DNA from: Hyphomicrobiales bacterium
GTDB taxonomy: Bacteria > Pseudomonadota > Alphaproteobacteria > Rhizobiales > Rhizobiaceae
Length of the DNA stretch: 64,000 nt
NCBI GenBank assembly: GCA_900466575.1
Contig: UBMP01000020.1
Location: 334,415 to 398,414 of the forward strand
Direction of reading: 5' to 3'
Made by a program: the position numbers and the translations under genes. The notes beneath the pieces were generated by a model, which did no database searches, was not told the origin of the DNA, and saw nothing but the letters and a program-made list of their open reading frames with translations. Below are positions 1-64,000 of this stretch, piece by piece (within the stretch, counting starts at the first letter, position 1; each line of letters begins with the position of its first letter).

Positions 1-589
1 AGCGCCATGCCTCCTTGAGCGTACCAACGTTCGTAGCGTTGATTTGCTCCAGCGGCGAGTAACGCTGCCCGAATTCGTTCCGCCCATAATCCGGCCAGTC
101 CCCCGCCCGGATCGCGTCGCCAAGATCTGGCGTCTGAGCCAGGACCTCGGTTGGCAGGCTGCCGCCGACATCGTGAGGGTCATTGAACATGGAGATGACG
201 GCGACGACGATGGCGATGGCCACACTGGCCACGAGCGGAACGGTATGCTTGCGGGCGGGCAATTCTGCCAGTCTATCGTCCAGCCGGCGGGTCACCCATG
301 GCATGCAGAGCCAAAGCCCGAGAAGGATGATAATGCCGCCGCGGGGCATGAGTGCCCACCAGTCGAAGCCGGCTTCCCACAGCGCCCATAACAGCGCCGC
401 GAGGACAAACACAGCATAGATCCAGAGCGCAACGGCTCGACGCCGCCAGAGGAAGAATGCCGTCAACAGGAACATGATGCCGGAAAAGGCATAGAACCAG
501 CTTCCACCGAGAAGGAGCAGCCAAACGCCACCTCCGCCGATGATGAGTCCAATGATTGCCAGCAGAAGGGATGTCACGGTCGTGAGCAT
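1..589 (-). CDS. gcd: Membrane-bound PQQ-dependent glucose dehydrogenase, N-terminal part
   Basis: This is the first ~196 residues of a quinoprotein glucose dehydrogenase; the gene runs off the left edge. About five hydrophobic segments come first (residues ~1-125, beginning MLTTVTSLLLAIIGLIIG), as in the membrane anchor of Gcd. The start of the periplasmic PQQ domain follows, with the recognisable stretch DWPDYGRNEFGQRYSPLEQI. The family oxidises aldoses such as glucose to the lactone in the periplasm and passes electrons to ubiquinone. The ATG at 589 lies 2 bases after the stop of the small membrane protein upstream, so the two are probably co-transcribed. The catalytic domain is outside the window, so integrity cannot be judged. 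Confidence 0.85.
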   Translation of the reverse strand, partial: MLTTVTSLLLAIIGLIIGGGGVWLLLLGGSWFYAFSGIMFLLTAFFLWRRRAVALWIYAVFVLAALLWALWEAGFDWWALMPRGGIIILLGLWLCMPWVTRRLDDRLAELPARKHTVPLVASVAIAIVVAVISMFNDPHDVGGSLPTEVLAQTPDLGDAIRAGDWPDYGRNEFGQRYSPLEQINATNVGTLKEAWR

Positions 590-591
590 GG

Positions 592-732
592 TCAACCTTG
601 CCCCTGATCTATCGCATGGGGAGTAGCGGGCTCCTTGGCAGGTTGGTTCACCGATCCACTGGTAGCGAAATATAGGATGGCGGCGCCGATGACGATGATG
701 GCGGCTACAGCCCACAACAGCCTGTTGTCCAT
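592..732 (-). CDS. Small single-pass membrane protein (46 aa), unknown function
   Basis: A 46-residue peptide beginning MDNRLLWAVAAIIVIGAAIL. It has one hydrophobic segment at about residues 5-24 and a short polar tail rich in Pro, Ala and Gln. The open frame extends further upstream, but the ATG at 732 is preferred because GGGAG sits 6 bases before it. The gene ends 2 bases before the glucose dehydrogenase start, so it is probably the first gene of that transcript. It could be an assembly or stability partner of the dehydrogenase (inference). No family was recognised. Confidence 0.6.
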   Translation of the reverse strand: MDNRLLWAVAAIIVIGAAILYFATSGSVNQPAKEPATPHAIDQGQG

Positions 733-939
733 GGGGTACTCCCGAAAATCTTTCGGTGAAACATCCTGTGAGCGCAAATGTTCCCCTGTGTTGTGAACGT
801 GGATCGAATGCCTGTGTACGCCATGGGTGAAACTGCGGCCACGAGGGCAGGTTCGCGAGAGGTTTCCGGCGGATGCGTTCCAGATCTGCACAGCTCTCCC
901 TCTCAATTTCCATTGGAATCAGAGCGGCGAAAATTTCTC

Positions 940-986
940 TTGACTCTATTTGGATCGTTCCATATCCATATTGGAACGATCCAAAT
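940..986 (+). promoter_or_regulatory. Promoter with paired LacI-type operators before the 15-gene operon
   Basis: A perfect 15-bp inverted repeat is formed by ATTTGGATCGTTCCA (948-962) and TGGAACGATCCAAAT (972-986), 9 bp apart. Each arm is itself close to a palindrome with a central CG (956-957 and 977-978), the usual form of LacI-family operators. The two centres are 21 bp apart, about two helical turns. A TTGACT at 940-945, with TATCCA at 963-968 after 17 bp, is a plausible sigma-70 promoter overlapped by the operators, which fits repression. The natural candidate ligand is the LacI-family protein encoded in the same operon at 15541-16554. Confidence 0.6.
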
Positions 987-1009
987 AAGAAGCATTTCGG
1001 GAGGAAAGC

Positions 1010-2014
1010 ATGCGTTGGGCCCTGGTGGGCGCGAGCACGATCGCGTCTCAACATATGATCCGGGCGATCCGCGCTCAAGGTGGCAGCGCGATTGCGCGTG
1101 TGGTCAGCGGCTCCCGCGACCGCGCCGAGGCTTATGCCCGCGAGCATGGCATTCCCGCCTTCGGCGCCGATCTGAACGAGGCTCTGGCCGATCCCGCCAT
1201 CGATGCCGTCTATATTTCCACGACGAATGAGAAGCATCTTCTGCAGGCGCTCGCCGCCATTGCCGCAGGCAAGCATGTGCTCTGCGAAAAGCCGCTGGCG
1301 ATGACGGTTCCCGATGCCGCCGCCATGGTGCGTGCGGCCGACGAGGCGGGCGTGACCTTTGCCACCAACCATCATCTGCGCTGCTCCGGCAGCCACCGCG
1401 CCGTCCGCGCGCTGATCCGCGACGGTCGCGTCGGCAAGGTTCTGTCGGTGCGCGTCTTCCATGCGGTGCATCTGCCGGAAAACCTGCAGGGCTGGCGCAT
1501 CAATTCGGCAGCCGAAGGCGGCGGGGTCATTCCGGATATCACCGTGCACGATGCCGATGTCGTCCGCTTCCTGCTGAACGAGGACCCGGTCTCGGTCGTC
1601 GCCCAGGCTACGAGTTCCGGCATGGGGCAGGGCGTCGAGGATTCCGCCATGTCGGTCTGGGCGATGCCCTCCGGCGCCATGGTGATGAGCCATGAGAGCT
1701 TCACGCATCCTTTCGCCGGCAGCGGTCTCGAAGTCCACGGCACGCAGGGCTCGATCTTCGCGCGCGGCGTGATGACCCAGAAGCCGGTCGGCGAGATCGA
1801 ACTGGTGGATGCTAGCGGCCGCCACGCGATTCCCTTCGATGCGCATGATCTCTACATCACCGGCGTCGCGGAATTCGAAGCCGCCGTCCGTGGCGAGGGC
1901 CAGCCGGCCGCGACCGGGATCGATGGCGTCAAGTCGCTGGCCGTGGCTACCGCCGTGCGCGAGGCCGCCGAAACCGGGGCGCGCGTGACAATCAATTATG
2001 GAGGCATGAAGTGA
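1010..2014 (+). CDS. Gfo/Idh/MocA family NAD(P)-dependent oxidoreductase
   Basis: A 334-aa cytosolic dehydrogenase of the sugar/inositol dehydrogenase family. The N-terminal Rossmann fold begins MRWALVGASTIA. The family EKP motif is at residues 93-95 (CEKPLAMT), and the catalytic-region motif GGGVIPDITVHDADVV (~170-185) carries the expected Asp and His. Members oxidise or reduce sugars, inositols or keto-sugars. It is the first gene of the operon, with GGGAGGA 5 bases before the ATG. Its stop overlaps the GTG start of the CoA-transferase. The substrate cannot be assigned; GMC oxidoreductases in the operon suggest a carbohydrate or polyol derivative. Confidence 0.88.
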   Translation: MRWALVGASTIASQHMIRAIRAQGGSAIARVVSGSRDRAEAYAREHGIPAFGADLNEALADPAIDAVYISTTNEKHLLQALAAIAAGKHVLCEKPLAMTVPDAAAMVRAADEAGVTFATNHHLRCSGSHRAVRALIRDGRVGKVLSVRVFHAVHLPENLQGWRINSAAEGGGVIPDITVHDADVVRFLLNEDPVSVVAQATSSGMGQGVEDSAMSVWAMPSGAMVMSHESFTHPFAGSGLEVHGTQGSIFARGVMTQKPVGEIELVDASGRHAIPFDAHDLYITGVAEFEAAVRGEGQPAATGIDGVKSLAVATAVREAAETGARVTINYGGMK

Positions 2015-3582
2015 ACAAGGTCGTCAGCGCGGCGGAAGCCGTGGCGCGCATTCCCGATGGCGCGGTGGTCACTGTCTCCTCCTCTTCCGCCCTCGGCTGT
2101 CCGGACCTGGTGCTGAAGGCGCTGGGCGAACGCTTCGATGCGGAAGGCCATCCGCGCGGGCTGACCACGCTGCATCCCATCGCCGCCGGCGACATGTATG
2201 GCGTCAAGGGCATGGACCATATCGCCAAGGACGGGCTGCTGACGCGCGTGCTCGCCGGCTCCTACCCCTCCGGTCCGTCGAACCTGCCGATGCCGGAAAT
2301 CTGGAAGATGATCGTCGAGGATCGGGTTGCCGCCTATAACGTGCCCTCCGGCGTCATGTTCGACATGCATCGCGAAGCCGCAGCCCGCCGCCCCGGCGTG
2401 CTGACCCGCGTCGGTCTCGAAACCTTCGTCGACCCCATCCGCGAAGGCTGCGCGATGAATGCGAAGGGCGCGGCCGAGCCCATCGTGTCGCGCGTGGAAT
2501 TCGGCGGCGAGACCTGGCTGCATTTCCCCAATATCGTGCCCAATGTCTGCATCCTGCGCGCCACCACGGCGGATGAGCGCGGCAACCTGACCTACGAGCA
2601 CGAGGGCGCCTATCTCGGCGGGCTGGAACAGGCGATCACCGTGCGCAACCATGGCGGTCTCGTGATTGCGCAGGTCAGCCGCACCACGGCGGCGGGGAGC
2701 CTCCGCCCGCATGACGTGCGCGTGCCCGGCCATCTCGTCGATCTCGTCGTTGTCGATCCGCATCAGAAACAGACGTGCGAGACGCCCTACGATCCGGCGA
2801 TTTCCGGCCAGATCATGCGGCCGTGGTCGAGCTTCAAGCTGGCCGAACACGGCGTGGAAAAGGTCATCGCGCGCCGCGCGGCCATGGAACTAAAAGGCGG
2901 CATGACGGCTAATCTCGGCTTTGGCATCAGCGCGCAGGTGCCGCGTATCCTGCTCGAAGAGGGCCATCCGGACGCCGTGACGTGGGCGATCGAGCAGGGT
3001 GCCGTCGGCGGCATGCCGCTCACCGATTTCGCCTTCGGCTGCGCCTCCAATGCGGATGCCTATGTGCCGTCGCCGCAGCAGTTCATCTATTTTCAGGGCG
3101 CGGGCTTCGATGTCTCGTTCCTCTCCTTCCTCGAGGTGGATATCGAGGGCAATGTGAATGTCTCCAAGCTCGGCAAGAAGCCATATCTGACGGCCGGCTG
3201 CGGCGGGTTTGTCGATATCACGGCGCATGCCAAGAAGATCGTCTTCTCCGGCTGGTTCGAGGCGGGCGCGGAGATTGCCCTGAGCGACAGCGGCATCCGC
3301 GTCGCAAAGCCCGGCAAGTTTACCAAGATGGTCAAACGCGTCGAGCATGTGACCTTCTCCGGCAACCGCGCCCGCGCGCAGGGGCAGGACGTGCTCTATA
3401 TCACCGAGCGCTGCGTCATGCGGCTGGGCGATGTCGGGCTGGTCGCGACCGAGATCATGCCGGGCATCGATGCTCAGGCCGATATCGTCGGCGCGTCGCA
3501 GGGCCGGGTGCGCGTCGCCGAAAATGCCACGACCATGCCGGCAAGCCTCTTTGGCGCAGAGCCCATGGGGTGGACGCCATGA
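2011..3582 (+). CDS. Family I CoA-transferase, fused alpha-beta (propionate CoA-transferase/YdiF type)
   Basis: A 523-aa single-chain CoA-transferase that would move CoA from an acyl-CoA donor to a carboxylate. Both halves of the usual two-subunit enzyme are present. The C-terminal half carries the nucleophile region AIEQGAVGG, with Glu at residue 328 as the predicted covalent CoA carrier. The start is a GTG at 2011 with GGAGG 6 bases upstream, overlapping the previous stop by 4 bp. Followed by an enoyl-CoA hydratase through an ATGA overlap, it implies that a pathway intermediate is an acid handled as a CoA thioester. The acid is unknown. Confidence 0.87.
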   Translation: MNKVVSAAEAVARIPDGAVVTVSSSSALGCPDLVLKALGERFDAEGHPRGLTTLHPIAAGDMYGVKGMDHIAKDGLLTRVLAGSYPSGPSNLPMPEIWKMIVEDRVAAYNVPSGVMFDMHREAAARRPGVLTRVGLETFVDPIREGCAMNAKGAAEPIVSRVEFGGETWLHFPNIVPNVCILRATTADERGNLTYEHEGAYLGGLEQAITVRNHGGLVIAQVSRTTAAGSLRPHDVRVPGHLVDLVVVDPHQKQTCETPYDPAISGQIMRPWSSFKLAEHGVEKVIARRAAMELKGGMTANLGFGISAQVPRILLEEGHPDAVTWAIEQGAVGGMPLTDFAFGCASNADAYVPSPQQFIYFQGAGFDVSFLSFLEVDIEGNVNVSKLGKKPYLTAGCGGFVDITAHAKKIVFSGWFEAGAEIALSDSGIRVAKPGKFTKMVKRVEHVTFSGNRARAQGQDVLYITERCVMRLGDVGLVATEIMPGIDAQADIVGASQGRVRVAENATTMPASLFGAEPMGWTP

Positions 3583-4346
3583 GCGACGTGCATCTCGACA
3601 TTCGCGGCCGCATCGCCGAAATCCAGCTCGACAATCCGGCGAAGCTCAATGCCTTCACGGTCGACATGCTGGCGCGGCTTGCCGCCCATTTGGACACGAT
3701 CGAGCGCGACACGCAGATCGCCTGCATTCTCGTCACCGCCGAGGGTGAGAAGGCCTTCTGCTCGGGCGCGGATATCAATGGCTGGGGCGACCTGACGCCT
3801 GCCGAATTCGCCCGCCACTGGGTGCGCGGCGGCCACCGCATCTTCGACCGGCTGGCGCGGCTCTCCAAGCCGACCATTGCCGTGCTCAACGGTCACGCCT
3901 TTGGCGGCGGGCTGGAATTGGCGGCGGCCTGCGACCTCCGGGTCATGACGCCCCGCGCGACGATAGCGTTGCCTGAGGCTGCCGTCGGCATCGTGCCCGG
4001 CTGGTCGGGCACGCAGCGGCTGGCGCGGTTGCTGCCCGAACCGGTGCTGAAGGAAATGGCTTTGTTCGGCCGCCGCATCAGCGCCGAGCGGGCGCTGCAA
4101 TTCGGCTTCGCGGCCGAGGTGGGCGAGGATGTTCGCGGGCTGGCCGAAGCCATCGCCGCGCGCGTCACCGAGCTTTCGCCGCGCGCCGTCGAGATCGCCA
4201 AGTCCATGATCCACGCGGCGAAAAACGAAGACGCCGGCGCGATGATCGAAGCCCTGGGCAGCGCCGCCATCTCCGCCAGCGACGACCGCAATGAAGGCGT
4301 TGCCGCCTTCAGGGAAAAGCGCAAACCCACATTTTCCGGACAATGA
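3579..4346 (+). CDS. Enoyl-CoA hydratase/isomerase (crotonase) family protein
   Basis: A 255-aa crotonase. The oxyanion-hole motif CSGADI is at ~61-66. Both acidic residues of hydratases are present: Glu113 in FGGGLELAAACD and Glu133 in LPEAAVGIVPG, 20 residues apart as in authentic hydratases. The open frame extends 600 bp upstream inside the CoA-transferase, but the ATG at 3579 forms the ATGA overlap typical of this operon and gives a normal-length protein. The likely role is hydration of an enoyl-CoA made from the acid activated by the preceding CoA-transferase. A carnitinyl-CoA dehydratase-like reaction is an alternative. Confidence 0.88.
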   Translation: MSDVHLDIRGRIAEIQLDNPAKLNAFTVDMLARLAAHLDTIERDTQIACILVTAEGEKAFCSGADINGWGDLTPAEFARHWVRGGHRIFDRLARLSKPTIAVLNGHAFGGGLELAAACDLRVMTPRATIALPEAAVGIVPGWSGTQRLARLLPEPVLKEMALFGRRISAERALQFGFAAEVGEDVRGLAEAIAARVTELSPRAVEIAKSMIHAAKNEDAGAMIEALGSAAISASDDRNEGVAAFREKRKPTFSGQ

Positions 4347-5872
4347 CCATGAATGACCTGACCATCATCACCACCGCCAGCATCGCGCTTCCGGAAAGCC
4401 CGTTCGCAGGCCGCCATTTCATCGACGGCGCCTGGTGCGACAGCACCGATGGTGAAACCTTCGAGCGCGCCTCGCCCTCGCATGGTGTCGTCGTCAGCCG
4501 CTCGGCCAAGGGCGGCCGCGCCGATGCGGAGCGCGCCATTGCCGCCGCCCGCAAGGCCTTCGACGCCGGCATCTGGAGCCGCCTTTCGGGCAAGGAGCGG
4601 GCGACCGTGCTCCTCAAGGTCGCCGATCTGATCGAGGCTAATGTCGAGCGGATGGCGATCCTCGAAACGCTGGAAAGCGGCAAGCCGATCACCCAGGCGC
4701 GCGGCGAGGTTTCGGGTGCTGCCGATCTCTGGCGCTATGCCGCGTCACTTGCTCGCACGCTGCATGGCGACAGCCACAATTCGCTCGGGCAGGACATGCT
4801 CGGCGTGGTTCTGAAGGAGCCGATCGGCGTCGTCTCGATCATCACGCCGTGGAATTTCCCCTTCTGGATTCTCAGCCAGAAGCTGCCCTTCGCGCTCGCC
4901 GCCGGCTGCACCTGCGTCGTCAAGCCGTCCGAAATGACGCCTTCGACGACCGTCATGTTGGCCGATCTTCTCGTCGAGGTGGGCCTGCCCGCCGGCGTCG
5001 TCAATATCGTCCTCGGCTTCGGCCAGCCGGTCGGGCAGGTGATGGCGGAGCACGCGGATGTCGACATGGTGACCTTCACCGGCTCGACCGCAGTCGGGAA
5101 GGCGATCATGGCAGCCGCGTCGGGCACGCTGAAGAAGGTGGCGCTGGAGCTGGGTGGCAAGAACCCGCAGGTGATTTTCCCCGATGCCGATCTCGACTCC
5201 GCTGCCGATGCAGTGACCTTCGGCGTCTATTTCAATGCCGGCGAATGCTGCAATTCCGGCAGCCGCGTCATCGTGCATGAAGACATTGCCGAGGCTTTCG
5301 TCGCCCGCGTCGTCGCACTGTCGAAGAAGGTCGCTTTCGGCGATCCGCTCAATCCGGATACGCAGGTCGGCGCGATCATCTCGTCGGCGCATCAGGACAA
5401 GATCGACGGTTATGTGCGCGCCGCCGTCGCAGCAGGCGCAAAGGTTCAGCTCGGCGGCGCGACACTGCCGATCGCCGAGCTGCCCGGGCGTTTCTACCAG
5501 CCGACTGTTGTCACCGGCGTGACGTCCGACATGCCGATTGCCCGCGAGGAAGTCTTCGGCCCGGTTCTCTCCGTGCTGACATTCCGCACGCTCGAAGAGG
5601 CGATCGATCTCGTCAATGACGCATCCTATGGCCTCTCGGCGGGCGTCTGGAGCGAGAATGTCCATACCTGCCTCGAATTTTCCCGCCGCGTGCAGGCCGG
5701 AACCGTCTGGACCAATACCTGGATGGACGGTTTCCCCGAACTCACCTTCGGCGGGTTCAAGCAAAGCGGCCAGGGCCGCGAAATCGGGCCCTACGGCCTC
5801 GACGAATTCCTGGAAGTCAAAACCGTCGTCATGCGGGTCGGCCGGACACGGCCGAACTGGGTGAGGAGCTGA
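4343..5872 (+). CDS. NAD(P)-dependent aldehyde dehydrogenase (betaine-aldehyde dehydrogenase-like)
   Basis: A 509-aa ALDH-superfamily enzyme of normal length. Visible motifs in order are the cofactor-binding stretch TPWNFPFWIL, FTGSTAVGKA, the general-base region ELGGKNPQV, the nucleophile region NAGECCNSGS (second Cys, residue 303, aligns with the catalytic Cys) and EEVFGPVLSV. It oxidises an aldehyde to an acid. In this operon that may be the product of one of the two GMC oxidases or of aldol cleavage. ATG codons at 4343 and 4349 are both possible; 4343 gives the operon's usual ATGA overlap. The next gene follows after 54 bp. Confidence 0.9.
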   Translation: MTMNDLTIITTASIALPESPFAGRHFIDGAWCDSTDGETFERASPSHGVVVSRSAKGGRADAERAIAAARKAFDAGIWSRLSGKERATVLLKVADLIEANVERMAILETLESGKPITQARGEVSGAADLWRYAASLARTLHGDSHNSLGQDMLGVVLKEPIGVVSIITPWNFPFWILSQKLPFALAAGCTCVVKPSEMTPSTTVMLADLLVEVGLPAGVVNIVLGFGQPVGQVMAEHADVDMVTFTGSTAVGKAIMAAASGTLKKVALELGGKNPQVIFPDADLDSAADAVTFGVYFNAGECCNSGSRVIVHEDIAEAFVARVVALSKKVAFGDPLNPDTQVGAIISSAHQDKIDGYVRAAVAAGAKVQLGGATLPIAELPGRFYQPTVVTGVTSDMPIAREEVFGPVLSVLTFRTLEEAIDLVNDASYGLSAGVWSENVHTCLEFSRRVQAGTVWTNTWMDGFPELTFGGFKQSGQGREIGPYGLDEFLEVKTVVMRVGRTRPNWVRS

Positions 5873-5926
5873 CAAACCCTTTCAGGACGCATCAAGTCAC
5901 GCAACGCACCAATCAAGGAGGAGTAC

Positions 5927-7180
5927 ATGCGTAGCTTCATCAAGACGGCACTGGCCACCGCGGCCATGCTCGCAGCCACCACCACGCTTTCCCACGCAAC
6001 CGACGTCGAAGTCCTGCACTGGTGGACATCGGGCGGCGAGGCGGCAGCGCTCAACGTTCTCAAGGAAGACCTCAAGGCCAAGGGCATCGGCTGGGTCGAC
6101 ATGCCGGTGGCCGGCGGCGGCGGCGAAGCGGCCATGACCGCTCTGCGCGCCCGCGTCACGGCCGGCAACCCGCCGACCGCCGTGCAGATGCTGGGCTTCG
6201 ACATTCTCGACTGGGCCCAGCAGGGCGCACTCGGCAATCTCGACGGCGTTGCCTCCAAGGAAGGCTGGGACAAGGTCATTCCAGCAGCACTTCAGAAGTT
6301 CTCAAAGTATGACGGCCACTGGATCGCCGCTCCGGTCAACGTCCATTCGACCAACTGGATCTGGATCAGCAAGGCAGCGCTCGACAAGACCGGCCTGAAG
6401 GCCCCGGAAAACTGGGATCAGCTGATCGCCGTTCTCGACAAGATGAAGGCCGATGGCATCACGCCGCTGGCGCATGGCGGCCAGCCCTGGCAGGAAGCCA
6501 CGATCTTCGACGGCGTCGTGCTTTCCGAAGGCACGGATTTCTACAAGAAGGCCTTCATCGATCTCGACCCGGCGACGCTTAGCGGCGACAAGATGGCGGA
6601 TGCCTTCACGCGCCTGATGAAGCTGCGCACCTATGTGGACGACAACTTCTCCGGCCGCGACTGGAACCTGGCGTCTGCCATGGTCATCAACGGCAAGGCC
6701 GGCATGCAGATCATGGGCGACTGGGCCAAGGGCGAGTTCCTGAAGGCTGGCCAGAAGCCGGGCAAGGACTTCGTCTGCATCCGCTTCCCCGGCACGCAAG
6801 GCGCTGTCACCTTCAACTCCGACCAGTTCGCGATGTTCAACGTGAAGGGCGATGACAAGATCAAGGCGCAGATGGAAATGGCATCTTCCATCGAAAGCCC
6901 GAAGTTCCAGTCGGCCTTCAACGTGGTCAAGGGCTCGGTTCCGGCCCGCACGGACGTTCCGGATACCGCGTTTGACGATTGCGGCAAGAAGGGCATCAAG
7001 GATCTGGCAGAAGCCAGCTCCAAGGGCACGCTGTTCGGCTCCATGGCGCATGGCCATGCGGCGCCGGCTGCGGTGAAGAGCGCCGTCTATGACGTCGTCA
7101 CCAAGGCCTTCAACGGCGGCTTCAAGACCGGTGCGGAAGCTGCCAAGGCTCTTGCCGACGCGGTTGCTGCGGCCAAGTAA
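5927..7180 (+). CDS. Sugar ABC transporter, periplasmic substrate-binding protein (GtsA-like)
   Basis: A 417-aa family 1 extracellular solute-binding protein. The N-terminus is a Sec signal peptide of about 24 residues, with cleavage after LSHA. The mature start, [19 protein letters not shown], closely resembles glucose/mannose binding proteins of the GtsA type. AAGGAGGAG lies just before the ATG. It is followed by two permeases and an ATPase in the standard order. A glucose-like monosaccharide, or a derivative oxidised by this operon, is the expected ligand. The mature chain has two Cys (CIRF and DDCGKKG), which may form a disulfide. Confidence 0.92.
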
Positions 7181-7196
7181 GCCTAGAACGTGAGGA

Positions 7197-7219
7197 GAGG
7201 GCGGCACGCTGCCGCCCTC
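7197..7219 (+). terminator. Strong stem-loop between binding-protein and permease genes
   Basis: GAGGGCGGC and GCCGCCCTC form a perfect 9-bp stem with a 5-nt loop, 17 bp after the binding-protein stop. There is no U-run, so it is more likely an attenuator or an mRNA 3'-end stabiliser that gives excess binding protein over permease. A separate 14-bp perfect palindrome, CCGGTTCGAACCGG, follows at 7248-7261 before the permease start. Confidence 0.55.
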
Positions 7220-7289
7220 CATCTCCGCCCGTTTCGCGCGGAGAATTCCGGTTCGAACCGGCAAAACGACATTCCATGGGAGACCCGAC

Positions 7290-8183
7290 ATGGCCAGCTC
7301 AGCAGAGGCCGATCTTCGCACGCGCATACAGGACTGGCTGCCCAAGATCGTGCTGGCGCCGTCCTTCGCCGTGACGCTGCTTTTCGTTTACGGCTTCATT
7401 CTCTTCACCGTCTTCCTGTCGTTCACCGGCTCCAAGATGCTGCCGAACTACACGCTCATTGGCTGGGAGAACTATCACAAGCTCTGGGCGCTGGAAAACT
7501 GGCACATCGCCATCGTCAATATCGGCATTTTTGCGAGCCTCTACATCATCATCTGCACGGTGCTCGGCCTGATGCTGGCGATCTTTCTCGACCAGAAGAT
7601 CCGGGGCGAGGGCGTGCTCAGGCCGATCTATCTCTACCCGATGGCGCTCTCCTTCATCGTCACCGGCACGGCATGGAAATGGTTCCTCGATCCGGGCATC
7701 GGGCTCGAACATGTCATGCATTTGTGGGGCTGGGAGAGCTTTTCCTTCACCTGGATCAAGGACAACAACATGGCGATCTACACGATCGTGATCGCTGCCG
7801 TCTGGCAGACCAGCGGTTTCGTCATGGCGATGTTCCTCGCCGGTCTTCGCGGCATCGACAACGAGATCCTGAAGGCCGCGCAGATCGATGGCGCGTCGAG
7901 CTTCCAGCTCTATCGCCGCATCGTCATTCCGATGCTGCGCCCGGCCTTCCTGTCGTCCTTCGTCATCCTCAGCCACCTCGCCATCAAGTCCTACGACCTC
8001 GTGATCGCGCTGACGGGCGGCGGACCGGGGCGGGCGACCGAAATGCCGGCGACCTTCATGTATTCCTACACATTCACCCGCAACCAGATGGGCATCGGGG
8101 CGGCCTCCGCCGTGATCATGCTGATGACGATTGCCGCCATCATGGTTCCCTATCTCTATGCCGAGCTGAAGGAGAAGCAATAA
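7290..8183 (+). CDS. Sugar ABC transporter permease 1 (MalF type)
   Basis: A 297-aa inner-membrane permease with about six hydrophobic segments. The cytoplasmic EAA loop, EILKAAQIDGASSFQLYRRI, is the site that contacts the ATPase. The conserved TGGGPGRATE follows it. The ATG at 7290 follows the intergenic hairpin. The stop codon shares one base with the start of the next gene (TAATG). It forms the transport channel together with the next permease, for the ligand of the upstream binding protein. Confidence 0.92.
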   Translation: MASSAEADLRTRIQDWLPKIVLAPSFAVTLLFVYGFILFTVFLSFTGSKMLPNYTLIGWENYHKLWALENWHIAIVNIGIFASLYIIICTVLGLMLAIFLDQKIRGEGVLRPIYLYPMALSFIVTGTAWKWFLDPGIGLEHVMHLWGWESFSFTWIKDNNMAIYTIVIAAVWQTSGFVMAMFLAGLRGIDNEILKAAQIDGASSFQLYRRIVIPMLRPAFLSSFVILSHLAIKSYDLVIALTGGGPGRATEMPATFMYSYTFTRNQMGIGAASAVIMLMTIAAIMVPYLYAELKEKQ

Positions 8184-9061
8184 TGTCCGCCGTCAGCCAG
8201 GATACCGCCGTCAACACCGGCCGGATCGCCCGCACCTTCATCTATCTCCTGCTCCTGCTTTTCGCGCTGTTCTACCTGCTGCCGCTCTATGTGATGGTGG
8301 TGAACTCGCTGAAGCCGCTGTCGGAAGTCACCGGCGGCAACATGATGGCGCTGCCGCAGACCTGGACGCTGGAGGCCTGGAAATCCGCCTGGTCGACCGC
8401 CCAGATCGGCGTGTCGCCCACCGGTCTCGAACCCTATTTCCTGAATTCCATCCTCATGGTCGTGCCGGCCGTGGCGATCTCGACCGTCATCGGCGCGCTG
8501 AACGGCTATGTGCTGACCAAATGGCGCTTCCGCTTCGACACGATCGTCTTCGGCCTGATGCTGTTTTCCTGCTTCATCCCGTTCCAGATCGTGCTGATCC
8601 CCATGGCCATGGTTCTCGGCAAGCTGGGGCTTGCCGGCACGGTTCCGGGTCTCGTGCTTGTCCATGTCGTCTACGGCATCGGCTTCACGACGCTCTATTA
8701 CCGCAACTACTATGCCACGTTCCCGACCGAACTGGTGCGGGCGGCGCAGATCGACGGGGCCGGCTTCTTCCGCATCTTCTGGCGCATTCTCCTGCCGATT
8801 TCCGGACCGATCACCGTCGTTTCCGTCATCTGGCAGTTCACCAATATCTGGAACGACTTCCTGTTCGGCGTCTCCTTCGGCGGCACCAGCCAGCCGATGA
8901 CGGCGGCGCTGAACAATCTCGTCCAGTCCTCCACGGGCGTGAAGGAATATAACGTTCATTTCGCGGGCGCGATCATCGCCGCCCTTCCCACTCTCTTCGT
9001 CTACATCGTCGCCGGGCGCTATTTCGTGCGCGGCCTGATGGCGGGCTCTGTCAAAGGATAA
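8183..9061 (+). CDS. Sugar ABC transporter permease 2 (MalG type)
   Basis: A 292-aa inner-membrane permease, MSAVSQDTAVNTGRIARTFI onward, with six predicted hydrophobic segments. Its EAA loop is ELVRAAQIDGAGFFRIFWRI. The open frame continues far upstream through the first permease. The ATG at 8183 is preferred because AAGGAGAAG precedes it, it overlaps the previous stop by one base, and MalG-type proteins have this length. It ends 4 bp before the ATPase gene. Confidence 0.92.
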   Translation: MSAVSQDTAVNTGRIARTFIYLLLLLFALFYLLPLYVMVVNSLKPLSEVTGGNMMALPQTWTLEAWKSAWSTAQIGVSPTGLEPYFLNSILMVVPAVAISTVIGALNGYVLTKWRFRFDTIVFGLMLFSCFIPFQIVLIPMAMVLGKLGLAGTVPGLVLVHVVYGIGFTTLYYRNYYATFPTELVRAAQIDGAGFFRIFWRILLPISGPITVVSVIWQFTNIWNDFLFGVSFGGTSQPMTAALNNLVQSSTGVKEYNVHFAGAIIAALPTLFVYIVAGRYFVRGLMAGSVKG

Positions 9062-9065
9062 GATC

Positions 9066-10178
9066 ATGGGCTTTCTCGACATCGCAAACGTCACCAAGTC
9101 CTACGGCAAGCTGGAAGTGCTGCATCGCGTGGATATCTCCATCGAGGAGGGTGAGTTCCTCGTCCTCGTCGGTCCCTCCGGCTGCGGCAAGTCCACTCTG
9201 CTCGGCATGATCGCCGGCCTTGAAGGGATTTCGTCCGGCGACATCTCGATCAAGGGCCGCGTCATCAACGGCGTGCATCCCTCCAAGCGCAACATCGCCA
9301 TGGTGTTTCAGAGCTATGCGCTCTATCCCAACATGACGGTGGCGCAGAACATTACCTTCGGGCTCGAAATGCATGGCGTGCCGAAGCCTGAGCGCGATAA
9401 GGCGCTGGGCGATGTAGCGAAGCTTTTGCAGATCGACCACCTGCTCGACCGCAAGCCCGGCCAGCTTTCCGGCGGCCAGCGTCAGCGCGTCGCCATGGGC
9501 CGGGCGCTCGTGCGCGACCCGGACGTCTTCCTCTTCGACGAGCCGCTGTCCAACCTCGACGCGAAGCTCCGCGTCGACATGCGCACCGAGATCAAGAAGC
9601 TGCACGAGAAGCTGAAGACGACCATCGTCTATGTGACGCATGACCAGATCGAGGCTATGACGCTCTCGACCCGCATCGCCGTCATGTACAAGGGCTATAT
9701 CCAGCAGCTCGGCACGCCGAAGGAAATCTACGACACGCCGGCCAATGTCTTCGTCGCCACCTTCATGGGCAGCCCGGCGATGAACGTGATTTCCGCCAGG
9801 GTCGTAGTCAAGGACGGCATGCCCTATGCCGAAGTGAAGGATGGGAAGGGCGAGGCCCAGCATCTGCGCTTCAGCCAGCAGAACCTCACTGCCTGGGACG
9901 GCAAGAATATCCTGCTTGGCATCCGCCCGGAGGCGATCACCGATCCGGAAGGGGCGGACCGCAAGTCCAACAATATCGTGCCGCTCGTCAACGATGTCAT
10001 CGTGACCGAACCGGCCGGCTCCGATACGTTCGTCACCATGTCGCTGGGAGGCAAGGACGTGATCGCGCGCATGCGCGCCGACACCGATATCCGCGCCGGC
10101 CAGCGGTTTGACTTCGCCGTCAACATGGACAAGGCAGTGGCCTTCGATCCCGCATCCGAGGAACGGATCAAGCCGTGA
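9066..10178 (+). CDS. Sugar ABC transporter ATP-binding protein (MalK/UgpC family)
   Basis: A 370-aa ATPase of the carbohydrate-importer type with a C-terminal regulatory TOBE region. Walker A is GPSGCGKST, the Q-loop is VFQSYALYPNM, the signature is LSGGQRQRVAMG, Walker B is VFLFDEPLSNLD, and the switch His is in VTHDQIEAMT. All motifs are intact, so it should be active. It closes the importer block 5927-10178 and overlaps the next gene's GTG start by 4 bp, tying transport and oxidation together. Confidence 0.93.
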   Translation: MGFLDIANVTKSYGKLEVLHRVDISIEEGEFLVLVGPSGCGKSTLLGMIAGLEGISSGDISIKGRVINGVHPSKRNIAMVFQSYALYPNMTVAQNITFGLEMHGVPKPERDKALGDVAKLLQIDHLLDRKPGQLSGGQRQRVAMGRALVRDPDVFLFDEPLSNLDAKLRVDMRTEIKKLHEKLKTTIVYVTHDQIEAMTLSTRIAVMYKGYIQQLGTPKEIYDTPANVFVATFMGSPAMNVISARVVVKDGMPYAEVKDGKGEAQHLRFSQQNLTAWDGKNILLGIRPEAITDPEGADRKSNNIVPLVNDVIVTEPAGSDTFVTMSLGGKDVIARMRADTDIRAGQRFDFAVNMDKAVAFDPASEERIKP

Positions 10179-11674
10179 GCGAGCACGACATCATCATCAT
10201 CGGTTCCGGCATGGGGGGCGCGACGCTGGCCGCTGCTCTGGCCACCTCCCGGCGCCGCATCCTGATCCTTGAAAAGGGCGAGCGGCTGCAACCCTCTCCC
10301 GCCGATCGGGATGCGGCTTCGATTTTCGCCCGCGGCCATTTCCGCCCGAAGGAGGAATGGTTGGACGGCGAGGGTAGGCCGTTCAATCCGGGCAACTATT
10401 ATAATGTCGGCGGCAATTCGAAATTCTACGGCGCTGTGCTGATCCGCTACCGCAAGGAGGATTTCGCTCCTCTGCGTCACATCGGCGGCACGACGCCCGG
10501 CTGGCCGCTGGCCTATGACGAGATCGAGCCTTTTTACCAGCAGGCCGAGAGGCTTTATCGCGTGCGCGGCCAGATCGGGGAGGACCCGACCGAGCCGCGC
10601 CATTCCGGCACCTATCCCTATTCGCCTCTGCCCGACGAGGCCCCGATTGCCGACCTGCGGCAGCGCCTCAAGCGCGTCGGCCTGCACCCGGCCTCGCTGC
10701 CGCTGGGCGTCGATTTGGAACGCTGGCTGAAAGCGGGCCAGACGACCTGGGACGCCTATCCCAACACCTGCGGCGGCAAGATGGATGCCGAGACGGTGGG
10801 ACTGGAAGAGGCGCTCAAACATCCGAACGTGACGCTGAGGACCGGCTGTGAAGTGACGCGCCTGATTGCCGGGGCCGATGGGCGGATTACCGGCGTCGAG
10901 GTTCTGGAGGCTGGGAGCCGGCAGGTGCTTGAAGCGCCCGTGATCGTGCTCGCGGCAGGCGCGGTGCGCTCCGCTTCGATCCTGCTCGCCTCGGCCAGTG
11001 AGCGCCATCCGAACGGGCTTGCCAACAGTTCTGACCAGGTCGGCCGCAATTTCATGAACCACAATTGCTCCGCCGTGCTGGCGCTACATCCGTTCCGGAA
11101 GAACAATTCGGTCTATCAGAAGACCCTGATGGTCAACGACTTCTACCTGACCGGCGGGCCGAATGGCGAGCCGCTAGGCAATATCCAGCTTCTCGGCAAG
11201 ATCACCGGCACGATCCTCAAGGCGAACTCGCCGCTGCCGGGGCCGCTGGCCGACTGGATCGCGGCCCGCGCCGTCGATCTCTATGCCATGTCGGAAGACC
11301 TGCCGAATCCGCAAAGCCGCGTGACACTGCGCAATGGGCAGATCGTGCTCGACTGGAAGCGTTCCAACTGGGAGGCGCATCTACAGCTGGTTGAGAAACT
11401 GAAGGCGCTGCTGCGCAAGGCCGGCTATCCGGTCGTCATGTCACGCCCCTTCGATCGCCGCACGCCCTCGCATCAATGCGGCACGGCGCGGATGGGCAGC
11501 GACCCGGCTTCGAGCGTCGTCAATAGTTTCGGCCGTAGCCACGACCACCGCAACCTCTTCATCGCCGACGCCTCCGTCCTGCCCACCTCGGCGGCGGTCA
11601 ACCCGGCGCTGACGATTGCAGCACTTTCGCTGCGCATGGCTAGGCACATTCTGGAAACGGAGGCCACGGCATGA
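10175..11674 (+). CDS. GMC family FAD-dependent oxidoreductase (first of two)
   Basis: A 499-aa glucose-methanol-choline family flavoprotein. It opens with the FAD-binding motif HDIIIIGSGMGGATL. It ends with the GMC C-terminal domain, including SHQCGTARMG, the region of the catalytic His, and NPALTIAALSLR. There is no Tat or Sec signal, so it is predicted to be cytosolic, acting after import. The start is a GTG overlapping the ATPase stop by 4 bp. Similar proteins oxidise secondary or primary alcohols of sugars and polyols, including C3 of glycosides; the exact substrate is unknown. The second GMC gene at 12441 is clearly divergent. Confidence 0.87.
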   Translation: MSEHDIIIIGSGMGGATLAAALATSRRRILILEKGERLQPSPADRDAASIFARGHFRPKEEWLDGEGRPFNPGNYYNVGGNSKFYGAVLIRYRKEDFAPLRHIGGTTPGWPLAYDEIEPFYQQAERLYRVRGQIGEDPTEPRHSGTYPYSPLPDEAPIADLRQRLKRVGLHPASLPLGVDLERWLKAGQTTWDAYPNTCGGKMDAETVGLEEALKHPNVTLRTGCEVTRLIAGADGRITGVEVLEAGSRQVLEAPVIVLAAGAVRSASILLASASERHPNGLANSSDQVGRNFMNHNCSAVLALHPFRKNNSVYQKTLMVNDFYLTGGPNGEPLGNIQLLGKITGTILKANSPLPGPLADWIAARAVDLYAMSEDLPNPQSRVTLRNGQIVLDWKRSNWEAHLQLVEKLKALLRKAGYPVVMSRPFDRRTPSHQCGTARMGSDPASSVVNSFGRSHDHRNLFIADASVLPTSAAVNPALTIAALSLRMARHILETEATA

Positions 11675-12429
11675 GCCCGCTCGCTCTCATCACCGGCGGC
11701 CAGCAGGGCATCGGCTTCGGCATTGCAAAGGTGCTGGTCGAGGCCGGCTTCCGCGTCGCGCTGGTGGCGGAAGTTGCGCCCGAGGCCGAGGTTGTCGGCG
11801 AGGCGCTGGCGGTACTTGGGGGCGAGGCGCGCTATTTCCAGCATGATCTCCGCGATGTCGCCCACGCGGAAACCTGCATCGCCGATGTCGTGCGCGTCCT
11901 GGGGCCGATTGACACGTTCGTGTCCAATGCCGGCGTGCCCGCGAAGGTGCGCGGCGATATGCTGGACATGGTTCCGGAAAGCTTCGATTTCGTCTTCGAC
12001 ATCAACCTGCGCGGGGCCTTCTTCCTGGCTCAGGCGGCGGCGCGGCACATGTTGGCGACGGTCAGCGACCACTATCGCTCGATGCTCTTCGTGACCTCCG
12101 TCAGCGCCGAAATGATCTCCATCGAGCGGGCGGAATATTGCATGTCGAAATCGGCGGCCTCGATGATGACGCAGCTTTTTGCCGTGCGCATGGCGCCGCA
12201 TCAGATCGGTGTCTTCGAGCTTCGCCCCGGTATCATCGAGACCGGCATGACGGCGGGCGTGAAGGACAAATACACGGCGCGGATCGAGGGTGGGCTTGTG
12301 CCGGCCGCGCGCTGGGGACAGCCGGGCGATATCGGAGCGGCCATCGTCCCGCTCGCCACCGGACAATTCAGTTTTGCGACGGGCGCGGTGATCCCCGTCG
12401 ATGGCGGTCTGTCGCTGCCGCGATTGTAG
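11671..12429 (+). CDS. Short-chain dehydrogenase/reductase (SDR)
   Basis: A 252-aa classical SDR. The cofactor motif is TGGQQGIG, followed by SNAG, the catalytic Ser in VTSVSAEM and the YCMSK motif with Tyr and Lys. It would interconvert a hydroxyl and a keto group using NAD(P). It overlaps the preceding GMC gene by 4 bp and ends 11 bp before the second GMC gene, so it probably acts on a product of one of these oxidases. The C-terminal GGLSLPRL is typical of 3-oxoacyl-ACP-reductase-like SDRs. Confidence 0.88.
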   Translation: MSPLALITGGQQGIGFGIAKVLVEAGFRVALVAEVAPEAEVVGEALAVLGGEARYFQHDLRDVAHAETCIADVVRVLGPIDTFVSNAGVPAKVRGDMLDMVPESFDFVFDINLRGAFFLAQAAARHMLATVSDHYRSMLFVTSVSAEMISIERAEYCMSKSAASMMTQLFAVRMAPHQIGVFELRPGIIETGMTAGVKDKYTARIEGGLVPAARWGQPGDIGAAIVPLATGQFSFATGAVIPVDGGLSLPRL

Positions 12430-12440
12430 AGGTTCACAAA

Positions 12441-14027
12441 ATGCAGACGTCTTACGATTTCATCATCTGCGGCGGCGGGTCGGCCGGCTCGGTGCTGGCG
12501 GCGCGACTTTCCGAAAACCCGAAGGCGCGCGTGCTGTTGCTGGAGGCCGGCGGGCGCGACTGGCATCCGTTCTACCACATGCCGGCGGGCTTTGCGAAAA
12601 TGACCAAGGGCATCGGCAGCTGGGGCTGGCACAGCGTGCCGCAGAAACACATGAACAACATGGTCATCCGCTACACCCAGGCCAAGGTTCTGGGCGGCGG
12701 CTCGACCATCAATGCGCAGATCTACACGCGCGGCAATGCGCTGGACTATGACGACTGGCGGCAGATGGGCTGCGAGGGCTGGTCCTACGAGGACGTGCTG
12801 CCCTATTTCCGCAAGGCGGAAGACAACGACACCTATGACAACCGCTACCACGGCAAGGGCGGGCCGCTAGGCGTCAGCAAGCCGGCCGCCCCGCTGCCGA
12901 TCTGCGAGGCCTATTTCAAAGCCGCCGGCCAGCTCGGCATCCCGACCAATCACGACATGACCGGCGAGAAGCAGGACGGTGTCGGCTACTACCAGCTGAC
13001 GCAGCGCAACGTCCGCCGCTCCTCCGCCTCGGTCGCCTATCTCAATCCGGCCCGCAGCCGGCCGAACCTGACGATCAAGACCGGCGCGCAGATCCTGCGC
13101 GTGCTGGTCGAGAACGGCAAGGCTGTGGGCGTCGAGGTGGCGGGCGAGGGGACGATCCGCGCCGATGTCGAAGTCATCATGTCCTCGGGTGCCATCGGCA
13201 GCCCGCGCCTGCTCATGCTCTCCGGCATCGGCCCGGCGGATCATTTGCGCGGTCTCGGGCTTCCGGTGGTCTTCGACCAGCCGGGCGTCGGCTCGAACCT
13301 GCAGGACCATGTCGATCTCTTCGTCATTGCCGAATGCACCGGCCCGCATACCTATGACCGCTATGCCAAGCCGCATCTGTCGGTTCTTGCCGGCCTGCAA
13401 TATCTGCTCCAGAAGAAGGGCCCCGTCGCCTCCAGCCTCTTCGAGACCGGCGGCTTCTGGTATGCCGACCCGGAGGCGCGCTCGCCGGATATCCAGTTCC
13501 ATCTCGGTCTTGGCTCGGGCATCGAGGCGGGTGTCGCGGCGATGGAGAATGGCGGCGTGACGCTGAATTCCGCCTATCTGCGCCCGCGCTCGCGCGGCAC
13601 GGTGCGGCTCGCCTCCTCAGATCCGCTCGCAGCACCCTTGATCGATCCCAATTACTGGGCCGACCCTTACGACCGCGAAATGTCCATTCGCGGGTTGAAG
13701 CTCGCGCAGGAGATCATGCGGCAGGATGCGCTGAAGCCCTATGTGAAGGCCGAGCGCCTGCCGGGGCCGGATGTGCGGACGGATGCCGACTATTTCGACT
13801 ATGCCTGCCGCCACGCCAAGACCGATCACCACCCCGCCGGCACCTGCCGCATGGGCGCCGATCCCGCCGCCGTCGTCGATCCGCAACTGCGCTTCAATGG
13901 CATCGAGCGGTTGCGCGTCGTCGATGCCTCGATCATGCCGACGCTGGTCTCTTCCAACACGAATGCGCCCACGATCATGATTGCGGAAAAAGCCGCCGAC
14001 ATGATCCGCGCTTCTCATGGCCTCTGA
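12441..14027 (+). CDS. GMC family oxidoreductase (choline dehydrogenase-like), second of two
   Basis: A 528-aa GMC flavoprotein, closer to choline/alcohol dehydrogenases than the first one. It has the FAD motif DFIICGGGSAGSVLA, GMC signature 1 around KVLGGGSTINAQIYTRGN, signature 2 around SSGAIGSPRLLMLSGIG, and the catalytic region HHPAGTCRMG followed by SNTNAPTIM. The frame is open 300 bp upstream, but the ATG at 12441 follows AGAGG and starts exactly at the flavin fold. No signal peptide is visible. It probably catalyses a separate alcohol oxidation in the same pathway, with electrons going to oxygen or a quinone. Confidence 0.88.
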   Translation: MQTSYDFIICGGGSAGSVLAARLSENPKARVLLLEAGGRDWHPFYHMPAGFAKMTKGIGSWGWHSVPQKHMNNMVIRYTQAKVLGGGSTINAQIYTRGNALDYDDWRQMGCEGWSYEDVLPYFRKAEDNDTYDNRYHGKGGPLGVSKPAAPLPICEAYFKAAGQLGIPTNHDMTGEKQDGVGYYQLTQRNVRRSSASVAYLNPARSRPNLTIKTGAQILRVLVENGKAVGVEVAGEGTIRADVEVIMSSGAIGSPRLLMLSGIGPADHLRGLGLPVVFDQPGVGSNLQDHVDLFVIAECTGPHTYDRYAKPHLSVLAGLQYLLQKKGPVASSLFETGGFWYADPEARSPDIQFHLGLGSGIEAGVAAMENGGVTLNSAYLRPRSRGTVRLASSDPLAAPLIDPNYWADPYDREMSIRGLKLAQEIMRQDALKPYVKAERLPGPDVRTDADYFDYACRHAKTDHHPAGTCRMGADPAAVVDPQLRFNGIERLRVVDASIMPTLVSSNTNAPTIMIAEKAADMIRASHGL

Positions 14028-14040
14028 GAGGAACGCTCCA

Positions 14041-14358
14041 ATGATGATCCGCCATATCGTCCTCATCCGCTTTCGCGCCGAGGTAAGCGAAGGCCAGATC
14101 GCCGCGATGTTCGAGGAGCTGGAAGCGATCCGCACGAAGATTTCCGGCGTGCTTGCCATCACCTCCGGCCGCAGCGAAAGCCCCGAAAAGATCGAGCGCG
14201 GCTACATGCACGGCTTTGTCGTCGATTTCGACGGCTGGGATGCGCTCGAAGCCTACCAGACCCATCCCGATCACAAGGCGCTGGGCGCAAAGCTCGTCGC
14301 CCATGCCGAAGGCGGGCTCGACGGTATTCTCGTCTTCGATCTGCCCGTCAACGAATAG
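14041..14358 (+). CDS. Dabb (stress-responsive A/B barrel) domain protein
   Basis: A 105-aa protein, MMIRHIVLIRFRAEVSE onward, with the dimeric alpha/beta-barrel (Dabb) pattern: an N-terminal HIVLIRF strand, a helix, and a central YMHGFVVDFD strand followed by YQTHPDHKAL. GAGAGGA lies before the tandem ATGs at 14041. Small Dabb proteins include cyclases, lyases and heme-free cofactor-independent enzymes as well as proteins of unknown role. It lies between the second GMC oxidase and the DUF993 gene, so it may act on an unstable oxidised intermediate (inference). Confidence 0.8.
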   Translation: MMIRHIVLIRFRAEVSEGQIAAMFEELEAIRTKISGVLAITSGRSESPEKIERGYMHGFVVDFDGWDALEAYQTHPDHKALGAKLVAHAEGGLDGILVFDLPVNE

Positions 14359-14367
14359 GAGCGCCCC

Positions 14368-15531
14368 ATGCTGAAACTGCCGAAGGCCGATCACACGCTC
14401 GAAGCCTATTCGCTCACTGGAACGCCGCTGACGCCGCGCGCACCACGCGTGCCCTTCACCCGCACCGCCTTTGCCGCCGCCCATGTCGTCTCCGATCCCT
14501 TGCGCGAGCGCAGCCCGTGGGACACGCGGCCGGCGGTGGACTGGGAGGCAACGCTCGCCTTCCGGCAGGGGCTCTGGGATCAGGGTCTCGGCCTTGCCGA
14601 GGCGATGGATACGGCGCAGCGCGGCATGGGTGTTGACTGGCTGACGGCGAAGGAGCTGATCGAGCGGACTATGACCGCCGCCAAGGTCCATCCGCAGAAG
14701 CCGCGCGTGGCCTGCGGCGCGGGCACCGATCATGTTGCGCTGGCTGATCTCAAGGATGCTGACGCCATTCTCGCGGCTTACGAAACGCAGGCCTCGGCCA
14801 TCGAAGCGGCGGGCGGGCAGCTTATCCTCATGGCCTCGCGCGCCTTCACGGCCATCGGCGCCGGGCGCGACATCTACCGCAAGGTCTATCGCCGGCTGAT
14901 CGACGGAGCGGCACAGCCCGTCATTCTGCACTGGCTGGGCGACATGTTCGATCCCGCGCTTGCCGGCTATTGGGGCACGAGCGATGTCGCGGAGGCGAGC
15001 GACTTCGTGCTGAACCTGATCGCGGAGAACCCGGCCAAGGTCGATGGTATCAAGATTTCACTGCTCGATCAGGCGCATGAGGAGGCCTTCCGCGCCCGGC
15101 TGCCTTCGGGCGTGCGGCTCTATACCGGCGACGACTTCAACTATGCTGCGTTGATCGAAGGTGACGGGCAGCATTATTCGCATGCGCTGCTCGGCATTTT
15201 CGCGGCCATCGCGCCGGCGGCAAGTCAGGCCCTCGAAGCCTTGGCGCAAGGCGACCGGGAAACCTATCACAAGCTCTTCGCCCCGACCGTGCCGCTCAGC
15301 CGCGAAATCTTCCGTGCGCCGACGCGCTTCTACAAGGCCGGCATCGCGTTCCTATCCTGGCTCAACGGCACCCAGACGCACTTCATCATGCCGGCGGGGT
15401 TCCAGTCGAGCCGCGACATCACGCACTATGCAGAAGTCTTCCGGCTGGCGGATCAGGCGGGATTGCTGGCAAAGCCCGACCTTGCGGTCCACAGGATGCG
15501 AACCTTGCTTGCGCTTCACGGAATCGAATAG
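14368..15531 (+). CDS. DUF993 protein, dihydrodipicolinate-synthase-like TIM barrel
   Basis: A 387-aa protein of the DUF993 family, which is distantly related to dihydrodipicolinate synthase and N-acetylneuraminate lyase. A TIM-barrel succession of strands is visible: VACGAGTDH, QLILMASRAF, PVILHWLGDMFDP, VDGIKISLLD, VRLYTGDDF. The Lys in DGIKISL sits where the Schiff-base Lys lies in class I lyases of this superfamily, so a retro-aldol cleavage is a reasonable guess. It lies 9 bp after the Dabb gene and 9 bp before the LacI gene. No DUF993 reaction is known to me; in this operon it is the best candidate for carbon-chain cleavage. Confidence 0.82.
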   Translation: MLKLPKADHTLEAYSLTGTPLTPRAPRVPFTRTAFAAAHVVSDPLRERSPWDTRPAVDWEATLAFRQGLWDQGLGLAEAMDTAQRGMGVDWLTAKELIERTMTAAKVHPQKPRVACGAGTDHVALADLKDADAILAAYETQASAIEAAGGQLILMASRAFTAIGAGRDIYRKVYRRLIDGAAQPVILHWLGDMFDPALAGYWGTSDVAEASDFVLNLIAENPAKVDGIKISLLDQAHEEAFRARLPSGVRLYTGDDFNYAALIEGDGQHYSHALLGIFAAIAPAASQALEALAQGDRETYHKLFAPTVPLSREIFRAPTRFYKAGIAFLSWLNGTQTHFIMPAGFQSSRDITHYAEVFRLADQAGLLAKPDLAVHRMRTLLALHGIE

Positions 15532-15540
15532 GGTCGCCAC

Positions 15541-16554
15541 ATGGAGCGCAGACCGACCATTGTGGACGTGGCGCGCGAGGCGGGGGTGTCGAAATCGACC
15601 GTCAGCCTCGTGTTGCAGCAAAGCCCGCTGGTGCGGGAGGAAAAGCGCGTTCTCGTCCGCGAAGCGATGGACAGGCTCGGCTATGTCTATAATCGCTCGG
15701 CGGCCAACCTGCGCTCGGCCAATGTCGGTCTCATCGGTCTTGTCATCAACGACTTGCGAAACCCGTTCTTCACCGAATTCGCGACCTCGCTGCAGATGGC
15801 GCTTTCGGCGCGGGGCTATGCGACGGTGCTGGCCAATACCGAGGAAGACCCCGCCATTCAGGCGCAGGTGGTCTCCGCCATCATCGAACACGGCGTGTCG
15901 GCGCTGATCATTTCGCCCGCCTATGGCGAGGAGGCCGCGACGTTTGACGCCATTGCGCGGGCTAATATTCCGACCATGCAGGTGCTGCGCAAGGTCGATC
16001 CGCGCGTGGAGATATTTCCGTTTGCCGCGCCCGATTATCTCTCCGGCAGCCGCCTTGCCGCCGAACATCTGGTGAAGGGTGGGGCGAAGCGGGTCGCCTT
16101 CGTCGGCGGGCTTGAGGGCCGGGCGGTGGCGCAGGAGCGCATGTCCGGCTATTTCGAGGTGATGGCGGAAGCAGGCATCGAACCCTTCGTGCTTCCGGGC
16201 CGTGCGAGCCGCGCGTTCGGTGACGAGGCGGCGGCGATCCTGACGCGGGACCATCCCGACATTGATGCGGCGATCTGTTTTTCCGACCTTGTGGCGCTGG
16301 GCCTCTTGTCCGGCTGCGCCCGCATCGGCCGCAAGGTGGGCAAGGATTTCCGCATCGTCGGCTTCGACGATATCGAGGAATGCGCGCAGGTCTATCCGCC
16401 GCTTACCTCCGTGCGCTGCGACATTGCCGGCTTTGGCAAGGATGTCGCCTCGACGGTGCTCAACTGGCTGGAGGATAGTCAGGCCCCGATCACCGAACAC
16501 CGGACGCCGGTCGAACTGATCGTTCGCGAGTCCAGCGTCGGAGTGCAGCGATGA
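15541..16554 (+). CDS. LacI family transcriptional regulator
   Basis: A 337-aa repressor-type regulator. The N-terminal helix-turn-helix is TIVDVAREAGVSKSTVSLVL, with a hinge helix near NRSAANLRSA. The periplasmic-binding-protein-like effector domain includes VGLIGLVINDLRNPFF and FRIVGFDDIEECAQVYPPLT. It is embedded near the 3' end of the operon, which implies autoregulation. The twin central-CG operators at 948-986 are the obvious candidate sites. The inducer is probably the imported compound or an early metabolite. It overlaps the glycerate kinase start by ATGA. Confidence 0.92.
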   Translation: MERRPTIVDVAREAGVSKSTVSLVLQQSPLVREEKRVLVREAMDRLGYVYNRSAANLRSANVGLIGLVINDLRNPFFTEFATSLQMALSARGYATVLANTEEDPAIQAQVVSAIIEHGVSALIISPAYGEEAATFDAIARANIPTMQVLRKVDPRVEIFPFAAPDYLSGSRLAAEHLVKGGAKRVAFVGGLEGRAVAQERMSGYFEVMAEAGIEPFVLPGRASRAFGDEAAAILTRDHPDIDAAICFSDLVALGLLSGCARIGRKVGKDFRIVGFDDIEECAQVYPPLTSVRCDIAGFGKDVASTVLNWLEDSQAPITEHRTPVELIVRESSVGVQR

Positions 16555-17813
16555 CAATGGAAGCCTTTCTGCGGCAACTCTTCGACAAGGCGGTGGAGGT
16601 GGCCGACCCCATGCGCTCGCTCGCCCGCTTCCTGCCGGAGCGGCCCAACGGTCGGGTGATCGTTATCGGCGCCGGCAAGGCGAGTGCGCGAATGGCCGAG
16701 GCTGTCGAGGCTGCCTGGGGGCCGTGCGAGGGGCTGGTCATTACGCGCTATGGCTATGGTCGACCGTGCCGCGGCATCGAAATCGTCGAAGCCGCGCATC
16801 CGGTGCCGGATGAAAGCGGGCTCGCCGCGACGGCCCGCATGCTCGATCTTCTTGAGACCGCCGGCGAAGACGATTTCGTCTTGGCTCTTATTTCGGGTGG
16901 TGCCTCCGCGCTTCTGGTCGCCCCGGCTGAAGACGTGACGCTTGCCGAAAAGCAGGCGGTCAATGCGGCCCTTCTCGCCTCCGGTGCGCCCATCGACAAA
17001 ATGAACACGGTGCGCAAGCATCTGAGCCGCGTGAAGGGCGGGCAACTGGCGGCAGCCGCCTATCCGGCGCGCATGTTGGCGCTTCTGATTTCCGATGTCC
17101 CGGGCGACGATCCCGCCTTTATCGGATCTGGCCCCACCGTGGGGGATGCCTCGACGCCGGATGACGCGCTGGCGATCCTGAAGCAGTGGAAGATCGAGGT
17201 TCCGGAGAGCGTGCGGGCCGCGCTTGCTGCGCCGCGCCGCGTTCTTTCTCCCGGGGACCCGCGCCTTTCGCGCGTTGAAAACGTCATCTACGCCGCCCCA
17301 AAACAGTCACTGGCAGCCGCTGCCGAACTGGCGGAGAAGGCGAGCTATGATGTGCGTCTGCTGGGCGACGCGCTGGAGGGCGAGGCACGTGATGTAGCAA
17401 GGGCGCAGGCGCAACAGGCCTTGCAGATCCGCGCCTCGCTCCGCGCCGGCGATCGCCCCGTCCTCCTGCTTTCGGGCGGGGAGTTGACGGTCACGCGGCG
17501 CGGCAACGGCGTCGGCGGGCCGAATGCGGAATTCTGCCTTGCGCTTGCCATCGCTTTGGAAGGAGCCGAGGGAGTTCACGCGCTGGCTTGTGATACAGAT
17601 GGTGTCGATGGGGCGGCCGAAGTCGCGGGCGCGGTGATCGGTCCGAAAACTCTTCAAGAGGCGCGCAAGTCCGGTATTGATCCAGACGTGGCCCTTGAAG
17701 CCAATGACGCTCACGGCTTTTTCGCTGCCATCAATGCCCAGGTTGTGACAGGCCCGACACTCACCAATGTCAACGACTTCCGCGCCGTCGTCATCTCTTC
17801 ACGACAGGAATGA
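16551..17813 (+). CDS. Glycerate 2-kinase, MOFRL-domain type
   Basis: A 420-aa two-domain glycerate kinase. The N-terminal domain has VIVIGAGKASARMAEAV and ISGGASALL. The C-terminal MOFRL domain has GGPNAEFCLALAIAL, CDTDGVDGAAEVAGA and ANDAHGFF followed by GPTLTNVNDFR. The enzyme phosphorylates D-glycerate, normally to 2-phosphoglycerate, feeding lower glycolysis. As the last gene of the operon it suggests that one end product is a C3 unit reaching glycerate, for example through tartronate semialdehyde or glyceraldehyde. No clear terminator follows the stop. Confidence 0.9.
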   Translation: MTMEAFLRQLFDKAVEVADPMRSLARFLPERPNGRVIVIGAGKASARMAEAVEAAWGPCEGLVITRYGYGRPCRGIEIVEAAHPVPDESGLAATARMLDLLETAGEDDFVLALISGGASALLVAPAEDVTLAEKQAVNAALLASGAPIDKMNTVRKHLSRVKGGQLAAAAYPARMLALLISDVPGDDPAFIGSGPTVGDASTPDDALAILKQWKIEVPESVRAALAAPRRVLSPGDPRLSRVENVIYAAPKQSLAAAAELAEKASYDVRLLGDALEGEARDVARAQAQQALQIRASLRAGDRPVLLLSGGELTVTRRGNGVGGPNAEFCLALAIALEGAEGVHALACDTDGVDGAAEVAGAVIGPKTLQEARKSGIDPDVALEANDAHGFFAAINAQVVTGPTLTNVNDFRAVVISSRQE

Positions 17814-18048
17814 GGCGCAGCGTTTGACCAAGTTCCCGTGGCTGACCTGCAGGAGCCGAACGGGTTCTTGATCGTCCGTATCAACGCGGCGGTGGTCCAC
17901 AGGGAGGAGCCAGGAGCGGGTTGGGTGGTGCGCGTCGGATGCCGCAATCGTCAGGTCGAAGACGCCGATCAAACGAGCTGTCTTCGATCTGACGTCCGCG
18001 CTGGTCGACAACGCCGGGCGAGAGATCGTGCGTTCCAAAACCCCGGCT

Positions 18049-18405
18049 TCAGCCGAGGCGAAGTGCCTGCGCCTTGCCGTTCGAAATGCTGGCGAAAAGA
18101 TTGGCGCTCATCTGATGTGCGGCAATCTCGCGTCGCAGGCTATCGACAACGGCCTCGCCCGAACCCGTCGGTATGACAAGAAGGCTCCTGACCCGCGCGT
18201 CATAGGTGAGGAAGAACATGCGGCCGCGACGGCAGCCGTCGGCATCGGTGTCGCAGGCGATATCGGACTGCTTTGCGTGGACCGCGACCGGCTTGGGCGC
18301 AATCGTGCGGGCGGCGGAGGCGAGGCCGAATGCATTGGCCTCTGTCCCGGCCGGCAGCGTGACGGCTGAGAGTGTCGAAAGAGCGATCAGAACAGACTTG
18401 AACAT
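18049..18405 (-). CDS. Small predicted secreted protein, unknown function
   Basis: A 118-aa reading frame beginning MFKSVLIALSTLSAVTLPAG, with a Sec-type signal peptide and a likely cleavage after EANA. The mature part has two Cys close together (DIACDTDADGCRRGR), which could pair in the periplasm. GAGG lies 5 bases before the ATG. The mature N-terminal half is basic and the rest is Ala/Ser rich. No family was recognised, and flanking genes do not suggest a role. The 235 bp between this gene and glycerate kinase (17814-18048) holds no frame I can support. Confidence 0.5.
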   Translation of the reverse strand: MFKSVLIALSTLSAVTLPAGTEANAFGLASAARTIAPKPVAVHAKQSDIACDTDADGCRRGRMFFLTYDARVRSLLVIPTGSGEAVVDSLRREIAAHQMSANLFASISNGKAQALRLG

Positions 18406-18602
18406 CTCTGCCTCGTTTCCGGATGCCTGCGGGGCATCTCTTCGTGTGATCAGGGTTTCATTGTTGTGACAACCCTAGCAAGGACAGTTTGAGTGCCGCT
18501 TAAGCCATTCTCTAAAATTTGAACGATCCTGCTGTTTCTGTTCCAAAAAAGATCAGGGCGTTCCGGAATGAAGCGAGCCGGGTGGGCCGTGCCGGGCTAA
18601 AC

Positions 18603-19649
18603 TCAGCCCCCGAGCGGGCGTGTGGCGGGCATAAGCGGCAAGCCGTAAAAGCGGCTGATAGCGATCCAGAAGGCGCTGACCAAGATCAGCGAGACGTCGC
18701 CGTCGATGGCATAGTGCCAGCCGCTATAGATCGAGCCGTACTGAATGATCAGGGCATTGGTCCAGCCGAGCACTGCGCATCGGCGACCGAAACTGGTGAG
18801 GAACCAGGCGGACAGCGTCGCTACGGCAACATGGACGCTCGGAAACGCCGAGATGCCCGAAGCGAACATGTATTGGCCACTGCGATAGGCGTCGAGCAGG
18901 TAGTCCGAATAAATCAGGATATTGGAAATGTACGGATTGCCTTCAATGGCCGGCTTCAGATGCGTGAACTGCTGCGTGCCGGAATAAAAGTCCGTGTAGA
19001 AGATGGGGCCGACAGAGGAGAACAGTGTGGCGATCAGCGTGCCCATAACGGCATAGACGAAGAACAGGCTCCAGGCATAGCGTTGCAGCCGCGCGCCTTC
19101 CACGAAGGTGAGGGCGCCAAGAACGCCAGACAGCAACATGACCGGCCAGACGCGCGTGTAGAAGAAATCAATGACCAGGCCGACCTCAATGGGCGCTTCA
19201 TGCATCACCCGCCAGGCGTTGTGGCCGTAGAAAAACCGGTCAATGCCCGCAAGATAGGGATCGGCGTAAAAGGGAACCACATCCGGGATGTTGATCTTGT
19301 AGGTCGTATAGGCGCTCAATCCCAGAATAAACATCATGAGACCGCCGGCGATGAACCGCCCCTTGCCTCGGACCCTGGTCAGCACCTGTCCCAGCGGGCG
19401 GCCCGGCGCCTTCAGGAGGCCTTCGACACAAAGCGCAAGCATGATGAATGCGAGCGAAAAGAGGAGCATTTCCGAGATAGTCGTCCGCACGATGTGCCAG
19501 AAGGCGGAGGGGTAAAGGATGCCGGCGCCAAGCGTGTACAGATTGACGCTCGTGACGAGAGGGAGCCATGATCGCTCTTTTTCGTCAGGCGTAGGCGCGC
19601 TTTTGATGCCGCTAGTAGCCTCCACCCTGAAAAAGCCGGTTGAGAGCAT
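18603..19649 (-). CDS. PAP2-superfamily membrane protein (Aur1/inositolphosphotransferase-like)
   Basis: A 348-aa polytopic protein with about eight hydrophobic segments. It carries the two hallmark PAP2 motifs near the C-terminus: SAFPSVHVAVATL (PSxH) and SGWHYAIDGD (SxxWHYxxD), the phosphate-transfer catalytic His residues. Such proteins are lipid phosphatases or transfer phospho-head groups, as in inositol-phosphoceramide synthases. The catalytic motifs are predicted to face the periplasm. It is a single gene, divergent from nothing obvious, with weak sequence relationship to its neighbours. A 178-bp gap lies upstream, before the SDR operon terminator. Confidence 0.8.
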   Translation of the reverse strand: MLSTGFFRVEATSGIKSAPTPDEKERSWLPLVTSVNLYTLGAGILYPSAFWHIVRTTISEMLLFSLAFIMLALCVEGLLKAPGRPLGQVLTRVRGKGRFIAGGLMMFILGLSAYTTYKINIPDVVPFYADPYLAGIDRFFYGHNAWRVMHEAPIEVGLVIDFFYTRVWPVMLLSGVLGALTFVEGARLQRYAWSLFFVYAVMGTLIATLFSSVGPIFYTDFYSGTQQFTHLKPAIEGNPYISNILIYSDYLLDAYRSGQYMFASGISAFPSVHVAVATLSAWFLTSFGRRCAVLGWTNALIIQYGSIYSGWHYAIDGDVSLILVSAFWIAISRFYGLPLMPATRPLGG

Positions 19650-19770
19650 CTGTCATCCCGAAAAGTCTGTGTCTTCTGACATGCTATTCCTGCCTTATAA
19701 TTCTTACGATTCACTGAAATCCAGTCGCCGAAAACTCGCATAAGTTGAATTTTAGCATGTTCGAAAAGAA

Positions 19771-19799
19771 GAGGCCGGCGCGTGTACGGCGCCGGCCTC
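19771..19799 (-). terminator. Rho-independent terminator of the seven-gene anthraniloyl-CoA operon
   Basis: GAGGCCGGCGC and GCGCCGGCCTC form a perfect 11-bp stem with a 7-nt loop. On the minus strand the stem is followed by TTCTTTTC. It lies 28 bp past the stop of the SDR gene at 19828, where the operon should end. Confidence 0.8.
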
Positions 19800-19827
19800 G
19801 ATCTTCACAGGCGGTAGATTGCCGCAC

Positions 19828-20610
19828 TTATTCCGGGAAAATCCCCGTCTCGGTGGCAACGCGCCGATAGGCCGCGCCCGCCGTAAAGCCGCCGTCGATG
19901 ACGAAGTCCTCGCCGGTGATGAAGCTGGAGGCGTCGGACGACAGGAAGAAGACGAGATCGGCGATCTCTTCCGGCTTGCCGGCGCGCTTGAGCGGCGTGA
20001 TGCCGATCATCGGCTTGAGATGCGGGCTCGATGCATTGAGACCCGTGACGACGAGGCCGGGGCAGACGGCGTTGACGCGAATGTTCTTCGGGGCCAGCTC
20101 CATCGCAGCACTCTTGGTCAGGCCGCGAAGCCCCCATTTGCTCGCCGTATAGGCCGGGTCGTAATGGCCGGAATAACCGCTGTTGGACGAGATGTTGACG
20201 ATCGCGCCGCCGCCGGTCTCTCCCATGAGCGGGCTCGCCGCCTGGATGCCGAGGAAGGAGCCGGTGAGGTTCACGCGCAGCACGCGTTCCCAGGCTTCGA
20301 GCGAGGTCGTCTCGACCAGCGTCCGGTTGATGATGCCGGCATTGTTGACCAGCACGTCGAGCCGGCCCTTCCAGGACTTCGCGAGATCGATAACGGCGGC
20401 CCAGCTGGCCGGGTCGGTCACGTCGAGGCGAATGAAGCGGGCTTGCTTGCCCTCTTTCGTCAGCTCCGCCGCCAGCGCCTCGCCTTCGTCCACGAGGACA
20501 TCGGCGATGATGACGGCAGCACCCTTCGAAGCGAAGAGGCGGATTTCCGCCTCGCCCTGCCCGCGCGCGCCGCCGGTGACGATGACAAGCTTGCCTGCAA
20601 AATCGCTCAT
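19828..20610 (-). CDS. SDR family oxidoreductase, last gene of the anthraniloyl-CoA operon
   Basis: A 260-aa SDR. The cofactor motif is VTGGARGQG, followed by NNAG, the catalytic Ser in NISSNSG and YTASKWG. The C-terminal region has GLVVTGLN and ITGEDFVIDGGF. The frame is open 15 codons upstream, but the ATG at 20610 starts MSDFAGKLVIVTGG, the standard position, 4 bp after the FAH gene stop. It would oxidise or reduce a hydroxy/keto intermediate. It is clearly different from the second SDR of the same operon (22779), so the two probably act at different steps. Confidence 0.87.
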   Translation of the reverse strand: MSDFAGKLVIVTGGARGQGEAEIRLFASKGAAVIIADVLVDEGEALAAELTKEGKQARFIRLDVTDPASWAAVIDLAKSWKGRLDVLVNNAGIINRTLVETTSLEAWERVLRVNLTGSFLGIQAASPLMGETGGGAIVNISSNSGYSGHYDPAYTASKWGLRGLTKSAAMELAPKNIRVNAVCPGLVVTGLNASSPHLKPMIGITPLKRAGKPEEIADLVFFLSSDASSFITGEDFVIDGGFTAGAAYRRVATETGIFPE

Positions 20611-20614
20611 GGCT

Positions 20615-21463
20615 TTAGTCCCTTGCTGCAATGGTGTGTTGCTTCTGGTCGCCAAGGCCCTCGATGCCGAGCGTCATGACTTGCCCCACCTTGAGGAAGA
20701 CCGGCTCGGGCTTGATGCCGAGGCCGACGCCGGGGGGCGTGCCGGTGGCGATGATGTCGCCGGGCTCCAGCGTCATGAACTGGCTGATATAGCTCACCAG
20801 ATGGCGGACGCCGAAGATCATGTTGGCGGTGGTCCCGGTCTGGCGGCGCACGCCGTCGACATCGAGCCAGAGCGCAAGGTTCTGCGGGTCCGGCACCTCG
20901 TCGCGCGTGACGAGATAGGGGCCGATGGGGCCGAATGTGTCGTGGCTCTTGCCCTTCGTCCACTGGCCGCCGCGCTCCGACTGGAAGGCGCGTTCGGAGA
21001 CATCGTTGACGACGCAATAGCCGGCCACATGGTCGAGCGCCTTGTCCTCGCTGACATATTTTGCCCGTGTGCCGATGACGATGCCGAGTTCGACTTCCCA
21101 GTCGGCCTTGACCGAGCCGCGCGGAATTTCGACGTCGTCATTGGGGCCGACGATGGCGCTGGTCGCCTTCATGAAGAGGATCGGCTCTTCCGGCGGTGCC
21201 TTGCCGGTTTCCTTGGCATGGTCGCTGTAGTTGAGGCCGACGCAGATGAATTTGCGCGTGCCGGCGACACAGGGACCGATCCTGCCGGGGGAAACCTCCG
21301 GCAGGGTCTTGGGGTCGATGGCGGCGATGCGCGAAAGGCCCGCATCGGAAAGGACGTCGCCGCCGAGATCGGCGACGACGCCCGACAGATCGCGGACCTT
21401 GCCGTCGTGATCGAGAAGGGCGGGCTTCTCGGCGCCCGCCGGGCCATGACGCAGGAGTTTCAT
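20615..21463 (-). CDS. Fumarylacetoacetate hydrolase (FAH) family protein
   Basis: A 282-aa member of the FAH fold, with the family sequence landmarks FICVGLNYSDHAKE, the metal-binding acidic region DWEVELGIVIG, and ERGGQWTKGKSHDTFGPIGP. Family members hydrolyse C-C bonds of ring-cleavage products (fumarylacetoacetate, fumarylpyruvate, acylpyruvates) or decarboxylate/isomerise them. Its ATG overlaps the cupin gene stop by one base. In an operon with an aromatic-CoA monooxygenase it is the expected last carbon-chain hydrolase. The substrate is not determined. Confidence 0.88.
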   Translation of the reverse strand: MKLLRHGPAGAEKPALLDHDGKVRDLSGVVADLGGDVLSDAGLSRIAAIDPKTLPEVSPGRIGPCVAGTRKFICVGLNYSDHAKETGKAPPEEPILFMKATSAIVGPNDDVEIPRGSVKADWEVELGIVIGTRAKYVSEDKALDHVAGYCVVNDVSERAFQSERGGQWTKGKSHDTFGPIGPYLVTRDEVPDPQNLALWLDVDGVRRQTGTTANMIFGVRHLVSYISQFMTLEPGDIIATGTPPGVGLGIKPEPVFLKVGQVMTLGIEGLGDQKQHTIAARD

Positions 21464-21888
21464 CAGGCGCGCCGGAAACCGACGAGGATCGAATCGTCCA
21501 CATCCGGCAGGTTGATGACGATATTGTCCGGCGTGCGCGTGGTCATCCAGACCAGCTCTTCCGTCGTTGACATGTTGACTTCGATATGCGGCCAGTAGGG
21601 CGGCACGAAGATGAAGTCGCCTTCTTCCATGTCGAGATATTCCTGCCAGTTCTCGCCGAAATAGATGCGCGCCTTGCCCTTCAGCACATAGCCGCCGGTT
21701 TCGGCTTCGCCATGGTGATGCGGATAGGAGCGGTAGCCCGGATCGTTGGAGACCTTGCCGAACCAGATTTTGGTGGCCGGCGTGTGCTGCGGGCCGACGC
21801 CCGAAATGCGAACGCAGCCGCCGGACTGTCCGGTATTGTTGTCTTCCTGGCCCTTGCGGGTGATGACGGGCATGACTTTATTGGACAT
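21463..21888 (-). CDS. Small single-cupin protein, candidate ring-cleavage dioxygenase
   Basis: A 141-aa cupin. Motif 1 reads YPHHHGEAETGGYVLKG, with clustered His and a downstream Glu. Motif 2 is EYLDMEEGDFIFVPPYWPH, with a terminal His. These are the usual metal ligands, so it should bind Fe or Mn. The longer frame to 21927 is less likely because AGGAGG lies 5 bases before the ATG at 21888. It is much shorter than bicupin gentisate dioxygenases. Its place between RidA and FAH genes makes it a candidate for aromatic-ring opening, but an isomerase or sensor role is equally possible from sequence alone. Confidence 0.8.
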   Translation of the reverse strand: MSNKVMPVITRKGQEDNNTGQSGGCVRISGVGPQHTPATKIWFGKVSNDPGYRSYPHHHGEAETGGYVLKGKARIYFGENWQEYLDMEEGDFIFVPPYWPHIEVNMSTTEELVWMTTRTPDNIVINLPDVDDSILVGFRRA

Positions 21889-21945
21889 GGTTTCCTCCTG
21901 GGATTTGAGTGGTTTATGCACTTCCACGGGGATGGAATGTTTTCC

Positions 21946-22344
21946 TCAATCCGGAACGACAGCCAGCGCCTGGATTTCGATCTTCGCGCGGTCTTCCATC
22001 AGGGCGACGACCTGAACGGCGGCCATCGGCGGGAAGTGGCGGCCGATGATCTCGCGATAGGCGGCGCCGATTTCCTTCATCCGCGACTTGTAGGCCTCAC
22101 GGTCGGTGAAATACCACGTCATCTGGATCAGATGTTCCGGCTTCGCGTTAGCCTTTTCCAGAACCTTGACGATGTTGATCAGCGTCTGGCGGACCTGGTC
22201 GACGAAATCGTCGGAGTGGAACAGGCAGTTCTCGTCCCAGCCGATCTGGCCGCCGACCTGCACGATGCGGCCGCGCGCGGAAATGCCGTTGGAATAGCCG
22301 ACCGGCTTTGCCCAGCCATCGGGTTGAATAATTTCATGCAGCAT
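21946..22344 (-). CDS. RidA/YjgF family enamine/imine deaminase
   Basis: A 132-aa RidA-superfamily protein. The family pattern is visible in RIVQVGGQIGWDENC, QVRQTLINIVKVL and the C-terminal EDRAKIEIQALAVV, where the Arg and Glu of the active site are present. RidA-family members hydrolyse enamines/imines; some act as 2-aminomuconate deaminases in aminoaromatic degradation. Its start overlaps the thioesterase end by 11 bp, so the two are translationally coupled. In an operon that should process an amino-aromatic, removing the amino group after ring cleavage is the most economical role (inference). Confidence 0.88.
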   Translation of the reverse strand: MLHEIIQPDGWAKPVGYSNGISARGRIVQVGGQIGWDENCLFHSDDFVDQVRQTLINIVKVLEKANAKPEHLIQMTWYFTDREAYKSRMKEIGAAYREIIGRHFPPMAAVQVVALMEDRAKIEIQALAVVPD

Positions 22345-22753
22345 CTTTTTGCTCCAGATAGCGGGTGAGGCCGGCGCGGATATCGTCCGGCCAGGCGCGG
22401 GATTTGTGATCTTCGGTGGAGGTCAGAACGATGCGCTGGCGCACCGTCCAGATCATGTCCTCGCCGACACGGACATCGGTTTCGAGGTCAAGCGACGAGC
22501 GGCCGATGGCGCGGACATGGACCGAGAAGTCCAGAACGTCGCCATAAACGGCCGGCTTGATGAATTGCAGATTCATGGTCACGGTCGGCAGGCCGAGACG
22601 GCGCTCGAACATGATCTCCTTCCAGGTGATGCCGAAGGAGGCAAACATCGCCTCGTTGACATCCACCAGATAGGACAGATAGGCCGGGTGATAGGCGATC
22701 CCGGTCAGATCGCAATCGCCGAAGCGCATCGGCTTGGATATCTTGAATGGCAT
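22334..22753 (-). CDS. Hotdog-fold acyl-CoA thioesterase (4HBT type)
   Basis: A 139-aa hotdog thioesterase, MPFKISKPMRFGDCDLTGIA onward. The typical 4-hydroxybenzoyl-CoA thioesterase stretch, GDCDLTGIAYHPAYLSYL, carries the catalytic Asp. The longer frame to 23020 overlaps the SDR gene and is rejected; AGGGGAGAG precedes the ATG at 22753. It is probably specific for an aromatic acyl-CoA, since it sits two genes after an anthraniloyl-CoA or salicylyl-CoA hydroxylase-type protein. It would release a free hydroxylated aromatic acid. Confidence 0.87.
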   Translation of the reverse strand: MPFKISKPMRFGDCDLTGIAYHPAYLSYLVDVNEAMFASFGITWKEIMFERRLGLPTVTMNLQFIKPAVYGDVLDFSVHVRAIGRSSLDLETDVRVGEDMIWTVRQRIVLTSTEDHKSRAWPDDIRAGLTRYLEQKDAA

Positions 22754-22778
22754 AAGCTCTCCCCTTCTGGATTTTGTC

Positions 22779-23564
22779 TCAACCCGCCAGCACTTCGCCG
22801 CCGGCGACCGCGATGGCCTGGCCGTTGATCGATTGCGCTGCGGGTCCGCAAAGCCAGGCGACCGTGTCGGCCACTTCGGTAGGATCAACCAGCCGCCCTT
22901 GCGGATTGTGTTTCGTAAACTCGGCCAAGGCGGCCTCCGCCGTCCGGCCGGTCTTGGCGATAATCGCCTCCACCGAGCGTGCGATGATCGGCGTATCGGT
23001 AAAGCCGGGGCAGACGGCATTCACCGTCACGCCGGTTCTGGCCAGTTCGAGCGCCAGCGCCCGCGTGAGCCCCACAACGCCATGCTTGGCGGCGCAATAG
23101 GCAGACACATAGGCATAGCCCGTGAGGCCTGCGGTCGAGGCAATGTTGACGATGCGCGCGCCCTTGCCGAAGGCTTTCAGGTCCGCCAGCGCTGCCTTCG
23201 TCACATTGAACACGCCCGTCAGATCGACCCCGATGACCTTTTCCCAAAGGTCGAGTTCGGTCTTTTCGAACGGCGCGGTCGGGGCCTCGCCGGCATTGTT
23301 GACGAGGATCGAGACCGGGCCGAACTTCGCCCGCGCCGCCTCGAAACCCCGCGCAATGGCTGCCGCATCGGTGACATCGACGCCCGAGACGGCAAACGTC
23401 CGCTCAAGGCCAAGCTCTTGCGCCAGTGCCTCCAGCGGCTCGGCGCGGCGGCCGGCCAGCGTCAGCAGCGCACCCTCGACCGACAGCCGCCGGGCGATGG
23501 CCGCCCCGATGCCGCTACCGGCACCGGTGACGAGAACGTGCCTGTTTTCGAGCGATCCGGCCAC
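22779..23564 (-). CDS. SDR family oxidoreductase (3-hydroxyacyl-CoA dehydrogenase-like)
   Basis: A 261-aa SDR, MAGSLENRHVLVTGAGSGIG onward. It has NNAG, the catalytic Ser in NIASTAGL and YCAAKHG. The start is set as the GTG at 23564, which has GAGG 5 bases upstream and follows the fusion-protein stop by 7 bp; the longer frame overlaps that gene. 3-hydroxyacyl-CoA or 3-hydroxybutyrate dehydrogenases have similar sequences. It probably works on a CoA-bound or ring-reduced intermediate produced by the monooxygenase/reductase upstream. Confidence 0.87.
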   Translation of the reverse strand: MAGSLENRHVLVTGAGSGIGAAIARRLSVEGALLTLAGRRAEPLEALAQELGLERTFAVSGVDVTDAAAIARGFEAARAKFGPVSILVNNAGEAPTAPFEKTELDLWEKVIGVDLTGVFNVTKAALADLKAFGKGARIVNIASTAGLTGYAYVSAYCAAKHGVVGLTRALALELARTGVTVNAVCPGFTDTPIIARSVEAIIAKTGRTAEAALAEFTKHNPQGRLVDPTEVADTVAWLCGPAAQSINGQAIAVAGGEVLAG

Positions 23565-23571
23565 GTCAGCC

Positions 23572-25887
23572 TCACTTGGCCGGCGTTGCAGCACGGGCGA
23601 GGTTCGCCTCGTACTGATACTTGCCCGACACATACTGCTTGGGCCACGCGACATTCTTCAGGCCGATCTTGGCCGCCTCGTGCAGCGCCCAAGCCGGGTC
23701 TGCCAGATGCGGACGGGCGACAGCGCAAAGGTCGGCGCGGCCGGCCGCGATGACGGAGTTGGCATGATCGGCTTCCGAGATCGCGCCCACCGCAATGGTC
23801 GGAACATGGATCTCGTTGCGGATCTTGTCGGAGAAGGGCGTCTGGAAGAGACGGCCATAGACCGGCTGTTCTTCCTTCCACACCTGACCCGACGAGCAGT
23901 CGATGAGGTCGGCACCGGCATCCTTGAACATCTGCGCGAAAATCGCGGCATCGTCCGGCGTGTTGCCGCCCTCGAACCAGTCATGGCAGGAGAGGCGCAC
24001 CGAGATCGGCTTGTCGGCCGGCCAGGCTTCGCGCACGGCGCGGAAGACTTCGAGCGGATAGCGCGCCCGGTTCTCGTGGCTGCCGCCATATTCGTCCTCG
24101 CGCCGGTTGGTCAGCGGCGACAGGAAGCTGGAGAAGAGATAACCGTGGGCGGCGTGGAATTCGAGCCAGTCGACGCCGGCCTCGACCGCACGCTTCGTGG
24201 CGGCGACGAAATCGGCTTTCACGCGGTCCATATCGGCCCGGTCCATCGCCTTCGGCACCTTGCTGTGCTTGAGGTAGGGCAGGGCGGAGGCCGAAAGCAG
24301 CGGCCAGTCGCCGCTTTCCAGTGGCTGGTCGATGCCTTCCCAGGCAACCTTCGTCGCGCCCTTGCGCCCGGCATGGCCGAGCTGCATGGCGACCTTGGCA
24401 TTGGAATTGCCATGGACGAAGGCGACAAGCCGCTTCCAGCCTTCCATCTGCTCATCGTTCCAGATGCCAAGGCAGCCGGGGGTGATGCGCGCATCGGGCG
24501 ACACGCAGGTCATTTCGGCGAACACGAGGCCCGCGCCGCCGAGCGCGCGGCTGCCGAGATGCACCATGTGGAAGTCGTCGAGCAGGCCGTCCTTGGCCGA
24601 ATACATGGCCATGGGCGAGACGACGATGCGGTTCGGCAGCGTCACGCCACGCACCTTGTAGGGCGTGAACATCGGCGGCAGGCAGCGCTCGCCCTCCTGG
24701 ACGTTCAGGCCCTGCTTGGCGGCAAACCAGCGCTCGTAGCCTTCCAGCCACGTCTTGTCGCGCAGGCGCAGGTTTTCGTGGCTGATGCGCTGCGAGCGGG
24801 TCAGCATGGAATACATGAACTGTTCCGGCTCCAGCGTGTCGGCATAACGATGGCCGACGACCTCGAACCACTCCATGGCATTGCGCGCCGCATTCTGGAT
24901 GCGGGCCACGTCGACGCGGCGGATCTCTTCGTAAGTCGCGAGAACGCCGGGGATTGCATCCTTGCCGTGGCCGGCAATGTTGAACTGGTTCGCAAGCTCG
25001 ATCGCATCGTCGATGGCAAGCTTGGTGCCCGAGCCGATGGCGAAATGGGCGGTATGGGCGGCGTCGCCCATCAGCACGACATGCGAATTGCCGTTGAAAT
25101 GGCTCCACTTGCCGCAGATGAGGCGGCTGAAATTCAGCCAGGCCGAGCCGCGCAGGTGGCGGGCGTTCGTCATCAGCGACGAACCTTCAAGGCTTTCGGC
25201 AAAGAGGTTTTCGCAGAACTTGATCGACTCGTCCTGAGACATCTCGCCCAGCTTGTGGGCCTGATAGGCCTCTTCGGTCGTCTCGACGATGAAGGTCGAG
25301 GTCTTGTCGTCGAACTTGTAGATATGCGCCTGGAACCAGCCATGATCCGTCTTGCGGAAATCGAAGGTGAAGGCATCGTAGAGCTTGTTGGTGCCGAGCC
25401 AGATATAGCGGTTCGGACGAACCACCATGTCGGGCTGGAAGATCTCCGCATATTTGTTGCGGATCTTGGAATTGAGACCGTCCGAGGCAATGACGAGATC
25501 GGCATCCGGGAAATCGAGGTCGCTGTCGACATCCGTCTCGAACTTCAGTTCGACGCCGAGCGCTTCGCAGCGCGCCTGCAGGATATTGAGCAACTTCTTG
25601 CGGCCGATGCCGACGAAGCCATGGCCGGTGGTGCGCTGGCGGGTGCCCTTGAAGAGGAGTTCGATATCGTCCCAATGGTTGAACGAGTCTTCGATCTCGG
25701 CCGCACTCTCCGGATCCCAGACGCGCATCGACTGCATGGTCTGGTCGGAGAAGACGACACCCCAGCCGAACGTGTCATAGGGTTTGTTGCGCTCCACCAC
25801 GGTAATGTCGTGGGCGGGATGAAGCTTCTTCATCAGAAGTCCGAAATAGAGGCCAGCCGGACCTCCGCCGATGCAAACGATGCGCAT
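23572..25887 (-). CDS. Fused aromatic-CoA monooxygenase / OYE-like reductase (anthraniloyl-CoA monooxygenase or salicylyl-CoA 5-hydroxylase type)
   Basis: A 771-aa two-domain flavoprotein. Residues ~1-390 form a FAD aromatic hydroxylase: [18 protein letters not shown] at the N-terminus and the FAD motif [19 protein letters not shown]. Residues ~400-771 form an Old-Yellow-Enzyme-type NADH:flavin domain, with [23 protein letters not shown] and the active-site [21 protein letters not shown]. This architecture is that of 2-aminobenzoyl-CoA monooxygenase/reductase (EC 1.14.13.40), also annotated as bifunctional salicylyl-CoA 5-hydroxylase. It hydroxylates and may reduce the ring of an aromatic CoA thioester. 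It heads the seven-gene operon 25887-19828. Anthraniloyl-CoA is favoured by the isatin hydrolase in the window. Confidence 0.9.
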
Positions 25888-25910
25888 GTTCGCGTTCCCT
25901 TCATTCCAGA

Positions 25911-25930
25911 AATTATTTTAAGTTTAAAGT
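25911..25930 (-). promoter_or_regulatory. A/T-rich putative operator before the aromatic-CoA monooxygenase gene
   Basis: The minus strand reads CTTTAAACTTAAAATAATT at 25929-25911, about 25-40 bp before the ATG. The 11-mer AAACTTAAAAT recurs exactly at 39898-39908 before the peptide-type ABC operon. Related TAAACTT/TTTAAAC elements lie at 27941-27965 and 32271-32278. A site for one of the cluster's MarR or AraC regulators is likely. Confidence 0.35.
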
Positions 25931-25994
25931 ATCGAGAGATGCTTTAAGCGTCAAGGAAAAAATGACGCCCTGACATCCTGTCGCACCGATTTCT

Positions 25995-26519
25995 TCAACC
26001 CGTTGCAGCGCCTTGATTTTCGCTCAGCAAGGGACGATAGGCTCCCTGCCAGTAGACCAGCGCCGCACTTGCATCGCCGATCTGGACCGAGCGGACTCGA
26101 CCGATCAGGATGGAGTGCGTTGTCCACTCGATCATGTCCTCGATCTCGCAGTCGATGGCGACCGCCGCACCCTCCAGAAGCGGCGCGCCCGTCTCGCCCT
26201 TGTGCCATGTCCCGAGGGCGTACCTTTCGGCCCCCTTCACCCCGCCCTTGCCGCTGAACCTTTCGGCAATCGCCTTCTGGTCGGGCCGGAGCGCATTGAC
26301 GCCGAAATGCCGGTAGCGCGCGAAAAGCGGCCAGGAAGACGCGCTGCGATTGACGCAGACCAGCATCATCGCGGGGTCGACTGAGAGCGACACGGTGGAG
26401 GTAGCCACAAGGCCCGAGCGCTCATCGCCCGTCCCCACCGTGATCACGCTGACATTGCCTGCGAAACTGCGCATGGCTTGGCGGAAGGTGTCGCTCATGT
26501 CCTGCTCATTGAATGTCAT
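25995..26519 (-). CDS. Flavin reductase (RutF/HpaC-like) partner of the upstream LLM monooxygenase
   Basis: A 174-aa NAD(P)H:flavin reductase-domain protein, MTFNEQDMSDTFRQAMRSFA onward. The characteristic SGLVATSTVSLSVDPAMMLVCVNRSASS supports FMN binding. It supplies reduced flavin to a two-component oxygenase. The frame extends upstream into the repeat region, but ATG 26519 has AAGGA at a normal distance and removes the repeat-encoded part. The preceding gene is a RutA-like luciferase-family monooxygenase, matching the RutA-RutF pairing. It could also serve the aromatic-CoA hydroxylase 107 bp downstream. Confidence 0.87.
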   Translation of the reverse strand: MTFNEQDMSDTFRQAMRSFAGNVSVITVGTGDERSGLVATSTVSLSVDPAMMLVCVNRSASSWPLFARYRHFGVNALRPDQKAIAERFSGKGGVKGAERYALGTWHKGETGAPLLEGAAVAIDCEIEDMIEWTTHSILIGRVRSVQIGDASAALVYWQGAYRPLLSENQGAATG

Positions 26520-26550
26520 GCTATTGTTCCTTGTTGCGGGGGGGGGGCGA

Positions 26551-26744
26551 GCTCCCTCTTCTCCCCTTGGGGAGAAGATGTCCGAAGGACAGATGAGGGT
26601 TTTTTGTCTCATGCAAGTCGGCGGAAAGACCCCCTCTGGCCTGCCGGCCATCTCCCCCACAAGGGGGGAGACGACTCGTGGCACCCGGAAGGCACAACGG
26701 TCACTCTCCCTCCCCCTTGTGGGGAGGGTTGGGGAGGGGTCTTT
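26551..26744. repeat. RIME-like mosaic intergenic repeats, copy 1
   Basis: Three palindromic blocks of a kind common between rhizobial genes are visible. Block 1 is at 26551-26600, around CTTCTCCCCTTGGGGAGAAG. Block A is at 26624-26672 (AGACCCCCTCTGG then CCTGCCGGCC and CTCCCCCACAAGGGGGGAG). Block B is at 26702-26744 (CTCTCCCTCCCCC then TTGTGGGGAGGG and GGGGAGGGGTCTTT). Blocks A and B reappear in the opposite order at 49349-49460. A and B are partly inverted copies of each other and could fold the mRNA between the two genes. A run of ten G at 26538-26547 adjoins them. Confidence 0.7.
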
Positions 26745-26784
26745 GCCCCACGCTCAGACCTGAGAGTGGGGCAAACCTGCAGCC

Positions 26785-27903
26785 TCAAGCAGCCTTCGCC
26801 GCTTTCGTCACAGCCCGCCGAATGCCGGCGCTTTCCAGCATCGGCAGCACGGTGTCGCGGAAGTAGGGGAACTCTTCCGCATAATCGACGAAGGAAAGCG
26901 TCGTGCCGTTGAAGCCGGCCTTGTGGAGGGCAATCAGCCCCTCCGCCACCTGTTCCGGCGTGCCGACCAGCGGGAAGCCGCCGTGTCCTGCCGCCATGCG
27001 GTCGCGGATGAGGGCGAGCAGATCGTGCGGGAAGGAATGCGCGTGGGCAAATTGCAGGCGCACGAGATTGTCGACCGCTGCCCAGTCGGCATTGTCCTGG
27101 CCGAAATGCTGCAGATAGTCCTTCGCTTCCTTTTCCGTCGGACGGCAGACGACATGGCTGAAGGTCAGCACGCCGACCTTCTTGCCGACATCGCGCGCCT
27201 GCTGCTTCAGCGCCGCGATTTCCTCGCCCGAGCGGGAGAGATCGATCGCGGGGGTGAAGAGGAAGTCCGCATTCTTGACCGCAAAGGCGCGGCCCTCGCC
27301 GGAGCCGGCAGCATTCAGGATCGGCACCTTGCGCGAGGGGCGCGGGTCGCCGAGGATGCCCTTCAGCTTGAAGAAGGCGCCGTCCCAGTCGAAGGTCTCG
27401 GTGCGCGTCCACAGCGCCTTGATGACGTCGAACCATTCCTGCGCATAGGCATAGCGCTCCTCATGGCCGGCGGGCAGGTCGAGGCCCAGCGCCTTGTATT
27501 CCGGCTCGTTCCAGCCGGCGACGATGTTGAGGCCGATGCGGCCGCGGCTGATCTGGTCGATGGTGGCGATCTGCTTGGCCACAACCGCCGGATGGTTGGC
27601 CGCCGTGTGGATCGTGGCAAACACATTGATGTTCTGGGTGCTGGCCAGCAGCCCCGCCGCCCAGGTCATGGTTTCCAGCACGCCGCCATGGAAATTGGTC
27701 TCGCCGCCATAGCCGATCCAGCGGGCGATCGGCAGCATGAAGTCGATGCCGGCATCATCGAGCAGGCGGGCGAGCTTGAGATTGTTGTCCCAGGAATTGA
27801 CCCAGCGCTCGGGTACTTTGGTGACGGACATGCCGCCGGAGCAGTTGGACGCGAAGGTTCCGAGCACGAATTGGCCTTCAGCGAACATCGAGTTCTCTGT
27901 CAT
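26785..27903 (-). CDS. LLM-class (luciferase-like) flavin-dependent monooxygenase, RutA-like
   Basis: A 372-aa bacterial-luciferase-fold monooxygenase. It has the family landmarks LARLLDDAGIDFMLPIARW, NINVFATIHTA, and SRGRIGLNIVAGWNEPEY, and is most like the RutA pyrimidine-ring monooxygenases and alkanesulfonate monooxygenases. RutA-type enzymes use reduced FMN and oxygen to cleave an amide (lactam) C-N bond. With a flavin reductase downstream it forms a two-component system. In an indole-degradation context the oxindole/isatin lactam is a plausible target (inference). GGGGAA precedes the ATG, and a 25-bp palindromic site lies upstream. Confidence 0.87.
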   Translation of the reverse strand: MTENSMFAEGQFVLGTFASNCSGGMSVTKVPERWVNSWDNNLKLARLLDDAGIDFMLPIARWIGYGGETNFHGGVLETMTWAAGLLASTQNINVFATIHTAANHPAVVAKQIATIDQISRGRIGLNIVAGWNEPEYKALGLDLPAGHEERYAYAQEWFDVIKALWTRTETFDWDGAFFKLKGILGDPRPSRKVPILNAAGSGEGRAFAVKNADFLFTPAIDLSRSGEEIAALKQQARDVGKKVGVLTFSHVVCRPTEKEAKDYLQHFGQDNADWAAVDNLVRLQFAHAHSFPHDLLALIRDRMAAGHGGFPLVGTPEQVAEGLIALHKAGFNGTTLSFVDYAEEFPYFRDTVLPMLESAGIRRAVTKAAKAA

Positions 27904-27940
27904 GGTAGTTCCCCAGAAGATTTGTTAGAATTTACGATAG

Positions 27941-27965
27941 AAAGTTTATTTGAAGTCTAAACTTT
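27941..27965. promoter_or_regulatory. Inverted repeat between the LLM gene and the divergent MarR-type regulator
   Basis: AAAGTTTA (27941-27948) and TAAACTTT (27958-27965) form a perfect 8-bp inverted repeat with a 9-bp spacer. It lies in the 176-bp divergent gap between the LLM monooxygenase (start 27903) and the regulator (start 28080). Position and symmetry make it a probable operator of that regulator. Similar TTTAAACTT elements occur at 25911-25930, 32271-32278 and 39890-39908. Confidence 0.5.
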
Positions 27966-28079
27966 GTCAACGGTCGAAATTCGCAAATCGCTATTTTTCC
28001 GGGCGGGCGGAAAAGCGGTGTTTGAGCCCGCCTCGCGGTGCGGCTAGTGTCGGGGGCGAGTCGGGTTGAGGAGCGGGAC

Positions 28080-28649
28080 ATGCAGGACGAGAACAAGGAA
28101 GCCGGCAAGGCAGTCGATGGGCAAAAGGACAGCGGCCTCGACCGCCACTGGCATCTGGCGCGCACACCTGTCGAAATGGATGTCGCCGAGCTGGAATATG
28201 CGCTCATGCGCGCCTTCGAAGCCTTTGGTCGCTGGCAGACGGAATGCCTCTCGACCGTTCTCGACCTCACCGCGAGCGGCCCGGAAAACGCCATGCTCCA
28301 CATCATCCGCATGAACGACCGGCCGAAGACGCTGAAGGACATCGCGCGTCTCTCCAACCGCGAGGACATTCCCAACATGCAATACAGCCTGCGCAAGCTG
28401 ATCGGCGCGGGCCTCGTCGAACGCACCGGGAGCGGCCGCTCCGGCGTCACCTACACCGTGACGGAAGCCGGGCGCGACGTCACCGACCGCTACGCCGATG
28501 TGCGCGCCTCGCTACTGGTCAAGGCCGTGCAATCGGTACCGAACCTCGGCAAGCGGCTGGAGGACGCGACGGAAACGCTGGATCTGCTGACGGGGATTTA
28601 CGAGCAGGTGGCCCGGACGGCCGCGACGCATAGAAGGTTGCCGCGGTGA
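28080..28649 (+). CDS. MarR-type winged-helix transcriptional regulator
   Basis: A 189-aa winged-helix protein. The core is NAMLHIIRMNDRPKTLKDIARLSNREDIPNMQYSLRKL, a MarR-like recognition helix, then the wing GLVERTGSGRSGVTYTVTEAG. The first 14 codons of the longer frame are dropped because GAGGAG stands 6 bases before the ATG at 28080. It is divergent from the LLM monooxygenase and adjoins an inverted repeat. That suggests it controls itself and the minus-strand degradation genes, responding to an aromatic ligand. The ligand is unknown. No terminator is obvious before the DUF1275 gene. Confidence 0.85.
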   Translation: MQDENKEAGKAVDGQKDSGLDRHWHLARTPVEMDVAELEYALMRAFEAFGRWQTECLSTVLDLTASGPENAMLHIIRMNDRPKTLKDIARLSNREDIPNMQYSLRKLIGAGLVERTGSGRSGVTYTVTEAGRDVTDRYADVRASLLVKAVQSVPNLGKRLEDATETLDLLTGIYEQVARTAATHRRLPR

Positions 28650-28765
28650 TCGAGGTGGAAGTGGCGCGCTGTCCTCTCCTCCCCATGAGAATATCAACGT
28701 TGCAGCCCACTCCCAACGGGTGTATGCGCCGATGATCCTCTGACGTCTCCCAGAAAGAACACCGC

Positions 28766-29524
28766 ATGCTCTTGCAGCAAGGCCAAGCCCGTGATGAACG
28801 CGTTGATCTCAACCTCGCGGTGACGTTGGCAGGAACTGCAGGTGCGCTGAATGCGGCCGCATTCTATTCGGTTGGCTTCTTTTCCGCCAACATGACCGGG
28901 AATGTCTCGACGCTGTCCGACCATCTCGCCATCGGCCAGTGGCGGTCCGCCCTGTTTTATTTCAGCATCGTCTTCGCATTCATTTTCGGTGCAGGTATTT
29001 CGACGCTCCTGATCAACACCGGGCGGCGGCGTCATATCCATGGCATTTACGCCTATAGTGTCCTGACGGAAGCCATTCTTCTGGCACTGCTCGGAGGCGC
29101 CGATCTCTGGCTGCTTGAGGCCTGGCGCACGTCGGTTGTTGTGCTCGGCCTGGCATTCCTCATGGGCCTGCAGAATGCGGTGGTGACCCGGATTTCCGAT
29201 GCCCGTGTCCGCACCACCCATGTGTCCGGCATGGCGACCGATATCGGGATCGAACTCGGCATCGCGCTCGATATCCTGCGCGGGCGCGATCGCGAAACGG
29301 ATGCGGCACACAACCGCTCAAAGCTGCGCCTGCATCTCTATACGATTTCCGCGTTCCTGCTGGGCGGCGTTCTCGGGGTCATTGCCTATCAGGCCATCGC
29401 CGGCTGGCTGTTTATGGTCGCTGCAGGCCTCCTGTTCGTGATTTCATTGACCGGGATTTCGCGGTCGCGGCGCATCGCCGGCCGCAACGGATCATCTGAT
29501 TTCGCAAGCGACTCCGCAGACTGA
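28766..29524 (+). CDS. DUF1275 (YoaK) family membrane protein
   Basis: A 252-aa polytopic membrane protein with about six hydrophobic stretches. It has the DUF1275 signatures GFFSANMTGNVSTLSDHLA at the N-terminus and FLMGLQNAVVTRISDARVRTTHVSG in the middle. The function of the family is not established; transport is often assumed. It starts 116 bp after the MarR-type gene. There is no evidence that it takes part in the aromatic pathway, although an efflux or uptake role is possible. Confidence 0.82.
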   Translation: MLLQQGQARDERVDLNLAVTLAGTAGALNAAAFYSVGFFSANMTGNVSTLSDHLAIGQWRSALFYFSIVFAFIFGAGISTLLINTGRRRHIHGIYAYSVLTEAILLALLGGADLWLLEAWRTSVVVLGLAFLMGLQNAVVTRISDARVRTTHVSGMATDIGIELGIALDILRGRDRETDAAHNRSKLRLHLYTISAFLLGGVLGVIAYQAIAGWLFMVAAGLLFVISLTGISRSRRIAGRNGSSDFASDSAD

Positions 29525-29533
29525 GACAAAAAA

Positions 29534-29553
29534 GGCCGCGTCGAAACGCGGCC
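29534..29553 (-). terminator. Rho-independent terminator of the indole-monooxygenase operon
   Basis: GGCCGCGT-CGAA-ACGCGGCC forms a perfect 8-bp stem with a 4-nt loop. On the minus strand it is followed by TTTTTTG. It lies 30 bp after the stop of the StyA-like gene at 29584. No T-run follows on the plus strand, so it serves mainly the minus-strand operon. Confidence 0.82.
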
Positions 29554-29583
29554 AAGGGTTCGCCTTTGTTTGGGAGGTCTCCC

Positions 29584-30822
29584 TTAGGCGGCAAGACGCG
29601 TGAGATAGGCGTCTGCCTCTTCGGGAACGGCGAACCAGGGGAAAAAGTCCCGGGGGTCGTTGAAGCCGTTGGCGATGCGCTTGGCGAGGTCCGGATATGC
29701 CTGTGCCGAGCCCATGATGTTGAGAACATGCGGCGGCGGCGGCATCAGGAGCGCATTGGTCCAGCCGACAACGAACTGGGCATAGGCCCAATAGCCTTCA
29801 AAGGTCGCGACCATAAAGGCCTCGTCGAAGGCGCGGTCGCCATGGGCGAGGATCGCGTCCATATAGGCCTTGGCGCATTTCGACGCGTTGTTGGAGCCCT
29901 GGCCGGTGATCGGGTCGTTGAGGCAGACGGCATCCGCCATGCCGAGCACGATGGCGCCGGAAGGCAGGCGACCGACGGGTTTGCGCACCGTGGGCGGGAA
30001 GGCGCCGGCGAGAATGCCGTTATCGTCGGTGAGTTCGATGTCCTTGCAGCGCTCGGCTTCCCAGGGCGTGAAGGTTTCCAGCACCCACTTGGACTTCGCC
30101 AGATGTTCTTCCGGCGACTTGACGTCCTTCCAGCAGTCCATCGGGCCGCCGGGAATGCCTTCGAACACCATGATGTCGCAGGGGCCGGTCGTCGTCAGCG
30201 CCGGGAAGGTGAAATATTCGCCGACGGTCGGGATGAGATTGAAATTGACGGCCGAATGGTCGGGGCGCTTTTCCATGCCCTTGACATAGGTGAGCGCCAG
30301 CGCACGCTGCGGCTTGTCGAAGGGCGAGCGGGAGGCGTCGCGCTCGAACATCTTGGCGATGTCACCCTTGCCGGCGGCGACGATCACCAGATCGCTCTGC
30401 TTGGCATAGGTTTCGAGGTCTTCAATGGTGGCGTCATGGATGACCATCTCGCCACCCTGACGGGTGAATTCCTTCATCCAGTGCGGGATCTTGACGCGCT
30501 GGTCGACGCTCTGGGCGCTCTTGTCGAGCTTGCCGTTCCAGTCGATGGCCTTGGCGCCATTGCCTTCCGGAGACGGCACGGTGAAGCTGATCGAGTCCAC
30601 CGTCGGGCATTCGGCTTCCCAGAAGTTGATGCCGAGATCGCGCTCGTTCTGCAGCGCGTTATCGAACATGCATTGGCTGGACATGACCTTGCCCTTGGCA
30701 ATGTCTTCGCCCGTGCGGTTCTGCACGATGCGCACTTCGTGACCGGCTTTCAGAAGGCCGATGCCGAGCTGAAGGCCCGACTGGCCGCCGCCGACGATGG
30801 TGAAATGTCTGGATTTCGTCAT
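29584..30822 (-). CDS. Styrene/indole monooxygenase-type FAD oxygenase (StyA/IifC-like)
   Basis: A 412-aa group E flavin monooxygenase. The FAD-binding motif is TIVGGGQSGLQLGIGLL, and the C-terminal FAD contact is DAVCLNDPITGQGSNNASKC, both characteristic of StyA-family oxygenases. These enzymes epoxidise styrene or indole using FADH2 from a separate reductase. The same operon supplies an SDR (30863) and a flavin reductase (31694), the gene set of indole-degrading iif clusters. It is the third and last gene before a clear terminator. Expected reaction: oxygenation of the indole C2-C3 bond. Styrene cannot be excluded, but no styrene-pathway isomerase is present. Confidence 0.87.
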   Translation of the reverse strand: MTKSRHFTIVGGGQSGLQLGIGLLKAGHEVRIVQNRTGEDIAKGKVMSSQCMFDNALQNERDLGINFWEAECPTVDSISFTVPSPEGNGAKAIDWNGKLDKSAQSVDQRVKIPHWMKEFTRQGGEMVIHDATIEDLETYAKQSDLVIVAAGKGDIAKMFERDASRSPFDKPQRALALTYVKGMEKRPDHSAVNFNLIPTVGEYFTFPALTTTGPCDIMVFEGIPGGPMDCWKDVKSPEEHLAKSKWVLETFTPWEAERCKDIELTDDNGILAGAFPPTVRKPVGRLPSGAIVLGMADAVCLNDPITGQGSNNASKCAKAYMDAILAHGDRAFDEAFMVATFEGYWAYAQFVVGWTNALLMPPPPHVLNIMGSAQAYPDLAKRIANGFNDPRDFFPWFAVPEEADAYLTRLAA

Positions 30823-30862
30823 GTCATTCCCCTTTGCTTTGCGTTTCTTTGAGAGGTGAGGT

Positions 30863-31648
30863 TCAGTCCATCAGGCGCGGGATGGCCGGGACGTTGGTTT
30901 CCGGACCCATGGCCGTGTAGCCGCCGTCGACGCGGACATCCGTGCCGGTGATGAAGCTGGCATTGTCGGAGAGCAGGAAGGCGATGGCCTCGCCCACTTC
31001 GCTCGGGCTGCCGGTGCGGCCGAGCAGGTGGAAGTCCTTTGCCACCGCATCCGCCTTGGCGCGCGTGTCATGCGTCAGTTCCTGCATGATGTTCGACCAG
31101 GTCCAGCCCGGCGACACGGCGTTGACGCGGATGCCTTCAGGGGCGAGATCCATCGCCTGGTTGCGCGTCAGCTGCAGGATCGCGGCCTTGGAAACCGGAT
31201 AAACCCAGCGGCCGGTCTGCGCCACGCGGGCCGAGATCGAGCCGAAATTGACAATCGCGCCCTTGTTGGCGGCCAGATGCTTGCGCGCCGCCTGCATCAG
31301 CATGACCGAGCCGACGATGTTGACGTCGAGCGCCTTCAGCCAGTCGGTGCGCGTCGTGTCCGCGCCATTGTCGAGATAGGTGCAGGCGACGTTGACGAGG
31401 AAATCGAGCCGGCCAGTCTTTTCGACCGTGGCCTTCACCAACGCCTCGATCTCGGCGTCATTGGTGATGTCGGTGGCGATGAAATGCGTGTTGCCGCCAA
31501 CATTGGCCGCAGCCTTCTCGCCCGCGTCCTTGTTGATATCGGCGATCACGACCGTCACGCCGTAGTTTTTCAGAACTTCGGCGATGCCCTGTCCGATCAG
31601 CGTCGCGCCGCCGGAAATGATCGCAGTTTTCCCGTTCAGTCCATTCAT
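30863..31648 (-). CDS. SDR family oxidoreductase, IifB-like position
   Basis: A 261-aa SDR with unusual motifs. The glycine motif reads SGGATLIGQG and the usual NNAG is NVAC, while Ser in NFGSISARV and YPVSK are conserved, so catalysis should be retained. It is read between a flavin reductase and a StyA-like monooxygenase (gaps of 45 and 40 bp). In iif clusters the corresponding SDR oxidises the indole dihydrodiol to 3-hydroxyindolin-2-one. Here an oxidation to dioxindole or on to isatin would feed the isatin hydrolase at 49531. GGGGAAG precedes the ATG. Confidence 0.86.
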   Translation of the reverse strand: MNGLNGKTAIISGGATLIGQGIAEVLKNYGVTVVIADINKDAGEKAAANVGGNTHFIATDITNDAEIEALVKATVEKTGRLDFLVNVACTYLDNGADTTRTDWLKALDVNIVGSVMLMQAARKHLAANKGAIVNFGSISARVAQTGRWVYPVSKAAILQLTRNQAMDLAPEGIRVNAVSPGWTWSNIMQELTHDTRAKADAVAKDFHLLGRTGSPSEVGEAIAFLLSDNASFITGTDVRVDGGYTAMGPETNVPAIPRLMD

Positions 31649-31693
31649 GATGGCTTCCCCTTGTCGTTCTAACGATGACTTCTATGATGTGGC

Positions 31694-32215
31694 TCAGGCC
31701 GCAGCAGAGGCCGAGGCCGCTGCGAGGCGGGCCGTCAGGAACGCCCCGTCGCCATAGATCAGCGGCGGCGTTTCGCCGTCGGCGCAGCGGGTCGAGACGA
31801 CCTCGCCGATGAGGATCATATGCGTGCCGAATTCGTGGATTTCGGCGAGCTTGCAATCGAAGGACACGGAGGCGTCGGCCAGGACCGGCGCGCCGGTGCC
31901 ATCGTCGATCCACTCACCAACCGCGAAGCGGTCTTCGCGGGCATGGCCGGTGCGCCCCGCAAACGTCTCGGCGACGGGGCGCTGGTCCTCGGCCAGAACG
32001 TTGACGGCAAAGACGCCGCGATGTTCGACGACGGCGGCAATGGAGGTCGAGCGATTGACGCAGGCAATGAGCGACGGCGGCTCGGTCGAGAGCGAACAGA
32101 CGGCAGTCGCCGTAATCCCGCAACGACGGCCTTCGGCATCGAGCGAGGTGATGATGGTGACACCGCCTGCAAGACGGCGCATTCCGGCACGGAAGAGATC
32201 GCTACCCATTGTCAT
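31694..32215 (-). CDS. Flavin reductase (StyB/HpaC-like) for the indole monooxygenase
   Basis: A 173-aa flavin reductase-domain protein. The N-terminal RRLAGGVTIITSLDAEGRRC is followed by GITATAVCSLSTEPPSLIAC. It is the first gene of the three-gene operon with the SDR and StyA-like oxygenase and should provide FADH2. ATG codons at 32215 and 32209 (MTMGSD) are both possible. It is paralogous in design to the flavin reductase at 25995 but divergent, so each oxygenase appears to have its own reductase. The C-terminus is Ala-rich. Confidence 0.86.
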   Translation of the reverse strand: MTMGSDLFRAGMRRLAGGVTIITSLDAEGRRCGITATAVCSLSTEPPSLIACVNRSTSIAAVVEHRGVFAVNVLAEDQRPVAETFAGRTGHAREDRFAVGEWIDDGTGAPVLADASVSFDCKLAEIHEFGTHMILIGEVVSTRCADGETPPLIYGDGAFLTARLAAASASAAA

Positions 32216-32381
32216 GTTCCCGTTTTTAAAGCGCCGAAGCGCTAGCGAATGGATTTTCCATTCATTTTATGTTTAAACTAATCATGAACCGGATTTGACA
32301 ATCGGCAATCCACTTTGCGCAGGCGCTTGTCCAGATCCGGCAGATATGGTTTGATTTCGGCTCGTCACGGGGAAACCGCCG

Positions 32382-33371
32382 ATGTTCGATGCGCATGAGA
32401 AGCCTCTTCAGCATCACGGTCTGGTGGACACCCGCGCCGTCGATGAGGCGCGCGATGCCATCGGCCGCATCTTCTGCCCCCACTTTCTCGATGTCCGCGA
32501 CCGCTCAGGCGTAGGCTTTCATGCCGTCCACAATGCGGTGGAGCAGCCCGGCTATTCGGTGAATTTCGTCGCCTACGGCGCGGAAGTGGAGATCGACCCC
32601 GGAGAACTCTCCGATTTCTTCCTCCTGCAATTGCCCGTCCATGGCGCGGCACATGTCCGCAGCGGCACCGCGACCGTCGATGTCGCCGCAGGCCAACGCG
32701 CCTCGATCCTCTCGCCGACGCTCGCCTCGCGCATGGTCTGGAAGCAGGATTGCGAGAAGCTGATCGTGCTGATGCGCCGGCGCATGGTGGAGGATTTCTT
32801 TGAGACGATGACGCATCGCCCCCGCGGGGCAATAGAGTTTACGCCCGCAATCGACCTCACCGCCCCCGTTGGCCGCAGCCTCATGGCGCATGCGCGCATG
32901 ATGGTCGAGGCGGCCGAAGGCGGGTCCGGTCTGCCGGACGCCTACCGCGCCATGCTGCGCGACGGGCTGATCTCGCTGCTGCTCAACGGCCTCGGCAACA
33001 ACGTCTCCGCCGCCCTCAACCTGCCAGCAGCTGACGCCGGCTCCGCCGCCGTGCGCAAGGCCGAAGAATTCATCCGCGCCCGCGCGGCCGAAAACATCTC
33101 CATGGCCGACATCGCCAACGCCGCCGGCATCCCGCTCCGCACGCTGCAGGATGCCTACCGCAAGGCACTCGGCCGCACCCTCCTCGACGGCGTGCAACAG
33201 GCGCGGCTGGAGAGCCTGCGCAATGCGCTCCTCAAGCCCACGCCGTCGCTGAATGTGGCGGATGCAGTTTTGGCATCCGGCTTTGGGCATCTGGGGCGGG
33301 CGGCGGCAGCCTATCGCGAGGTCTATGGAGAGAGCCCCTCGGAGACGCTGCGGCGGGTGCGGGGGCGGTAG
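32382..33371 (+). CDS. AraC family transcriptional regulator with N-terminal ligand domain
   Basis: A 329-aa AraC/XylS-type activator. The N-terminal ~200 residues form an AraC-binding-like domain (FLLQLPVHGAAHVRSGTATV). The C-terminal double helix-turn-helix includes ISMADIANAAGIPLRTLQDAYRKALG and the second helix in SLNVADAVLASGFGHLGRAAAAYR. It is divergent from the indole-monooxygenase operon, with a 166-bp shared gap containing TTTATGTTTAAACTAA at 32266-32281. Activation of the adjacent operon by an indole-type ligand is the likely role. It resembles FeaR/ToxR-type AraC regulators of aromatic and amine degradation. Confidence 0.88.
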   Translation: MFDAHEKPLQHHGLVDTRAVDEARDAIGRIFCPHFLDVRDRSGVGFHAVHNAVEQPGYSVNFVAYGAEVEIDPGELSDFFLLQLPVHGAAHVRSGTATVDVAAGQRASILSPTLASRMVWKQDCEKLIVLMRRRMVEDFFETMTHRPRGAIEFTPAIDLTAPVGRSLMAHARMMVEAAEGGSGLPDAYRAMLRDGLISLLLNGLGNNVSAALNLPAADAGSAAVRKAEEFIRARAAENISMADIANAAGIPLRTLQDAYRKALGRTLLDGVQQARLESLRNALLKPTPSLNVADAVLASGFGHLGRAAAAYREVYGESPSETLRRVRGR

Positions 33372-33379
33372 CCTCCTTC

Positions 33380-33688
33380 TTATTCGGCATCGTCGAAATA
33401 GGCGTCGATATCGCGATGCCCTTCCAGAATATTGACGACCTCAAACCTGTCCCCGACATAACGGAAAAAGATCACATAGCCCCGGAAGGCTAAGCTGCGG
33501 ACGTCCTCGCGCAGTTCCGGGCGCGGACGTCCCATATGACCGGGCAGTCCGGCGAGATGGCAGCATTTCTGCCGGAGCGCGGCGACGAAATCCTGTCCCA
33601 CGGCCAGCGAGCCGCTCTGCGTGGTGATGTAACGAAGGATATGGACGAGGTCTTTCTTGGCGCTGTCGAGATAGCTGAGGCGCGCCAC
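33380..33688 (-). CDS. RelE/ParE family toxin of a type II toxin-antitoxin pair
   Basis: A 102-aa ParE-like toxin, ARLSYLDSAKKDLVHILRYI onward. The C-terminal SLAFRGYVIFFRYVGDRFEVVNILEGHRD is typical of the ParE/RelE fold. The start is the GTG at 33688, one base after the antitoxin TGA; an overlapping ATG frame at 33690 is a shadow. It stabilises the locus by inhibiting gyrase or cleaving mRNA when unpaired, depending on subfamily. ParE is favoured because the partner is ParD-like. It converges with the AraC gene. Confidence 0.85.
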   Translation of the reverse strand: MARLSYLDSAKKDLVHILRYITTQSGSLAVGQDFVAALRQKCCHLAGLPGHMGRPRPELREDVRSLAFRGYVIFFRYVGDRFEVVNILEGHRDIDAYFDDAE

Positions 33689-33689
33689 A

Positions 33690-33935
33690 TCAGAAACCCT
33701 TGGCGCTCAGCGCCTTGGCCTCTTCCGCCAGCGCTGCGTCGAGCGCCTCGTCGTCATTGTCGCCACCGGCAACGATGGAGGCATTGAGATGATCGCGCAG
33801 TGCGTTCAGCCGTGCCTCACGCTCCTCGACCAGCCGAAGCCCCTCGCGCACGACTTCGCTCGCGGAGCCGTAACGTCCTTCGCGCACGGTCTGCTCTACA
33901 AATTTTTCCCAGCGTTCGCCCAGTGAAACATTCAT
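33690..33935 (-). CDS. ParD-like antitoxin
   Basis: An 81-aa antitoxin, MNVSLGERWEKFVEQTVREG onward. The ribbon-helix-helix N-terminus includes GRYGSASEVVREGLRLVEERE, the classic ParD motif, and is followed by an acidic/Ala-rich toxin-binding tail. The extended frame to 33989 is not used because GGAG lies upstream of the ATG at 33935. It would neutralise the adjoining ParE-like toxin and repress the pair's promoter. The unit lies just after the VOC gene of the ABC operon and may be an independent insertion. Confidence 0.87.
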   Translation of the reverse strand: MNVSLGERWEKFVEQTVREGRYGSASEVVREGLRLVEEREARLNALRDHLNASIVAGGDNDDEALDAALAEEAKALSAKGF

Positions 33936-34007
33936 GATGGGTTTCTCCTTCGACGATACGATTGTATGCCGATAACAGAAACCGCGCAATAAATGCTATT
34001 TTTTGGC

Positions 34008-34556
34008 TCAAACCCCCGGCTTCTCCGGATTCCACAGCAGCACCGCACTCGTCGGCTCATAAGCCATGCCCTTCGGATAGCTGATCGCCTCGAATTGCAG
34101 GCCCCAGGGAGCCTGGAAATAGAGGATGGACTGGCCGGCAATCGGGCCGTCCTCGATGGGAAGGGGCCCGAGGCGCGTTTCCACGCCCATGTCGTCGAGA
34201 TAGGCCTTCGCCGCCGCGATGTCGCGTACGTAGAAGGCGATGTGGAAGGCGCCGATGTCGCTGTTTTTCTGTTTGAGATCCCGCTGGTCGGGGGCCGTGT
34301 ACTCGAAGAGTTCGAGGTTCGAGCCGTTGCCGCAGCGGATCATGGCGACGCGCTCGATGCGGGCGCGGGGATGGACGCCCAGCGCGTCCGTCATGAAGCT
34401 GCCTTCCGGATCGCCGATGGGGCCGAAGGTGAGAACATGGGTGCAGCCCAGCACGCGGTCGAAGAAGTCGATCGCCTCATCGAGGTTCGGCACGGTGAGG
34501 CCCGTGTGGTCGTGGCCGACGAGGCCGGGCAGGCCCTTTTGCGGTTGAGCGGTCAT
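34008..34556 (-). CDS. VOC (glyoxalase/dioxygenase superfamily) protein
   Basis: A 182-aa VOC-fold protein, MTAQPQKGLPGLVGHDHTGL onward. Two beta-alpha-beta-beta modules are visible, and candidate metal ligands are His in GHDHTGLTV, Glu in SNLELFEYTA, His in AFHIAFYVRD and Glu in GLQFEAISYP. It could be a metal-dependent isomerase, lyase or extradiol-type dioxygenase. GGAGG precedes the ATG at 34556. It follows the last ABC gene by 13 bp, so it is part of the transporter operon and probably handles the imported substrate. Confidence 0.83.
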   Translation of the reverse strand: MTAQPQKGLPGLVGHDHTGLTVPNLDEAIDFFDRVLGCTHVLTFGPIGDPEGSFMTDALGVHPRARIERVAMIRCGNGSNLELFEYTAPDQRDLKQKNSDIGAFHIAFYVRDIAAAKAYLDDMGVETRLGPLPIEDGPIAGQSILYFQAPWGLQFEAISYPKGMAYEPTSAVLLWNPEKPGV

Positions 34557-34569
34557 GGCAATCCTCCGG

Positions 34570-35415
34570 TCAGGCGGCGGTTTCAAGTGTCGGGGCGGGC
34601 CGCGTCAGCCAGCCGTCGTCGATTTCGGGCAGCGGAATGGCGTCGAGCAGCAGGCGCGTATAGGGCGATTGCGGGGCGTCGAACACGGTTTCGCAAGGCC
34701 CCTCCTCCACCATCTCGCCGAAGCGCATCACGGTGACGCGGTCGCAGACGGCGCGGATGACGGAGAGGTCGTGGCTAATGAAGGCCATGGAGAGACCCAT
34801 TTCCTGCGACAGCGCCTTCAGCAGGTTCAGCACCTGCGCCTGCGTCGAGACATCGAGACCGGAAACGATCTCGTCGGCGAGCACGAAATCTGGCTTCATC
34901 AGCACGGCGCGCGCAATCCCGATGCGCTGGCGCTGGCCGCCGGAGAGTTCGTGCGGCGCGCGCTCCAGCGTGACCGGCGGCAGCGACACGCGGTCGAGGA
35001 TGGCGCGTACCTGCCGCTCGGCATCGCGCCGGTCGGTGGCAAGCCCGTGCAGGAAGAGCGGTTCGGTGAGGATCTGGCGGATCGAGTGGCGCGGGTTGAG
35101 CGAGGCCATCGGGTCCTGGAAGATCATCTGCATGCGCCGGCGCAAGGGGCGCATGGCCTCGGGCGAAAGGTTCGTGATGTCCTGCTCGTCGAACCGGATC
35201 GTGCCGCCGGAAACGGGCACGAGCTTCAGCAGCGCCCGACCGAGCGTCGTCTTGCCCGAGCCGGATTCGCCGACAATGCCCACCGTCTCGCCGCGCCGGA
35301 TCGCAAGATCGACGCCATGCAGCACGCGCACGCCCGGCCGGCCATGGCCGAAGAGACCCTTGCTCATGCCATAGGTGACTTCGACGCCCTTCGCCTCAAA
35401 GAGAAGATCGCTCAT
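34570..35415 (-). CDS. Peptide-type ABC transporter ATPase (OppF/DppF-like)
   Basis: A 281-aa ATPase, MSDLLFEAKGVEVTYGMSKG onward. Walker A is VGESGSGKTT, the Q-loop is MIFQDPMASLNP, the signature is ELSGGQRQRIGIARAV, Walker B is FVLADEIVSGLD, and the His switch is in ISHDLSV. The open frame extends 37 codons upstream, but the ATG at 35415 follows the OppD-like stop by one base, standard for these operons. It is one of two ATPases powering the importer 34570-39834. The C-terminal tail has the oligopeptide-type SPYTRLLL. Confidence 0.92.
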   Translation of the reverse strand: MSDLLFEAKGVEVTYGMSKGLFGHGRPGVRVLHGVDLAIRRGETVGIVGESGSGKTTLGRALLKLVPVSGGTIRFDEQDITNLSPEAMRPLRRRMQMIFQDPMASLNPRHSIRQILTEPLFLHGLATDRRDAERQVRAILDRVSLPPVTLERAPHELSGGQRQRIGIARAVLMKPDFVLADEIVSGLDVSTQAQVLNLLKALSQEMGLSMAFISHDLSVIRAVCDRVTVMRFGEMVEEGPCETVFDAPQSPYTRLLLDAIPLPEIDDGWLTRPAPTLETAA

Positions 35416-35416
35416 C

Positions 35417-36289
35417 TCACACTCTCCTCTCGGCAATGCCGATCTCGGCGCGCAATTGCCGGAACACGGCTTCCGGCACGGGCTCCAGCCCGGCATTCGG
35501 CCGGTCATAGCGCGGGCCGGCGGCAATCAGCGCGCTGGTATAGATGTGTTTGGGCGCGGTCAGCATGTCGGCCGTCGCGCCGTCCTCAATCACCTTGCCG
35601 GCATAAAGCAGCGTCACGCGGTCGCAGATCTTGGCGACCACGCCGAGATCGTGGGTGACGAAGATCACCGCCGTGCCATGCGCTTCCTGCATGCGGCGGA
35701 TGAGGCGCAGGATTTCCTTCTGCACTGTCACATCCAGCGCCGTCGTCGGCTCGTCGGCCACGACCAGCTTCGGGTTCAGCGCGAAGGCCGAGGCGATGAG
35801 AATGCGCTGGCGCATGCCGCCGGAGAGTTCGTGCGGATAGGCGTTCAGAACCCGTTCCGGATTGCGGATCTGCACCTCGTCGAGAAGCTGTAGCGCGCGT
35901 TCGTGTGCCTGCGCCTTGCTCATGCCGAGCTTGAGGCGAAGGCCGTCCGTCAGCTGCGCCTCGATGCGCCGCGCCGGGTTCAGCGCCGTCTGCGGGTCCT
36001 GCGGGATCAGGGTGATGTCGCGGCCCATGATGTCGGAGAGCTCGCGGCGCGGCATGGCGAGCAGATCGCGCCCCTCGAAGCGGATGAAGCCGCCGGTGAC
36101 TTTCACGGTCGAGGGCAGGATGCCCAGGAGTGCCTTCGCGATGGTCGATTTGCCGGCGCCGGATTCCCCGACGAGACCGCGCACCTCGCCCTTTTCGAGC
36201 GTCAGGGACACGTCGCGCAGCACGGGCGCGCCGCCGTCGCGGGTGGAAATGGCGCTGAGGCCTTCGATAGCAACAAGTGGTTGGGTCAT
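35417..36289 (-). CDS. Peptide-type ABC transporter ATPase (OppD/DppD-like)
   Basis: A 290-aa ATPase, MTQPLVAIEGLSAISTRDGG onward. Walker A is VGESGAGKSTIA, the Q-loop is LIPQDPQTALNP, the signature is ELSGGMRQRILIASA, Walker B is LVVADEPTTALD, and the His switch is in VTHDLGV. The frame is open upstream into the permease gene, but the ATG at 36289 gives a 4-bp overlap with the permease stop. Together with the OppF-like ATPase it forms the heterodimeric motor typical of dipeptide/oligopeptide/nickel importers. Confidence 0.92.
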   Translation of the reverse strand: MTQPLVAIEGLSAISTRDGGAPVLRDVSLTLEKGEVRGLVGESGAGKSTIAKALLGILPSTVKVTGGFIRFEGRDLLAMPRRELSDIMGRDITLIPQDPQTALNPARRIEAQLTDGLRLKLGMSKAQAHERALQLLDEVQIRNPERVLNAYPHELSGGMRQRILIASAFALNPKLVVADEPTTALDVTVQKEILRLIRRMQEAHGTAVIFVTHDLGVVAKICDRVTLLYAGKVIEDGATADMLTAPKHIYTSALIAAGPRYDRPNAGLEPVPEAVFRQLRAEIGIAERRV

Positions 36290-37188
36290 CGGCGCATCAC
36301 CGGGTCGAGCGCCTTGCGCAGACCGTTGCCCAACTGGTTGAAGGCGAGAACGGTGGCGAAGAGCGCAATGAGAGGAAAGACGAAAACCCACCATCCCTGA
36401 TGGATCATCTGGCGGCCTTGCGCGATCATGCCGCCCCAGGTCGGGATATCCGAGGAGAGCGAGAGACCGACAAAGGACAGGATCGCCTCGACAATGACGG
36501 CGATGCCCATTTCCAGGCTGACAAGGGCGATGAGCACGGGCGCGACATTCGGCAGGATCTCGCGCCAGAGAATATGGCTGCGGGAAAAGCCGATCGTTTC
36601 GGCCGCCATCACATAATCAAGCTGCGCCTGCGCCATCGTCTCGGCGCGGACCACGCGACAGAAGCGCGTCCAGTCGATGATGACGATGGCCGCGATGACC
36701 GAATGGAGCCCGGAGCCCAGCACGGCCACGAGCAGCACCGAAAGCAGAACCGGCGGAAAGGCCATCCAGATATCGACGAGGCGGGAAATGATCCGGTCTG
36801 CCCAGCCGCCATACCAGCCGGCGGCGAGACCCATTAGCGTGCCGATGATGGCGGAAAGGCTTGCGGCGACAAAGGCGACGGTGAGTGCAATGCGCGAACC
36901 GTAGAGCACGCGCGAGAGCACGTCGCGGCCGAGATCGTCGGTGCCGAGGTAATAGCCGGGTTCGGCACCGGCGGAGGTGGCGGGGGGCATGTTACCGAGC
37001 ATCAGGTCCTGCTCCAGCGGGTCCTTCGGCGCGATGTAAGGCGCGAAGATCGCGATCAGCAGGAGGAGGAGAAGGAAGCCGCCGGCGATCACCACCCGCG
37101 GTTCACGCAAAAGCGGTTTGATGGTTTTCATCGGCAGGCTCCGGAGGGGGACGGGGGCGTCCGTGGTGGTCGTGACGATCTCAGCCAT
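36286..37188 (-). CDS. Peptide-type ABC transporter permease (OppC/DppC-like)
   Basis: A 300-aa permease, MAEIVTTTTDAPVPLRSLPM onward. A long cytoplasmic N-terminus precedes the first membrane segment (VVIAGGFLLLLLLIAIFAPYI), as in DppC. The ABC loop region includes LDYVMAAETIGFSRSHILWREILP. The frame can start at GTG 37197, but the ATG at 37188 gives an 8-bp overlap with the preceding gene. A further ATG at 37131 with a better ribosome site (GGAG) is possible. It pairs with the OppB-like permease. Confidence 0.9.
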   Translation of the reverse strand: MAEIVTTTTDAPVPLRSLPMKTIKPLLREPRVVIAGGFLLLLLLIAIFAPYIAPKDPLEQDLMLGNMPPATSAGAEPGYYLGTDDLGRDVLSRVLYGSRIALTVAFVAASLSAIIGTLMGLAAGWYGGWADRIISRLVDIWMAFPPVLLSVLLVAVLGSGLHSVIAAIVIIDWTRFCRVVRAETMAQAQLDYVMAAETIGFSRSHILWREILPNVAPVLIALVSLEMGIAVIVEAILSFVGLSLSSDIPTWGGMIAQGRQMIHQGWWVFVFPLIALFATVLAFNQLGNGLRKALDPVMRR

Positions 37189-38191
37189 GGACGGCACCGC
37201 GGGGGTTCAGCCAGCCGGCGATGAGATCGACGAGAATGTTCACGAGAATGAAGATCGCGCCGAAGGTCAGCACGATGCCCTGGATCAGCGGCAGGTCGCG
37301 GTTGATCACCGCGTCGATCGCCATATTGCCAAGGCCGGGATAGGAGAAGATGCGCTCCACGATGACCGTGCCGCCGATCATGAAGGTGAATTGCACGCCC
37401 GTCAGCGTCAGCGTCGGGCCCACCGCATTGCGCAGCGCCTCCTGCAAGACGAGGCGCAGCGGCGACATGCCCTTCAGCCGGGCGAGCAGCACGTAATCCT
37501 GCACCATGGCTTCGGCGAGCGCTTCCTTCAGGGTCCTGACGACAATGGCGGCGAGCGGCAGGCCGAGCGCCAGCATGGGCATGACCATATGGGCGATGAG
37601 ATCGCCGAAGGCGGAGAAGTTGAGGGTGACCAGGCTTTCGATCAGGTAGAAATCCGTGTGGAAGTATGTCGAAAGCGTCGGATCGATACGGCCCGACAGC
37701 GGAAACACCGGCCAGAACACGCCCAGCAGCAGGACCAGCGCCAGCGCCCAGACGAAATCGGGCACGGCCAGAAACAGGCCGTTGATGAAATCCAGCGCCG
37801 GGTCGAGCGCGGTGCGGCGGGCGAGTGTCCCGAGCGTCGCAATCACGCCCCCGGCGACCACGCCGAAGACGAGGGCGGCGAAGGCCAGCTCCAGCGTCGC
37901 AGGCAGGCGCTCGCCGATCAGCTCCATGACATCGCGGCGCTGCGAGATCGAGGTGCCGAAATTGCCCTTCAGCACATCCATGAACCAGATGCCGAATTGC
38001 TGCGGCAGGCCGAGATCGAGGCCGTAATGGGCGCGTAGCGCCGCAATATCGGCGGGTGTGGCGCTCGGCGAAATCATCATGGCGATCGGATCGCCCGGCA
38101 CGATGCGCAGCAGACAGAAAACGATGACGGCCACGCCCAAAAGCGTCAGCACCGCCATGAAAAGACGATTGAGAAGATCGGAAGCGGTCAT
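37181..38191 (-). CDS. Peptide-type ABC transporter permease (OppB/DppB-like)
   Basis: A 336-aa permease, MTASDLLNRLFMAVLTLLGV onward, with about six hydrophobic segments. It has the DppB landmark VIVFCLLRIVPGDPIAMM and the ABC loop YVLLARLKGMSPLRLVLQEALRNA. It starts 107 bp after the binding-protein stop, and a very strong stem-loop lies in that gap. It would form the membrane channel for substrate delivered by the binding protein at 38299. Confidence 0.92.
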   Translation of the reverse strand: MTASDLLNRLFMAVLTLLGVAVIVFCLLRIVPGDPIAMMISPSATPADIAALRAHYGLDLGLPQQFGIWFMDVLKGNFGTSISQRRDVMELIGERLPATLELAFAALVFGVVAGGVIATLGTLARRTALDPALDFINGLFLAVPDFVWALALVLLLGVFWPVFPLSGRIDPTLSTYFHTDFYLIESLVTLNFSAFGDLIAHMVMPMLALGLPLAAIVVRTLKEALAEAMVQDYVLLARLKGMSPLRLVLQEALRNAVGPTLTLTGVQFTFMIGGTVIVERIFSYPGLGNMAIDAVINRDLPLIQGIVLTFGAIFILVNILVDLIAGWLNPRGAVHG

Positions 38192-38256
38192 GATGAAACC
38201 TTCCTGTTGCCGTCAGCGCCGGGGGTGGCAGGGCGCACGGGTCTGCGAACAGGGGC

Positions 38257-38290
38257 AAGCAGCGCCGCGCCAAAGGGCACGACGCTGCTT
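38257..38290 (-). terminator. Long stem-loop after the peptide-type binding-protein gene
   Basis: The minus strand folds as a 15-bp stem (AAGCAGCGTCGTGCC with GGCGCGGCGCTGCTT, two G-T pairs) around a CTTT loop. It starts 9 bp after the binding-protein stop and has no T-run behind it. Expected effect: partial termination or protection of the binding-protein mRNA, giving more binding protein than permease. Confidence 0.55.
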
Positions 38291-38298
38291 TCTTTATG

Positions 38299-39834
38299 TC
38301 AGGCCTTGGAGACCAGCGTCGGCTGAAGCGCGCTCGAAACGTTCGGCGTGACCTTGAGCGTCGACTTGAAGACGATGGGCTGCACATATTGCAACAGCGG
38401 GATCACATAGCCCTGCTCAGCAATATATTTGTCGGCGGCCTTCCAGCCGGCAATGCGCTTGGCCTCGTCCTTTTCGCCCCAAAGCGGGCCGATCAGCGCG
38501 TCTACGTCGTCGGTCTTCCAGCCGGAATGCGGCGACTTGGAGAACATGGCGAAGCCCGTCGAGGTCGTCGGATCGCCGATCGCGTTGCCCCAGTTGTAGA
38601 AGGCGGCGGGCGCGAGCTTGTGGCCGGCACGGAGCTCAAAGTGCTTGGCGATTTCGTAGACTTCGATTTCGGCGTCGATCCCGACCTTGCGCCACATGCC
38701 GACAATGGCCTGGATCATTTCATAATCCTTGGGCTTCAGGCCGCGCGTGGTCTGGATCTTGAACTTGACCGGCTTGTCCTTGGAATAGCCCGAGGCTTTC
38801 AGCAGCGCCACGGCCTTGTCCGGATCGTAAGTCACCTTGATCGACGGATCGAAGGCGGCATATTCCGGGGCTTCCAGCGTGTCGATCGGCACACCATAGC
38901 CGCGCAGCAGCTTCTTGATGATGCCGGCCTTGTCGATGGCGTGATGGGCGGCGAGGCGCACATTCTTGTCCAGCATCGGATCGACATTGGTGATGAAGAT
39001 CATGCCGATATCAGAGATCGGCGAGGAAACGCCGGCATAGCCCTTCTTGGCCTTGAGACGGTCGAACTCTTCATAGGGAATTTCGAGCGTGACGTCGGAC
39101 GAGCCGGACTCGATTTCGGCAACGCGGCTGGTCGGGTCGGTCACGAACTTGAAGATGACCGTGTCGAAGGCCGGCTTGGCGCCCCAATAGTTCGGGTTGG
39201 CCTTGAGACGCAGGAAGGAATTGCCTTCGTAGGCGTCGAACATGTAGGGCCCCGTGCCGATCGGCTTCTTTTCGAAACCTTCCGCGCCGACCTTTTCATA
39301 ATAGGCCTTGGGCAGAACGTAGCCGGTGAGGAAGGCCATCCACTTGAAGATGGTCGGATCGAAGTTGATGACGTCGGCATTGATGCGCTTGCCATCGACC
39401 TTGAAGTTGCCGATGCTCGCCCAGACGCTCGCCACCGGGTTGCCGGTTTCGGGCTTGCCGGCGCGGGTCAGTGACCAGACGACATCTTCCGGCGTCAGGT
39501 CCGAGCCGTCATGCCACTTCACGCCTTCGCGCACATCCATCCAGACCTTGGTCTTGTCATCGTTCCAGCCCCAGGCCGTCAGCAGGCCGGGCTCGAAGGA
39601 CAGATCCGGCTTCTGGCCGATATATTGATCATAGATGGAGCGATAGATCGCTTGGATCGCCGGGTTCACGCCGGAGAGGCCGACCGTGCCGTCGAAGGAC
39701 GGCAGGTTCGAGTTGAAGGCAATCGTCAGGGTGTTCGTTTCTGCGGCCTGAACCGGGATCCGGCCGGCGAGAATGCCGGTCAGAACGGTAGCCGCACCCA
39801 ATCCCAGTACGCCACGACGTGTGATGTCAGTCAT
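38299..39834 (-). CDS. Family 5 (peptide/nickel-type) ABC transporter substrate-binding protein
   Basis: A 511-aa periplasmic protein. The N-terminus MTDITRRGVLGLGAATVLTG is a twin-arginine-style signal with cleavage near VQA-AE. The SBP_bac_5 signature is visible in VREGVKWHDGSDLTPEDVVWSL and GTGPYMFDAYE. Such proteins bind peptides, opines, nickel or other small amphipathic molecules. Its operon sits between the indole-monooxygenase and indolepyruvate oxidoreductase genes. An indole or tryptophan conjugate is therefore an attractive but unproven ligand. AGGAG lies 6 bases before the ATG. Confidence 0.9.
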   Translation of the reverse strand: MTDITRRGVLGLGAATVLTGILAGRIPVQAAETNTLTIAFNSNLPSFDGTVGLSGVNPAIQAIYRSIYDQYIGQKPDLSFEPGLLTAWGWNDDKTKVWMDVREGVKWHDGSDLTPEDVVWSLTRAGKPETGNPVASVWASIGNFKVDGKRINADVINFDPTIFKWMAFLTGYVLPKAYYEKVGAEGFEKKPIGTGPYMFDAYEGNSFLRLKANPNYWGAKPAFDTVIFKFVTDPTSRVAEIESGSSDVTLEIPYEEFDRLKAKKGYAGVSSPISDIGMIFITNVDPMLDKNVRLAAHHAIDKAGIIKKLLRGYGVPIDTLEAPEYAAFDPSIKVTYDPDKAVALLKASGYSKDKPVKFKIQTTRGLKPKDYEMIQAIVGMWRKVGIDAEIEVYEIAKHFELRAGHKLAPAAFYNWGNAIGDPTTSTGFAMFSKSPHSGWKTDDVDALIGPLWGEKDEAKRIAGWKAADKYIAEQGYVIPLLQYVQPIVFKSTLKVTPNVSSALQPTLVSKA

Positions 39835-39889
39835 TTTGGACTCCTAAGTTCCCCTTGAACGGAATTCCGGTGGTTTCCGGATTTTGTGA

Positions 39890-39908
39890 TTGTTTGAAAC
39901 TTAAAATG
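39890..39908 (-). promoter_or_regulatory. Putative operator before the peptide-type ABC operon
   Basis: The plus strand has TTGTTTGAAACTTAAAATG, with the 11-mer AAACTTAAAAT at 39898-39908. The same 11-mer is found before the aromatic-CoA monooxygenase gene. It lies about 60-75 bp upstream of the binding-protein start, in the 258-bp gap before the divergent indolepyruvate oxidoreductase genes. Confidence 0.35.
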
Positions 39909-40050
39909 AAAATCTGGATTTTGACAAGGGTCGTTTCGGTAGTTTCGCAAAAATAATATGAAATGGAATATTTCCCTGCCGCCGCATATAAAGGCAATCA
40001 CGCGCGCAAGGGCCGGAGATTTATGCAATTGACACAATCCAGGAGATGAA

Positions 40051-40066
40051 ATATGCATTTGCATAT
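40051..40066. promoter_or_regulatory. Palindromic operator before indolepyruvate oxidoreductase genes
   Basis: ATATGCA-TT-TGCATAT is a perfect 7-bp inverted repeat with a 2-bp spacer, a size typical of MarR-family sites. It lies 27-42 bp before the preferred start of the alpha subunit. Near-identical TATG(C/T)AAATGCA elements stand before the isatin hydrolase gene, and TGTATGCATACA stands before the FAD oxidoreductase at 50603. Confidence 0.5.
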
Positions 40067-40092
40067 AACTTGCCAACAAGATGGGGAACGTC

Positions 40093-42246
40093 ATGGCAGA
40101 GAGATCATTTGCGCGTGAAGTCGAAGACCTGAAGCTGGGTGAGGGCGATGTTTTCAGAGGCGAAGGCATCCTCGCCATCACCAAGGCGCTCTTACAATCG
40201 GGCGTCTCTTACGTTGGCGGCTATCAGGGCTCGCCGATCTCGCATCTCATGGACGTGCTGGCGGACGCCAAGGACGTGATGGAAGAGCTGGGCGTTCATT
40301 TCGAAACGTCAGCCTCCGAAGCGGCCGCCGCCGCCATGCTGTCGGCCTCAGTCATGTATCCGGTGCGCGGCGCCGTCACCTGGAAGTCCACGGCCGGCAC
40401 GAATGTCGCCTCGGACGCACTTTCCAACCTCTCCTCCGGTGGCGTTACCGGCGGCGCGCTGATCATCATCGGCGAGGATTTCGGTGAAGGCTCCTCGATC
40501 ATGCAGGAGCGCAGCCATGCATTTGCGATGAAGTCGCAGATGTGGCTGATGACGCCCCGCCCCAACCTGCCCTCCATCGTCGAAGCAGTCGAAAAGGGCT
40601 TCGAACTGTCGGAAGCCTCCAACACGCCGGTCATGCTGCAGGTCGGCATCCGCTCCTGCCACGTCCACGGCCATTTCGTCGCCAAGGACAACAAGCGCCC
40701 CGACTATACGCTGAAGGAAGCGCTGGAAAATCCGCGGCGTGACCTCAGCCGCATCGTTCTGCCCCCGGCCTCCTTCGCGCATGAGAAGGAAAAGCTCGAA
40801 AAGCGCTGGCCCGCCGCCGTCGAGTTCATCAAGGCCAACAAGCTCAATGAGCATTTCGGCCCGGCTGAAGGCGAGATCGGCATCGTCCTGCAGGGTGGCG
40901 TCTATAATGGCGCGATGCGCGCGCTCCAGCATCTGGGCTTGGCGGACGTCTACGGCAATTGCCGCGTGCCGCTCTATGTCATGAACGTCTCCTACCCGAT
41001 GGTGGATGACGAACTGATCGCCTTCGCGGCCGGCAAGAAGGCCATCCTCATGGTCGAGGAAGGCGCACCGGAATATATCGAGCACACGCTGCACACGCTG
41101 TTCCGCCGCAAGGACATCCAGACCAAGGTGTCGGGCAAGGACGTCCTGCCGCTCGGCGGCGAATATACGACGCCGGTTCTCATCAAGGGTCTCGGCGCCT
41201 TCATCGAGGCCAATGCGCCGGGCCTGCTCGGCAACCGCCCGCCGGTGCCGAACCCCGATCCGATCCTCACCGATCCCAAGGTCAAGGCGCTTGCAGAGGT
41301 CGTGCCGCCGCGCCCCGCCGGCTTCTGCACCGGCTGTCCGGAGCGCCCGATCTTCGCGGCGATGAAGCTGGTGGAGAAGGAACTCGGGGAACATCACGTC
41401 TCGGCCGATATCGGCTGTCACCTCTTCTCCATCCTGCCTCCCTTCAATCTCGGCGGCACGACGATGGGTTACGGCCTTGGGCCTGCCTCGGCCTCCGCCT
41501 TCAATGTCGAGGCGGACAAGCGCTCCATCTCGGTCATGGGCGATGGCGGCTTCTGGCATAACGGTCTTGCCACCTCTGTCGGCAATGCCGTCTTCAACAA
41601 GCAGGATGGCGTCATCCTCGTGGTCGACAACTATTATTCGGCAGCCACGGGCGGCCAGGACGTCATGTCGTCCCGCGCGCTCAACCCGCGCCGCAAGACG
41701 AACAATTCCATCGTCAATGCGGTGAAGGGCATCGGCGCCACCTGGGTCCGCCAGATCGACCGCACTTATGATGTCGCCAAGATGCGCGACACGCTGAAGG
41801 AAGCGCTGACGACGAAGGAACCGGGTCCGAAGATCATCGTCGCCTCGTCCGAATGCATGCTCAACAAGCAGCGCCGCGTGAAGCCGCAATTCGCCAAGGC
41901 CGTCAAGGACGGCAAGCGCATGGTCAAGGAGCGCTTCGGCGTCGACGAGGATGTCTGCACGGGCGATCACGCCTGCATCCGCCTCTCCGGCTGTCCGTCG
42001 CTGTCGGTCAAGCACACGGATGATCCGCTGAAGGACGATCCGGTCGCAGCCATCGACAATTCCTGCGTCGGCTGCGGCAACTGCGGCGAGGTCTCGGAAG
42101 CAGCCGTGCTCTGCCCGTCCTTCTACCGTGCCGATGTCATCCACAATCCCACAGGCTGGGACCGCTTCGCGCATCGTGTGCGCAAGGCCGTCATCGGCTG
42201 GCTCCAGTCGCGCCGCGCCTCCGGCCGCGTCGTCTTCGCAGATTGA
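40093..42246 (+). CDS. iorA: Indolepyruvate ferredoxin oxidoreductase, alpha subunit with ferredoxin domain
   Basis: A 717-aa thiamine-diphosphate 2-oxoacid:ferredoxin oxidoreductase, MAERSFAREVEDLKLGEGDV onward. The pyruvate-binding domain begins GVSYVGGYQGSPISHLMD. The ThDP domain contains FCTGCPERP and VMGDGGFWHNGLATSVGNAV. The C-terminal Fe-S region has CTGDHACIRLSGC and CVGCGNC followed by CPSFY. ATG 40093 is preferred over 40081 because GGGGA precedes it. The complex converts indolepyruvate (or other aryl pyruvates) plus CoA to indoleacetyl-CoA and CO2, reducing ferredoxin. The beta subunit follows after 14 bp. Aryl-pyruvate specificity is inferred from family and context. Confidence 0.88.
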   Translation: MAERSFAREVEDLKLGEGDVFRGEGILAITKALLQSGVSYVGGYQGSPISHLMDVLADAKDVMEELGVHFETSASEAAAAAMLSASVMYPVRGAVTWKSTAGTNVASDALSNLSSGGVTGGALIIIGEDFGEGSSIMQERSHAFAMKSQMWLMTPRPNLPSIVEAVEKGFELSEASNTPVMLQVGIRSCHVHGHFVAKDNKRPDYTLKEALENPRRDLSRIVLPPASFAHEKEKLEKRWPAAVEFIKANKLNEHFGPAEGEIGIVLQGGVYNGAMRALQHLGLADVYGNCRVPLYVMNVSYPMVDDELIAFAAGKKAILMVEEGAPEYIEHTLHTLFRRKDIQTKVSGKDVLPLGGEYTTPVLIKGLGAFIEANAPGLLGNRPPVPNPDPILTDPKVKALAEVVPPRPAGFCTGCPERPIFAAMKLVEKELGEHHVSADIGCHLFSILPPFNLGGTTMGYGLGPASASAFNVEADKRSISVMGDGGFWHNGLATSVGNAVFNKQDGVILVVDNYYSAATGGQDVMSSRALNPRRKTNNSIVNAVKGIGATWVRQIDRTYDVAKMRDTLKEALTTKEPGPKIIVASSECMLNKQRRVKPQFAKAVKDGKRMVKERFGVDEDVCTGDHACIRLSGCPSLSVKHTDDPLKDDPVAAIDNSCVGCGNCGEVSEAAVLCPSFYRADVIHNPTGWDRFAHRVRKAVIGWLQSRRASGRVVFAD

Positions 42247-42260
42247 GAGGGGTAAGAACC

Positions 42261-43811
42261 ATGAACGTTCACGTTGATAATGCCTTCGCCGCTCTCTCCC
42301 ACGACAAGCCGCTCACGCTCGCCATCCTCGCCATGGGCGGCCAGGGCGGCGGGGTTCTCGCCGACTGGATCGTCGATCTCGCTGAATCCGAAGGCTGGGT
42401 CGCGCAGACCAGTTCCGTGCCGGGCGTTGCCCAGCGCACCGGCGCGACGATCTATTATCTCGAACTCATCAAGGCCCGCGACGGCGCGCATCCGGTTCTG
42501 GCGCTGATGCCGACGCCCGGCGATGTCGATGTCGTGCTCGCCGCCGAGCTGATGGAAGCCGGCCGCTCGGTGCTGCGCGGTCTCGTCACGCCAGACAAGA
42601 CGATGCTCATCGCCTCCACCCACCGCTCCTTCGCGGTCGGCGAAAAGGAAAAGCCCGGCGACGGCATCGGCAACCCGACCATCGTGGTCGATGCCACCGA
42701 TTTTGCCGCGAAGAAGACCATCGCCTTCGACATGGATACGCTGGCGACGAAGAACGGCAGCGTCATTTCCGCCTCCATGTTCGGTTCGCTCGCGGCCTCC
42801 GGCGCGCTGCCCTTCTCCAAGGAAGCCTTCGAGGCGACGGTGCGCAAGGGCGGCAAGGGCGTGGAAGCCAGCCTTCGCGCCTTCAACGCGGCCTATGACC
42901 GTGTGCTGCGCGGCGGCAATGACAAGGTTTCCGCCACGCCGACCAAGACCTTCTCCGAAATCCCGGCATCCGCCGGCCACCCGGTGCTGGACAAGCTGCT
43001 TACCCGCATCCGCAAGGAATTCCCGGTCGGCATCCAGCCGATGCTTTATGCCGGCGTGAAGAAGCTCACCGACTTCCAGGACCCGGCTTATGCCGACGAA
43101 TATCTGAGCGAAGTCGGCAAGCTTCATGCCGCCGACAAGGCAAACGGCGGGGAGGAAAAGGATTTCGCCTTCACCGCACAGGCCGCCAAATATGTCGCCA
43201 TCGCCATGGCCTATGACGACGTGATCCGCGTTGCCGATCTAAAGACGCGCGGCACCCGCTTCGACCGCGTGAAGAAGGAAGTCGGCGTCAAGGCCGACCA
43301 GATTCTCTACACGACCGAATACATGCATCCGCGCATGGAAGAGGTCTGCGGCACGCTGCCGAAGGGCATCGGAAGTTTCATCGAGAACCGTCCTGCCTTG
43401 TTCAACTGGCTGAACCGCCGCATCGACAAGGGCCGCCGCGTCAAGACCGGCACGCTCTTCTGGTTCACCGGCCTCTATTTCATCGCGTCGCTCCGCCGCT
43501 TCCGCCGCGGCAGTCTCCGCCATTCCATCGAAACAGCGCATCGCAACAGCTGGATCAGGACCGCGCTCAACGTCCTGCCGCAGAACTATGACCTCGCCGT
43601 CGAGGTTCTGGGCAATCGCCGTCTGGTCAAGGGCTATTCGGACACTCATGTCCGCGGCCTCTCCAAGTTCGACCGCGTCATGTCGGCCCTGCCGATGCTG
43701 ACGGGTCGCGAGGATGGCGCGGCGTGGATGCGCCGTTTGCGTCAAGCCGCGCTCCTGGACGAGGGCGGAATTGCGCTCGATGGTGCGTTGAAGACGGTCG
43801 CGACGCTCTGA
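42261..43811 (+). CDS. iorB: Indolepyruvate ferredoxin oxidoreductase, beta (gamma-domain) subunit
   Basis: A 516-aa protein. Its N-terminal ~200 residues are the gamma/beta domain, LTLAILAMGGQGGGVLADWI onward, with VPGVAQRTGATIYY. The C-terminal ~300 residues form the extra domain often found in proteobacterial IorB. It forms the complex with the alpha subunit. AGAGGGG precedes the ATG at 42261; the longer frame to 42243 overlaps the alpha stop and is not needed. GGGGCGCG (43823-43830) and CGCGCCCC (43863-43870) could form a weak 3' stem after the stop. Confidence 0.88.
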   Translation: MNVHVDNAFAALSHDKPLTLAILAMGGQGGGVLADWIVDLAESEGWVAQTSSVPGVAQRTGATIYYLELIKARDGAHPVLALMPTPGDVDVVLAAELMEAGRSVLRGLVTPDKTMLIASTHRSFAVGEKEKPGDGIGNPTIVVDATDFAAKKTIAFDMDTLATKNGSVISASMFGSLAASGALPFSKEAFEATVRKGGKGVEASLRAFNAAYDRVLRGGNDKVSATPTKTFSEIPASAGHPVLDKLLTRIRKEFPVGIQPMLYAGVKKLTDFQDPAYADEYLSEVGKLHAADKANGGEEKDFAFTAQAAKYVAIAMAYDDVIRVADLKTRGTRFDRVKKEVGVKADQILYTTEYMHPRMEEVCGTLPKGIGSFIENRPALFNWLNRRIDKGRRVKTGTLFWFTGLYFIASLRRFRRGSLRHSIETAHRNSWIRTALNVLPQNYDLAVEVLGNRRLVKGYSDTHVRGLSKFDRVMSALPMLTGREDGAAWMRRLRQAALLDEGGIALDGALKTVATL

Positions 43812-43832
43812 GGCAATTGATCGGGGCGCGAT

Positions 43833-44174
43833 TCAAGACGGCCTTTTCCGCCGCTCTTTTTCCGCGCCCCAGAAAACAAGACGGGCATCCGGGGCTTCTT
43901 TTACAACGCTGATGTCCATATGGTCCCGAAGCTCCCTGCGAAATCGCGAAGCGTTACGGGCTCCCCAGACACCGATAAAGCACTCACCCGTGTTTTCATT
44001 TCTGAAAACAGCCGCGGCACCAAAGGCTGAAGACAATCCGCCTTCACCGACGACTCCACCGCTCCCATACACTGACATCACCGGTTCAAGCGGCGCAACG
44101 CTGACCACGGTATCGCCAGAAGGCGCGAAGCCTTCGCTTCGGAAAAGAAAAACAGGATACGGAGAGTTTTCCAT
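43833..44174 (-). CDS. Hypothetical protein, uncertain
   Basis: A 113-aa frame in the 425-bp gap between iorB and the EAL gene, MENSPYPVFLFRSEGFAPSG onward. It has a Gly/Ser/Val-rich centre and a basic C-terminus, with no recognisable family. It is less G+C-rich than its neighbours and has no good ribosome-binding site. A 91-aa frame on the opposite strand (43912-44187) covers the same bases, so one or both may be non-coding. The gap may hold a degraded gene. Confidence 0.3.
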   Translation of the reverse strand: MENSPYPVFLFRSEGFAPSGDTVVSVAPLEPVMSVYGSGGVVGEGGLSSAFGAAAVFRNENTGECFIGVWGARNASRFRRELRDHMDISVVKEAPDARLVFWGAEKERRKRPS

Positions 44175-44236
44175 TCCAGGAGCATAGTTTTCCGACGACC
44201 ATCCGCAAGCTCATTCTGGAACGTCGTCAAAAGCGC

Positions 44237-45460
44237 TCACCCCGCCTGCGCCACCCCCGCAAACTCCCCCGCCGGCTTCGGCTTGCTGAACAGATAGCCC
44301 TGCGCCTTGTCGACACCGAGATCGCGCAGCGCCTGTTCCTCCTCCAGCGTTTCGACACCCTCGGCGACGAGGACCGTGCCGGTGCGGCGGCCGTATTCTG
44401 TCAGCGCGCTGACCATGGCGATGCGCAAGGGATCGGTGTCGATGCCGCGTGTGAGGCTGATGTCAAACTTGATGATGTCCGGTTCCAGCTTCAGCACATG
44501 CTGCAGGCTCGCATAGCCCGCCCCGGCGTCATCAATGGCTATCTTTACCCCCGCGTCGCGCAGAGTCTTCAGCGCCGCCTTGACGTCCTCGTAATTGTCG
44601 ATCGGCGCATGTTCGGTAATCTCGACTACGAGCGACGCCGGATTGCGCAGCGAAAGTAACGACTTCAGATTGCTCCCCAGGATCGTCCTTGGCGAGAGGT
44701 TGATGTTGATCGACAGCCCATCGGCCAGACTGCGGCTCTCGGCGATCGCGCGGCTCGCGGCGAGCATTTCGAGCCGTCCGGAAATGCCGCCCGCTTCTGC
44801 ATCGGCGAACCACTTGTCGGGGCTGCGTAGCGGTTCGGTCGCAAAACGCGACAGCGCCTCGTATCCGGTGACTGTGCGCGTGGCCAGACTCACGATCGGC
44901 TGGAACACGATTGCCGGGTCGCCGGCTGAGAGTGCACTCTCGACCAGCTTTCGCTTGCGTCGGCGCTTCTGGTGCGCGCTGAAATCGGCCGCCAGCATAT
45001 TGGCCATGAGGTCGGCCAGCTGGTGCATGAGCGTGAGGTCGCCGGCGCCCAGCCGTGGCCTTGGCGTGAAGCTGAAGCAGCATAAGGTTCCGTAGACCTG
45101 ACCGTCACCGAACCGGACAGGCACGCTCAGATGTGCACCGATTGGAATATCACGGGTTTCGGGAATCTCCGCCGTCAGCGGAACCGCGGCGGTGTCCGGG
45201 ATGAGTTCCGGTAGCGCGCGATCGACGATCTTCTGGCAGTAGCCGGTCCCGAGCGGATGAACATCGCCCGCGCGGATCGGGGGATTCTCCGGCCTCGCCG
45301 AAACGCCGCGAAACACGCGGGCCGTTTCGGCGAATTCCGCCAGAAACGCTACGTCCATCCCCATGTGGGATCGGATCATGTTGAGGATCAGGTCGACATT
45401 GGCAGCAATCGGCGCGGACAAGGGCGTCGGAGATACGCCCGAATCATGGAAATTGTTCAA
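44237..45460 (-). CDS. GAF-EAL cyclic-di-GMP phosphodiesterase
   Basis: A 407-aa soluble protein. Residues ~18-160 are a GAF sensor domain (LSVPVRFGDGQVYGTLCCFS). Residues ~170-400 are an EAL domain with intact catalytic pieces: YEALSRF, ININLSP, VVEITEHAP, IDDAGAGY (Phe of DDFG replaced by Ala), IIKFDISL, VAEGVET and QGYLFSKP. It should hydrolyse c-di-GMP in response to a small ligand bound by GAF. Located between IOR and chemoreceptor genes, it may tie the pathway to motility or surface growth (inference). It starts 121 bp after the chemoreceptor stop. Confidence 0.88.
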   Translation of the reverse strand: MNNFHDSGVSPTPLSAPIAANVDLILNMIRSHMGMDVAFLAEFAETARVFRGVSARPENPPIRAGDVHPLGTGYCQKIVDRALPELIPDTAAVPLTAEIPETRDIPIGAHLSVPVRFGDGQVYGTLCCFSFTPRPRLGAGDLTLMHQLADLMANMLAADFSAHQKRRRKRKLVESALSAGDPAIVFQPIVSLATRTVTGYEALSRFATEPLRSPDKWFADAEAGGISGRLEMLAASRAIAESRSLADGLSININLSPRTILGSNLKSLLSLRNPASLVVEITEHAPIDNYEDVKAALKTLRDAGVKIAIDDAGAGYASLQHVLKLEPDIIKFDISLTRGIDTDPLRIAMVSALTEYGRRTGTVLVAEGVETLEEEQALRDLGVDKAQGYLFSKPKPAGEFAGVAQAG

Positions 45461-45581
45461 ATCCCGCCCCGCCTCTGTGACGCCCTCGCAGCGCCATAGA
45501 AAATACAGCCGAAAGCTGATTCATTCAATATTTCTTTGCCCTAAAGGACACAACTTTCGGTGTATATCAGGAGAGGCAGCT

Positions 45582-47003
<1,422 letters not shown>

Positions 47004-47072
47004 TTATTTGGAGAGATTCTAAAGAAAGTCGCTTAAAATTGTTTTAAATAGATAACAAATATAAAATGAATT

Positions 47073-47594
47073 TCATAGTTCGTTCTTGCGGACGTTGCGC
47101 AGGATCTTGTGCAACGTGTTGAGAAAGGCGCGGTATTCGTCCTCGTCGATATCGCGGAACATCTGGCGCAGCCCGTCATACATGACCGGCCAGACCTCGT
47201 TGAACACGGCGCGTCCCTCTTCGGTAATGGCGACATCGCGCACCCGCAGGTCGTCGGCACGCGGGGTACGGCTGATCAGCCCCTGCTCTTCCAGCGAATC
47301 CACCGTGCGGCTCATGGTCGACTGTTCGGTGACGCCGAGAACGGAAAGCTCATTGATCGTCAGCGACGACGAGACGGAGAGCACGGCCAGCGCCCGCATC
47401 TTGGCGGTGGTGATGTCGCGGGCGCGAAGCTCTTCGGAAAGATTTGCGTTCCACCGCGCCATGACGCGGTTCATGATATAGGGCGCGAAATGGTTCAGGC
47501 CCATCTCGCCCAGGCTCGGCATGCGGCCATCCTCGCTGCCGGGTGGGCCGAGAACATCCCCGGAAAAGCCGCTCTCCATCCAGTCTTCTCCCAT
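47073..47594 (-). CDS. MarR family transcriptional regulator
   Basis: A 173-aa MarR protein. The DNA-binding region is TINELSVLGVTEQSTMSRTVDSLEEQGLI, with the wing RTPRADDLRVRDVAITEEG. ATGs at 47594 and 47579 both have acceptable ribosome-binding sites. It is read in the same direction as, and 76 bp downstream of, the FAD oxidoreductase gene 47671-49263. It is a candidate regulator of the ATGCAAAT-type operators seen before isatin hydrolase, FAD oxidoreductase and IOR genes. A phenolic or indolic acid is the usual sort of ligand. Confidence 0.87.
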   Translation of the reverse strand: MGEDWMESGFSGDVLGPPGSEDGRMPSLGEMGLNHFAPYIMNRVMARWNANLSEELRARDITTAKMRALAVLSVSSSLTINELSVLGVTEQSTMSRTVDSLEEQGLISRTPRADDLRVRDVAITEEGRAVFNEVWPVMYDGLRQMFRDIDEDEYRAFLNTLHKILRNVRKNEL

Positions 47595-47670
47595 TTCATG
47601 CCTCGGTCGTCACCTCAAAACGAGGCAGCGACCCAATCGGTTTCAGGTCTCTTTTTATTTCAGTGCCTGT

Positions 47671-49263
47671 TCACTTCAGAGAAGATGCGAGCAGGAAGCC
47701 GGATCCGCCACCAAGGCCCGGACCAGGATGGGTGGACGCTCCGATATGGTAGAGCCCCGGCACATGCGTCATGTGGTTATTCGGTCTCTTGAATGGGCGC
47801 CAGAGGAAAAACTGGTCTAGTCCACAGAAGCCGCCGTAAGGATCACCACCGACGAGGTTCATGTTCATGACTTCGAGATCGGCCGGCGAATAGGCGCGCC
47901 GCGCAATCACCGCCTCGTCGAAATTCTCGATATGGTGGCGCAGCATCGCCTCCACGCGATCGGCAAAAGCCTCACGCAGCGTCTCGGTCCAGCGCCCATC
48001 CGCCGGGCAATCGAGCGCGCCCGCCGCATCGCCCTTGATGAAGCGTGGCGTGTCGGGCAGCTGTAGCCAGAGGATCGACTGGCCCTCCGGCGCGCGGCTC
48101 GGATCGAAGGAGGTGGGCTGGCCGACGCAGACGGTGGGCTCGGCCGGCAACAGACCGCGCTCCGCCTCGTTGGCTGAACGTGATACGCCGTCAAGGCCCG
48201 GCGTCAGGTGCAACAGCGCGACCTTGCCGAGAGCGTCCCCCGCCTTCCAGCGCGGGGCCGCCTTCAGGGCGTAGTGGATCTGCATGTTTCCCTTGCCATA
48301 GCGATAGGCCTTCAGCCCGTCCTTGACATAGTCGGGCAGGGCGGCCGCGCCGCTCTTTAAAAGCCGCTTGTAGATCTGGTCGGGCGTCATCGAGGCAATC
48401 ACGCCGGCACCGGCCTTGAAACTGCGGCCATCGGCGAGGCGCACACCGGTGGCCTTGCCGCCCGGCCCGAGGATCACTTCATCGACGTCGGCGCCGGTCA
48501 CGATCTCTCCGCCCTGATCGCTGATGAGCTTTTCAAACGCCTTCAGCAGGTTGACCGCGCCACCCTTGACGACGGGGCAGCCCGCCAGCTCGATGGCAAA
48601 GCCGATGACCTTGACCATTTCCGCCGAATAGCTGCTTTCAGGACCCAGACCGCAATGCAGCGTCCAAGGCGCCCACAGCGCCTTCATCTCGTCGGATTGA
48701 TAGGTGGTTTCCAGGTAGGAGCGCGCTGGTGCCAGCGCTTCGCCGAAGAAGGACGCCAAGCCCTTCAGCCCGCGCGACCACGCTTCCTTGGCAACCAGCT
48801 TCGCCGTGGCCATGGACCAGAGATTTCCGCCCAGCAGTCCGAAGACGAAACCCGCATTGCCGCCGAAGCGGTTCATCTCGCGGTCGAAGGCCTGGCCGTC
48901 GCCGGCGGCGAGACCGTCGAAATTCGCGATATTCTCCGCCCGATTCATGGAGAGGATTGCGTGGGACCCGTCGGGTCGCAAAACGCCGGTCGGCGTTGCC
49001 GAATGGCAGAACTCCAACCCTCGCGCCTCCAGATCCTTGCCGAGTGCCGCAAAGGCCGGCGAGGTTATGAAGAGAACCATGGTGGTCGCCATCACATCGT
49101 GGACAAAACCCGGTGTGGTGATCTCTTCCGTGCGCAGGCAGCCGCCAATCTGCGAATTGCGCTCAAGAAGCAGAACCTTCTTGCCCTTCTTGCCCAGAAC
49201 GGCCGCCGCCACCAGCGCATTGATGCCGCTGCCGACGATAATATAGTCCGGATTGGTGGTCAT
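47671..49263 (-). CDS. FAD-dependent oxidoreductase, phytoene-desaturase/PYROXD2-like (first of two)
   Basis: A 530-aa flavoprotein. The N-terminal FAD motif is DYIIVGSGINALVAAAVLGKKG, followed by ERNSQIGGCLRTEE. The C-terminal FAD contact reads GLYHIGASTHPGPGLGGGSG. Related proteins are annotated as phytoene desaturase-like or PYROXD2-like and dehydrogenate C-C or C-N bonds of varied substrates. Its gene and isatin hydrolase are co-directional, separated by the second mosaic repeat, and a paralog lies divergently at 50603. Oxidation of an indole or oxindole derivative is inferred only from this context. Confidence 0.87.
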   Translation of the reverse strand: MTTNPDYIIVGSGINALVAAAVLGKKGKKVLLLERNSQIGGCLRTEEITTPGFVHDVMATTMVLFITSPAFAALGKDLEARGLEFCHSATPTGVLRPDGSHAILSMNRAENIANFDGLAAGDGQAFDREMNRFGGNAGFVFGLLGGNLWSMATAKLVAKEAWSRGLKGLASFFGEALAPARSYLETTYQSDEMKALWAPWTLHCGLGPESSYSAEMVKVIGFAIELAGCPVVKGGAVNLLKAFEKLISDQGGEIVTGADVDEVILGPGGKATGVRLADGRSFKAGAGVIASMTPDQIYKRLLKSGAAALPDYVKDGLKAYRYGKGNMQIHYALKAAPRWKAGDALGKVALLHLTPGLDGVSRSANEAERGLLPAEPTVCVGQPTSFDPSRAPEGQSILWLQLPDTPRFIKGDAAGALDCPADGRWTETLREAFADRVEAMLRHHIENFDEAVIARRAYSPADLEVMNMNLVGGDPYGGFCGLDQFFLWRPFKRPNNHMTHVPGLYHIGASTHPGPGLGGGSGFLLASSLK

Positions 49264-49348
49264 GGATCATCTCCGTGGGGGGATGGGTTGGTTTGGCCCC
49301 GCGTCTTAACTTTGCGGAAGAAGTTGGGGAGGAACTTGCCGCTGCGGC

Positions 49349-49460
49349 AACTCTCCCTCCCCTTATGTGGGGAGGGTTGGGGAGGGGTCTTTCTCTCCGC
49401 TTGCTCAGTGCTTGCGGCCAAGACCCCCTCTGCCTGCCGGCATCTCCCCCACAGGGGGGA
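49349..49460. repeat. RIME-like mosaic intergenic repeats, copy 2
   Basis: Block B is at 49349-49393 (CTCTCCCTCCCC then TTATGTGGGGAGGG and GGGGAGGGGTCTTT). Block A is at 49420-49460 (AGACCCCCTCTGCCTGCCGG then CTCCCCCACAGGGGGGA). The same blocks occur in A-B order at 26624-26744. The 267-bp gap contains nothing else recognisable and may separate expression of the isatin hydrolase and FAD oxidoreductase genes. Confidence 0.7.
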
Positions 49461-49530
49461 CGGATGGGAGGAGCGTTCTGCTCTGCCGCCACCTCACCTC
49501 AAGCCGCACGCTCGGGGGACGGCCCTGACC

Positions 49531-50316
49531 TCACGCAATCAGCGCCAGCGCGCGGATCGGCGAGCCCGTGCCCTTGACGAACTTCAGCGGTGCGGCAATC
49601 AGGATCGCTCCCTTCGGCGGCAACTGATCGAGGTTCGACAGGCTGGCGAGGCCGTATTTGTTGGCCTTGTGCATGAGGTTATGTGCCGGGAAGGGCGGGT
49701 TCATGCCGCCGGCCATGCCGGCATCGGTGCCGATGGTTTCCTGGCCCCAGCCGATAATGCCCTTGGAGAGAAGGTATTCAATAGCCTCTGCCGTCGGGCC
49801 GGGCGTGTGCGGACCGGTCTCGTCGGCATTGAGGAAGGTTTCGGATGAGCCGTTGCGCTTGTACCAGTCGGTGCGCATGACGACCCAGGTGCCGGCTTCG
49901 ATCTCGCCATGCTCGGCTTCCCATTCCTTGATGCTCTCAACCGTCAGCAGATAATCGTTGTCGGCAGCGGCTTCCTTCGAACGGTCGATGACATTGACCG
50001 GGGCGACGAAGTTCTGCGGCGGGATCGTGTCAGTCGTGTTGCCGGGATGATCCTTGCCGGTGACCCAGTGACAGGGCGCATCGAAATGCGTGCCGGTATG
50101 TTCGCCCAGTTCCAGCCAATTCCAGGCCCAGAACGGACCGTTCTCGTCATAGGCTGAAATCTCGTGAACCTTGACGTTCGGCGTGTTCTTGCCGAACTGC
50201 GGCGGCAGATAGAGAACCGGCGTTTCCGGACCGAGCGGTGCGGTGAGATCGACGACCTTGACCTTGCCCGTCAGCAGTTGGGCGGCGAGTTGGGAAAGTG
50301 AGCTTGTATCCGACAT
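49531..50316 (-). CDS. Isatin hydrolase (cyclase/kynurenine-formamidase-like metal hydrolase)
   Basis: A 261-aa member of the cyclase family. The metal-binding signature HTGTHFDAPCHW is at residues 73-84, with His73, His77 and Asp79 as the expected Mn ligands. Other landmarks are VVDLTAPLGPETPVLYLPPQ at the N-terminus and GIIGWGQETIGTDAG at ~186-200. Its pattern fits isatin hydrolases of Alphaproteobacteria better than kynurenine formamidases. The enzyme hydrolyses isatin to isatinate (2-aminophenylglyoxylate), an intermediate from indole or indoleacetate on the way to anthranilate. It is divergent from the FAD oxidoreductase at 50603. Family is near certain, isatin specificity probable. Confidence 0.82.
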   Translation of the reverse strand: MSDTSSLSQLAAQLLTGKVKVVDLTAPLGPETPVLYLPPQFGKNTPNVKVHEISAYDENGPFWAWNWLELGEHTGTHFDAPCHWVTGKDHPGNTTDTIPPQNFVAPVNVIDRSKEAAADNDYLLTVESIKEWEAEHGEIEAGTWVVMRTDWYKRNGSSETFLNADETGPHTPGPTAEAIEYLLSKGIIGWGQETIGTDAGMAGGMNPPFPAHNLMHKANKYGLASLSNLDQLPPKGAILIAAPLKFVKGTGSPIRALALIA

Positions 50317-50395
50317 GGTGATCCCCTTTTATTGGCGGATGCGCACCCGGCGGAAGCCCGGCCGGGTCCTGCATTGAGGCGACGCTAGCTCGTAA

Positions 50396-50571
50396 AATAT
50401 GTAAATGCAAGTAATTTTCCGGTGAACTTTTCCCATTGCCTTACCGCCTTGCCTGGCTTGCAATGTGGCGCAGCTACCTATCCGGCGGGAGTCGAGGCGA
50501 TGATGGGCATCGCTTGCAATCTCCCGAATTATTTTAAGCTTGATGCATTTTTGAGAAGATGTATGCATACA
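50396..50571. promoter_or_regulatory. Divergent promoter region with ATGCA-type operators
   Basis: The 286-bp gap between isatin hydrolase and the divergent FAD oxidoreductase holds two elements. TATGTAAATGCA is at 50398-50409, one mismatch from TATGCAAATGCA in the IOR operator. TGTATGCATACA, a perfect 12-bp palindrome, is at 50560-50571, 31 bp before the ATG at 50603. A third TGATGCATTTTT lies at 50541-50552. Shared regulation of the three transcripts is implied. Confidence 0.45.
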
Positions 50572-50602
50572 GAAATAAATCCGAAGAAATCGGGGGAACG
50601 AG

Positions 50603-52174
50603 ATGTCTGAATTCGACGCTGTCATCCTGGGCGCAGGTCACAATGGTCTTGCCGCTGCCGTGCATCTGGCGGCCAAGGGCTGGAAGGTTGCGGTCGTCGA
50701 GGCCAAGGCGAGCGCTGGGGGTGCGGTGAAGACGCAGGAGCTCATCGAGCCGGGCTTCCGCCATGATCTGGCCGCCATGAACCTCTCCATGTTCGCGGGC
50801 TCTGCGTTCCATCAGGCCTATGCAGGGGAGCTGGCCGCGCAGGGGCTGAAATTCGTGCCTGCGCCGAATTGCTTCGCCAGCGTCTTCCCGGACGGTACCC
50901 ATCTCGGTATCGGCACGGATGCCGCAGCCAATAAGGCGGGGATTGCAGCGCTCTCGACGAAGGACGCGGAAAGCTTCGCCGCCATGTCCGCCGAGTTCGG
51001 CACGATGGCGCCCCATCTCTTCGGCCTGCTGGGCAATCCGATGCCGTCCATGGGAAGCATCAAGACGGTCTGGAAGGCATGGCGCGCCGGCGGCGTGCCG
51101 CTGCTCACCGACCTTCTCCGCCTCCTCCTCTCCTCGCCGCGTGGCTTCCTCGACCGGCATTTTGACAATGAAAAGCTGAAGGCGATGATGGCCGCGTGGG
51201 GGCTGCATCTCGACTTCCCGCCCGACGCTGCCGGCGGTGCGCTCTTTCCCTATCTTGAGACGATGACCAACCAGGCCTTCGGCATGGTGATCGGTGAGGG
51301 CGGGGCCGATGCGATCGTCAAGGCTATGACTGGTCTGCTGAAGGCCAGGGGCGGGGAACTCTTCTTCAGCTCCCCGGTCGCCTCGGTCGAGGTTTCCGAC
51401 GGGCGCGCCAGATCGGTGACGCTCGGGGATGGGCGCAAACTGACGGCGAAGCGTGCAGTCATTTCCAATATTCACCCCAAGCTGCTGTTTGACGGCATGG
51501 TTTCTGGCAGTTCCTTGCCGCGCCGTTTCGCGGATGGCCTCAGGACCTATCGCGCTGGACCCGGCGCCATGATGATCCATCTGACGCTGGATGGGCTACC
51601 CGACTGGTCGGCATCGCCGAACCTTAAATCCTACGCCTATGTGCATATCGCGCCGAACCTTGCCATGATGAACAGGGTCTATGACGAGGCCGTATCCGGC
51701 CTGCTGCCGCGCGAGCCTGCCCTCGTCGTCGGCCAGCCCACGACGCTCGATCCTACCCGCGCGCCGGCGGGGAAACACGTGCTGTGGGTTCAGGTCCGTG
51801 TTCTACCCGCCGAGATCAGGGGCGATGCGGCTGGCGAGATCACCGCGACGGATTGGCCCTCGGTGAAAGAGGCCTATGCCGATCGTGCTCTCTCGATCAT
51901 CGAAAGCTACGCCCCCGGCTTCCGCTCGAAAATCCGCGGCCGCGCCGTCTGGTCGCCGCTCGATCTTCAGGCCGAAAACCCGAATCTGATCGGGGGCGAC
52001 AGCCTTTCCGGCTCGCATCATCTCGACCAGAATTTCCTCTTTCGTCCGGTTGCCGGCTACTCGCGCTACAAGAGCCCGGTGGAAGGTCTCTATATGTGCG
52101 GCGCTGCCACCTGGCCTGGCGCGGGCACGGGGGCAGGCTCCGGCTATATGCTCGCGAAGATGCTCGCAGGCTAG
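50603..52174 (+). CDS. FAD-dependent oxidoreductase, phytoene-desaturase/PYROXD2-like (second of two)
   Basis: A 523-aa flavoprotein paralogous to the one at 47671. The FAD motif is DAVILGAGHNGLAAAVHLAAKG, followed by EAKASAGGAVKTQE. The C-terminal FAD contact is GLYMCGAATWPGAGTGAGSG. GGGGGAA precedes the ATG. The two paralogs flank the isatin hydrolase gene and would be co-expressed from the divergent promoter. They may form a heteromer or act on successive C-H oxidations. No experimentally defined substrate is known to me. Confidence 0.87.
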   Translation: MSEFDAVILGAGHNGLAAAVHLAAKGWKVAVVEAKASAGGAVKTQELIEPGFRHDLAAMNLSMFAGSAFHQAYAGELAAQGLKFVPAPNCFASVFPDGTHLGIGTDAAANKAGIAALSTKDAESFAAMSAEFGTMAPHLFGLLGNPMPSMGSIKTVWKAWRAGGVPLLTDLLRLLLSSPRGFLDRHFDNEKLKAMMAAWGLHLDFPPDAAGGALFPYLETMTNQAFGMVIGEGGADAIVKAMTGLLKARGGELFFSSPVASVEVSDGRARSVTLGDGRKLTAKRAVISNIHPKLLFDGMVSGSSLPRRFADGLRTYRAGPGAMMIHLTLDGLPDWSASPNLKSYAYVHIAPNLAMMNRVYDEAVSGLLPREPALVVGQPTTLDPTRAPAGKHVLWVQVRVLPAEIRGDAAGEITATDWPSVKEAYADRALSIIESYAPGFRSKIRGRAVWSPLDLQAENPNLIGGDSLSGSHHLDQNFLFRPVAGYSRYKSPVEGLYMCGAATWPGAGTGAGSGYMLAKMLAG

Positions 52175-52285
52175 CTCCCGGACGAGAGATGGGGGCAATT
52201 ACTTCAGGCCTCAAGGAAAGTCTTGACGTGGCACTGCGCTTCCCGCAGGTAAGGTTCGACTTAACACGCGCATAACGGACAAGCG

Positions 52286-52771
52286 ATGGATCTCGAACTG
52301 GTTGCCAGCGACGCCCAGGAGGGCAAGAAGCAGGAGTTGAAGCTCTGGCTGCGCCTGCTCGCCACGACCAAGCTCATGTCGCAGGAAATCCGCAGGCGTC
52401 TGCGCCGCGAGTTCGGCGCGACGCTGCCGCAGTTCGACCTGCTCGCCCAGCTCTATCGCGAGAAGGACGGCCTTCGTCTCGGCGAGCTTTCCAGTCGCAC
52501 AATGGTCACCAACGGCAATGTCACGGGTCTCGTCGAGCGGCTCGAGGCTGACGGCACGATCATCCGGGAGCGTCTGGAAGACGACAAACGCGTGACCGTT
52601 GCGCGGCTGACGGAAAAGGGCCGCACCTATTTCGAAGGCATGGCCGAAGCTCACGAACGCTGGATCAAGGAGATGATGGCGGAGGTCGAACCCACCATTC
52701 TCACGCGGCTCCTGGCCGAGGTTGGCGCGGTCAAGGAATCCGCCCAGCGGCATCTGTCGGAAGAAGACTGA
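52286..52771 (+). CDS. MarR family transcriptional regulator
   Basis: A 161-aa MarR protein. The recognition region is LRLGELSSRTMVTNGNVTGLVERLEADGTI, with the wing RERLEDDKRVTVARLTEKGR. It follows the FAD oxidoreductase at 50603 by 111 bp in the same direction, so it could be co-transcribed. It is the second of three MarR-type genes linked to the indole region. MarR proteins of auxin-degrading bacteria control similar loci, which makes an indole-acid ligand plausible (inference). Confidence 0.87.
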   Translation: MDLELVASDAQEGKKQELKLWLRLLATTKLMSQEIRRRLRREFGATLPQFDLLAQLYREKDGLRLGELSSRTMVTNGNVTGLVERLEADGTIIRERLEDDKRVTVARLTEKGRTYFEGMAEAHERWIKEMMAEVEPTILTRLLAEVGAVKESAQRHLSEED

Positions 52772-52886
52772 CATCGACCGCTTCCTGCAACGAAGCCTGC
52801 ATCTGATTCAACAGCAAGCCGGTCGGCCGCCTTTCCAGTGGCGGCGGTACAATCTTCAACTTCGGTTGGTATCGGCGCCGGCCGCC

Positions 52887-54098
52887 TCACGCTTTTAAAA
52901 TGGCTGCGAAGCGCGGATCGAAGGCGTGGCCGATCGGTTCGGCCGCCGCCCCACGCGCGACAGCCCAGAGGTCGGTCATGCCCAGCTGAAGCCTTGGCAG
53001 CGTGCGGTCCGGCCGGTCGGCATTGGACGGTAGAAGCGGCTCGATGGCGGCGATCAGCCGGGTTGCGAGTTCGATCGGCGCGCCGCCGCAGAGAATGACG
53101 GTTTGCGGATCGAACACCGTCTCGATCAGATTGATCGCCCAGCGCAAGTCGGTCGCCGCCCGCTCGATCCATTCAAGAACTGCGGGATCACCTGCAGCCG
53201 CGCGGCGGTTGATCTCCTCGTGGAGATCAGATGCCATGGCGTCGAGGCCGAGATGTTCGTAGAGTGAGGCCAGCGACGCGCGGTGTTCCAGCTGCGTGGT
53301 CCTCGCCCCTGTGGTCAGCAGCGCCATGCCGATCTCGCCCGCATTGCCATAGGCGCCGGTGTAGAGCTCGCCATCGAGAATGAGGCCGGCGCCGATGCCG
53401 TAGCCGACATAGAGGCAGACGGCATGGTCGACATCGTGGGCCACGCCCACCATGCGTTCGGCGGTCGCGCACGCCGCCGCGTCGTTCTGGAGCGTCACGC
53501 TGAGGCCGGTGCCCGCGGCAAGCCGTTCGAGCAACGGATAGCGCTGCCATGCGCCCATCATCCACGGATTGTCGGTCTCGTCCTGCTGCCGCACGCCGAA
53601 GGGGCCCGGCATGGCAACGCCGAGACCGACCAGCCGTTCCTCGGCGTAGGGGATCTGTGCGGTGAGTTCGCCGCGCACATCTGCTATCAGCCGCAGCACG
53701 ACCGGGGTTCCGTCCTCCGGGCCGCTGTTCGGCAATCTTGCTTCCTTCCGGATCAGCACGTCGCCCACCAGATTGACGGCAATCGCACGGGTCACCTGAC
53801 GGTCGATCTGCAGGCCGATGGCGAAGGCGCCTTCGGGCACGAGCGCATAAGGGGTCGAAGGCTGGCCGCGTCCGCGGCGCACGCTCTGGCGCGATGTCAC
53901 CAGCCCGTCGTTTTCCAGCTCCTCCATGATGTTGGACACTGTCTGCTTCGTCAGCAGCGTGGCGCGCGCCAGATCGGCACGTGACAGCGCACCGTTGCGC
54001 CGCAGCGCATCGATGATCACCCGGCGATTATGGGCGCTGGTGCCTTCGTGGTTCGTCCCGCTCTTTGCCCTGATCGGGCGCATTCCGCTCATCCGCAT
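52887..54098 (-). CDS. ROK family transcriptional regulator
   Basis: A 403-aa ROK repressor. The N-terminal helix-turn-helix is ALSRADLARATLLTKQTVSNIM, and the ROK domain includes VGLGVAMPGPFGV and VGYGIGAGLILDGELYTGAYG followed by NAGEIG. The zinc-binding Cys cluster and the His after GEIG found in most ROK proteins are missing (GEIGMALLTTG instead). Sugar or amino-sugar binding may therefore be altered. It is divergent from the sugar ABC-SIS-PfkB operon that it probably represses, and an inverted repeat lies between. Confidence 0.88.
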   Translation of the reverse strand: MRMSGMRPIRAKSGTNHEGTSAHNRRVIIDALRRNGALSRADLARATLLTKQTVSNIMEELENDGLVTSRQSVRRGRGQPSTPYALVPEGAFAIGLQIDRQVTRAIAVNLVGDVLIRKEARLPNSGPEDGTPVVLRLIADVRGELTAQIPYAEERLVGLGVAMPGPFGVRQQDETDNPWMMGAWQRYPLLERLAAGTGLSVTLQNDAAACATAERMVGVAHDVDHAVCLYVGYGIGAGLILDGELYTGAYGNAGEIGMALLTTGARTTQLEHRASLASLYEHLGLDAMASDLHEEINRRAAAGDPAVLEWIERAATDLRWAINLIETVFDPQTVILCGGAPIELATRLIAAIEPLLPSNADRPDRTLPRLQLGMTDLWAVARGAAAEPIGHAFDPRFAAILKA

Positions 54099-54136
54099 TT
54101 CCCCCTTGACAGAAATAGAATATTGAAGAACTAATT

Positions 54137-54153
54137 AGTCAAGACATTTGACT
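54137..54153. promoter_or_regulatory. Inverted repeat between ROK regulator and sugar operon
   Basis: AGTCAA (54137-54142) and TTGACT (54148-54153) form a 6-bp inverted repeat with a 5-bp spacer inside an A/T-rich stretch. The flanking TTAGTCAA and TTGACTTA extend the symmetry with one mismatch. It lies 39 bp upstream of the ROK start in the 190-bp divergent gap. A ROK operator is the likeliest reading. Confidence 0.4.
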
Positions 54154-54288
54154 TAAAAGAAACCACAGAGTTTCTGAGGGAACGACCGGAGGCCTCGCAG
54201 CTTCGAAATTCACTTTGGCCGGCGGCGTGGTGCCCACGGCCGGAAAACTGCTTGCTATCCAAAACTTGCCAAAAACTTGGAGGACGGA

Positions 54289-55539
54289 ATGCTGAAATCC
54301 CCGATGACATCATGGCACAAGACATTGCTCGGCGCGGCGCTGGTCAGCGCGTCCTTTGCCTCGCATGCCTTTGCCGAGACAACGATCAACGCGCTTTTCA
54401 TGGCGCAGGCCGCCTATAGCGAAGCCGATGTGCGCGCCATGACGGATGCCTTCACCAAGGCCAATCCGGATATCAAGGTTAATCTGGAATTCGTGCCTTA
54501 CGAGGGCCTGCATGACAAGACGGTGCTGGCACAGGGCTCCGGCGGCGGTTATGACGTCGTCCTCTTCGACGTGATCTGGCCGGCAGAATATGCGACCAAC
54601 AAGGTTCTGGTCGATGTCTCGTCGCGCATTTCGGACGAGATGAAGAAGGGCGTCCTGCCCGGCGCCTGGACGACGGTGCAGTATGACGGCAAGTATTATG
54701 GCATGCCGTGGATCCTCGATACCAAGTACCTGTTCTACAACAAGGAAATCCTCGAAAAGGCCGGCATCAAGACGCCGCCGAAGACCTGGGACGAGCTGAA
54801 CGCGCAGGCCAAGATCATCAAGGACAAGGGGCTTCTCCCCACGCCGATCGCCTGGAGCTGGTCGCAGGCGGAAGCCGCGATCTGCGACTACACGACGCTG
54901 GTCAGCGCCTATAAGGGCGAGTTCCTAAAGGACGGCAAGCCGGCCTTCCAGACCGGCGGCGGGCTCGATGCACTGAAATACATGGTCGACAGCTACAAGT
55001 CGGGGCTCACCAATCCGAACTCCAAGGAATTCCTCGAAGAGGATGTCCGCAAGGTCTTCGAAAACGGCGATGCAGCCTTCGCGCTGAACTGGACCTACAT
55101 GTACAACATGGCCAACGACCCGAAGGACAGCAAGGTGGCCGGCAAGGTCGGCGTTGTGCCGGCGCCGGGCGTTGCCGGCAAGAGCGAGGCATCCGCCGTC
55201 AACGGCTCGATGGGTCTCGGCATCACCGCTGCGAGCAAGCATCAGGACGAAGCCTGGAAATACATCGCCTTCATGACGTCGCAAGCAACGCAGAACCAGT
55301 ATGCCAAGCTGAGCCTGCCGATCTGGGCGTCGTCCTATGACGATCCGGCTGTCACCAAGGGCCAGGAAGAGCTGATCGCTGCCGCCAAGGTCGGGCTGGC
55401 CGTGATGTATCCGCGTCCGACGACCCCGAAGTATCAGGAACTGTCGACCGCCCTGCAGCAGGCGATCCAGGAATCGCTGCTCGGCCAGTCTTCTCCGGAA
55501 GACGCGCTGAAGACGGCGGCGCAGAACAGCGGTCTCTGA
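54289..55539 (+). CDS. Sugar ABC transporter substrate-binding protein
   Basis: A 416-aa family 1 binding protein, MLKSPMTSWHKTLLGAALVS onward. The signal peptide is probably cleaved after SHAFA. Landmarks include YDVVLFDVIWPAEYATN and YGMPWILDTKYLFYNKEIL. ATG 54289 is chosen over the in-frame TTG at 54277 because GGAGGA lies 5 bases upstream. It leads the operon of two permeases, SIS protein, PfkB kinase and ATPase. The SIS plus PfkB pair suggests an amino-sugar or fructosamine ligand. Confidence 0.91.
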   Translation: MLKSPMTSWHKTLLGAALVSASFASHAFAETTINALFMAQAAYSEADVRAMTDAFTKANPDIKVNLEFVPYEGLHDKTVLAQGSGGGYDVVLFDVIWPAEYATNKVLVDVSSRISDEMKKGVLPGAWTTVQYDGKYYGMPWILDTKYLFYNKEILEKAGIKTPPKTWDELNAQAKIIKDKGLLPTPIAWSWSQAEAAICDYTTLVSAYKGEFLKDGKPAFQTGGGLDALKYMVDSYKSGLTNPNSKEFLEEDVRKVFENGDAAFALNWTYMYNMANDPKDSKVAGKVGVVPAPGVAGKSEASAVNGSMGLGITAASKHQDEAWKYIAFMTSQATQNQYAKLSLPIWASSYDDPAVTKGQEELIAAAKVGLAVMYPRPTTPKYQELSTALQQAIQESLLGQSSPEDALKTAAQNSGL

Positions 55540-55550
55540 CTTAGCGACTA

Positions 55551-55582
55551 GGGTGGCGCTTGCCGCCGCCCGTTTTCTGCTT
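55551..55582 (+). terminator. Stem-loop with T-rich tail after the binding-protein gene
   Basis: GGGTGGCG-CTTGC-CGCCGCCC forms an 8-bp stem (one G-T pair) 11 bp after the binding-protein stop. It is followed by GTTTTCTGCTTTTC, so partial termination is likely, letting binding protein exceed permease. It covers an alternative GTG at 55553 and argues against that start. Confidence 0.55.
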
Positions 55583-55624
55583 TTCACTCTCACTCTTCAA
55601 GACGACGACAGGAAGGGCTTGCCG

Positions 55625-56509
55625 ATGTCCGGCACCTTTATGACCACGCGCGCCTGGGCTTTGATGCTGCCGCTTCTGGTGGTGATGATCGCCGTGATCG
55701 GCTGGCCACTGGTGGATACGGTCGGCCTCTCCTTCACCGATGCCAAGTTGGTTGGGACGGCGGGCCAATTCGTCGGCTTCGAGAACTATGCGAAGATGCT
55801 GGCGAGCGCGAATTTCCAGCGCAGCCTCATCATCACGGCGATGTTCGCAGTGATTTCCGTCGCGGCAGAAATGGTGCTGGGCGTGCTGGCTGCGCTACTG
55901 CTCAACCAGGATTTCAAGGGCCGCGGCGTGCTGCGCGCGCTGATGATCCTGCCCTGGGCGCTGCCAACGGTGGTCAATGCCACGCTCTGGCGGCTGATCT
56001 ACAATCCCGAATATGGCGCGCTGAATGCCGCGCTGACGCAACTGGGCCTCCTCGACGCGTACCGCTCCTGGCTCGGCGAGCCGGGCACGGCGCTCACAGC
56101 GCTCATTGTTGCAGACTGCTGGAAGAATTTTCCGCTCGTAGCGCTGATTGCGCTGGCCGCCCTGCAGGCGGTGCCGCGCGACATTACCGCAGCGTCGCTC
56201 GTCGATGGCGCGGGTCCCTTCACCCGCTTCCGCTTCGTCATCTTGCCCTATCTCGCAGGTCCTCTCATGGTGGCGCTGGTGCTGCGCACGATCGAGGCCT
56301 TCAAGGTCTTCGACATCATCTGGGTCATGACACGCGGCGGGCCGGCCAACAGCACGCGCACGCTGTCCATCCTCGTCTATCAGGAGGCGTTCTCGTTCCA
56401 GCGGGCAGGCTCCGGCGCATCGCTTGCGCTGATCGTCACGCTCTTCGTCACGGTGCTGGCGCTCGCCTATGGAGCGCTGGTACGCAAGGCTGCGGGGAGT
56501 GCCGCCTGA
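55625..56509 (+). CDS. Sugar ABC transporter permease 1
   Basis: A 294-aa permease, MSGTFMTTRAWALMLPLLVV onward, with six hydrophobic segments. The EAA loop is DITAASLVDGAGPFTRFRFV, followed by VMTRGGPANSTRTL, which replaces the usual TGGGP. ATG 55625 with AGGAAGGG is preferred to the GTG at 55553 inside the hairpin. The stop shares one base with the next start. It delivers the ligand of the upstream binding protein. Confidence 0.91.
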   Translation: MSGTFMTTRAWALMLPLLVVMIAVIGWPLVDTVGLSFTDAKLVGTAGQFVGFENYAKMLASANFQRSLIITAMFAVISVAAEMVLGVLAALLLNQDFKGRGVLRALMILPWALPTVVNATLWRLIYNPEYGALNAALTQLGLLDAYRSWLGEPGTALTALIVADCWKNFPLVALIALAALQAVPRDITAASLVDGAGPFTRFRFVILPYLAGPLMVALVLRTIEAFKVFDIIWVMTRGGPANSTRTLSILVYQEAFSFQRAGSGASLALIVTLFVTVLALAYGALVRKAAGSAA

Positions 56510-57354
56510 TGGAACGCAAGAGCCCACTCTTTGCCGCTTTTCTTTATGTCTCGGCGCTGCTTCTCGCCGTGGTGATCCTCGCGCCGATCCTCTGGCTCTT
56601 CGTCATGAGCATTTCGCCGGCCGCCGATCTCGCCGCCAAGCCGCTGCGCTGGTGGCCTGAGACGCCGGACTTCTCGCGCTATGCCACGTTGCTCTCGACG
56701 CTCGAAAACAGCGCAGGCGCCGCCTTCACCGCATCGCTGCGCAACAGTCTGGAAGTCGCCGGCATGGCGACGCTTGCGGCGATTGCGCTCGCCATTCCCG
56801 CCGGTTGGGCGGTGTCGCGCACGCCCTCCATCGGCTGGTCGCTCTCGCTCGTCATCGCCACCTACATGCTGCCGCCGGTCGCGCTTGCCGTGCCGCTCTA
56901 CATGGGGCTGGCGCATCTGGGCATGCTCAACAACGTCTTCGGCCTGGCGCTCGTCTACCTCACGATCCTCGCGCCCTTCACCACATGGCTGATGAAATCC
57001 GGCTTCGACTCCATACCGAAGGAAATCGAGGCGGCGGCGATGATGGACGGGGCAGGGCTCTTCCAGACGCTGCGCATCATCACGCTGCCGCTGGCCATGC
57101 CGGTCATGGCGACCTCGGCGCTCTTCGCCTTCCTGCTGGCATGGGATGAATTCTTCTATGCCCTGCTTTTCACCTCCGACCAGCGCGCCAAGACGCTGAC
57201 GGTCGCCATCGCCGATCTCGCCGGCGGCCGCGTGTCGGATTACGGACTGATCGCAACCGCAGGCGTGCTCGCCGCCCTGCCTCCGGTGCTGATCGGTCTT
57301 GTCATGCAACGCGCCCTGATTTCGGGCCTGACCAATGGCGGCGTCAAAGGATGA
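56509..57354 (+). CDS. Sugar ABC transporter permease 2
   Basis: A 281-aa MalG-type permease, MERKSPLFAAFLYVSALLLA onward. The EAA loop is EIEAAAMMDGAGLFQTLRII. It starts on the last base of the preceding stop (TGATG) and overlaps the SIS-domain gene by 4 bp. It forms the channel with the first permease. The coupling of translation shows that transport and sugar-modifying genes are expressed as one unit. Confidence 0.92.
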   Translation: MERKSPLFAAFLYVSALLLAVVILAPILWLFVMSISPAADLAAKPLRWWPETPDFSRYATLLSTLENSAGAAFTASLRNSLEVAGMATLAAIALAIPAGWAVSRTPSIGWSLSLVIATYMLPPVALAVPLYMGLAHLGMLNNVFGLALVYLTILAPFTTWLMKSGFDSIPKEIEAAAMMDGAGLFQTLRIITLPLAMPVMATSALFAFLLAWDEFFYALLFTSDQRAKTLTVAIADLAGGRVSDYGLIATAGVLAALPPVLIGLVMQRALISGLTNGGVKG

Positions 57355-58373
57355 TCATGAACACAGAAAAGACACGGGCCCCGGGCCTCGTCGCCATCGA
57401 CCGCGAAATGGCGCGCCAGCATGCGGATGCGCTCGCCTCCTATGAGGCAAGCGGTGACATCGTGTGCAAGGCCGCCGCATCCCTGAAACAGACGGGCAAA
57501 CTGCTGCTGCTGGGCATGGGCGGGTCCCATGCCGTCAACCGGGCCGTCGAGCCGCTCTATCGCGCCGCCGGCATCGAGGCGATCGCGCTGCCGCTTTCCG
57601 AACAGCTGGGCCAGCCTCTGCCCCTGAAGGGGCGGACGATCTTCGTCACCTCGCAATCCGGCGAAAGCGCTGAAGTGTTGCGCTGGTTCGATGAAACAGG
57701 CGGCACGGGTGACACGTTCGGATTGACGCTGGAGGGCAGCTCCTTCCTGGCACGTTCCGCGCCCAGCCTCGTCGGCGTCGGCGGCACCGAGCATGCTTTT
57801 GCGGCGACCCGCAGCCTCACGATCACCTTTGCGCTGCATCTCGCAATCTTTGCCGCACTCGGCGAAGACCCGGCGGCAGCGCTCGCCATCCTTCGTGATC
57901 CGCAGACGCTCGATATCGCGCCAGCGCTGGCCGCACTGGAAGGTGTTGCGACCGTCGTCACCTCCGGCCGCCGCCTGCAGGGCGTGGCCGAGGCGCTTGC
58001 ACTGGGGCTGACCGAGCTTTCGCGCCTGCCATGCTTTTCGCTGGAAGGTGGGCAACTGCGCCATGGGCCTATGGAAATGCTCGGCCCCAAGGTCGGCGTC
58101 ATTCTCTTCCGGGGCAACGATCCGACCGGGCCTCTGGTCACGGCCATGGCGGCCTCCGCGGTCGAGACGGGCTCGCCCGTCATTGTCTTTGATGGTTCCG
58201 CCGAGGCGCCCGTGCCGGACTGCGTGACGCTGAAGTTTCCGCCCGCGACCGGAGTTGCGGCGATCTTGCAGATGCTGCCCGTCGCGCAGGCGCTGATGGT
58301 CGCCTTCGCCGCCGCGCGCGTGGAGAATGCCGGCACGCCGGTGCGCTCCACCAAGATCACCCGGAGCGAGTGA
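57351..58373 (+). CDS. SIS-domain sugar isomerase/deglycase (FrlB/AgaS-like)
   Basis: A 340-aa double-SIS protein like the isomerase half of GlmS. The phosphosugar-binding motifs are LLLGMGGSHAVNRAVEPLY and FVTSQSGESAEVLRWF. The length and absence of a glutaminase domain match FrlB-type deglycases and AgaS. Beside a PfkB kinase it would act on a 6-phosphorylated fructosamine or amino sugar, releasing glucose 6-phosphate plus an amine, or ammonia plus a keto sugar. The ATG at 57351 overlaps the permease stop; 57357 is also possible. Confidence 0.87.
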   Translation: MIMNTEKTRAPGLVAIDREMARQHADALASYEASGDIVCKAAASLKQTGKLLLLGMGGSHAVNRAVEPLYRAAGIEAIALPLSEQLGQPLPLKGRTIFVTSQSGESAEVLRWFDETGGTGDTFGLTLEGSSFLARSAPSLVGVGGTEHAFAATRSLTITFALHLAIFAALGEDPAAALAILRDPQTLDIAPALAALEGVATVVTSGRRLQGVAEALALGLTELSRLPCFSLEGGQLRHGPMEMLGPKVGVILFRGNDPTGPLVTAMAASAVETGSPVIVFDGSAEAPVPDCVTLKFPPATGVAAILQMLPVAQALMVAFAAARVENAGTPVRSTKITRSE

Positions 58374-59315
58374 ATGAAGCCGCTCGCAGTCATCGGCAAT
58401 GTCAATGTCGACCTGATCCTCGGCCCGGCCGCGCCATGGCCGAAGGCGGGCACGGAGATCATCGTCGATCATGACGAGCTGCGCGTCGGCGGGCAGGCGG
58501 GCAACACGGCGCTTGCCTGGGACGGGCTCGGAGTGCCTTACGACATCGCCGCCAATGTCGGCGACGACCAGTTCGGCCGCTGGCTGTCGAGCGCCTTCGG
58601 GGACCGCGCTGCGCGCTGGCGGGTGCGGCCGGAGCGTACCACGCTCTCGGTCGGCATCACCCATCCAGATGGCGAGCGCACCTTTTTCACCACGCGCGGG
58701 CATCTGCCGCGCCTCTCCCTCGATGACGTGCTGGCGATCCTTGACGGAGAACGGCTGCGCGGCGGCTATGCGCTTCTCTCCGCGGCCTTCCTGACGGAAG
58801 ACCTGACGCGCGACTATGACGCGCTGTTCGACTGGGCCGATGCGCATGCAATCACGCTGGCGCTCGACACCGGCTGGCCGCTGGAAGGGTGGACGGAGGC
58901 CAATTGCCTTGCCACAAGACGCTGGCTCGGCCGCTGCGGGATCGCGCTGATGAACGAGGTCGAGACGACGACGCTGGCCGGGTCGTCGGATCTGGAAGCC
59001 GCCGCACGTGCGCTCCATGCCCTCATGCCGCCGGGCGCGATCTTCGTCGCGAAATGCGGTCCCGATGGCGCGCTGGCGATAAACTCCGACGGACGCGTTC
59101 ACACGGTCGCCGCGCCGCGCGTGACGGTGATCGACACGATCGGCGCGGGCGACGTGTTCAATGCCGGCTTCCTGGCGGCTCTTGCCCGTGGCGAGCCGAT
59201 CGCAACATGTCTCGAAACCGGGACAGCCGTCGCCTCGCGCGCCATTTCCACCCTGCCACGCAGCTATGGCCCGGCGGATTTCACCTCCGCGGCCCTTGAG
59301 GAAACCCTCCAATGA
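58374..59315 (+). CDS. PfkB family carbohydrate kinase (FrlD-like position)
   Basis: A 313-aa ribokinase-family sugar kinase. It has NVNVDLIL at the start, GGQAGNTALAWDGLG (PfkB signature 1 region) and the ATP/catalytic motif DTIGAGDVFNAGFLAAL with catalytic Asp (signature 2). It would phosphorylate the imported sugar so that the SIS protein can act on it. It abuts the SIS stop directly and overlaps the ATPase start by 4 bp. Fructosamine, psicosamine or another ketose-amine are candidate substrates. Confidence 0.88.
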   Translation: MKPLAVIGNVNVDLILGPAAPWPKAGTEIIVDHDELRVGGQAGNTALAWDGLGVPYDIAANVGDDQFGRWLSSAFGDRAARWRVRPERTTLSVGITHPDGERTFFTTRGHLPRLSLDDVLAILDGERLRGGYALLSAAFLTEDLTRDYDALFDWADAHAITLALDTGWPLEGWTEANCLATRRWLGRCGIALMNEVETTTLAGSSDLEAAARALHALMPPGAIFVAKCGPDGALAINSDGRVHTVAAPRVTVIDTIGAGDVFNAGFLAALARGEPIATCLETGTAVASRAISTLPRSYGPADFTSAALEETLQ

Positions 59316-60376
59316 GCGCGCTCGAAATCACCAATATTCGCAAGAGCTATGGCGACGTGGAGACGCTGAAGGGCATCGACATATCGCTCGAAAGCGGCGA
59401 GTTCCTCGTGCTGCTCGGCTCGTCCGGCTGCGGCAAGTCGACCCTGCTCAACATCATCGCGGGCCTGGCGGAAGCAACCAGCGGCGATATCCGTATCGGC
59501 GACCGTTCGGTGCTCGGCGTGCATCCCAAGGATCGCGATATCGCCATGGTGTTCCAGTCCTACGCGCTCTATCCGAACCTCACCGTCCACCGCAACATCG
59601 GCTTCGGTTTGGAGATGCGCAAAGTGCCCGCGGCCGAGCGCGACAAGGCGGTGCGCGAGGCGGCGAAGCTCCTCCAGATCGAGCCGCTTCTGGACCGCAA
59701 GCCGAGCCAGCTCTCCGGTGGGCAGCGCCAGCGTGTCGCCATCGGTCGGGCGCTGGTGCGCAAGCCCAATGTCTTCCTCTTCGATGAGCCGCTGTCCAAT
59801 CTCGACGCCAAGCTGCGCATGGAAATGCGCACCGAGCTCAAGCGCCTGCACCAGATGCTGAAGACGACCGTGGTCTATGTCACGCATGACCAGATCGAGG
59901 CGATGACGCTCGCCACCCGCATCGCCGTCATGCGCGACGGAAAGATCGAGCAGCTGGGCACGCCGGACGAGATCTATAACCGGCCGCAGACGCTCTATGT
60001 CGCGACCTTCGTCGGCGCGCCGCCGATGAACCTTCTGGACGCGACCGTGACGGGCGGGGCGCTGTCGATCGATGGAACACCGATCGTCCTGCCGCTTCCG
60101 CAGACGATAAAGCCTCTCGCGGACAGCCAAAAGCTCGTCGTCGGCATTCGGCCCGAGGCCTTGCATCTGGACGAACAGGGGGCCTTGGAGGTCGTCTGTG
60201 AGGTTGCGGAATTGACCGGGCCAGAGCTGATCGTCACCGGTCGGTCGGGGGCGCAGCAACTGATGGCCTGCCTGCCGCCGCGTTCAGCCTTGGCTGCCGG
60301 TCAATCGTTCAGGCTGGGTTTTGCTCCTGAGGCCATGTGCCTTTTCGATCGCGCCACGGGAATGCGTTGCGATTAA
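59312..60376 (+). CDS. Sugar ABC transporter ATP-binding protein (MalK/UgpC family)
   Basis: A 354-aa ATPase with Walker A GSSGCGKST, Q-loop VFQSYALYPNL, signature LSGGQRQRVAIG, Walker B VFLFDEPLSNLD, and switch His in VTHDQIEAMT. The C-terminal TOBE region ends RATGMRCD. It is the last gene of the ROK-controlled operon and resembles the ATPase at 9066. Because the two are close paralogs they may partly substitute for each other. No strong terminator follows. Confidence 0.93.
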   Translation: MSALEITNIRKSYGDVETLKGIDISLESGEFLVLLGSSGCGKSTLLNIIAGLAEATSGDIRIGDRSVLGVHPKDRDIAMVFQSYALYPNLTVHRNIGFGLEMRKVPAAERDKAVREAAKLLQIEPLLDRKPSQLSGGQRQRVAIGRALVRKPNVFLFDEPLSNLDAKLRMEMRTELKRLHQMLKTTVVYVTHDQIEAMTLATRIAVMRDGKIEQLGTPDEIYNRPQTLYVATFVGAPPMNLLDATVTGGALSIDGTPIVLPLPQTIKPLADSQKLVVGIRPEALHLDEQGALEVVCEVAELTGPELIVTGRSGAQQLMACLPPRSALAAGQSFRLGFAPEAMCLFDRATGMRCD

Positions 60377-60437
60377 AAGACGTCGTTAAGGCGCCCGCGC
60401 GAATAGGGATGGAACGCGCCAGGGCTCCCATTTGCGA

Positions 60438-60701
60438 TTATTGTCTCTCGTAGCGTTCGAGCGGCAATCCATCGGCGTCGGCGAAGAATGTGAAGCGCTT
60501 GCCGGCGGACGGTTCGCGGCGCACGGGCTGGACGGGAACCCCGCATGTCTTAATATGCACGATCGCAGAGTCGAGATCGCCCGTCTCAAAAGCAGGGCGC
60601 CGAAGGACTGCGGCTTCCGGTCGGCTGGGGCGTGGCGTCGGAATTGGGAAATAAAAGAGTGCCATCCGGCAGCGCGATGGGTCGAGCCTTGATGCGCCAT
60701 C
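60438..60701 (-). pseudogene. Truncated VOC (glyoxalase-like) gene remnant
   Basis: The minus strand encodes a C-terminal VOC half: AFETGDLDSAIVHIKTCGVP, then a tail reading FTFFADADGLPLERYER, a standard glyoxalase-domain ending. A matching upstream piece, LDPSRCRMALFYFPIP, precedes it with no start codon or N-terminal beta-alpha module. It is about half the normal length. It occupies most of the 380-bp gap before the zinc alcohol dehydrogenase gene and is probably a decaying gene. Confidence 0.5.
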
Positions 60702-60756
60702 AGCACGCGCGCCTTCGACCGCCGACAGGACACATGACTATCAAGGGAGGAGTGAC

Positions 60757-61881
60757 ATGAAAGCCAGGATTGCCCTGCTGAGATCGATGGGAACGGCGCG
60801 GCCCTATCAGGACACGAAGCCGCTCGAAATCGTCGAGGCTGATCTTGAGGAGCCGGGTTTCGGTGAATTGCGCGTGAAGATGGCCGCGGCCGGGCTCTGC
60901 CACTCCGACCTCTCCGTCATCAATGGCGACCGTCCACGCGACATGCCGGTGGCGCTGGGGCACGAGGCCTCGGGTGTTGTCGAAGCCGTCGGCGCCGGCG
61001 TCACACGCTTCGCGCCCGGCGATCACGTCGTTCTAGTCTTCGTGCCGTCCTGCGGCCATTGCGTTCCCTGCGCCTCTGGCCGGCCCGCGCTCTGCGAACC
61101 CGGCGCCGCTGCGGCTGTCAAGGGTACGCTTCTCGGCGGCGAGCGGCGGCTGCGCTACAAGGGCGAGGCCATCAACCATCATATCGGTGTTTCGGCCTTT
61201 TCCACTCATGCCGTGGTGTCGGAAAACTCCTGCGTGAAGATCGACAAGTGGATCCCGCTCGATCGCGCGGCCCTTCTCGGGTGCGCGGTGCTGACGGGCG
61301 TCGGCGCGGTGCTGAATTCGGGAGAGCTGAAGATGGGCGAGAGTTGTGCCATCGTCGGCCTCGGCGGCGTCGGACTTGCCGGACTTCTGGGTGCAGTGGC
61401 AGCGGGCGCGGAGACGATTATCGCTGTCGACATGGCCGCACACAAGCGGGCGCTCGCGCTGGAACTGGGGGCGACGCATGCCATCGACCCGACCAAGGAG
61501 GGTGCGGTGGCCGAGGTGAAGGCGCTGACCAAGGGTGGTGTCGATCTGGCGGTAGAACTGGCAGGGGCGGCGCCCGCCCTCAAATTTGCCTATGAAATCA
61601 CCCGGCGCGGCGGAACGACCGTGACCGGCGGCCTGCCCAATCCGAAGGCCGAATTCACGATCCCGGCCGTCTCGCTGACGGTGGGCGAGCAGACGCTGAA
61701 AGGTTCCTATGTCGGGTCCTGCGTGCCGGTGCGCGACATCCCGCGCTTTGCCGCGATGATGCAGGCTGGCAAGCTGCCGATCGAGAAACTGATGACGCAC
61801 CGGATCACGCTCGATGACATCAATGAAGGCTTCGAGCGGCTGGCAACCGGCGAGGCCATCCGGCAGGTCGTGGTGTTTTAA
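60757..61881 (+). CDS. Zinc-dependent medium-chain alcohol dehydrogenase
   Basis: A 374-aa MDR enzyme. The catalytic zinc ligands are in GLCHSD and GHEASG. The structural zinc lobe is CGHCVPCASGRPALC, complete with four Cys. The NAD-binding motif is VGLGGVGLAGLLGAVAAGA. AAGGGAGGA lies 5 bases before the ATG. It resembles class III (formaldehyde/aryl-alcohol) dehydrogenases. It stands alone; the gap to the next, minus-strand gene holds strong hairpins. An alcohol or hydroxyacid derived from neighbouring pathways is the likely substrate. Confidence 0.9.
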   Translation: MKARIALLRSMGTARPYQDTKPLEIVEADLEEPGFGELRVKMAAAGLCHSDLSVINGDRPRDMPVALGHEASGVVEAVGAGVTRFAPGDHVVLVFVPSCGHCVPCASGRPALCEPGAAAAVKGTLLGGERRLRYKGEAINHHIGVSAFSTHAVVSENSCVKIDKWIPLDRAALLGCAVLTGVGAVLNSGELKMGESCAIVGLGGVGLAGLLGAVAAGAETIIAVDMAAHKRALALELGATHAIDPTKEGAVAEVKALTKGGVDLAVELAGAAPALKFAYEITRRGGTTVTGGLPNPKAEFTIPAVSLTVGEQTLKGSYVGSCVPVRDIPRFAAMMQAGKLPIEKLMTHRITLDDINEGFERLATGEAIRQVVVF

Positions 61882-62041
61882 TTGCTGTGGAGGCCTTCTT
61901 CTTCCACCGTCTTCTGGAAAGCGCCTCCTCGCGGAGGACAAGGCGCGAGTCCTGCTTCCGTTTGCACGGTGAAGGCAGGATGAGCGCGGTTACTTATTCT
62001 ACCACGCGGATTATGCGCCCTGTTTGTCCACGGGGAGCTGA

Positions 62042-62123
62042 GTGATCGGCCGTTGGTGGTCTCGGGAGGCCGATCACACAGCGGCGGGTGATGGACAGGC
62101 AGCCTGTGGGCCCATGCCTGTCC
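62042..62123. terminator. Two hairpins in the convergent gap after alcohol dehydrogenase
   Basis: GTGATCGGCC (62042-62051) and GGCCGATCAC (62068-62077) form a 10-bp stem. GGACAGGCA (62093-62101) and TGCCTGTCC (62115-62123) form a 9-bp stem. They lie between convergent genes ending at 61881 and 62139, and the second is 15 bp past the minus-strand stop. No T-run follows, so bidirectional termination or transcript protection is the best guess. Confidence 0.45.
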
Positions 62124-62138
62124 AGGACCTCCCTCGGG

Positions 62139-63050
62139 TCAGGGCTTGAGCTCCGTGGCCGCAATCATTTCCTGGAAACGCGCAACGGCGGTGTGATCCT
62201 GTCCTCGACCCAGCGTCTTCTGGGCCGCAGACCAGAGTTCGAGGCAGAGCGAGGAGAAGGGGGTCGTCGTGTCGGTTTCCGATGCGACGCCGAGCGCAAT
62301 GCCGAGGTCCTTGACCATGAGGTCGAGGCCGAAGCCGGCGTCGAACTTGCGCGAGAGGACGAACTGCTTGAATTTCTTCTGCGTCGAATTGTTCATGCCG
62401 GTGGAAGCATTGAGTACGTCCACCATGGTTTCGGGCGACAGGCCGAAGCGGCTGCCGATCAGTAGCGCTTCAATGCCGATCAGGAAGCCGCCGGCGCTGA
62501 CGAGATTGTTCAGCGCCTTCATGGCGTGCGCGGCGCCAATGCCGCCGACGACGGTCAGGCTCGAACCCATGCGGGCGACCAGCGGGCGCACCTTCTCGAT
62601 GACGTCGGCATCGCCGCCCAACATGATGGCGAGGTCGCCGGTCCTGGCGCGCGGCACGCCGCCGGAGACGGGGGCATCGACGAGAGCAATGTTCAAGGCG
62701 GCCAGCCGCTCGGCAATCGCGCGCGTCTGGGTCGGCGCGCCGCTCGACATGTCGACGATGATGCTGCCCGGCTTGAGCGCGGCTGCGACGCCGCTTTCGC
62801 CGAAAAGAACGCTTTCGACAATGCCGCTGGTGGGTAACATGGTCACCACAATGTCCGCAGTGCGGCCGACATCCGTGGCCGAACCGGCAGCCGTCGCGCC
62901 GATCTCGGCGGCGACCTTTTGTGTCGTCTCGGCATTGGCATCAAGAACGGTCAGCGCGTAGCCGCCGGCCGCCACATTTTTCGCCATGGGGGCTCCCATC
63001 GCACCGAGTCCAACAAAGCCGACTTTCGGCAGGCCGTCTTGATCGCTCAT
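62139..63050 (-). CDS. 3-hydroxyisobutyrate dehydrogenase-family NAD(P) oxidoreductase
   Basis: A 303-aa beta-hydroxyacid dehydrogenase. The N-terminal motif is VGFVGLGAMGAPMAKNVAAGGY, followed by the substrate-binding DAPVSGGVPRARTGDL and the catalytic-Lys region GAAHAMKALNNLVSAG. The frame is open upstream, but ATG 63050 precedes the Rossmann fold at normal distance with GAGGAG upstream. It oxidises a beta-hydroxyacid such as 3-hydroxyisobutyrate, tartronate semialdehyde or 4-hydroxybutyrate-like acids. It is divergent from the lactonase-like gene, sharing a palindromic promoter. Confidence 0.88.
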   Translation of the reverse strand: MSDQDGLPKVGFVGLGAMGAPMAKNVAAGGYALTVLDANAETTQKVAAEIGATAAGSATDVGRTADIVVTMLPTSGIVESVLFGESGVAAALKPGSIIVDMSSGAPTQTRAIAERLAALNIALVDAPVSGGVPRARTGDLAIMLGGDADVIEKVRPLVARMGSSLTVVGGIGAAHAMKALNNLVSAGGFLIGIEALLIGSRFGLSPETMVDVLNASTGMNNSTQKKFKQFVLSRKFDAGFGLDLMVKDLGIALGVASETDTTTPFSSLCLELWSAAQKTLGRGQDHTAVARFQEMIAATELKP

Positions 63051-63118
63051 CTGATATTGTCTCCTCGCTTTCATGGAGGCGTGCCGCAGGATATTTACGC
63101 GCAAGCCTCGATTTCATA

Positions 63119-63149
63119 TTGTCGTACAACATGATGATATGACATATCA
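63119..63149. promoter_or_regulatory. Two palindromic operators in the divergent promoter
   Basis: TTGTCGTACAA (63119-63129) fits the TNGTNNNACNA pattern of FadR-subfamily GntR regulators. TGATATG-A-CATATCA (63135-63149) is a perfect 15-bp odd palindrome. Both lie in the 120-bp gap between the dehydrogenase and the lactonase-like gene. No GntR gene is visible in the window, so the regulator should be beyond 64000 or elsewhere. Confidence 0.45.
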
Positions 63150-63170
63150 AGGGTATTAACAGGTGGGAGG

Positions 63171-64000
63171 ATGCCGGACATGAGGGATAATGACGAGCCG
63201 CATTACGAGGTCCTGGCCCTTCGTTACGCGACAACAGATTTGAATCGTCCCCGGCACGAGAATTTCTTTCCCGGCATGGATTTGCATGACGGCGCAATGC
63301 CGCTCGACTATTTCATATGGGCGATCCGCGGAGAAGGGCGGGTAATCGTTGTCGACACGGGCTTCGGCGCGGAGGCGGCGAAGGCGCGCAAGCGCATCCT
63401 TCTGCACGAGCCCGCGCAACTGCTGCGGCGCGCCGGCATCGAGCCGAACGATGTCAGCGATGTCATCCTCACGCACCTGCATTACGACCATGCCGGCGGG
63501 CTTTCAGCCTTTCCGAAGGCGCACTTCCATCTCCAGGATGACGAGATGCGCTTTGCGACCGGGCGCAACATGCGGCATTCCTGCCTGCGCGCGCCCTTCG
63601 AGTGCCGCGACGTCACGAAGGCCGTCGAACTGGTCTTCGCGGATCGGATCGTCTTTCACGATGGCGACGAGACGATCTTTCCGGGCATCGAACTCTTCCG
63701 CATCGGCGGGCATTCGGGCGGCTTGCAGGTCGTGCGGGTCGCGACGAAGCGGGGCAGGCTGGTGCTGGCGTCTGATGCGTTTCACTTCAACGAGAACCGG
63801 CTGCGGCGCGCACCGTTTCCCATTGTCTATCATCTTGGCGAGATGCTGGAGGGGTTCGACCGCTGCGAGCGGCTGGCCGGACAGAACCCTGACCTGCTGA
63901 TTGCCGGCCATGACCCGGACGTGCGCCTCCGCTGGCCCGCTCTTGATGACGCCCATCCTGACATCGTTCGTCTTGATCTTGCGCCGGTGGCGAAAAATGA
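63171..64000 (+). CDS. Metallo-beta-lactamase fold hydrolase (AHL/butyrolactone lactonase-like), 3' end cut
   Basis: At least 276 residues, cut by the window end. The two-zinc signature HLHYDHAGG is followed by the ligands His in GGHSGG, Asp in ASDAFHF and His in AGHDPD, the set of AiiA/BlcC-type lactonases. The protein begins MPDMRDNDEPHYEVLALRYA; ATG 63171 is immediately behind GGGAGG, so ATG 63180 may be used instead. Lactonases open gamma-butyrolactones or acyl-homoserine lactones. With a beta-hydroxyacid dehydrogenase divergently beside it, a small lactone catabolic pair is suggested (inference). Confidence 0.8.
   Translation, partial: MPDMRDNDEPHYEVLALRYATTDLNRPRHENFFPGMDLHDGAMPLDYFIWAIRGEGRVIVVDTGFGAEAAKARKRILLHEPAQLLRRAGIEPNDVSDVILTHLHYDHAGGLSAFPKAHFHLQDDEMRFATGRNMRHSCLRAPFECRDVTKAVELVFADRIVFHDGDETIFPGIELFRIGGHSGGLQVVRVATKRGRLVLASDAFHFNENRLRRAPFPIVYHLGEMLEGFDRCERLAGQNPDLLIAGHDPDVRLRWPALDDAHPDIVRLDLAPVAKN

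What the first reader, a model, noticed from the sequence alone, without database searches (positions are those of the whole stretch)
19828..52174. Composite indole/indolepyruvate to anthranilate catabolic island
Indolepyruvate oxidoreductase, StyA-like indole monooxygenase with SDR and reductase, isatin hydrolase, RutA-like monooxygenase and anthraniloyl-CoA-type hydroxylase occur within 32 kb with dedicated importer, regulators and chemoreceptor. None of the classical iac or Rieske-type iad oxygenases are visible, so this may be a third kind of bacterial indole or auxin degradation locus.
Basis: partly seen in the sequence, partly recalled or inferred. Interest (0 to 1): 0.85.

Follow-up and report, generated by a model that had tools for sequence, protein, structure and literature searches.

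The report
Ligase-free indole-to-anthraniloyl-CoA island
This rhizobial genome carries a conserved gene island predicted to break indole down through isatin, in which an enzyme labelled for indolepyruvate likely turns isatinate straight into anthraniloyl-CoA, taking the place of the anthranilate-CoA ligase of which this genome has no close relative.

Summary
The genes are there and belong together, but the key enzyme is mislabelled. IMO (29584-30822) is an indole-monooxygenase-type flavoprotein. IHa (49531-50316) is 69.6% identical to solved isatin hydrolase B and keeps its signature motifs. SalA (23572-25887) is the anthraniloyl-CoA monooxygenase/reductase type. IorAB misses the curated cut-offs for indolepyruvate oxidoreductase.

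In 398 genomes of the phylum its IorA clade occurs in 25; 23 of these have isatin hydrolase (2 of the other 373 do) and 25 of 25 have SalA. The upper module varies: indole monooxygenase in 6 of 25, a Rieske oxygenase of iad type in 5. SalA loci of genomes without this IorA clade carry an orthologous CoA ligase in 37 of 40 cases; SalA loci linked to IorA or isatin hydrolase in 3 of 15. The best match to such a ligase in the window genome is 35% identical.

Best reading: indole -> dioxindole -> isatin -> isatinate, then IorAB predicted to make anthraniloyl-CoA directly, feeding SalA. The upper half is known iif/ind plus isatin-hydrolase chemistry; the isatinate:ferredoxin oxidoreductase (CoA-acylating) step would be new and would also assign IadAB of auxin loci. 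No activity was measured. An indolepyruvate or auxin entry is not supported here.

The parts
29584..30822 (-). Indole monooxygenase (IifC/IndA type), group E flavoprotein
   Evidence: PDB 7z4x 652 bits against 125 for styrene monooxygenase 3ihm; StyA equivalog cut-off not met, 216 of 550
31694..32215 (-). Flavin reductase, predicted partner of the indole monooxygenase
   Evidence: PF01613; beside IMO in relatives
30863..31648 (-). SDR, IifB-like; predicted indole-2,3-dihydrodiol -> 3-hydroxyindolin-2-one
   Evidence: PF13561; beside IMO in relatives; role by analogy with IifB (PMC6221969 passages)
47671..49263 (-). CrtI1-like FAD oxidoreductase; predicted dioxindole -> isatin
   Evidence: Pfam; in 20 of 23 IMO loci with IHa and 0 of 23 with the IifA candidate but no IHa
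49531..50316 (-). Isatin hydrolase (IHB type); predicted isatin -> isatinate
   Evidence: 69.6% identical over 260 positions to 4j0n; metal motif, WxW pocket and GLAS signature present
50603..52174 (+). CrtI2-like FAD oxidoreductase, paralogue of CrtI1; role not assigned
   Evidence: Pfam; 37% identical to CrtI1; linked to IHa, CrtI1 and the importer in other genomes
40081..42246 (+). IorA-like alpha subunit; predicted isatinate:ferredoxin oxidoreductase (CoA-anthraniloylating)
   Evidence: PF02775; TPP motif at residue 487, and 12 of its 13 Cys invariant in 48 clade members and 7 paralogues; co-occurrence
42243..43811 (+). IorB-like beta subunit with DUF6537, frame overlapping iorA by 4 bases
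   Evidence: PF01558 + PF20169; NF006179 707 bits over cut-off 348
23572..25887 (-). SalA: anthraniloyl-CoA monooxygenase/reductase-type fusion (FAD hydroxylase + OYE)
   Evidence: NF006101 1357 bits over 1078; stands beside CoA ligases of one clade in other genomes
22779..23654 (-). SDR2 of the lower operon
   Evidence: PF00106; beside SalA elsewhere
22334..22759 (-). 4HBT thioesterase (start likely at codon 88 of the listed frame)
   Evidence: PF13279 matches residues 99-217 of frame 22334-23020
21946..22344 (-). RidA; predicted to hydrolyse the enamine made by SalA
   Evidence: PF01042; RidA in 31 of 40 and 14 of 21 SalA stretches
21463..21927 (-). Small cupin of the lower operon
   Evidence: PF07883; 88% identical in the R. 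leguminosarum lower operon
20615..21463 (-). FAH-family hydrolase of the lower operon
   Evidence: PF01557
19828..20655 (-). SDR1 of the lower operon
   Evidence: PF13561
25995..26684 (-). Second flavin reductase, predicted partner of the LLM monooxygenase
   Evidence: PF01613 from residue 71 on
26785..27903 (-). LLM flavin monooxygenase, predicted to act below anthraniloyl-CoA; substrate not assigned
   Evidence: PF00296; SfnG and RutA cut-offs not met; in 14 of 81 stretches, 80 loci plus window
28038..28649 (+). MarR-type regulator divergent from the LLM gene
   Evidence: PF13463; travels with LLM
32382..33371 (+). AraC-type regulator divergent from the IMO operon
   Evidence: PF14525/PF12833
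34008..39834 (-). VOC protein, DppFDCB-type ABC importer and SBP5 binding protein; substrate not assigned
   Evidence: travels with CrtI2-IHa-CrtI1-IorAB in other genomes
47073..47594 (-). MarRb, often directly upstream of iorA elsewhere
   Evidence: PF01047
52286..52771 (+). MarRc, relative of the MarR in SalA operons
   Evidence: PF01047
40051..40066 (.). Perfect palindrome 15-30 bases before iorA; candidate operator only
   Evidence: not found at the same place in other loci

Best explanation
The island encodes a likely complete route from indole to anthraniloyl-CoA in which IorAB is predicted to act on isatinate, not on indolepyruvate, and so would replace the anthranilate-CoA ligase, of which the genome has no close relative. 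Steps: the indole monooxygenase with its flavin reductase would epoxidise indole; the SDR would yield 3-hydroxyindolin-2-one (dioxindole); a CrtI-like FAD enzyme is predicted to oxidise dioxindole to isatin; isatin hydrolase would open isatin to isatinate (2-aminophenylglyoxylate, an aryl 2-oxo acid); IorAB would decarboxylate it with TPP and CoA to anthraniloyl-CoA, CO2 and reduced ferredoxin; SalA would hydroxylate and reduce the ring; RidA, SDRs, thioesterase, cupin, FAH hydrolase and LLM monooxygenase would finish. Shown here: gene content, relatedness, motifs, co-occurrence and absence of a close ligase. Inferred: every substrate.
For: IMO and IHa are close relatives of solved proteins and IHa keeps the isatin-hydrolase motifs (motifs read in PMC6117287 passages). 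In 398 genomes the IorA clade (25) and IHa (25) overlap in 23 (Fisher 7e-33; by genus 14/2/2/195, 5e-18), with SalA in 25 of 25 against 47 of 373. Seven stretches around IorA paralogues had none of IHa, SalA, IMO, CrtI1, IadD; the paralogues form the other side of a branch with SH-aLRT 100. The upper module changes while IorA, IHa and SalA stay. On plasmids 40 of 50 IorA records hold IHa, 32 within 5 kb. Ligase test: 37 of 40 against 3 of 15, p 3.8e-7; collapsed to genera 24 of 27 against 2 of 9, p 0.0004. Window genome: best match to a SalA-neighbour ligase 35%, to the IifA candidate 39%. The same lower operon in R. leguminosarum p3 has an 80% related ligase and no IorAB in the stretch shown. 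Preprint PMC12633357 (passages): Variovorax strains overexpressing iadC-K2 strongly accumulate C8H7NO3, the formula of isatinate, shown not to be N-formylanthranilate; iadA/B, the IorAB homologues by PMC9613470 legends, are not in that nine-gene list.
Against: No activity is measured. In the same Variovorax work iadC-K2 restores anthranilate without iadAB, so isatinate can leave by another way, and overexpression alone could cause the build-up. Three linked SalA loci keep an orthologous ligase (L224, L225, L235), and G171, G265 and G225 have one elsewhere (8 genomes searched). Alloyangia, which has the whole set, and Tsukamurella also carry a ligase of that clade. G262 and G019 have IorA but no IHa; G327 and G237 have IHa but no IorA. 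L027 and L062 have IorA with the IifA candidate and no IHa in their stretches. None of the proteins scanned in the island is a ferredoxin. The 62% threshold for the IorA clade was set after seeing a gap at 57-62%; the tree supports it. Genomes are not independent: with any AMP-binding protein counted, genera give 25 of 27 against 4 of 9, p 0.006.
Confidence: 0.72

Rival explanations
1. IorAB is a true arylpyruvate (indolepyruvate) oxidoreductase and the island feeds tryptophan-derived indolepyruvate or indoleacetate into the isatin branch.
For: Database labels; the family name of IorB.
Against: Equivalog cut-offs not met; no aminotransferase among the island proteins scanned; IorA tracks isatin hydrolase and SalA across different upper modules; no IadD relative in the genome.
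Confidence: 0.1
2. The island yields free anthranilate from isatinate by another or a spontaneous reaction; IorAB disposes of a side product such as a keto acid, and an unrelated ligase makes anthraniloyl-CoA.
For: Variovorax iadC-K2 makes anthranilate without iadAB (PMC12633357 passages); 16 PF00501 proteins in the genome.
Against: The best match in the genome to a SalA-neighbour ligase (L182) is 35%; ligase absence goes with IorA/IHa linkage.
Confidence: 0.13
3. Several independent catabolic clusters merely lie side by side (indole, an oxidised indole taken up by the importer, and anthraniloyl-CoA), without one through-pathway.
For: CrtI2-IHa-CrtI1-MarR-IorAB-importer units occur without IMO; IMO and lower operons occur alone; ParDE and other genes lie inside the island.
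Against: IMO, IHa, CrtI1, IorA and SalA stand together in 5 of the 80 loci (L030, L046, L065, L073, L077) and in Alloyangia, in different orders; stretches reach only 10 kb from IMO, so this is a lower bound.
Confidence: 0.05

Closest known systems
iif/ind indole degradation cluster (Acinetobacter O153, Cupriavidus SHE)
   Same: Indole monooxygenase, flavin reductase and SDR
   Different: Those end with IifA, a cofactor-independent oxygenase giving anthranilate (PMC6221969 passages). My IifA candidate (a DLH-family protein of Halomonas-type loci) is in 25 and IHa in 23 of 80 loci, both in 2; window genome best match 39%
Providencia rettgeri GS cluster (PMC9871250, passages)
   Same: SDR, indole monooxygenase, flavin reductase, PF04199 protein, oxidoreductase GS-O, AraC; isatin detected
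   Different: Authors propose N-formylanthranilate and catechol and leave GS-O without function. In P. burhodogranariea (L080) an IorA lies about 5 kb beyond the CrtI gene
iad auxin degradation locus (Variovorax, Bradyrhizobium)
   Same: Isatin branch, IadI (annotated kynurenine formamidase), IorAB homologues (IadAB), MarR
   Different: Starts with Rieske IadCDE on indoleacetate; no relative of IadD in this genome. IadAB has no assigned role in the passages read
Isatin hydrolase IHB of Labrenzia aggregata
   Same: 69.6% identity, signature motifs kept
   Different: Genomic partners of the solved protein were not examined here
2-aminobenzoyl-CoA pathway of Azoarcus evansii and Arthrobacter Rue61a
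   Same: Monooxygenase/reductase fusion on anthraniloyl-CoA
   Different: Rue61a uses an ATP-dependent anthranilate-CoA ligase (PMC3534580 passages); here no close ligase relative, and cupin/FAH/SDR/LLM genes in place of enoyl-CoA hydratase and acyl-CoA dehydrogenase
Phenylglyoxylate oxidoreductase (CoA-benzoylating) of anaerobes
   Same: Works like it: aryl 2-oxo acid + CoA -> aroyl-CoA (recalled, no call)
   Different: No sequence comparison was made; membership not claimed

Membership tests
Isatin hydrolase | Metal motif HxG[T/A]HxDxPxH | tested here: met
   HTGTHFDAPCH at residue 73
Isatin hydrolase | WxW/FxW aromatic pocket and GLAS/GLQC signature | tested here: met
   WAWNW at 63, GLAS at 222; Phe63 of LaIHB is Trp here
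Isatin hydrolase | Mn-dependent hydrolysis of isatin | not testable with these tools
   needs an enzyme assay
Indole monooxygenase (IifC/IndA) | Closer to indole than to styrene monooxygenases | tested here: met
   652 against 125 bits; that 7z4x is the Variovorax indole monooxygenase is recalled
iif indole pathway | Cofactor-independent oxygenase IifA | tested here: inconclusive
   Best match of the IifA candidate in the genome 39%, against 59-79% in G304, G356 and G379; the published IifA sequence was not at hand
Indolepyruvate ferredoxin oxidoreductase (IOR) | Curated equivalog cut-offs TIGR03336/TIGR03334 | tested here: not met
   268.2 of 650.9 and 34.5 of 205.8 bits
2-oxoacid:acceptor oxidoreductase superfamily | TPP motif, POR domain, conserved cysteines | tested here: met
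   PF02775, PF01558; GDG...N at 487 and 12 invariant Cys
Anthraniloyl-CoA monooxygenase/reductase | FAD hydroxylase fused to an OYE domain | tested here: met
   PF01494 + PF00724; NF006101 over cut-off. That model is named for salicylyl-CoA
Anthraniloyl-CoA monooxygenase/reductase | Activity on anthraniloyl-CoA | not testable with these tools
   needs an enzyme assay
iad auxin locus | Rieske oxygenase IadD | tested here: not met
   no match at 1e-60 in G000; query was the Azospirillum protein L111:19819-21132, taken as IadD by family and place, not compared with Variovorax IadD
iac auxin locus | IacA flavoprotein | not tested
   no search made
RutA | Equivalog cut-off TIGR03612 | tested here: not met
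   161 of 498.3 bits
Kynurenine formamidase | Equivalog cut-off TIGR03035 | tested here: not met
   33 of 223.05 bits

The most novel reading that the evidence does not exclude
IorAB is a new enzyme, isatinate:ferredoxin oxidoreductase (CoA-anthraniloylating): the shared hinge of bacterial indole and auxin degradation that turns isatinate into anthraniloyl-CoA without ATP, bypasses free anthranilate, and makes sense of the unassigned iorA/iorB genes of iad loci and of many 'indolepyruvate oxidoreductases' of aerobes.
Probability: 0.68. Interest if true: 0.82.

Novelty: new variant of a known kind. Interest (0 to 1): 0.7.

Why it matters
A 2018 review (PMC6221969, passages) lists as open whether isatin is a true intermediate of aerobic indole degradation and which cluster handles anthranilate. 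This island gives one testable answer: isatin is a true intermediate where CrtI and isatin hydrolase stand in place of IifA, and anthraniloyl-CoA is reached without free anthranilate. It would re-name an enzyme clade mislabelled for indolepyruvate (25 of 398 genomes), assign IadAB of auxin-degrading root bacteria, and predict which genomes use isatinate. In ten paper searches I saw no listing or passage that describes such an enzyme; the library holds open-licence papers only.

Tried and rejected
Styrene monooxygenase reading of IMO: rejected by scores. Salicylate pathway for SalA: disfavoured, since SalA stretches often carry RidA (31 of 40 and 14 of 21) and ligases of one clade; not excluded by assay. 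Kynurenine formamidase for IHa: rejected by motif and cut-off. A shared operator for all operons: palindromes were listed, one perfect one before iorA, but none was conserved at orthologous places, so no regulon is claimed. tRNAs and Rfam matches at the gathering threshold: none. IorA in phages: weak matches only, at most 27.4% identity. Solved structures for IorA, IorB, CrtI1: none useful. No structure prediction or fold search was run. The broad protein search listed 120 of 8000 hits, all close relatives, and added nothing. Recalled and from no call: that 7z4x is the Variovorax indole monooxygenase; the phenylglyoxylate oxidoreductase analogy.
Full report
Where it is. The window is bases 334415-398414 of contig 28 of a 5.14 Mb genome, 99.99% complete in 44 contigs. 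Its indole monooxygenase is 98-99% identical in 'Rhizobiales bacterium AFS022961' and Rhizobium sp. C1, so this is most likely a Rhizobiaceae genome.

Observation. Additions: two CrtI-like FAD oxidoreductases, a second flavin reductase beside the LLM gene, RidA, a thioesterase, a small cupin and an FAH hydrolase. Curated cut-offs bear on four names: IorA and IorB are not within the indolepyruvate equivalogs, the LLM protein is neither RutA nor SfnG, IMO is not StyA, and IHa is not a kynurenine formamidase.

Upper module. IMO matches 7z4x with 652 bits and styrene monooxygenase 3ihm with 125. IHa matches isatin hydrolase B (4j0n) with 420 bits at 69.6% identity over 260 positions, with the three metal ligands kept and the signature motifs HxGTHxDxPxH, WxW and GLAS (motifs as stated in PMC6117287 passages). 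Of 50 distinct IHa relatives in the fetched loci all have the metal motif and 43 have GLAS or GLQC; those without are six actinobacterial ones and L243.

Two fates of dioxindole. The scan with IMO found 191 relatives, of which 80 loci were kept. A dienelactone-hydrolase-family gene upstream of the SDR in Halomonas-type loci is, by position, my candidate for IifA (the published IifA sequence was not at hand). It occurs in 25 of 80 loci, IHa in 23, both in 2 (Rhodococcus L025, L026); the overlap is less than chance (p 0.004). CrtI1 (38% identity or more) is in 20 of the 23 loci with IHa and in 0 of the 23 with the candidate but no IHa. Loci reach at most 10 kb to each side, and 16 of the 80 showed none of the five markers. 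The window genome's best match to the candidate is 39% identical, against 59-79% in three other genomes searched alongside it. This suggests that CrtI1 plus isatin hydrolase is the alternative to IifA, and that CrtI1 oxidises dioxindole to isatin. In Providencia rettgeri the genes for SDR, IMO, reductase and cyclase were expressed and isatin was detected (PMC9871250 passages); the authors assigned the cyclase to N-formylanthranilate and left the oxidoreductase GS-O beside it without function.

IorAB follows isatin hydrolase. A scan of 398 genomes drawn from the phylum found IorA in 29; 25 have a copy at 62% identity or more, 4 only copies at 57% or less. IHa at E<=1e-50 is in 25, SalA at E<=1e-100 in 72, IMO at E<=1e-100 in 11. 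The high-identity IorA set overlaps IHa in 23 (IorA only: G262, G019; IHa only: G327, G237), SalA in 25 and IMO in 6. The 4 paralogue-only genomes have no IHa, and two of them have SalA. In the 31 genomes searched further, CrtI1 is in 14, all in the IorA set, and the IadD relative in 6, of which 5 are in the set. A tree of 55 IorA sequences separates 48 of the clade from 7 paralogues with SH-aLRT 100; the 20-kb stretches around the 7 paralogues hold none of the markers. Among named plasmids, 40 of 50 IorA records also carry IHa, 32 within 5 kb; the 10 without are four Variovorax, three Hydrogenophaga, two Delftia and one uncultured-bacterium record. In 22 of the 80 IMO loci IorA is present, and IHa with it in 17. 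What stays is isatin hydrolase, IorAB and SalA. The product of isatin hydrolase, isatinate, is an aryl 2-oxo acid and so a fitting substrate for this superfamily (established chemistry of 2-oxoacid oxidoreductases; inference for this enzyme).

The ligase test. In the known pathway anthranilate is activated by an anthranilate-CoA ligase before 2-aminobenzoyl-CoA monooxygenase/reductase acts (PMC3534580 passages). If IorAB makes anthraniloyl-CoA directly, the ligase should be dispensable. I took about 20 kb around SalA in 40 of the 47 SalA-bearing genomes without the IorA clade (two of the 40 have an IorA paralogue) and in 21 of the 25 with it, the window included. Left out were G196, G315, G316, G324, G394, G167 and G327 on the one side, and G051, G200, G262, G019 on the other; G327 was read later (L242) and has a relative of the ligase at 64%. 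A profile made from seven AMP-binding proteins of annotated loci was run over all frames, and hits were grouped at 45% identity. A ligase of the main group was found in 37 of 40 loci without the clade; the other three were L193 (another AMP-binding protein), L215 and L219. Of the 21 stretches with it, 15 have IorA or IHa in the same stretch; the ligase is in 3 of them (L224, L225, L235); L223 and L238 hold AMP-binding proteins of other groups. p is 3.8e-7, and 0.0004 by genus, 24 of 27 against 2 of 9, a genus counted as having the ligase if any locus has it. Of the six stretches without linkage, four have the ligase. In L230-L234 (unnamed genus g3 of the window's family) the SalA operon is the usual one minus the ligase. 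A search of 8 genomes with one such ligase (L182) gave 35% as the best match in the window genome, 33% in G296, 31% in G376; G171 (74%), G225 (53%) and G265 (69%, with one in-frame stop) have a closer one elsewhere. R. leguminosarum p3 has the window's own lower operon (SalA 85%, RidA 91%, cupin 88%, FAH 78%) with a ligase 80% identical to that group and no IorAB in the stretch: the two feeds look interchangeable. Against this, Alloyangia and Tsukamurella have both IorAB and a ligase of the group.

Published data that bear on it. In Variovorax, iadA and iadB are iorA and iorB homologues (PMC9613470 figure legends). The nine-gene segment iadC-K2, which by its gene list leaves them out, restores anthranilate; strains overexpressing it strongly accumulate C8H7NO3, which MS/MS showed not to be N-formylanthranilate (PMC12633357 passages). 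The build-up fits a missing isatinate-consuming enzyme; the anthranilate shows that another exit exists, and overexpression alone might cause the build-up. All three facts stand.

Lower pathway. Three lower sets were seen near IorAB or SalA: the window type (SDR, thioesterase, RidA, small cupin, FAH, SDR, LLM), one with enoyl-CoA hydratase, acyl-CoA dehydrogenase and RidA, and one with long cupin, FAH, nitrilase and an Asp/Glu-racemase-family protein that resembles ring cleavage of a 5-hydroxyanthranilate. 5-Hydroxyanthraniloyl-CoA is a known product of the monooxygenase/reductase under NADH limitation (PMC3534580 passages). The steps of the window type are not assigned here beyond RidA as a likely enamine hydrolase.

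Verdict. Known parts, newly joined: a variant of indole degradation through isatin whose likely novelty is an isatinate-specific IorAB. Confidence 0.72 in the whole reading. Papers were seen as search listings and passages only.

Noticed in passing
window 33380-33989: ParDE-type toxin-antitoxin pair inside the island between the AraC gene and the importer operon.
   Followed up: partly
window 26652-26727 and 49356-49462: Repeated G+C-rich hairpin CCTCCCC...GGGGAGG: 7 matches at 5 sites in the window, no shuffle of 100 reached 7; looks like a small dispersed palindromic element.
   Followed up: no
G265:C67:30152-31771: Relative (69%) of the anthranilate-CoA-ligase-like proteins with one in-frame stop in a genome that has IorAB, IHa and SalA; may be a decaying ligase.
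   Followed up: no
L015 and L016: In MAG Rhizobium LANL01E the IMO cluster reads as a mirrored duplicate on one contig; real or an assembly artefact.
   Followed up: no
L024-L029, L044, L068 and others: Second indole-monooxygenase copy directly after the first in Actinobacteria and Variovorax.
   Followed up: no
L120-L124, L126, L127, L250: Importer-CrtI2-IHa-CrtI1-MarR-IorAB units without IMO: their entry substrate, perhaps an oxidised plant indole, is open.
   Followed up: partly
L242 (G327): IHa directly beside SalA with a ligase relative (64%) and no IorA: the reverse arrangement.
   Followed up: partly
window 1-17813 and 52887-60376: Flanks look like uptake and oxidation clusters: solute-binding protein and ABC genes, ROK regulator, GMC oxidoreductases, a CoA-transferase-like protein at 2011-3582; only some of these genes were scanned.
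   Followed up: no
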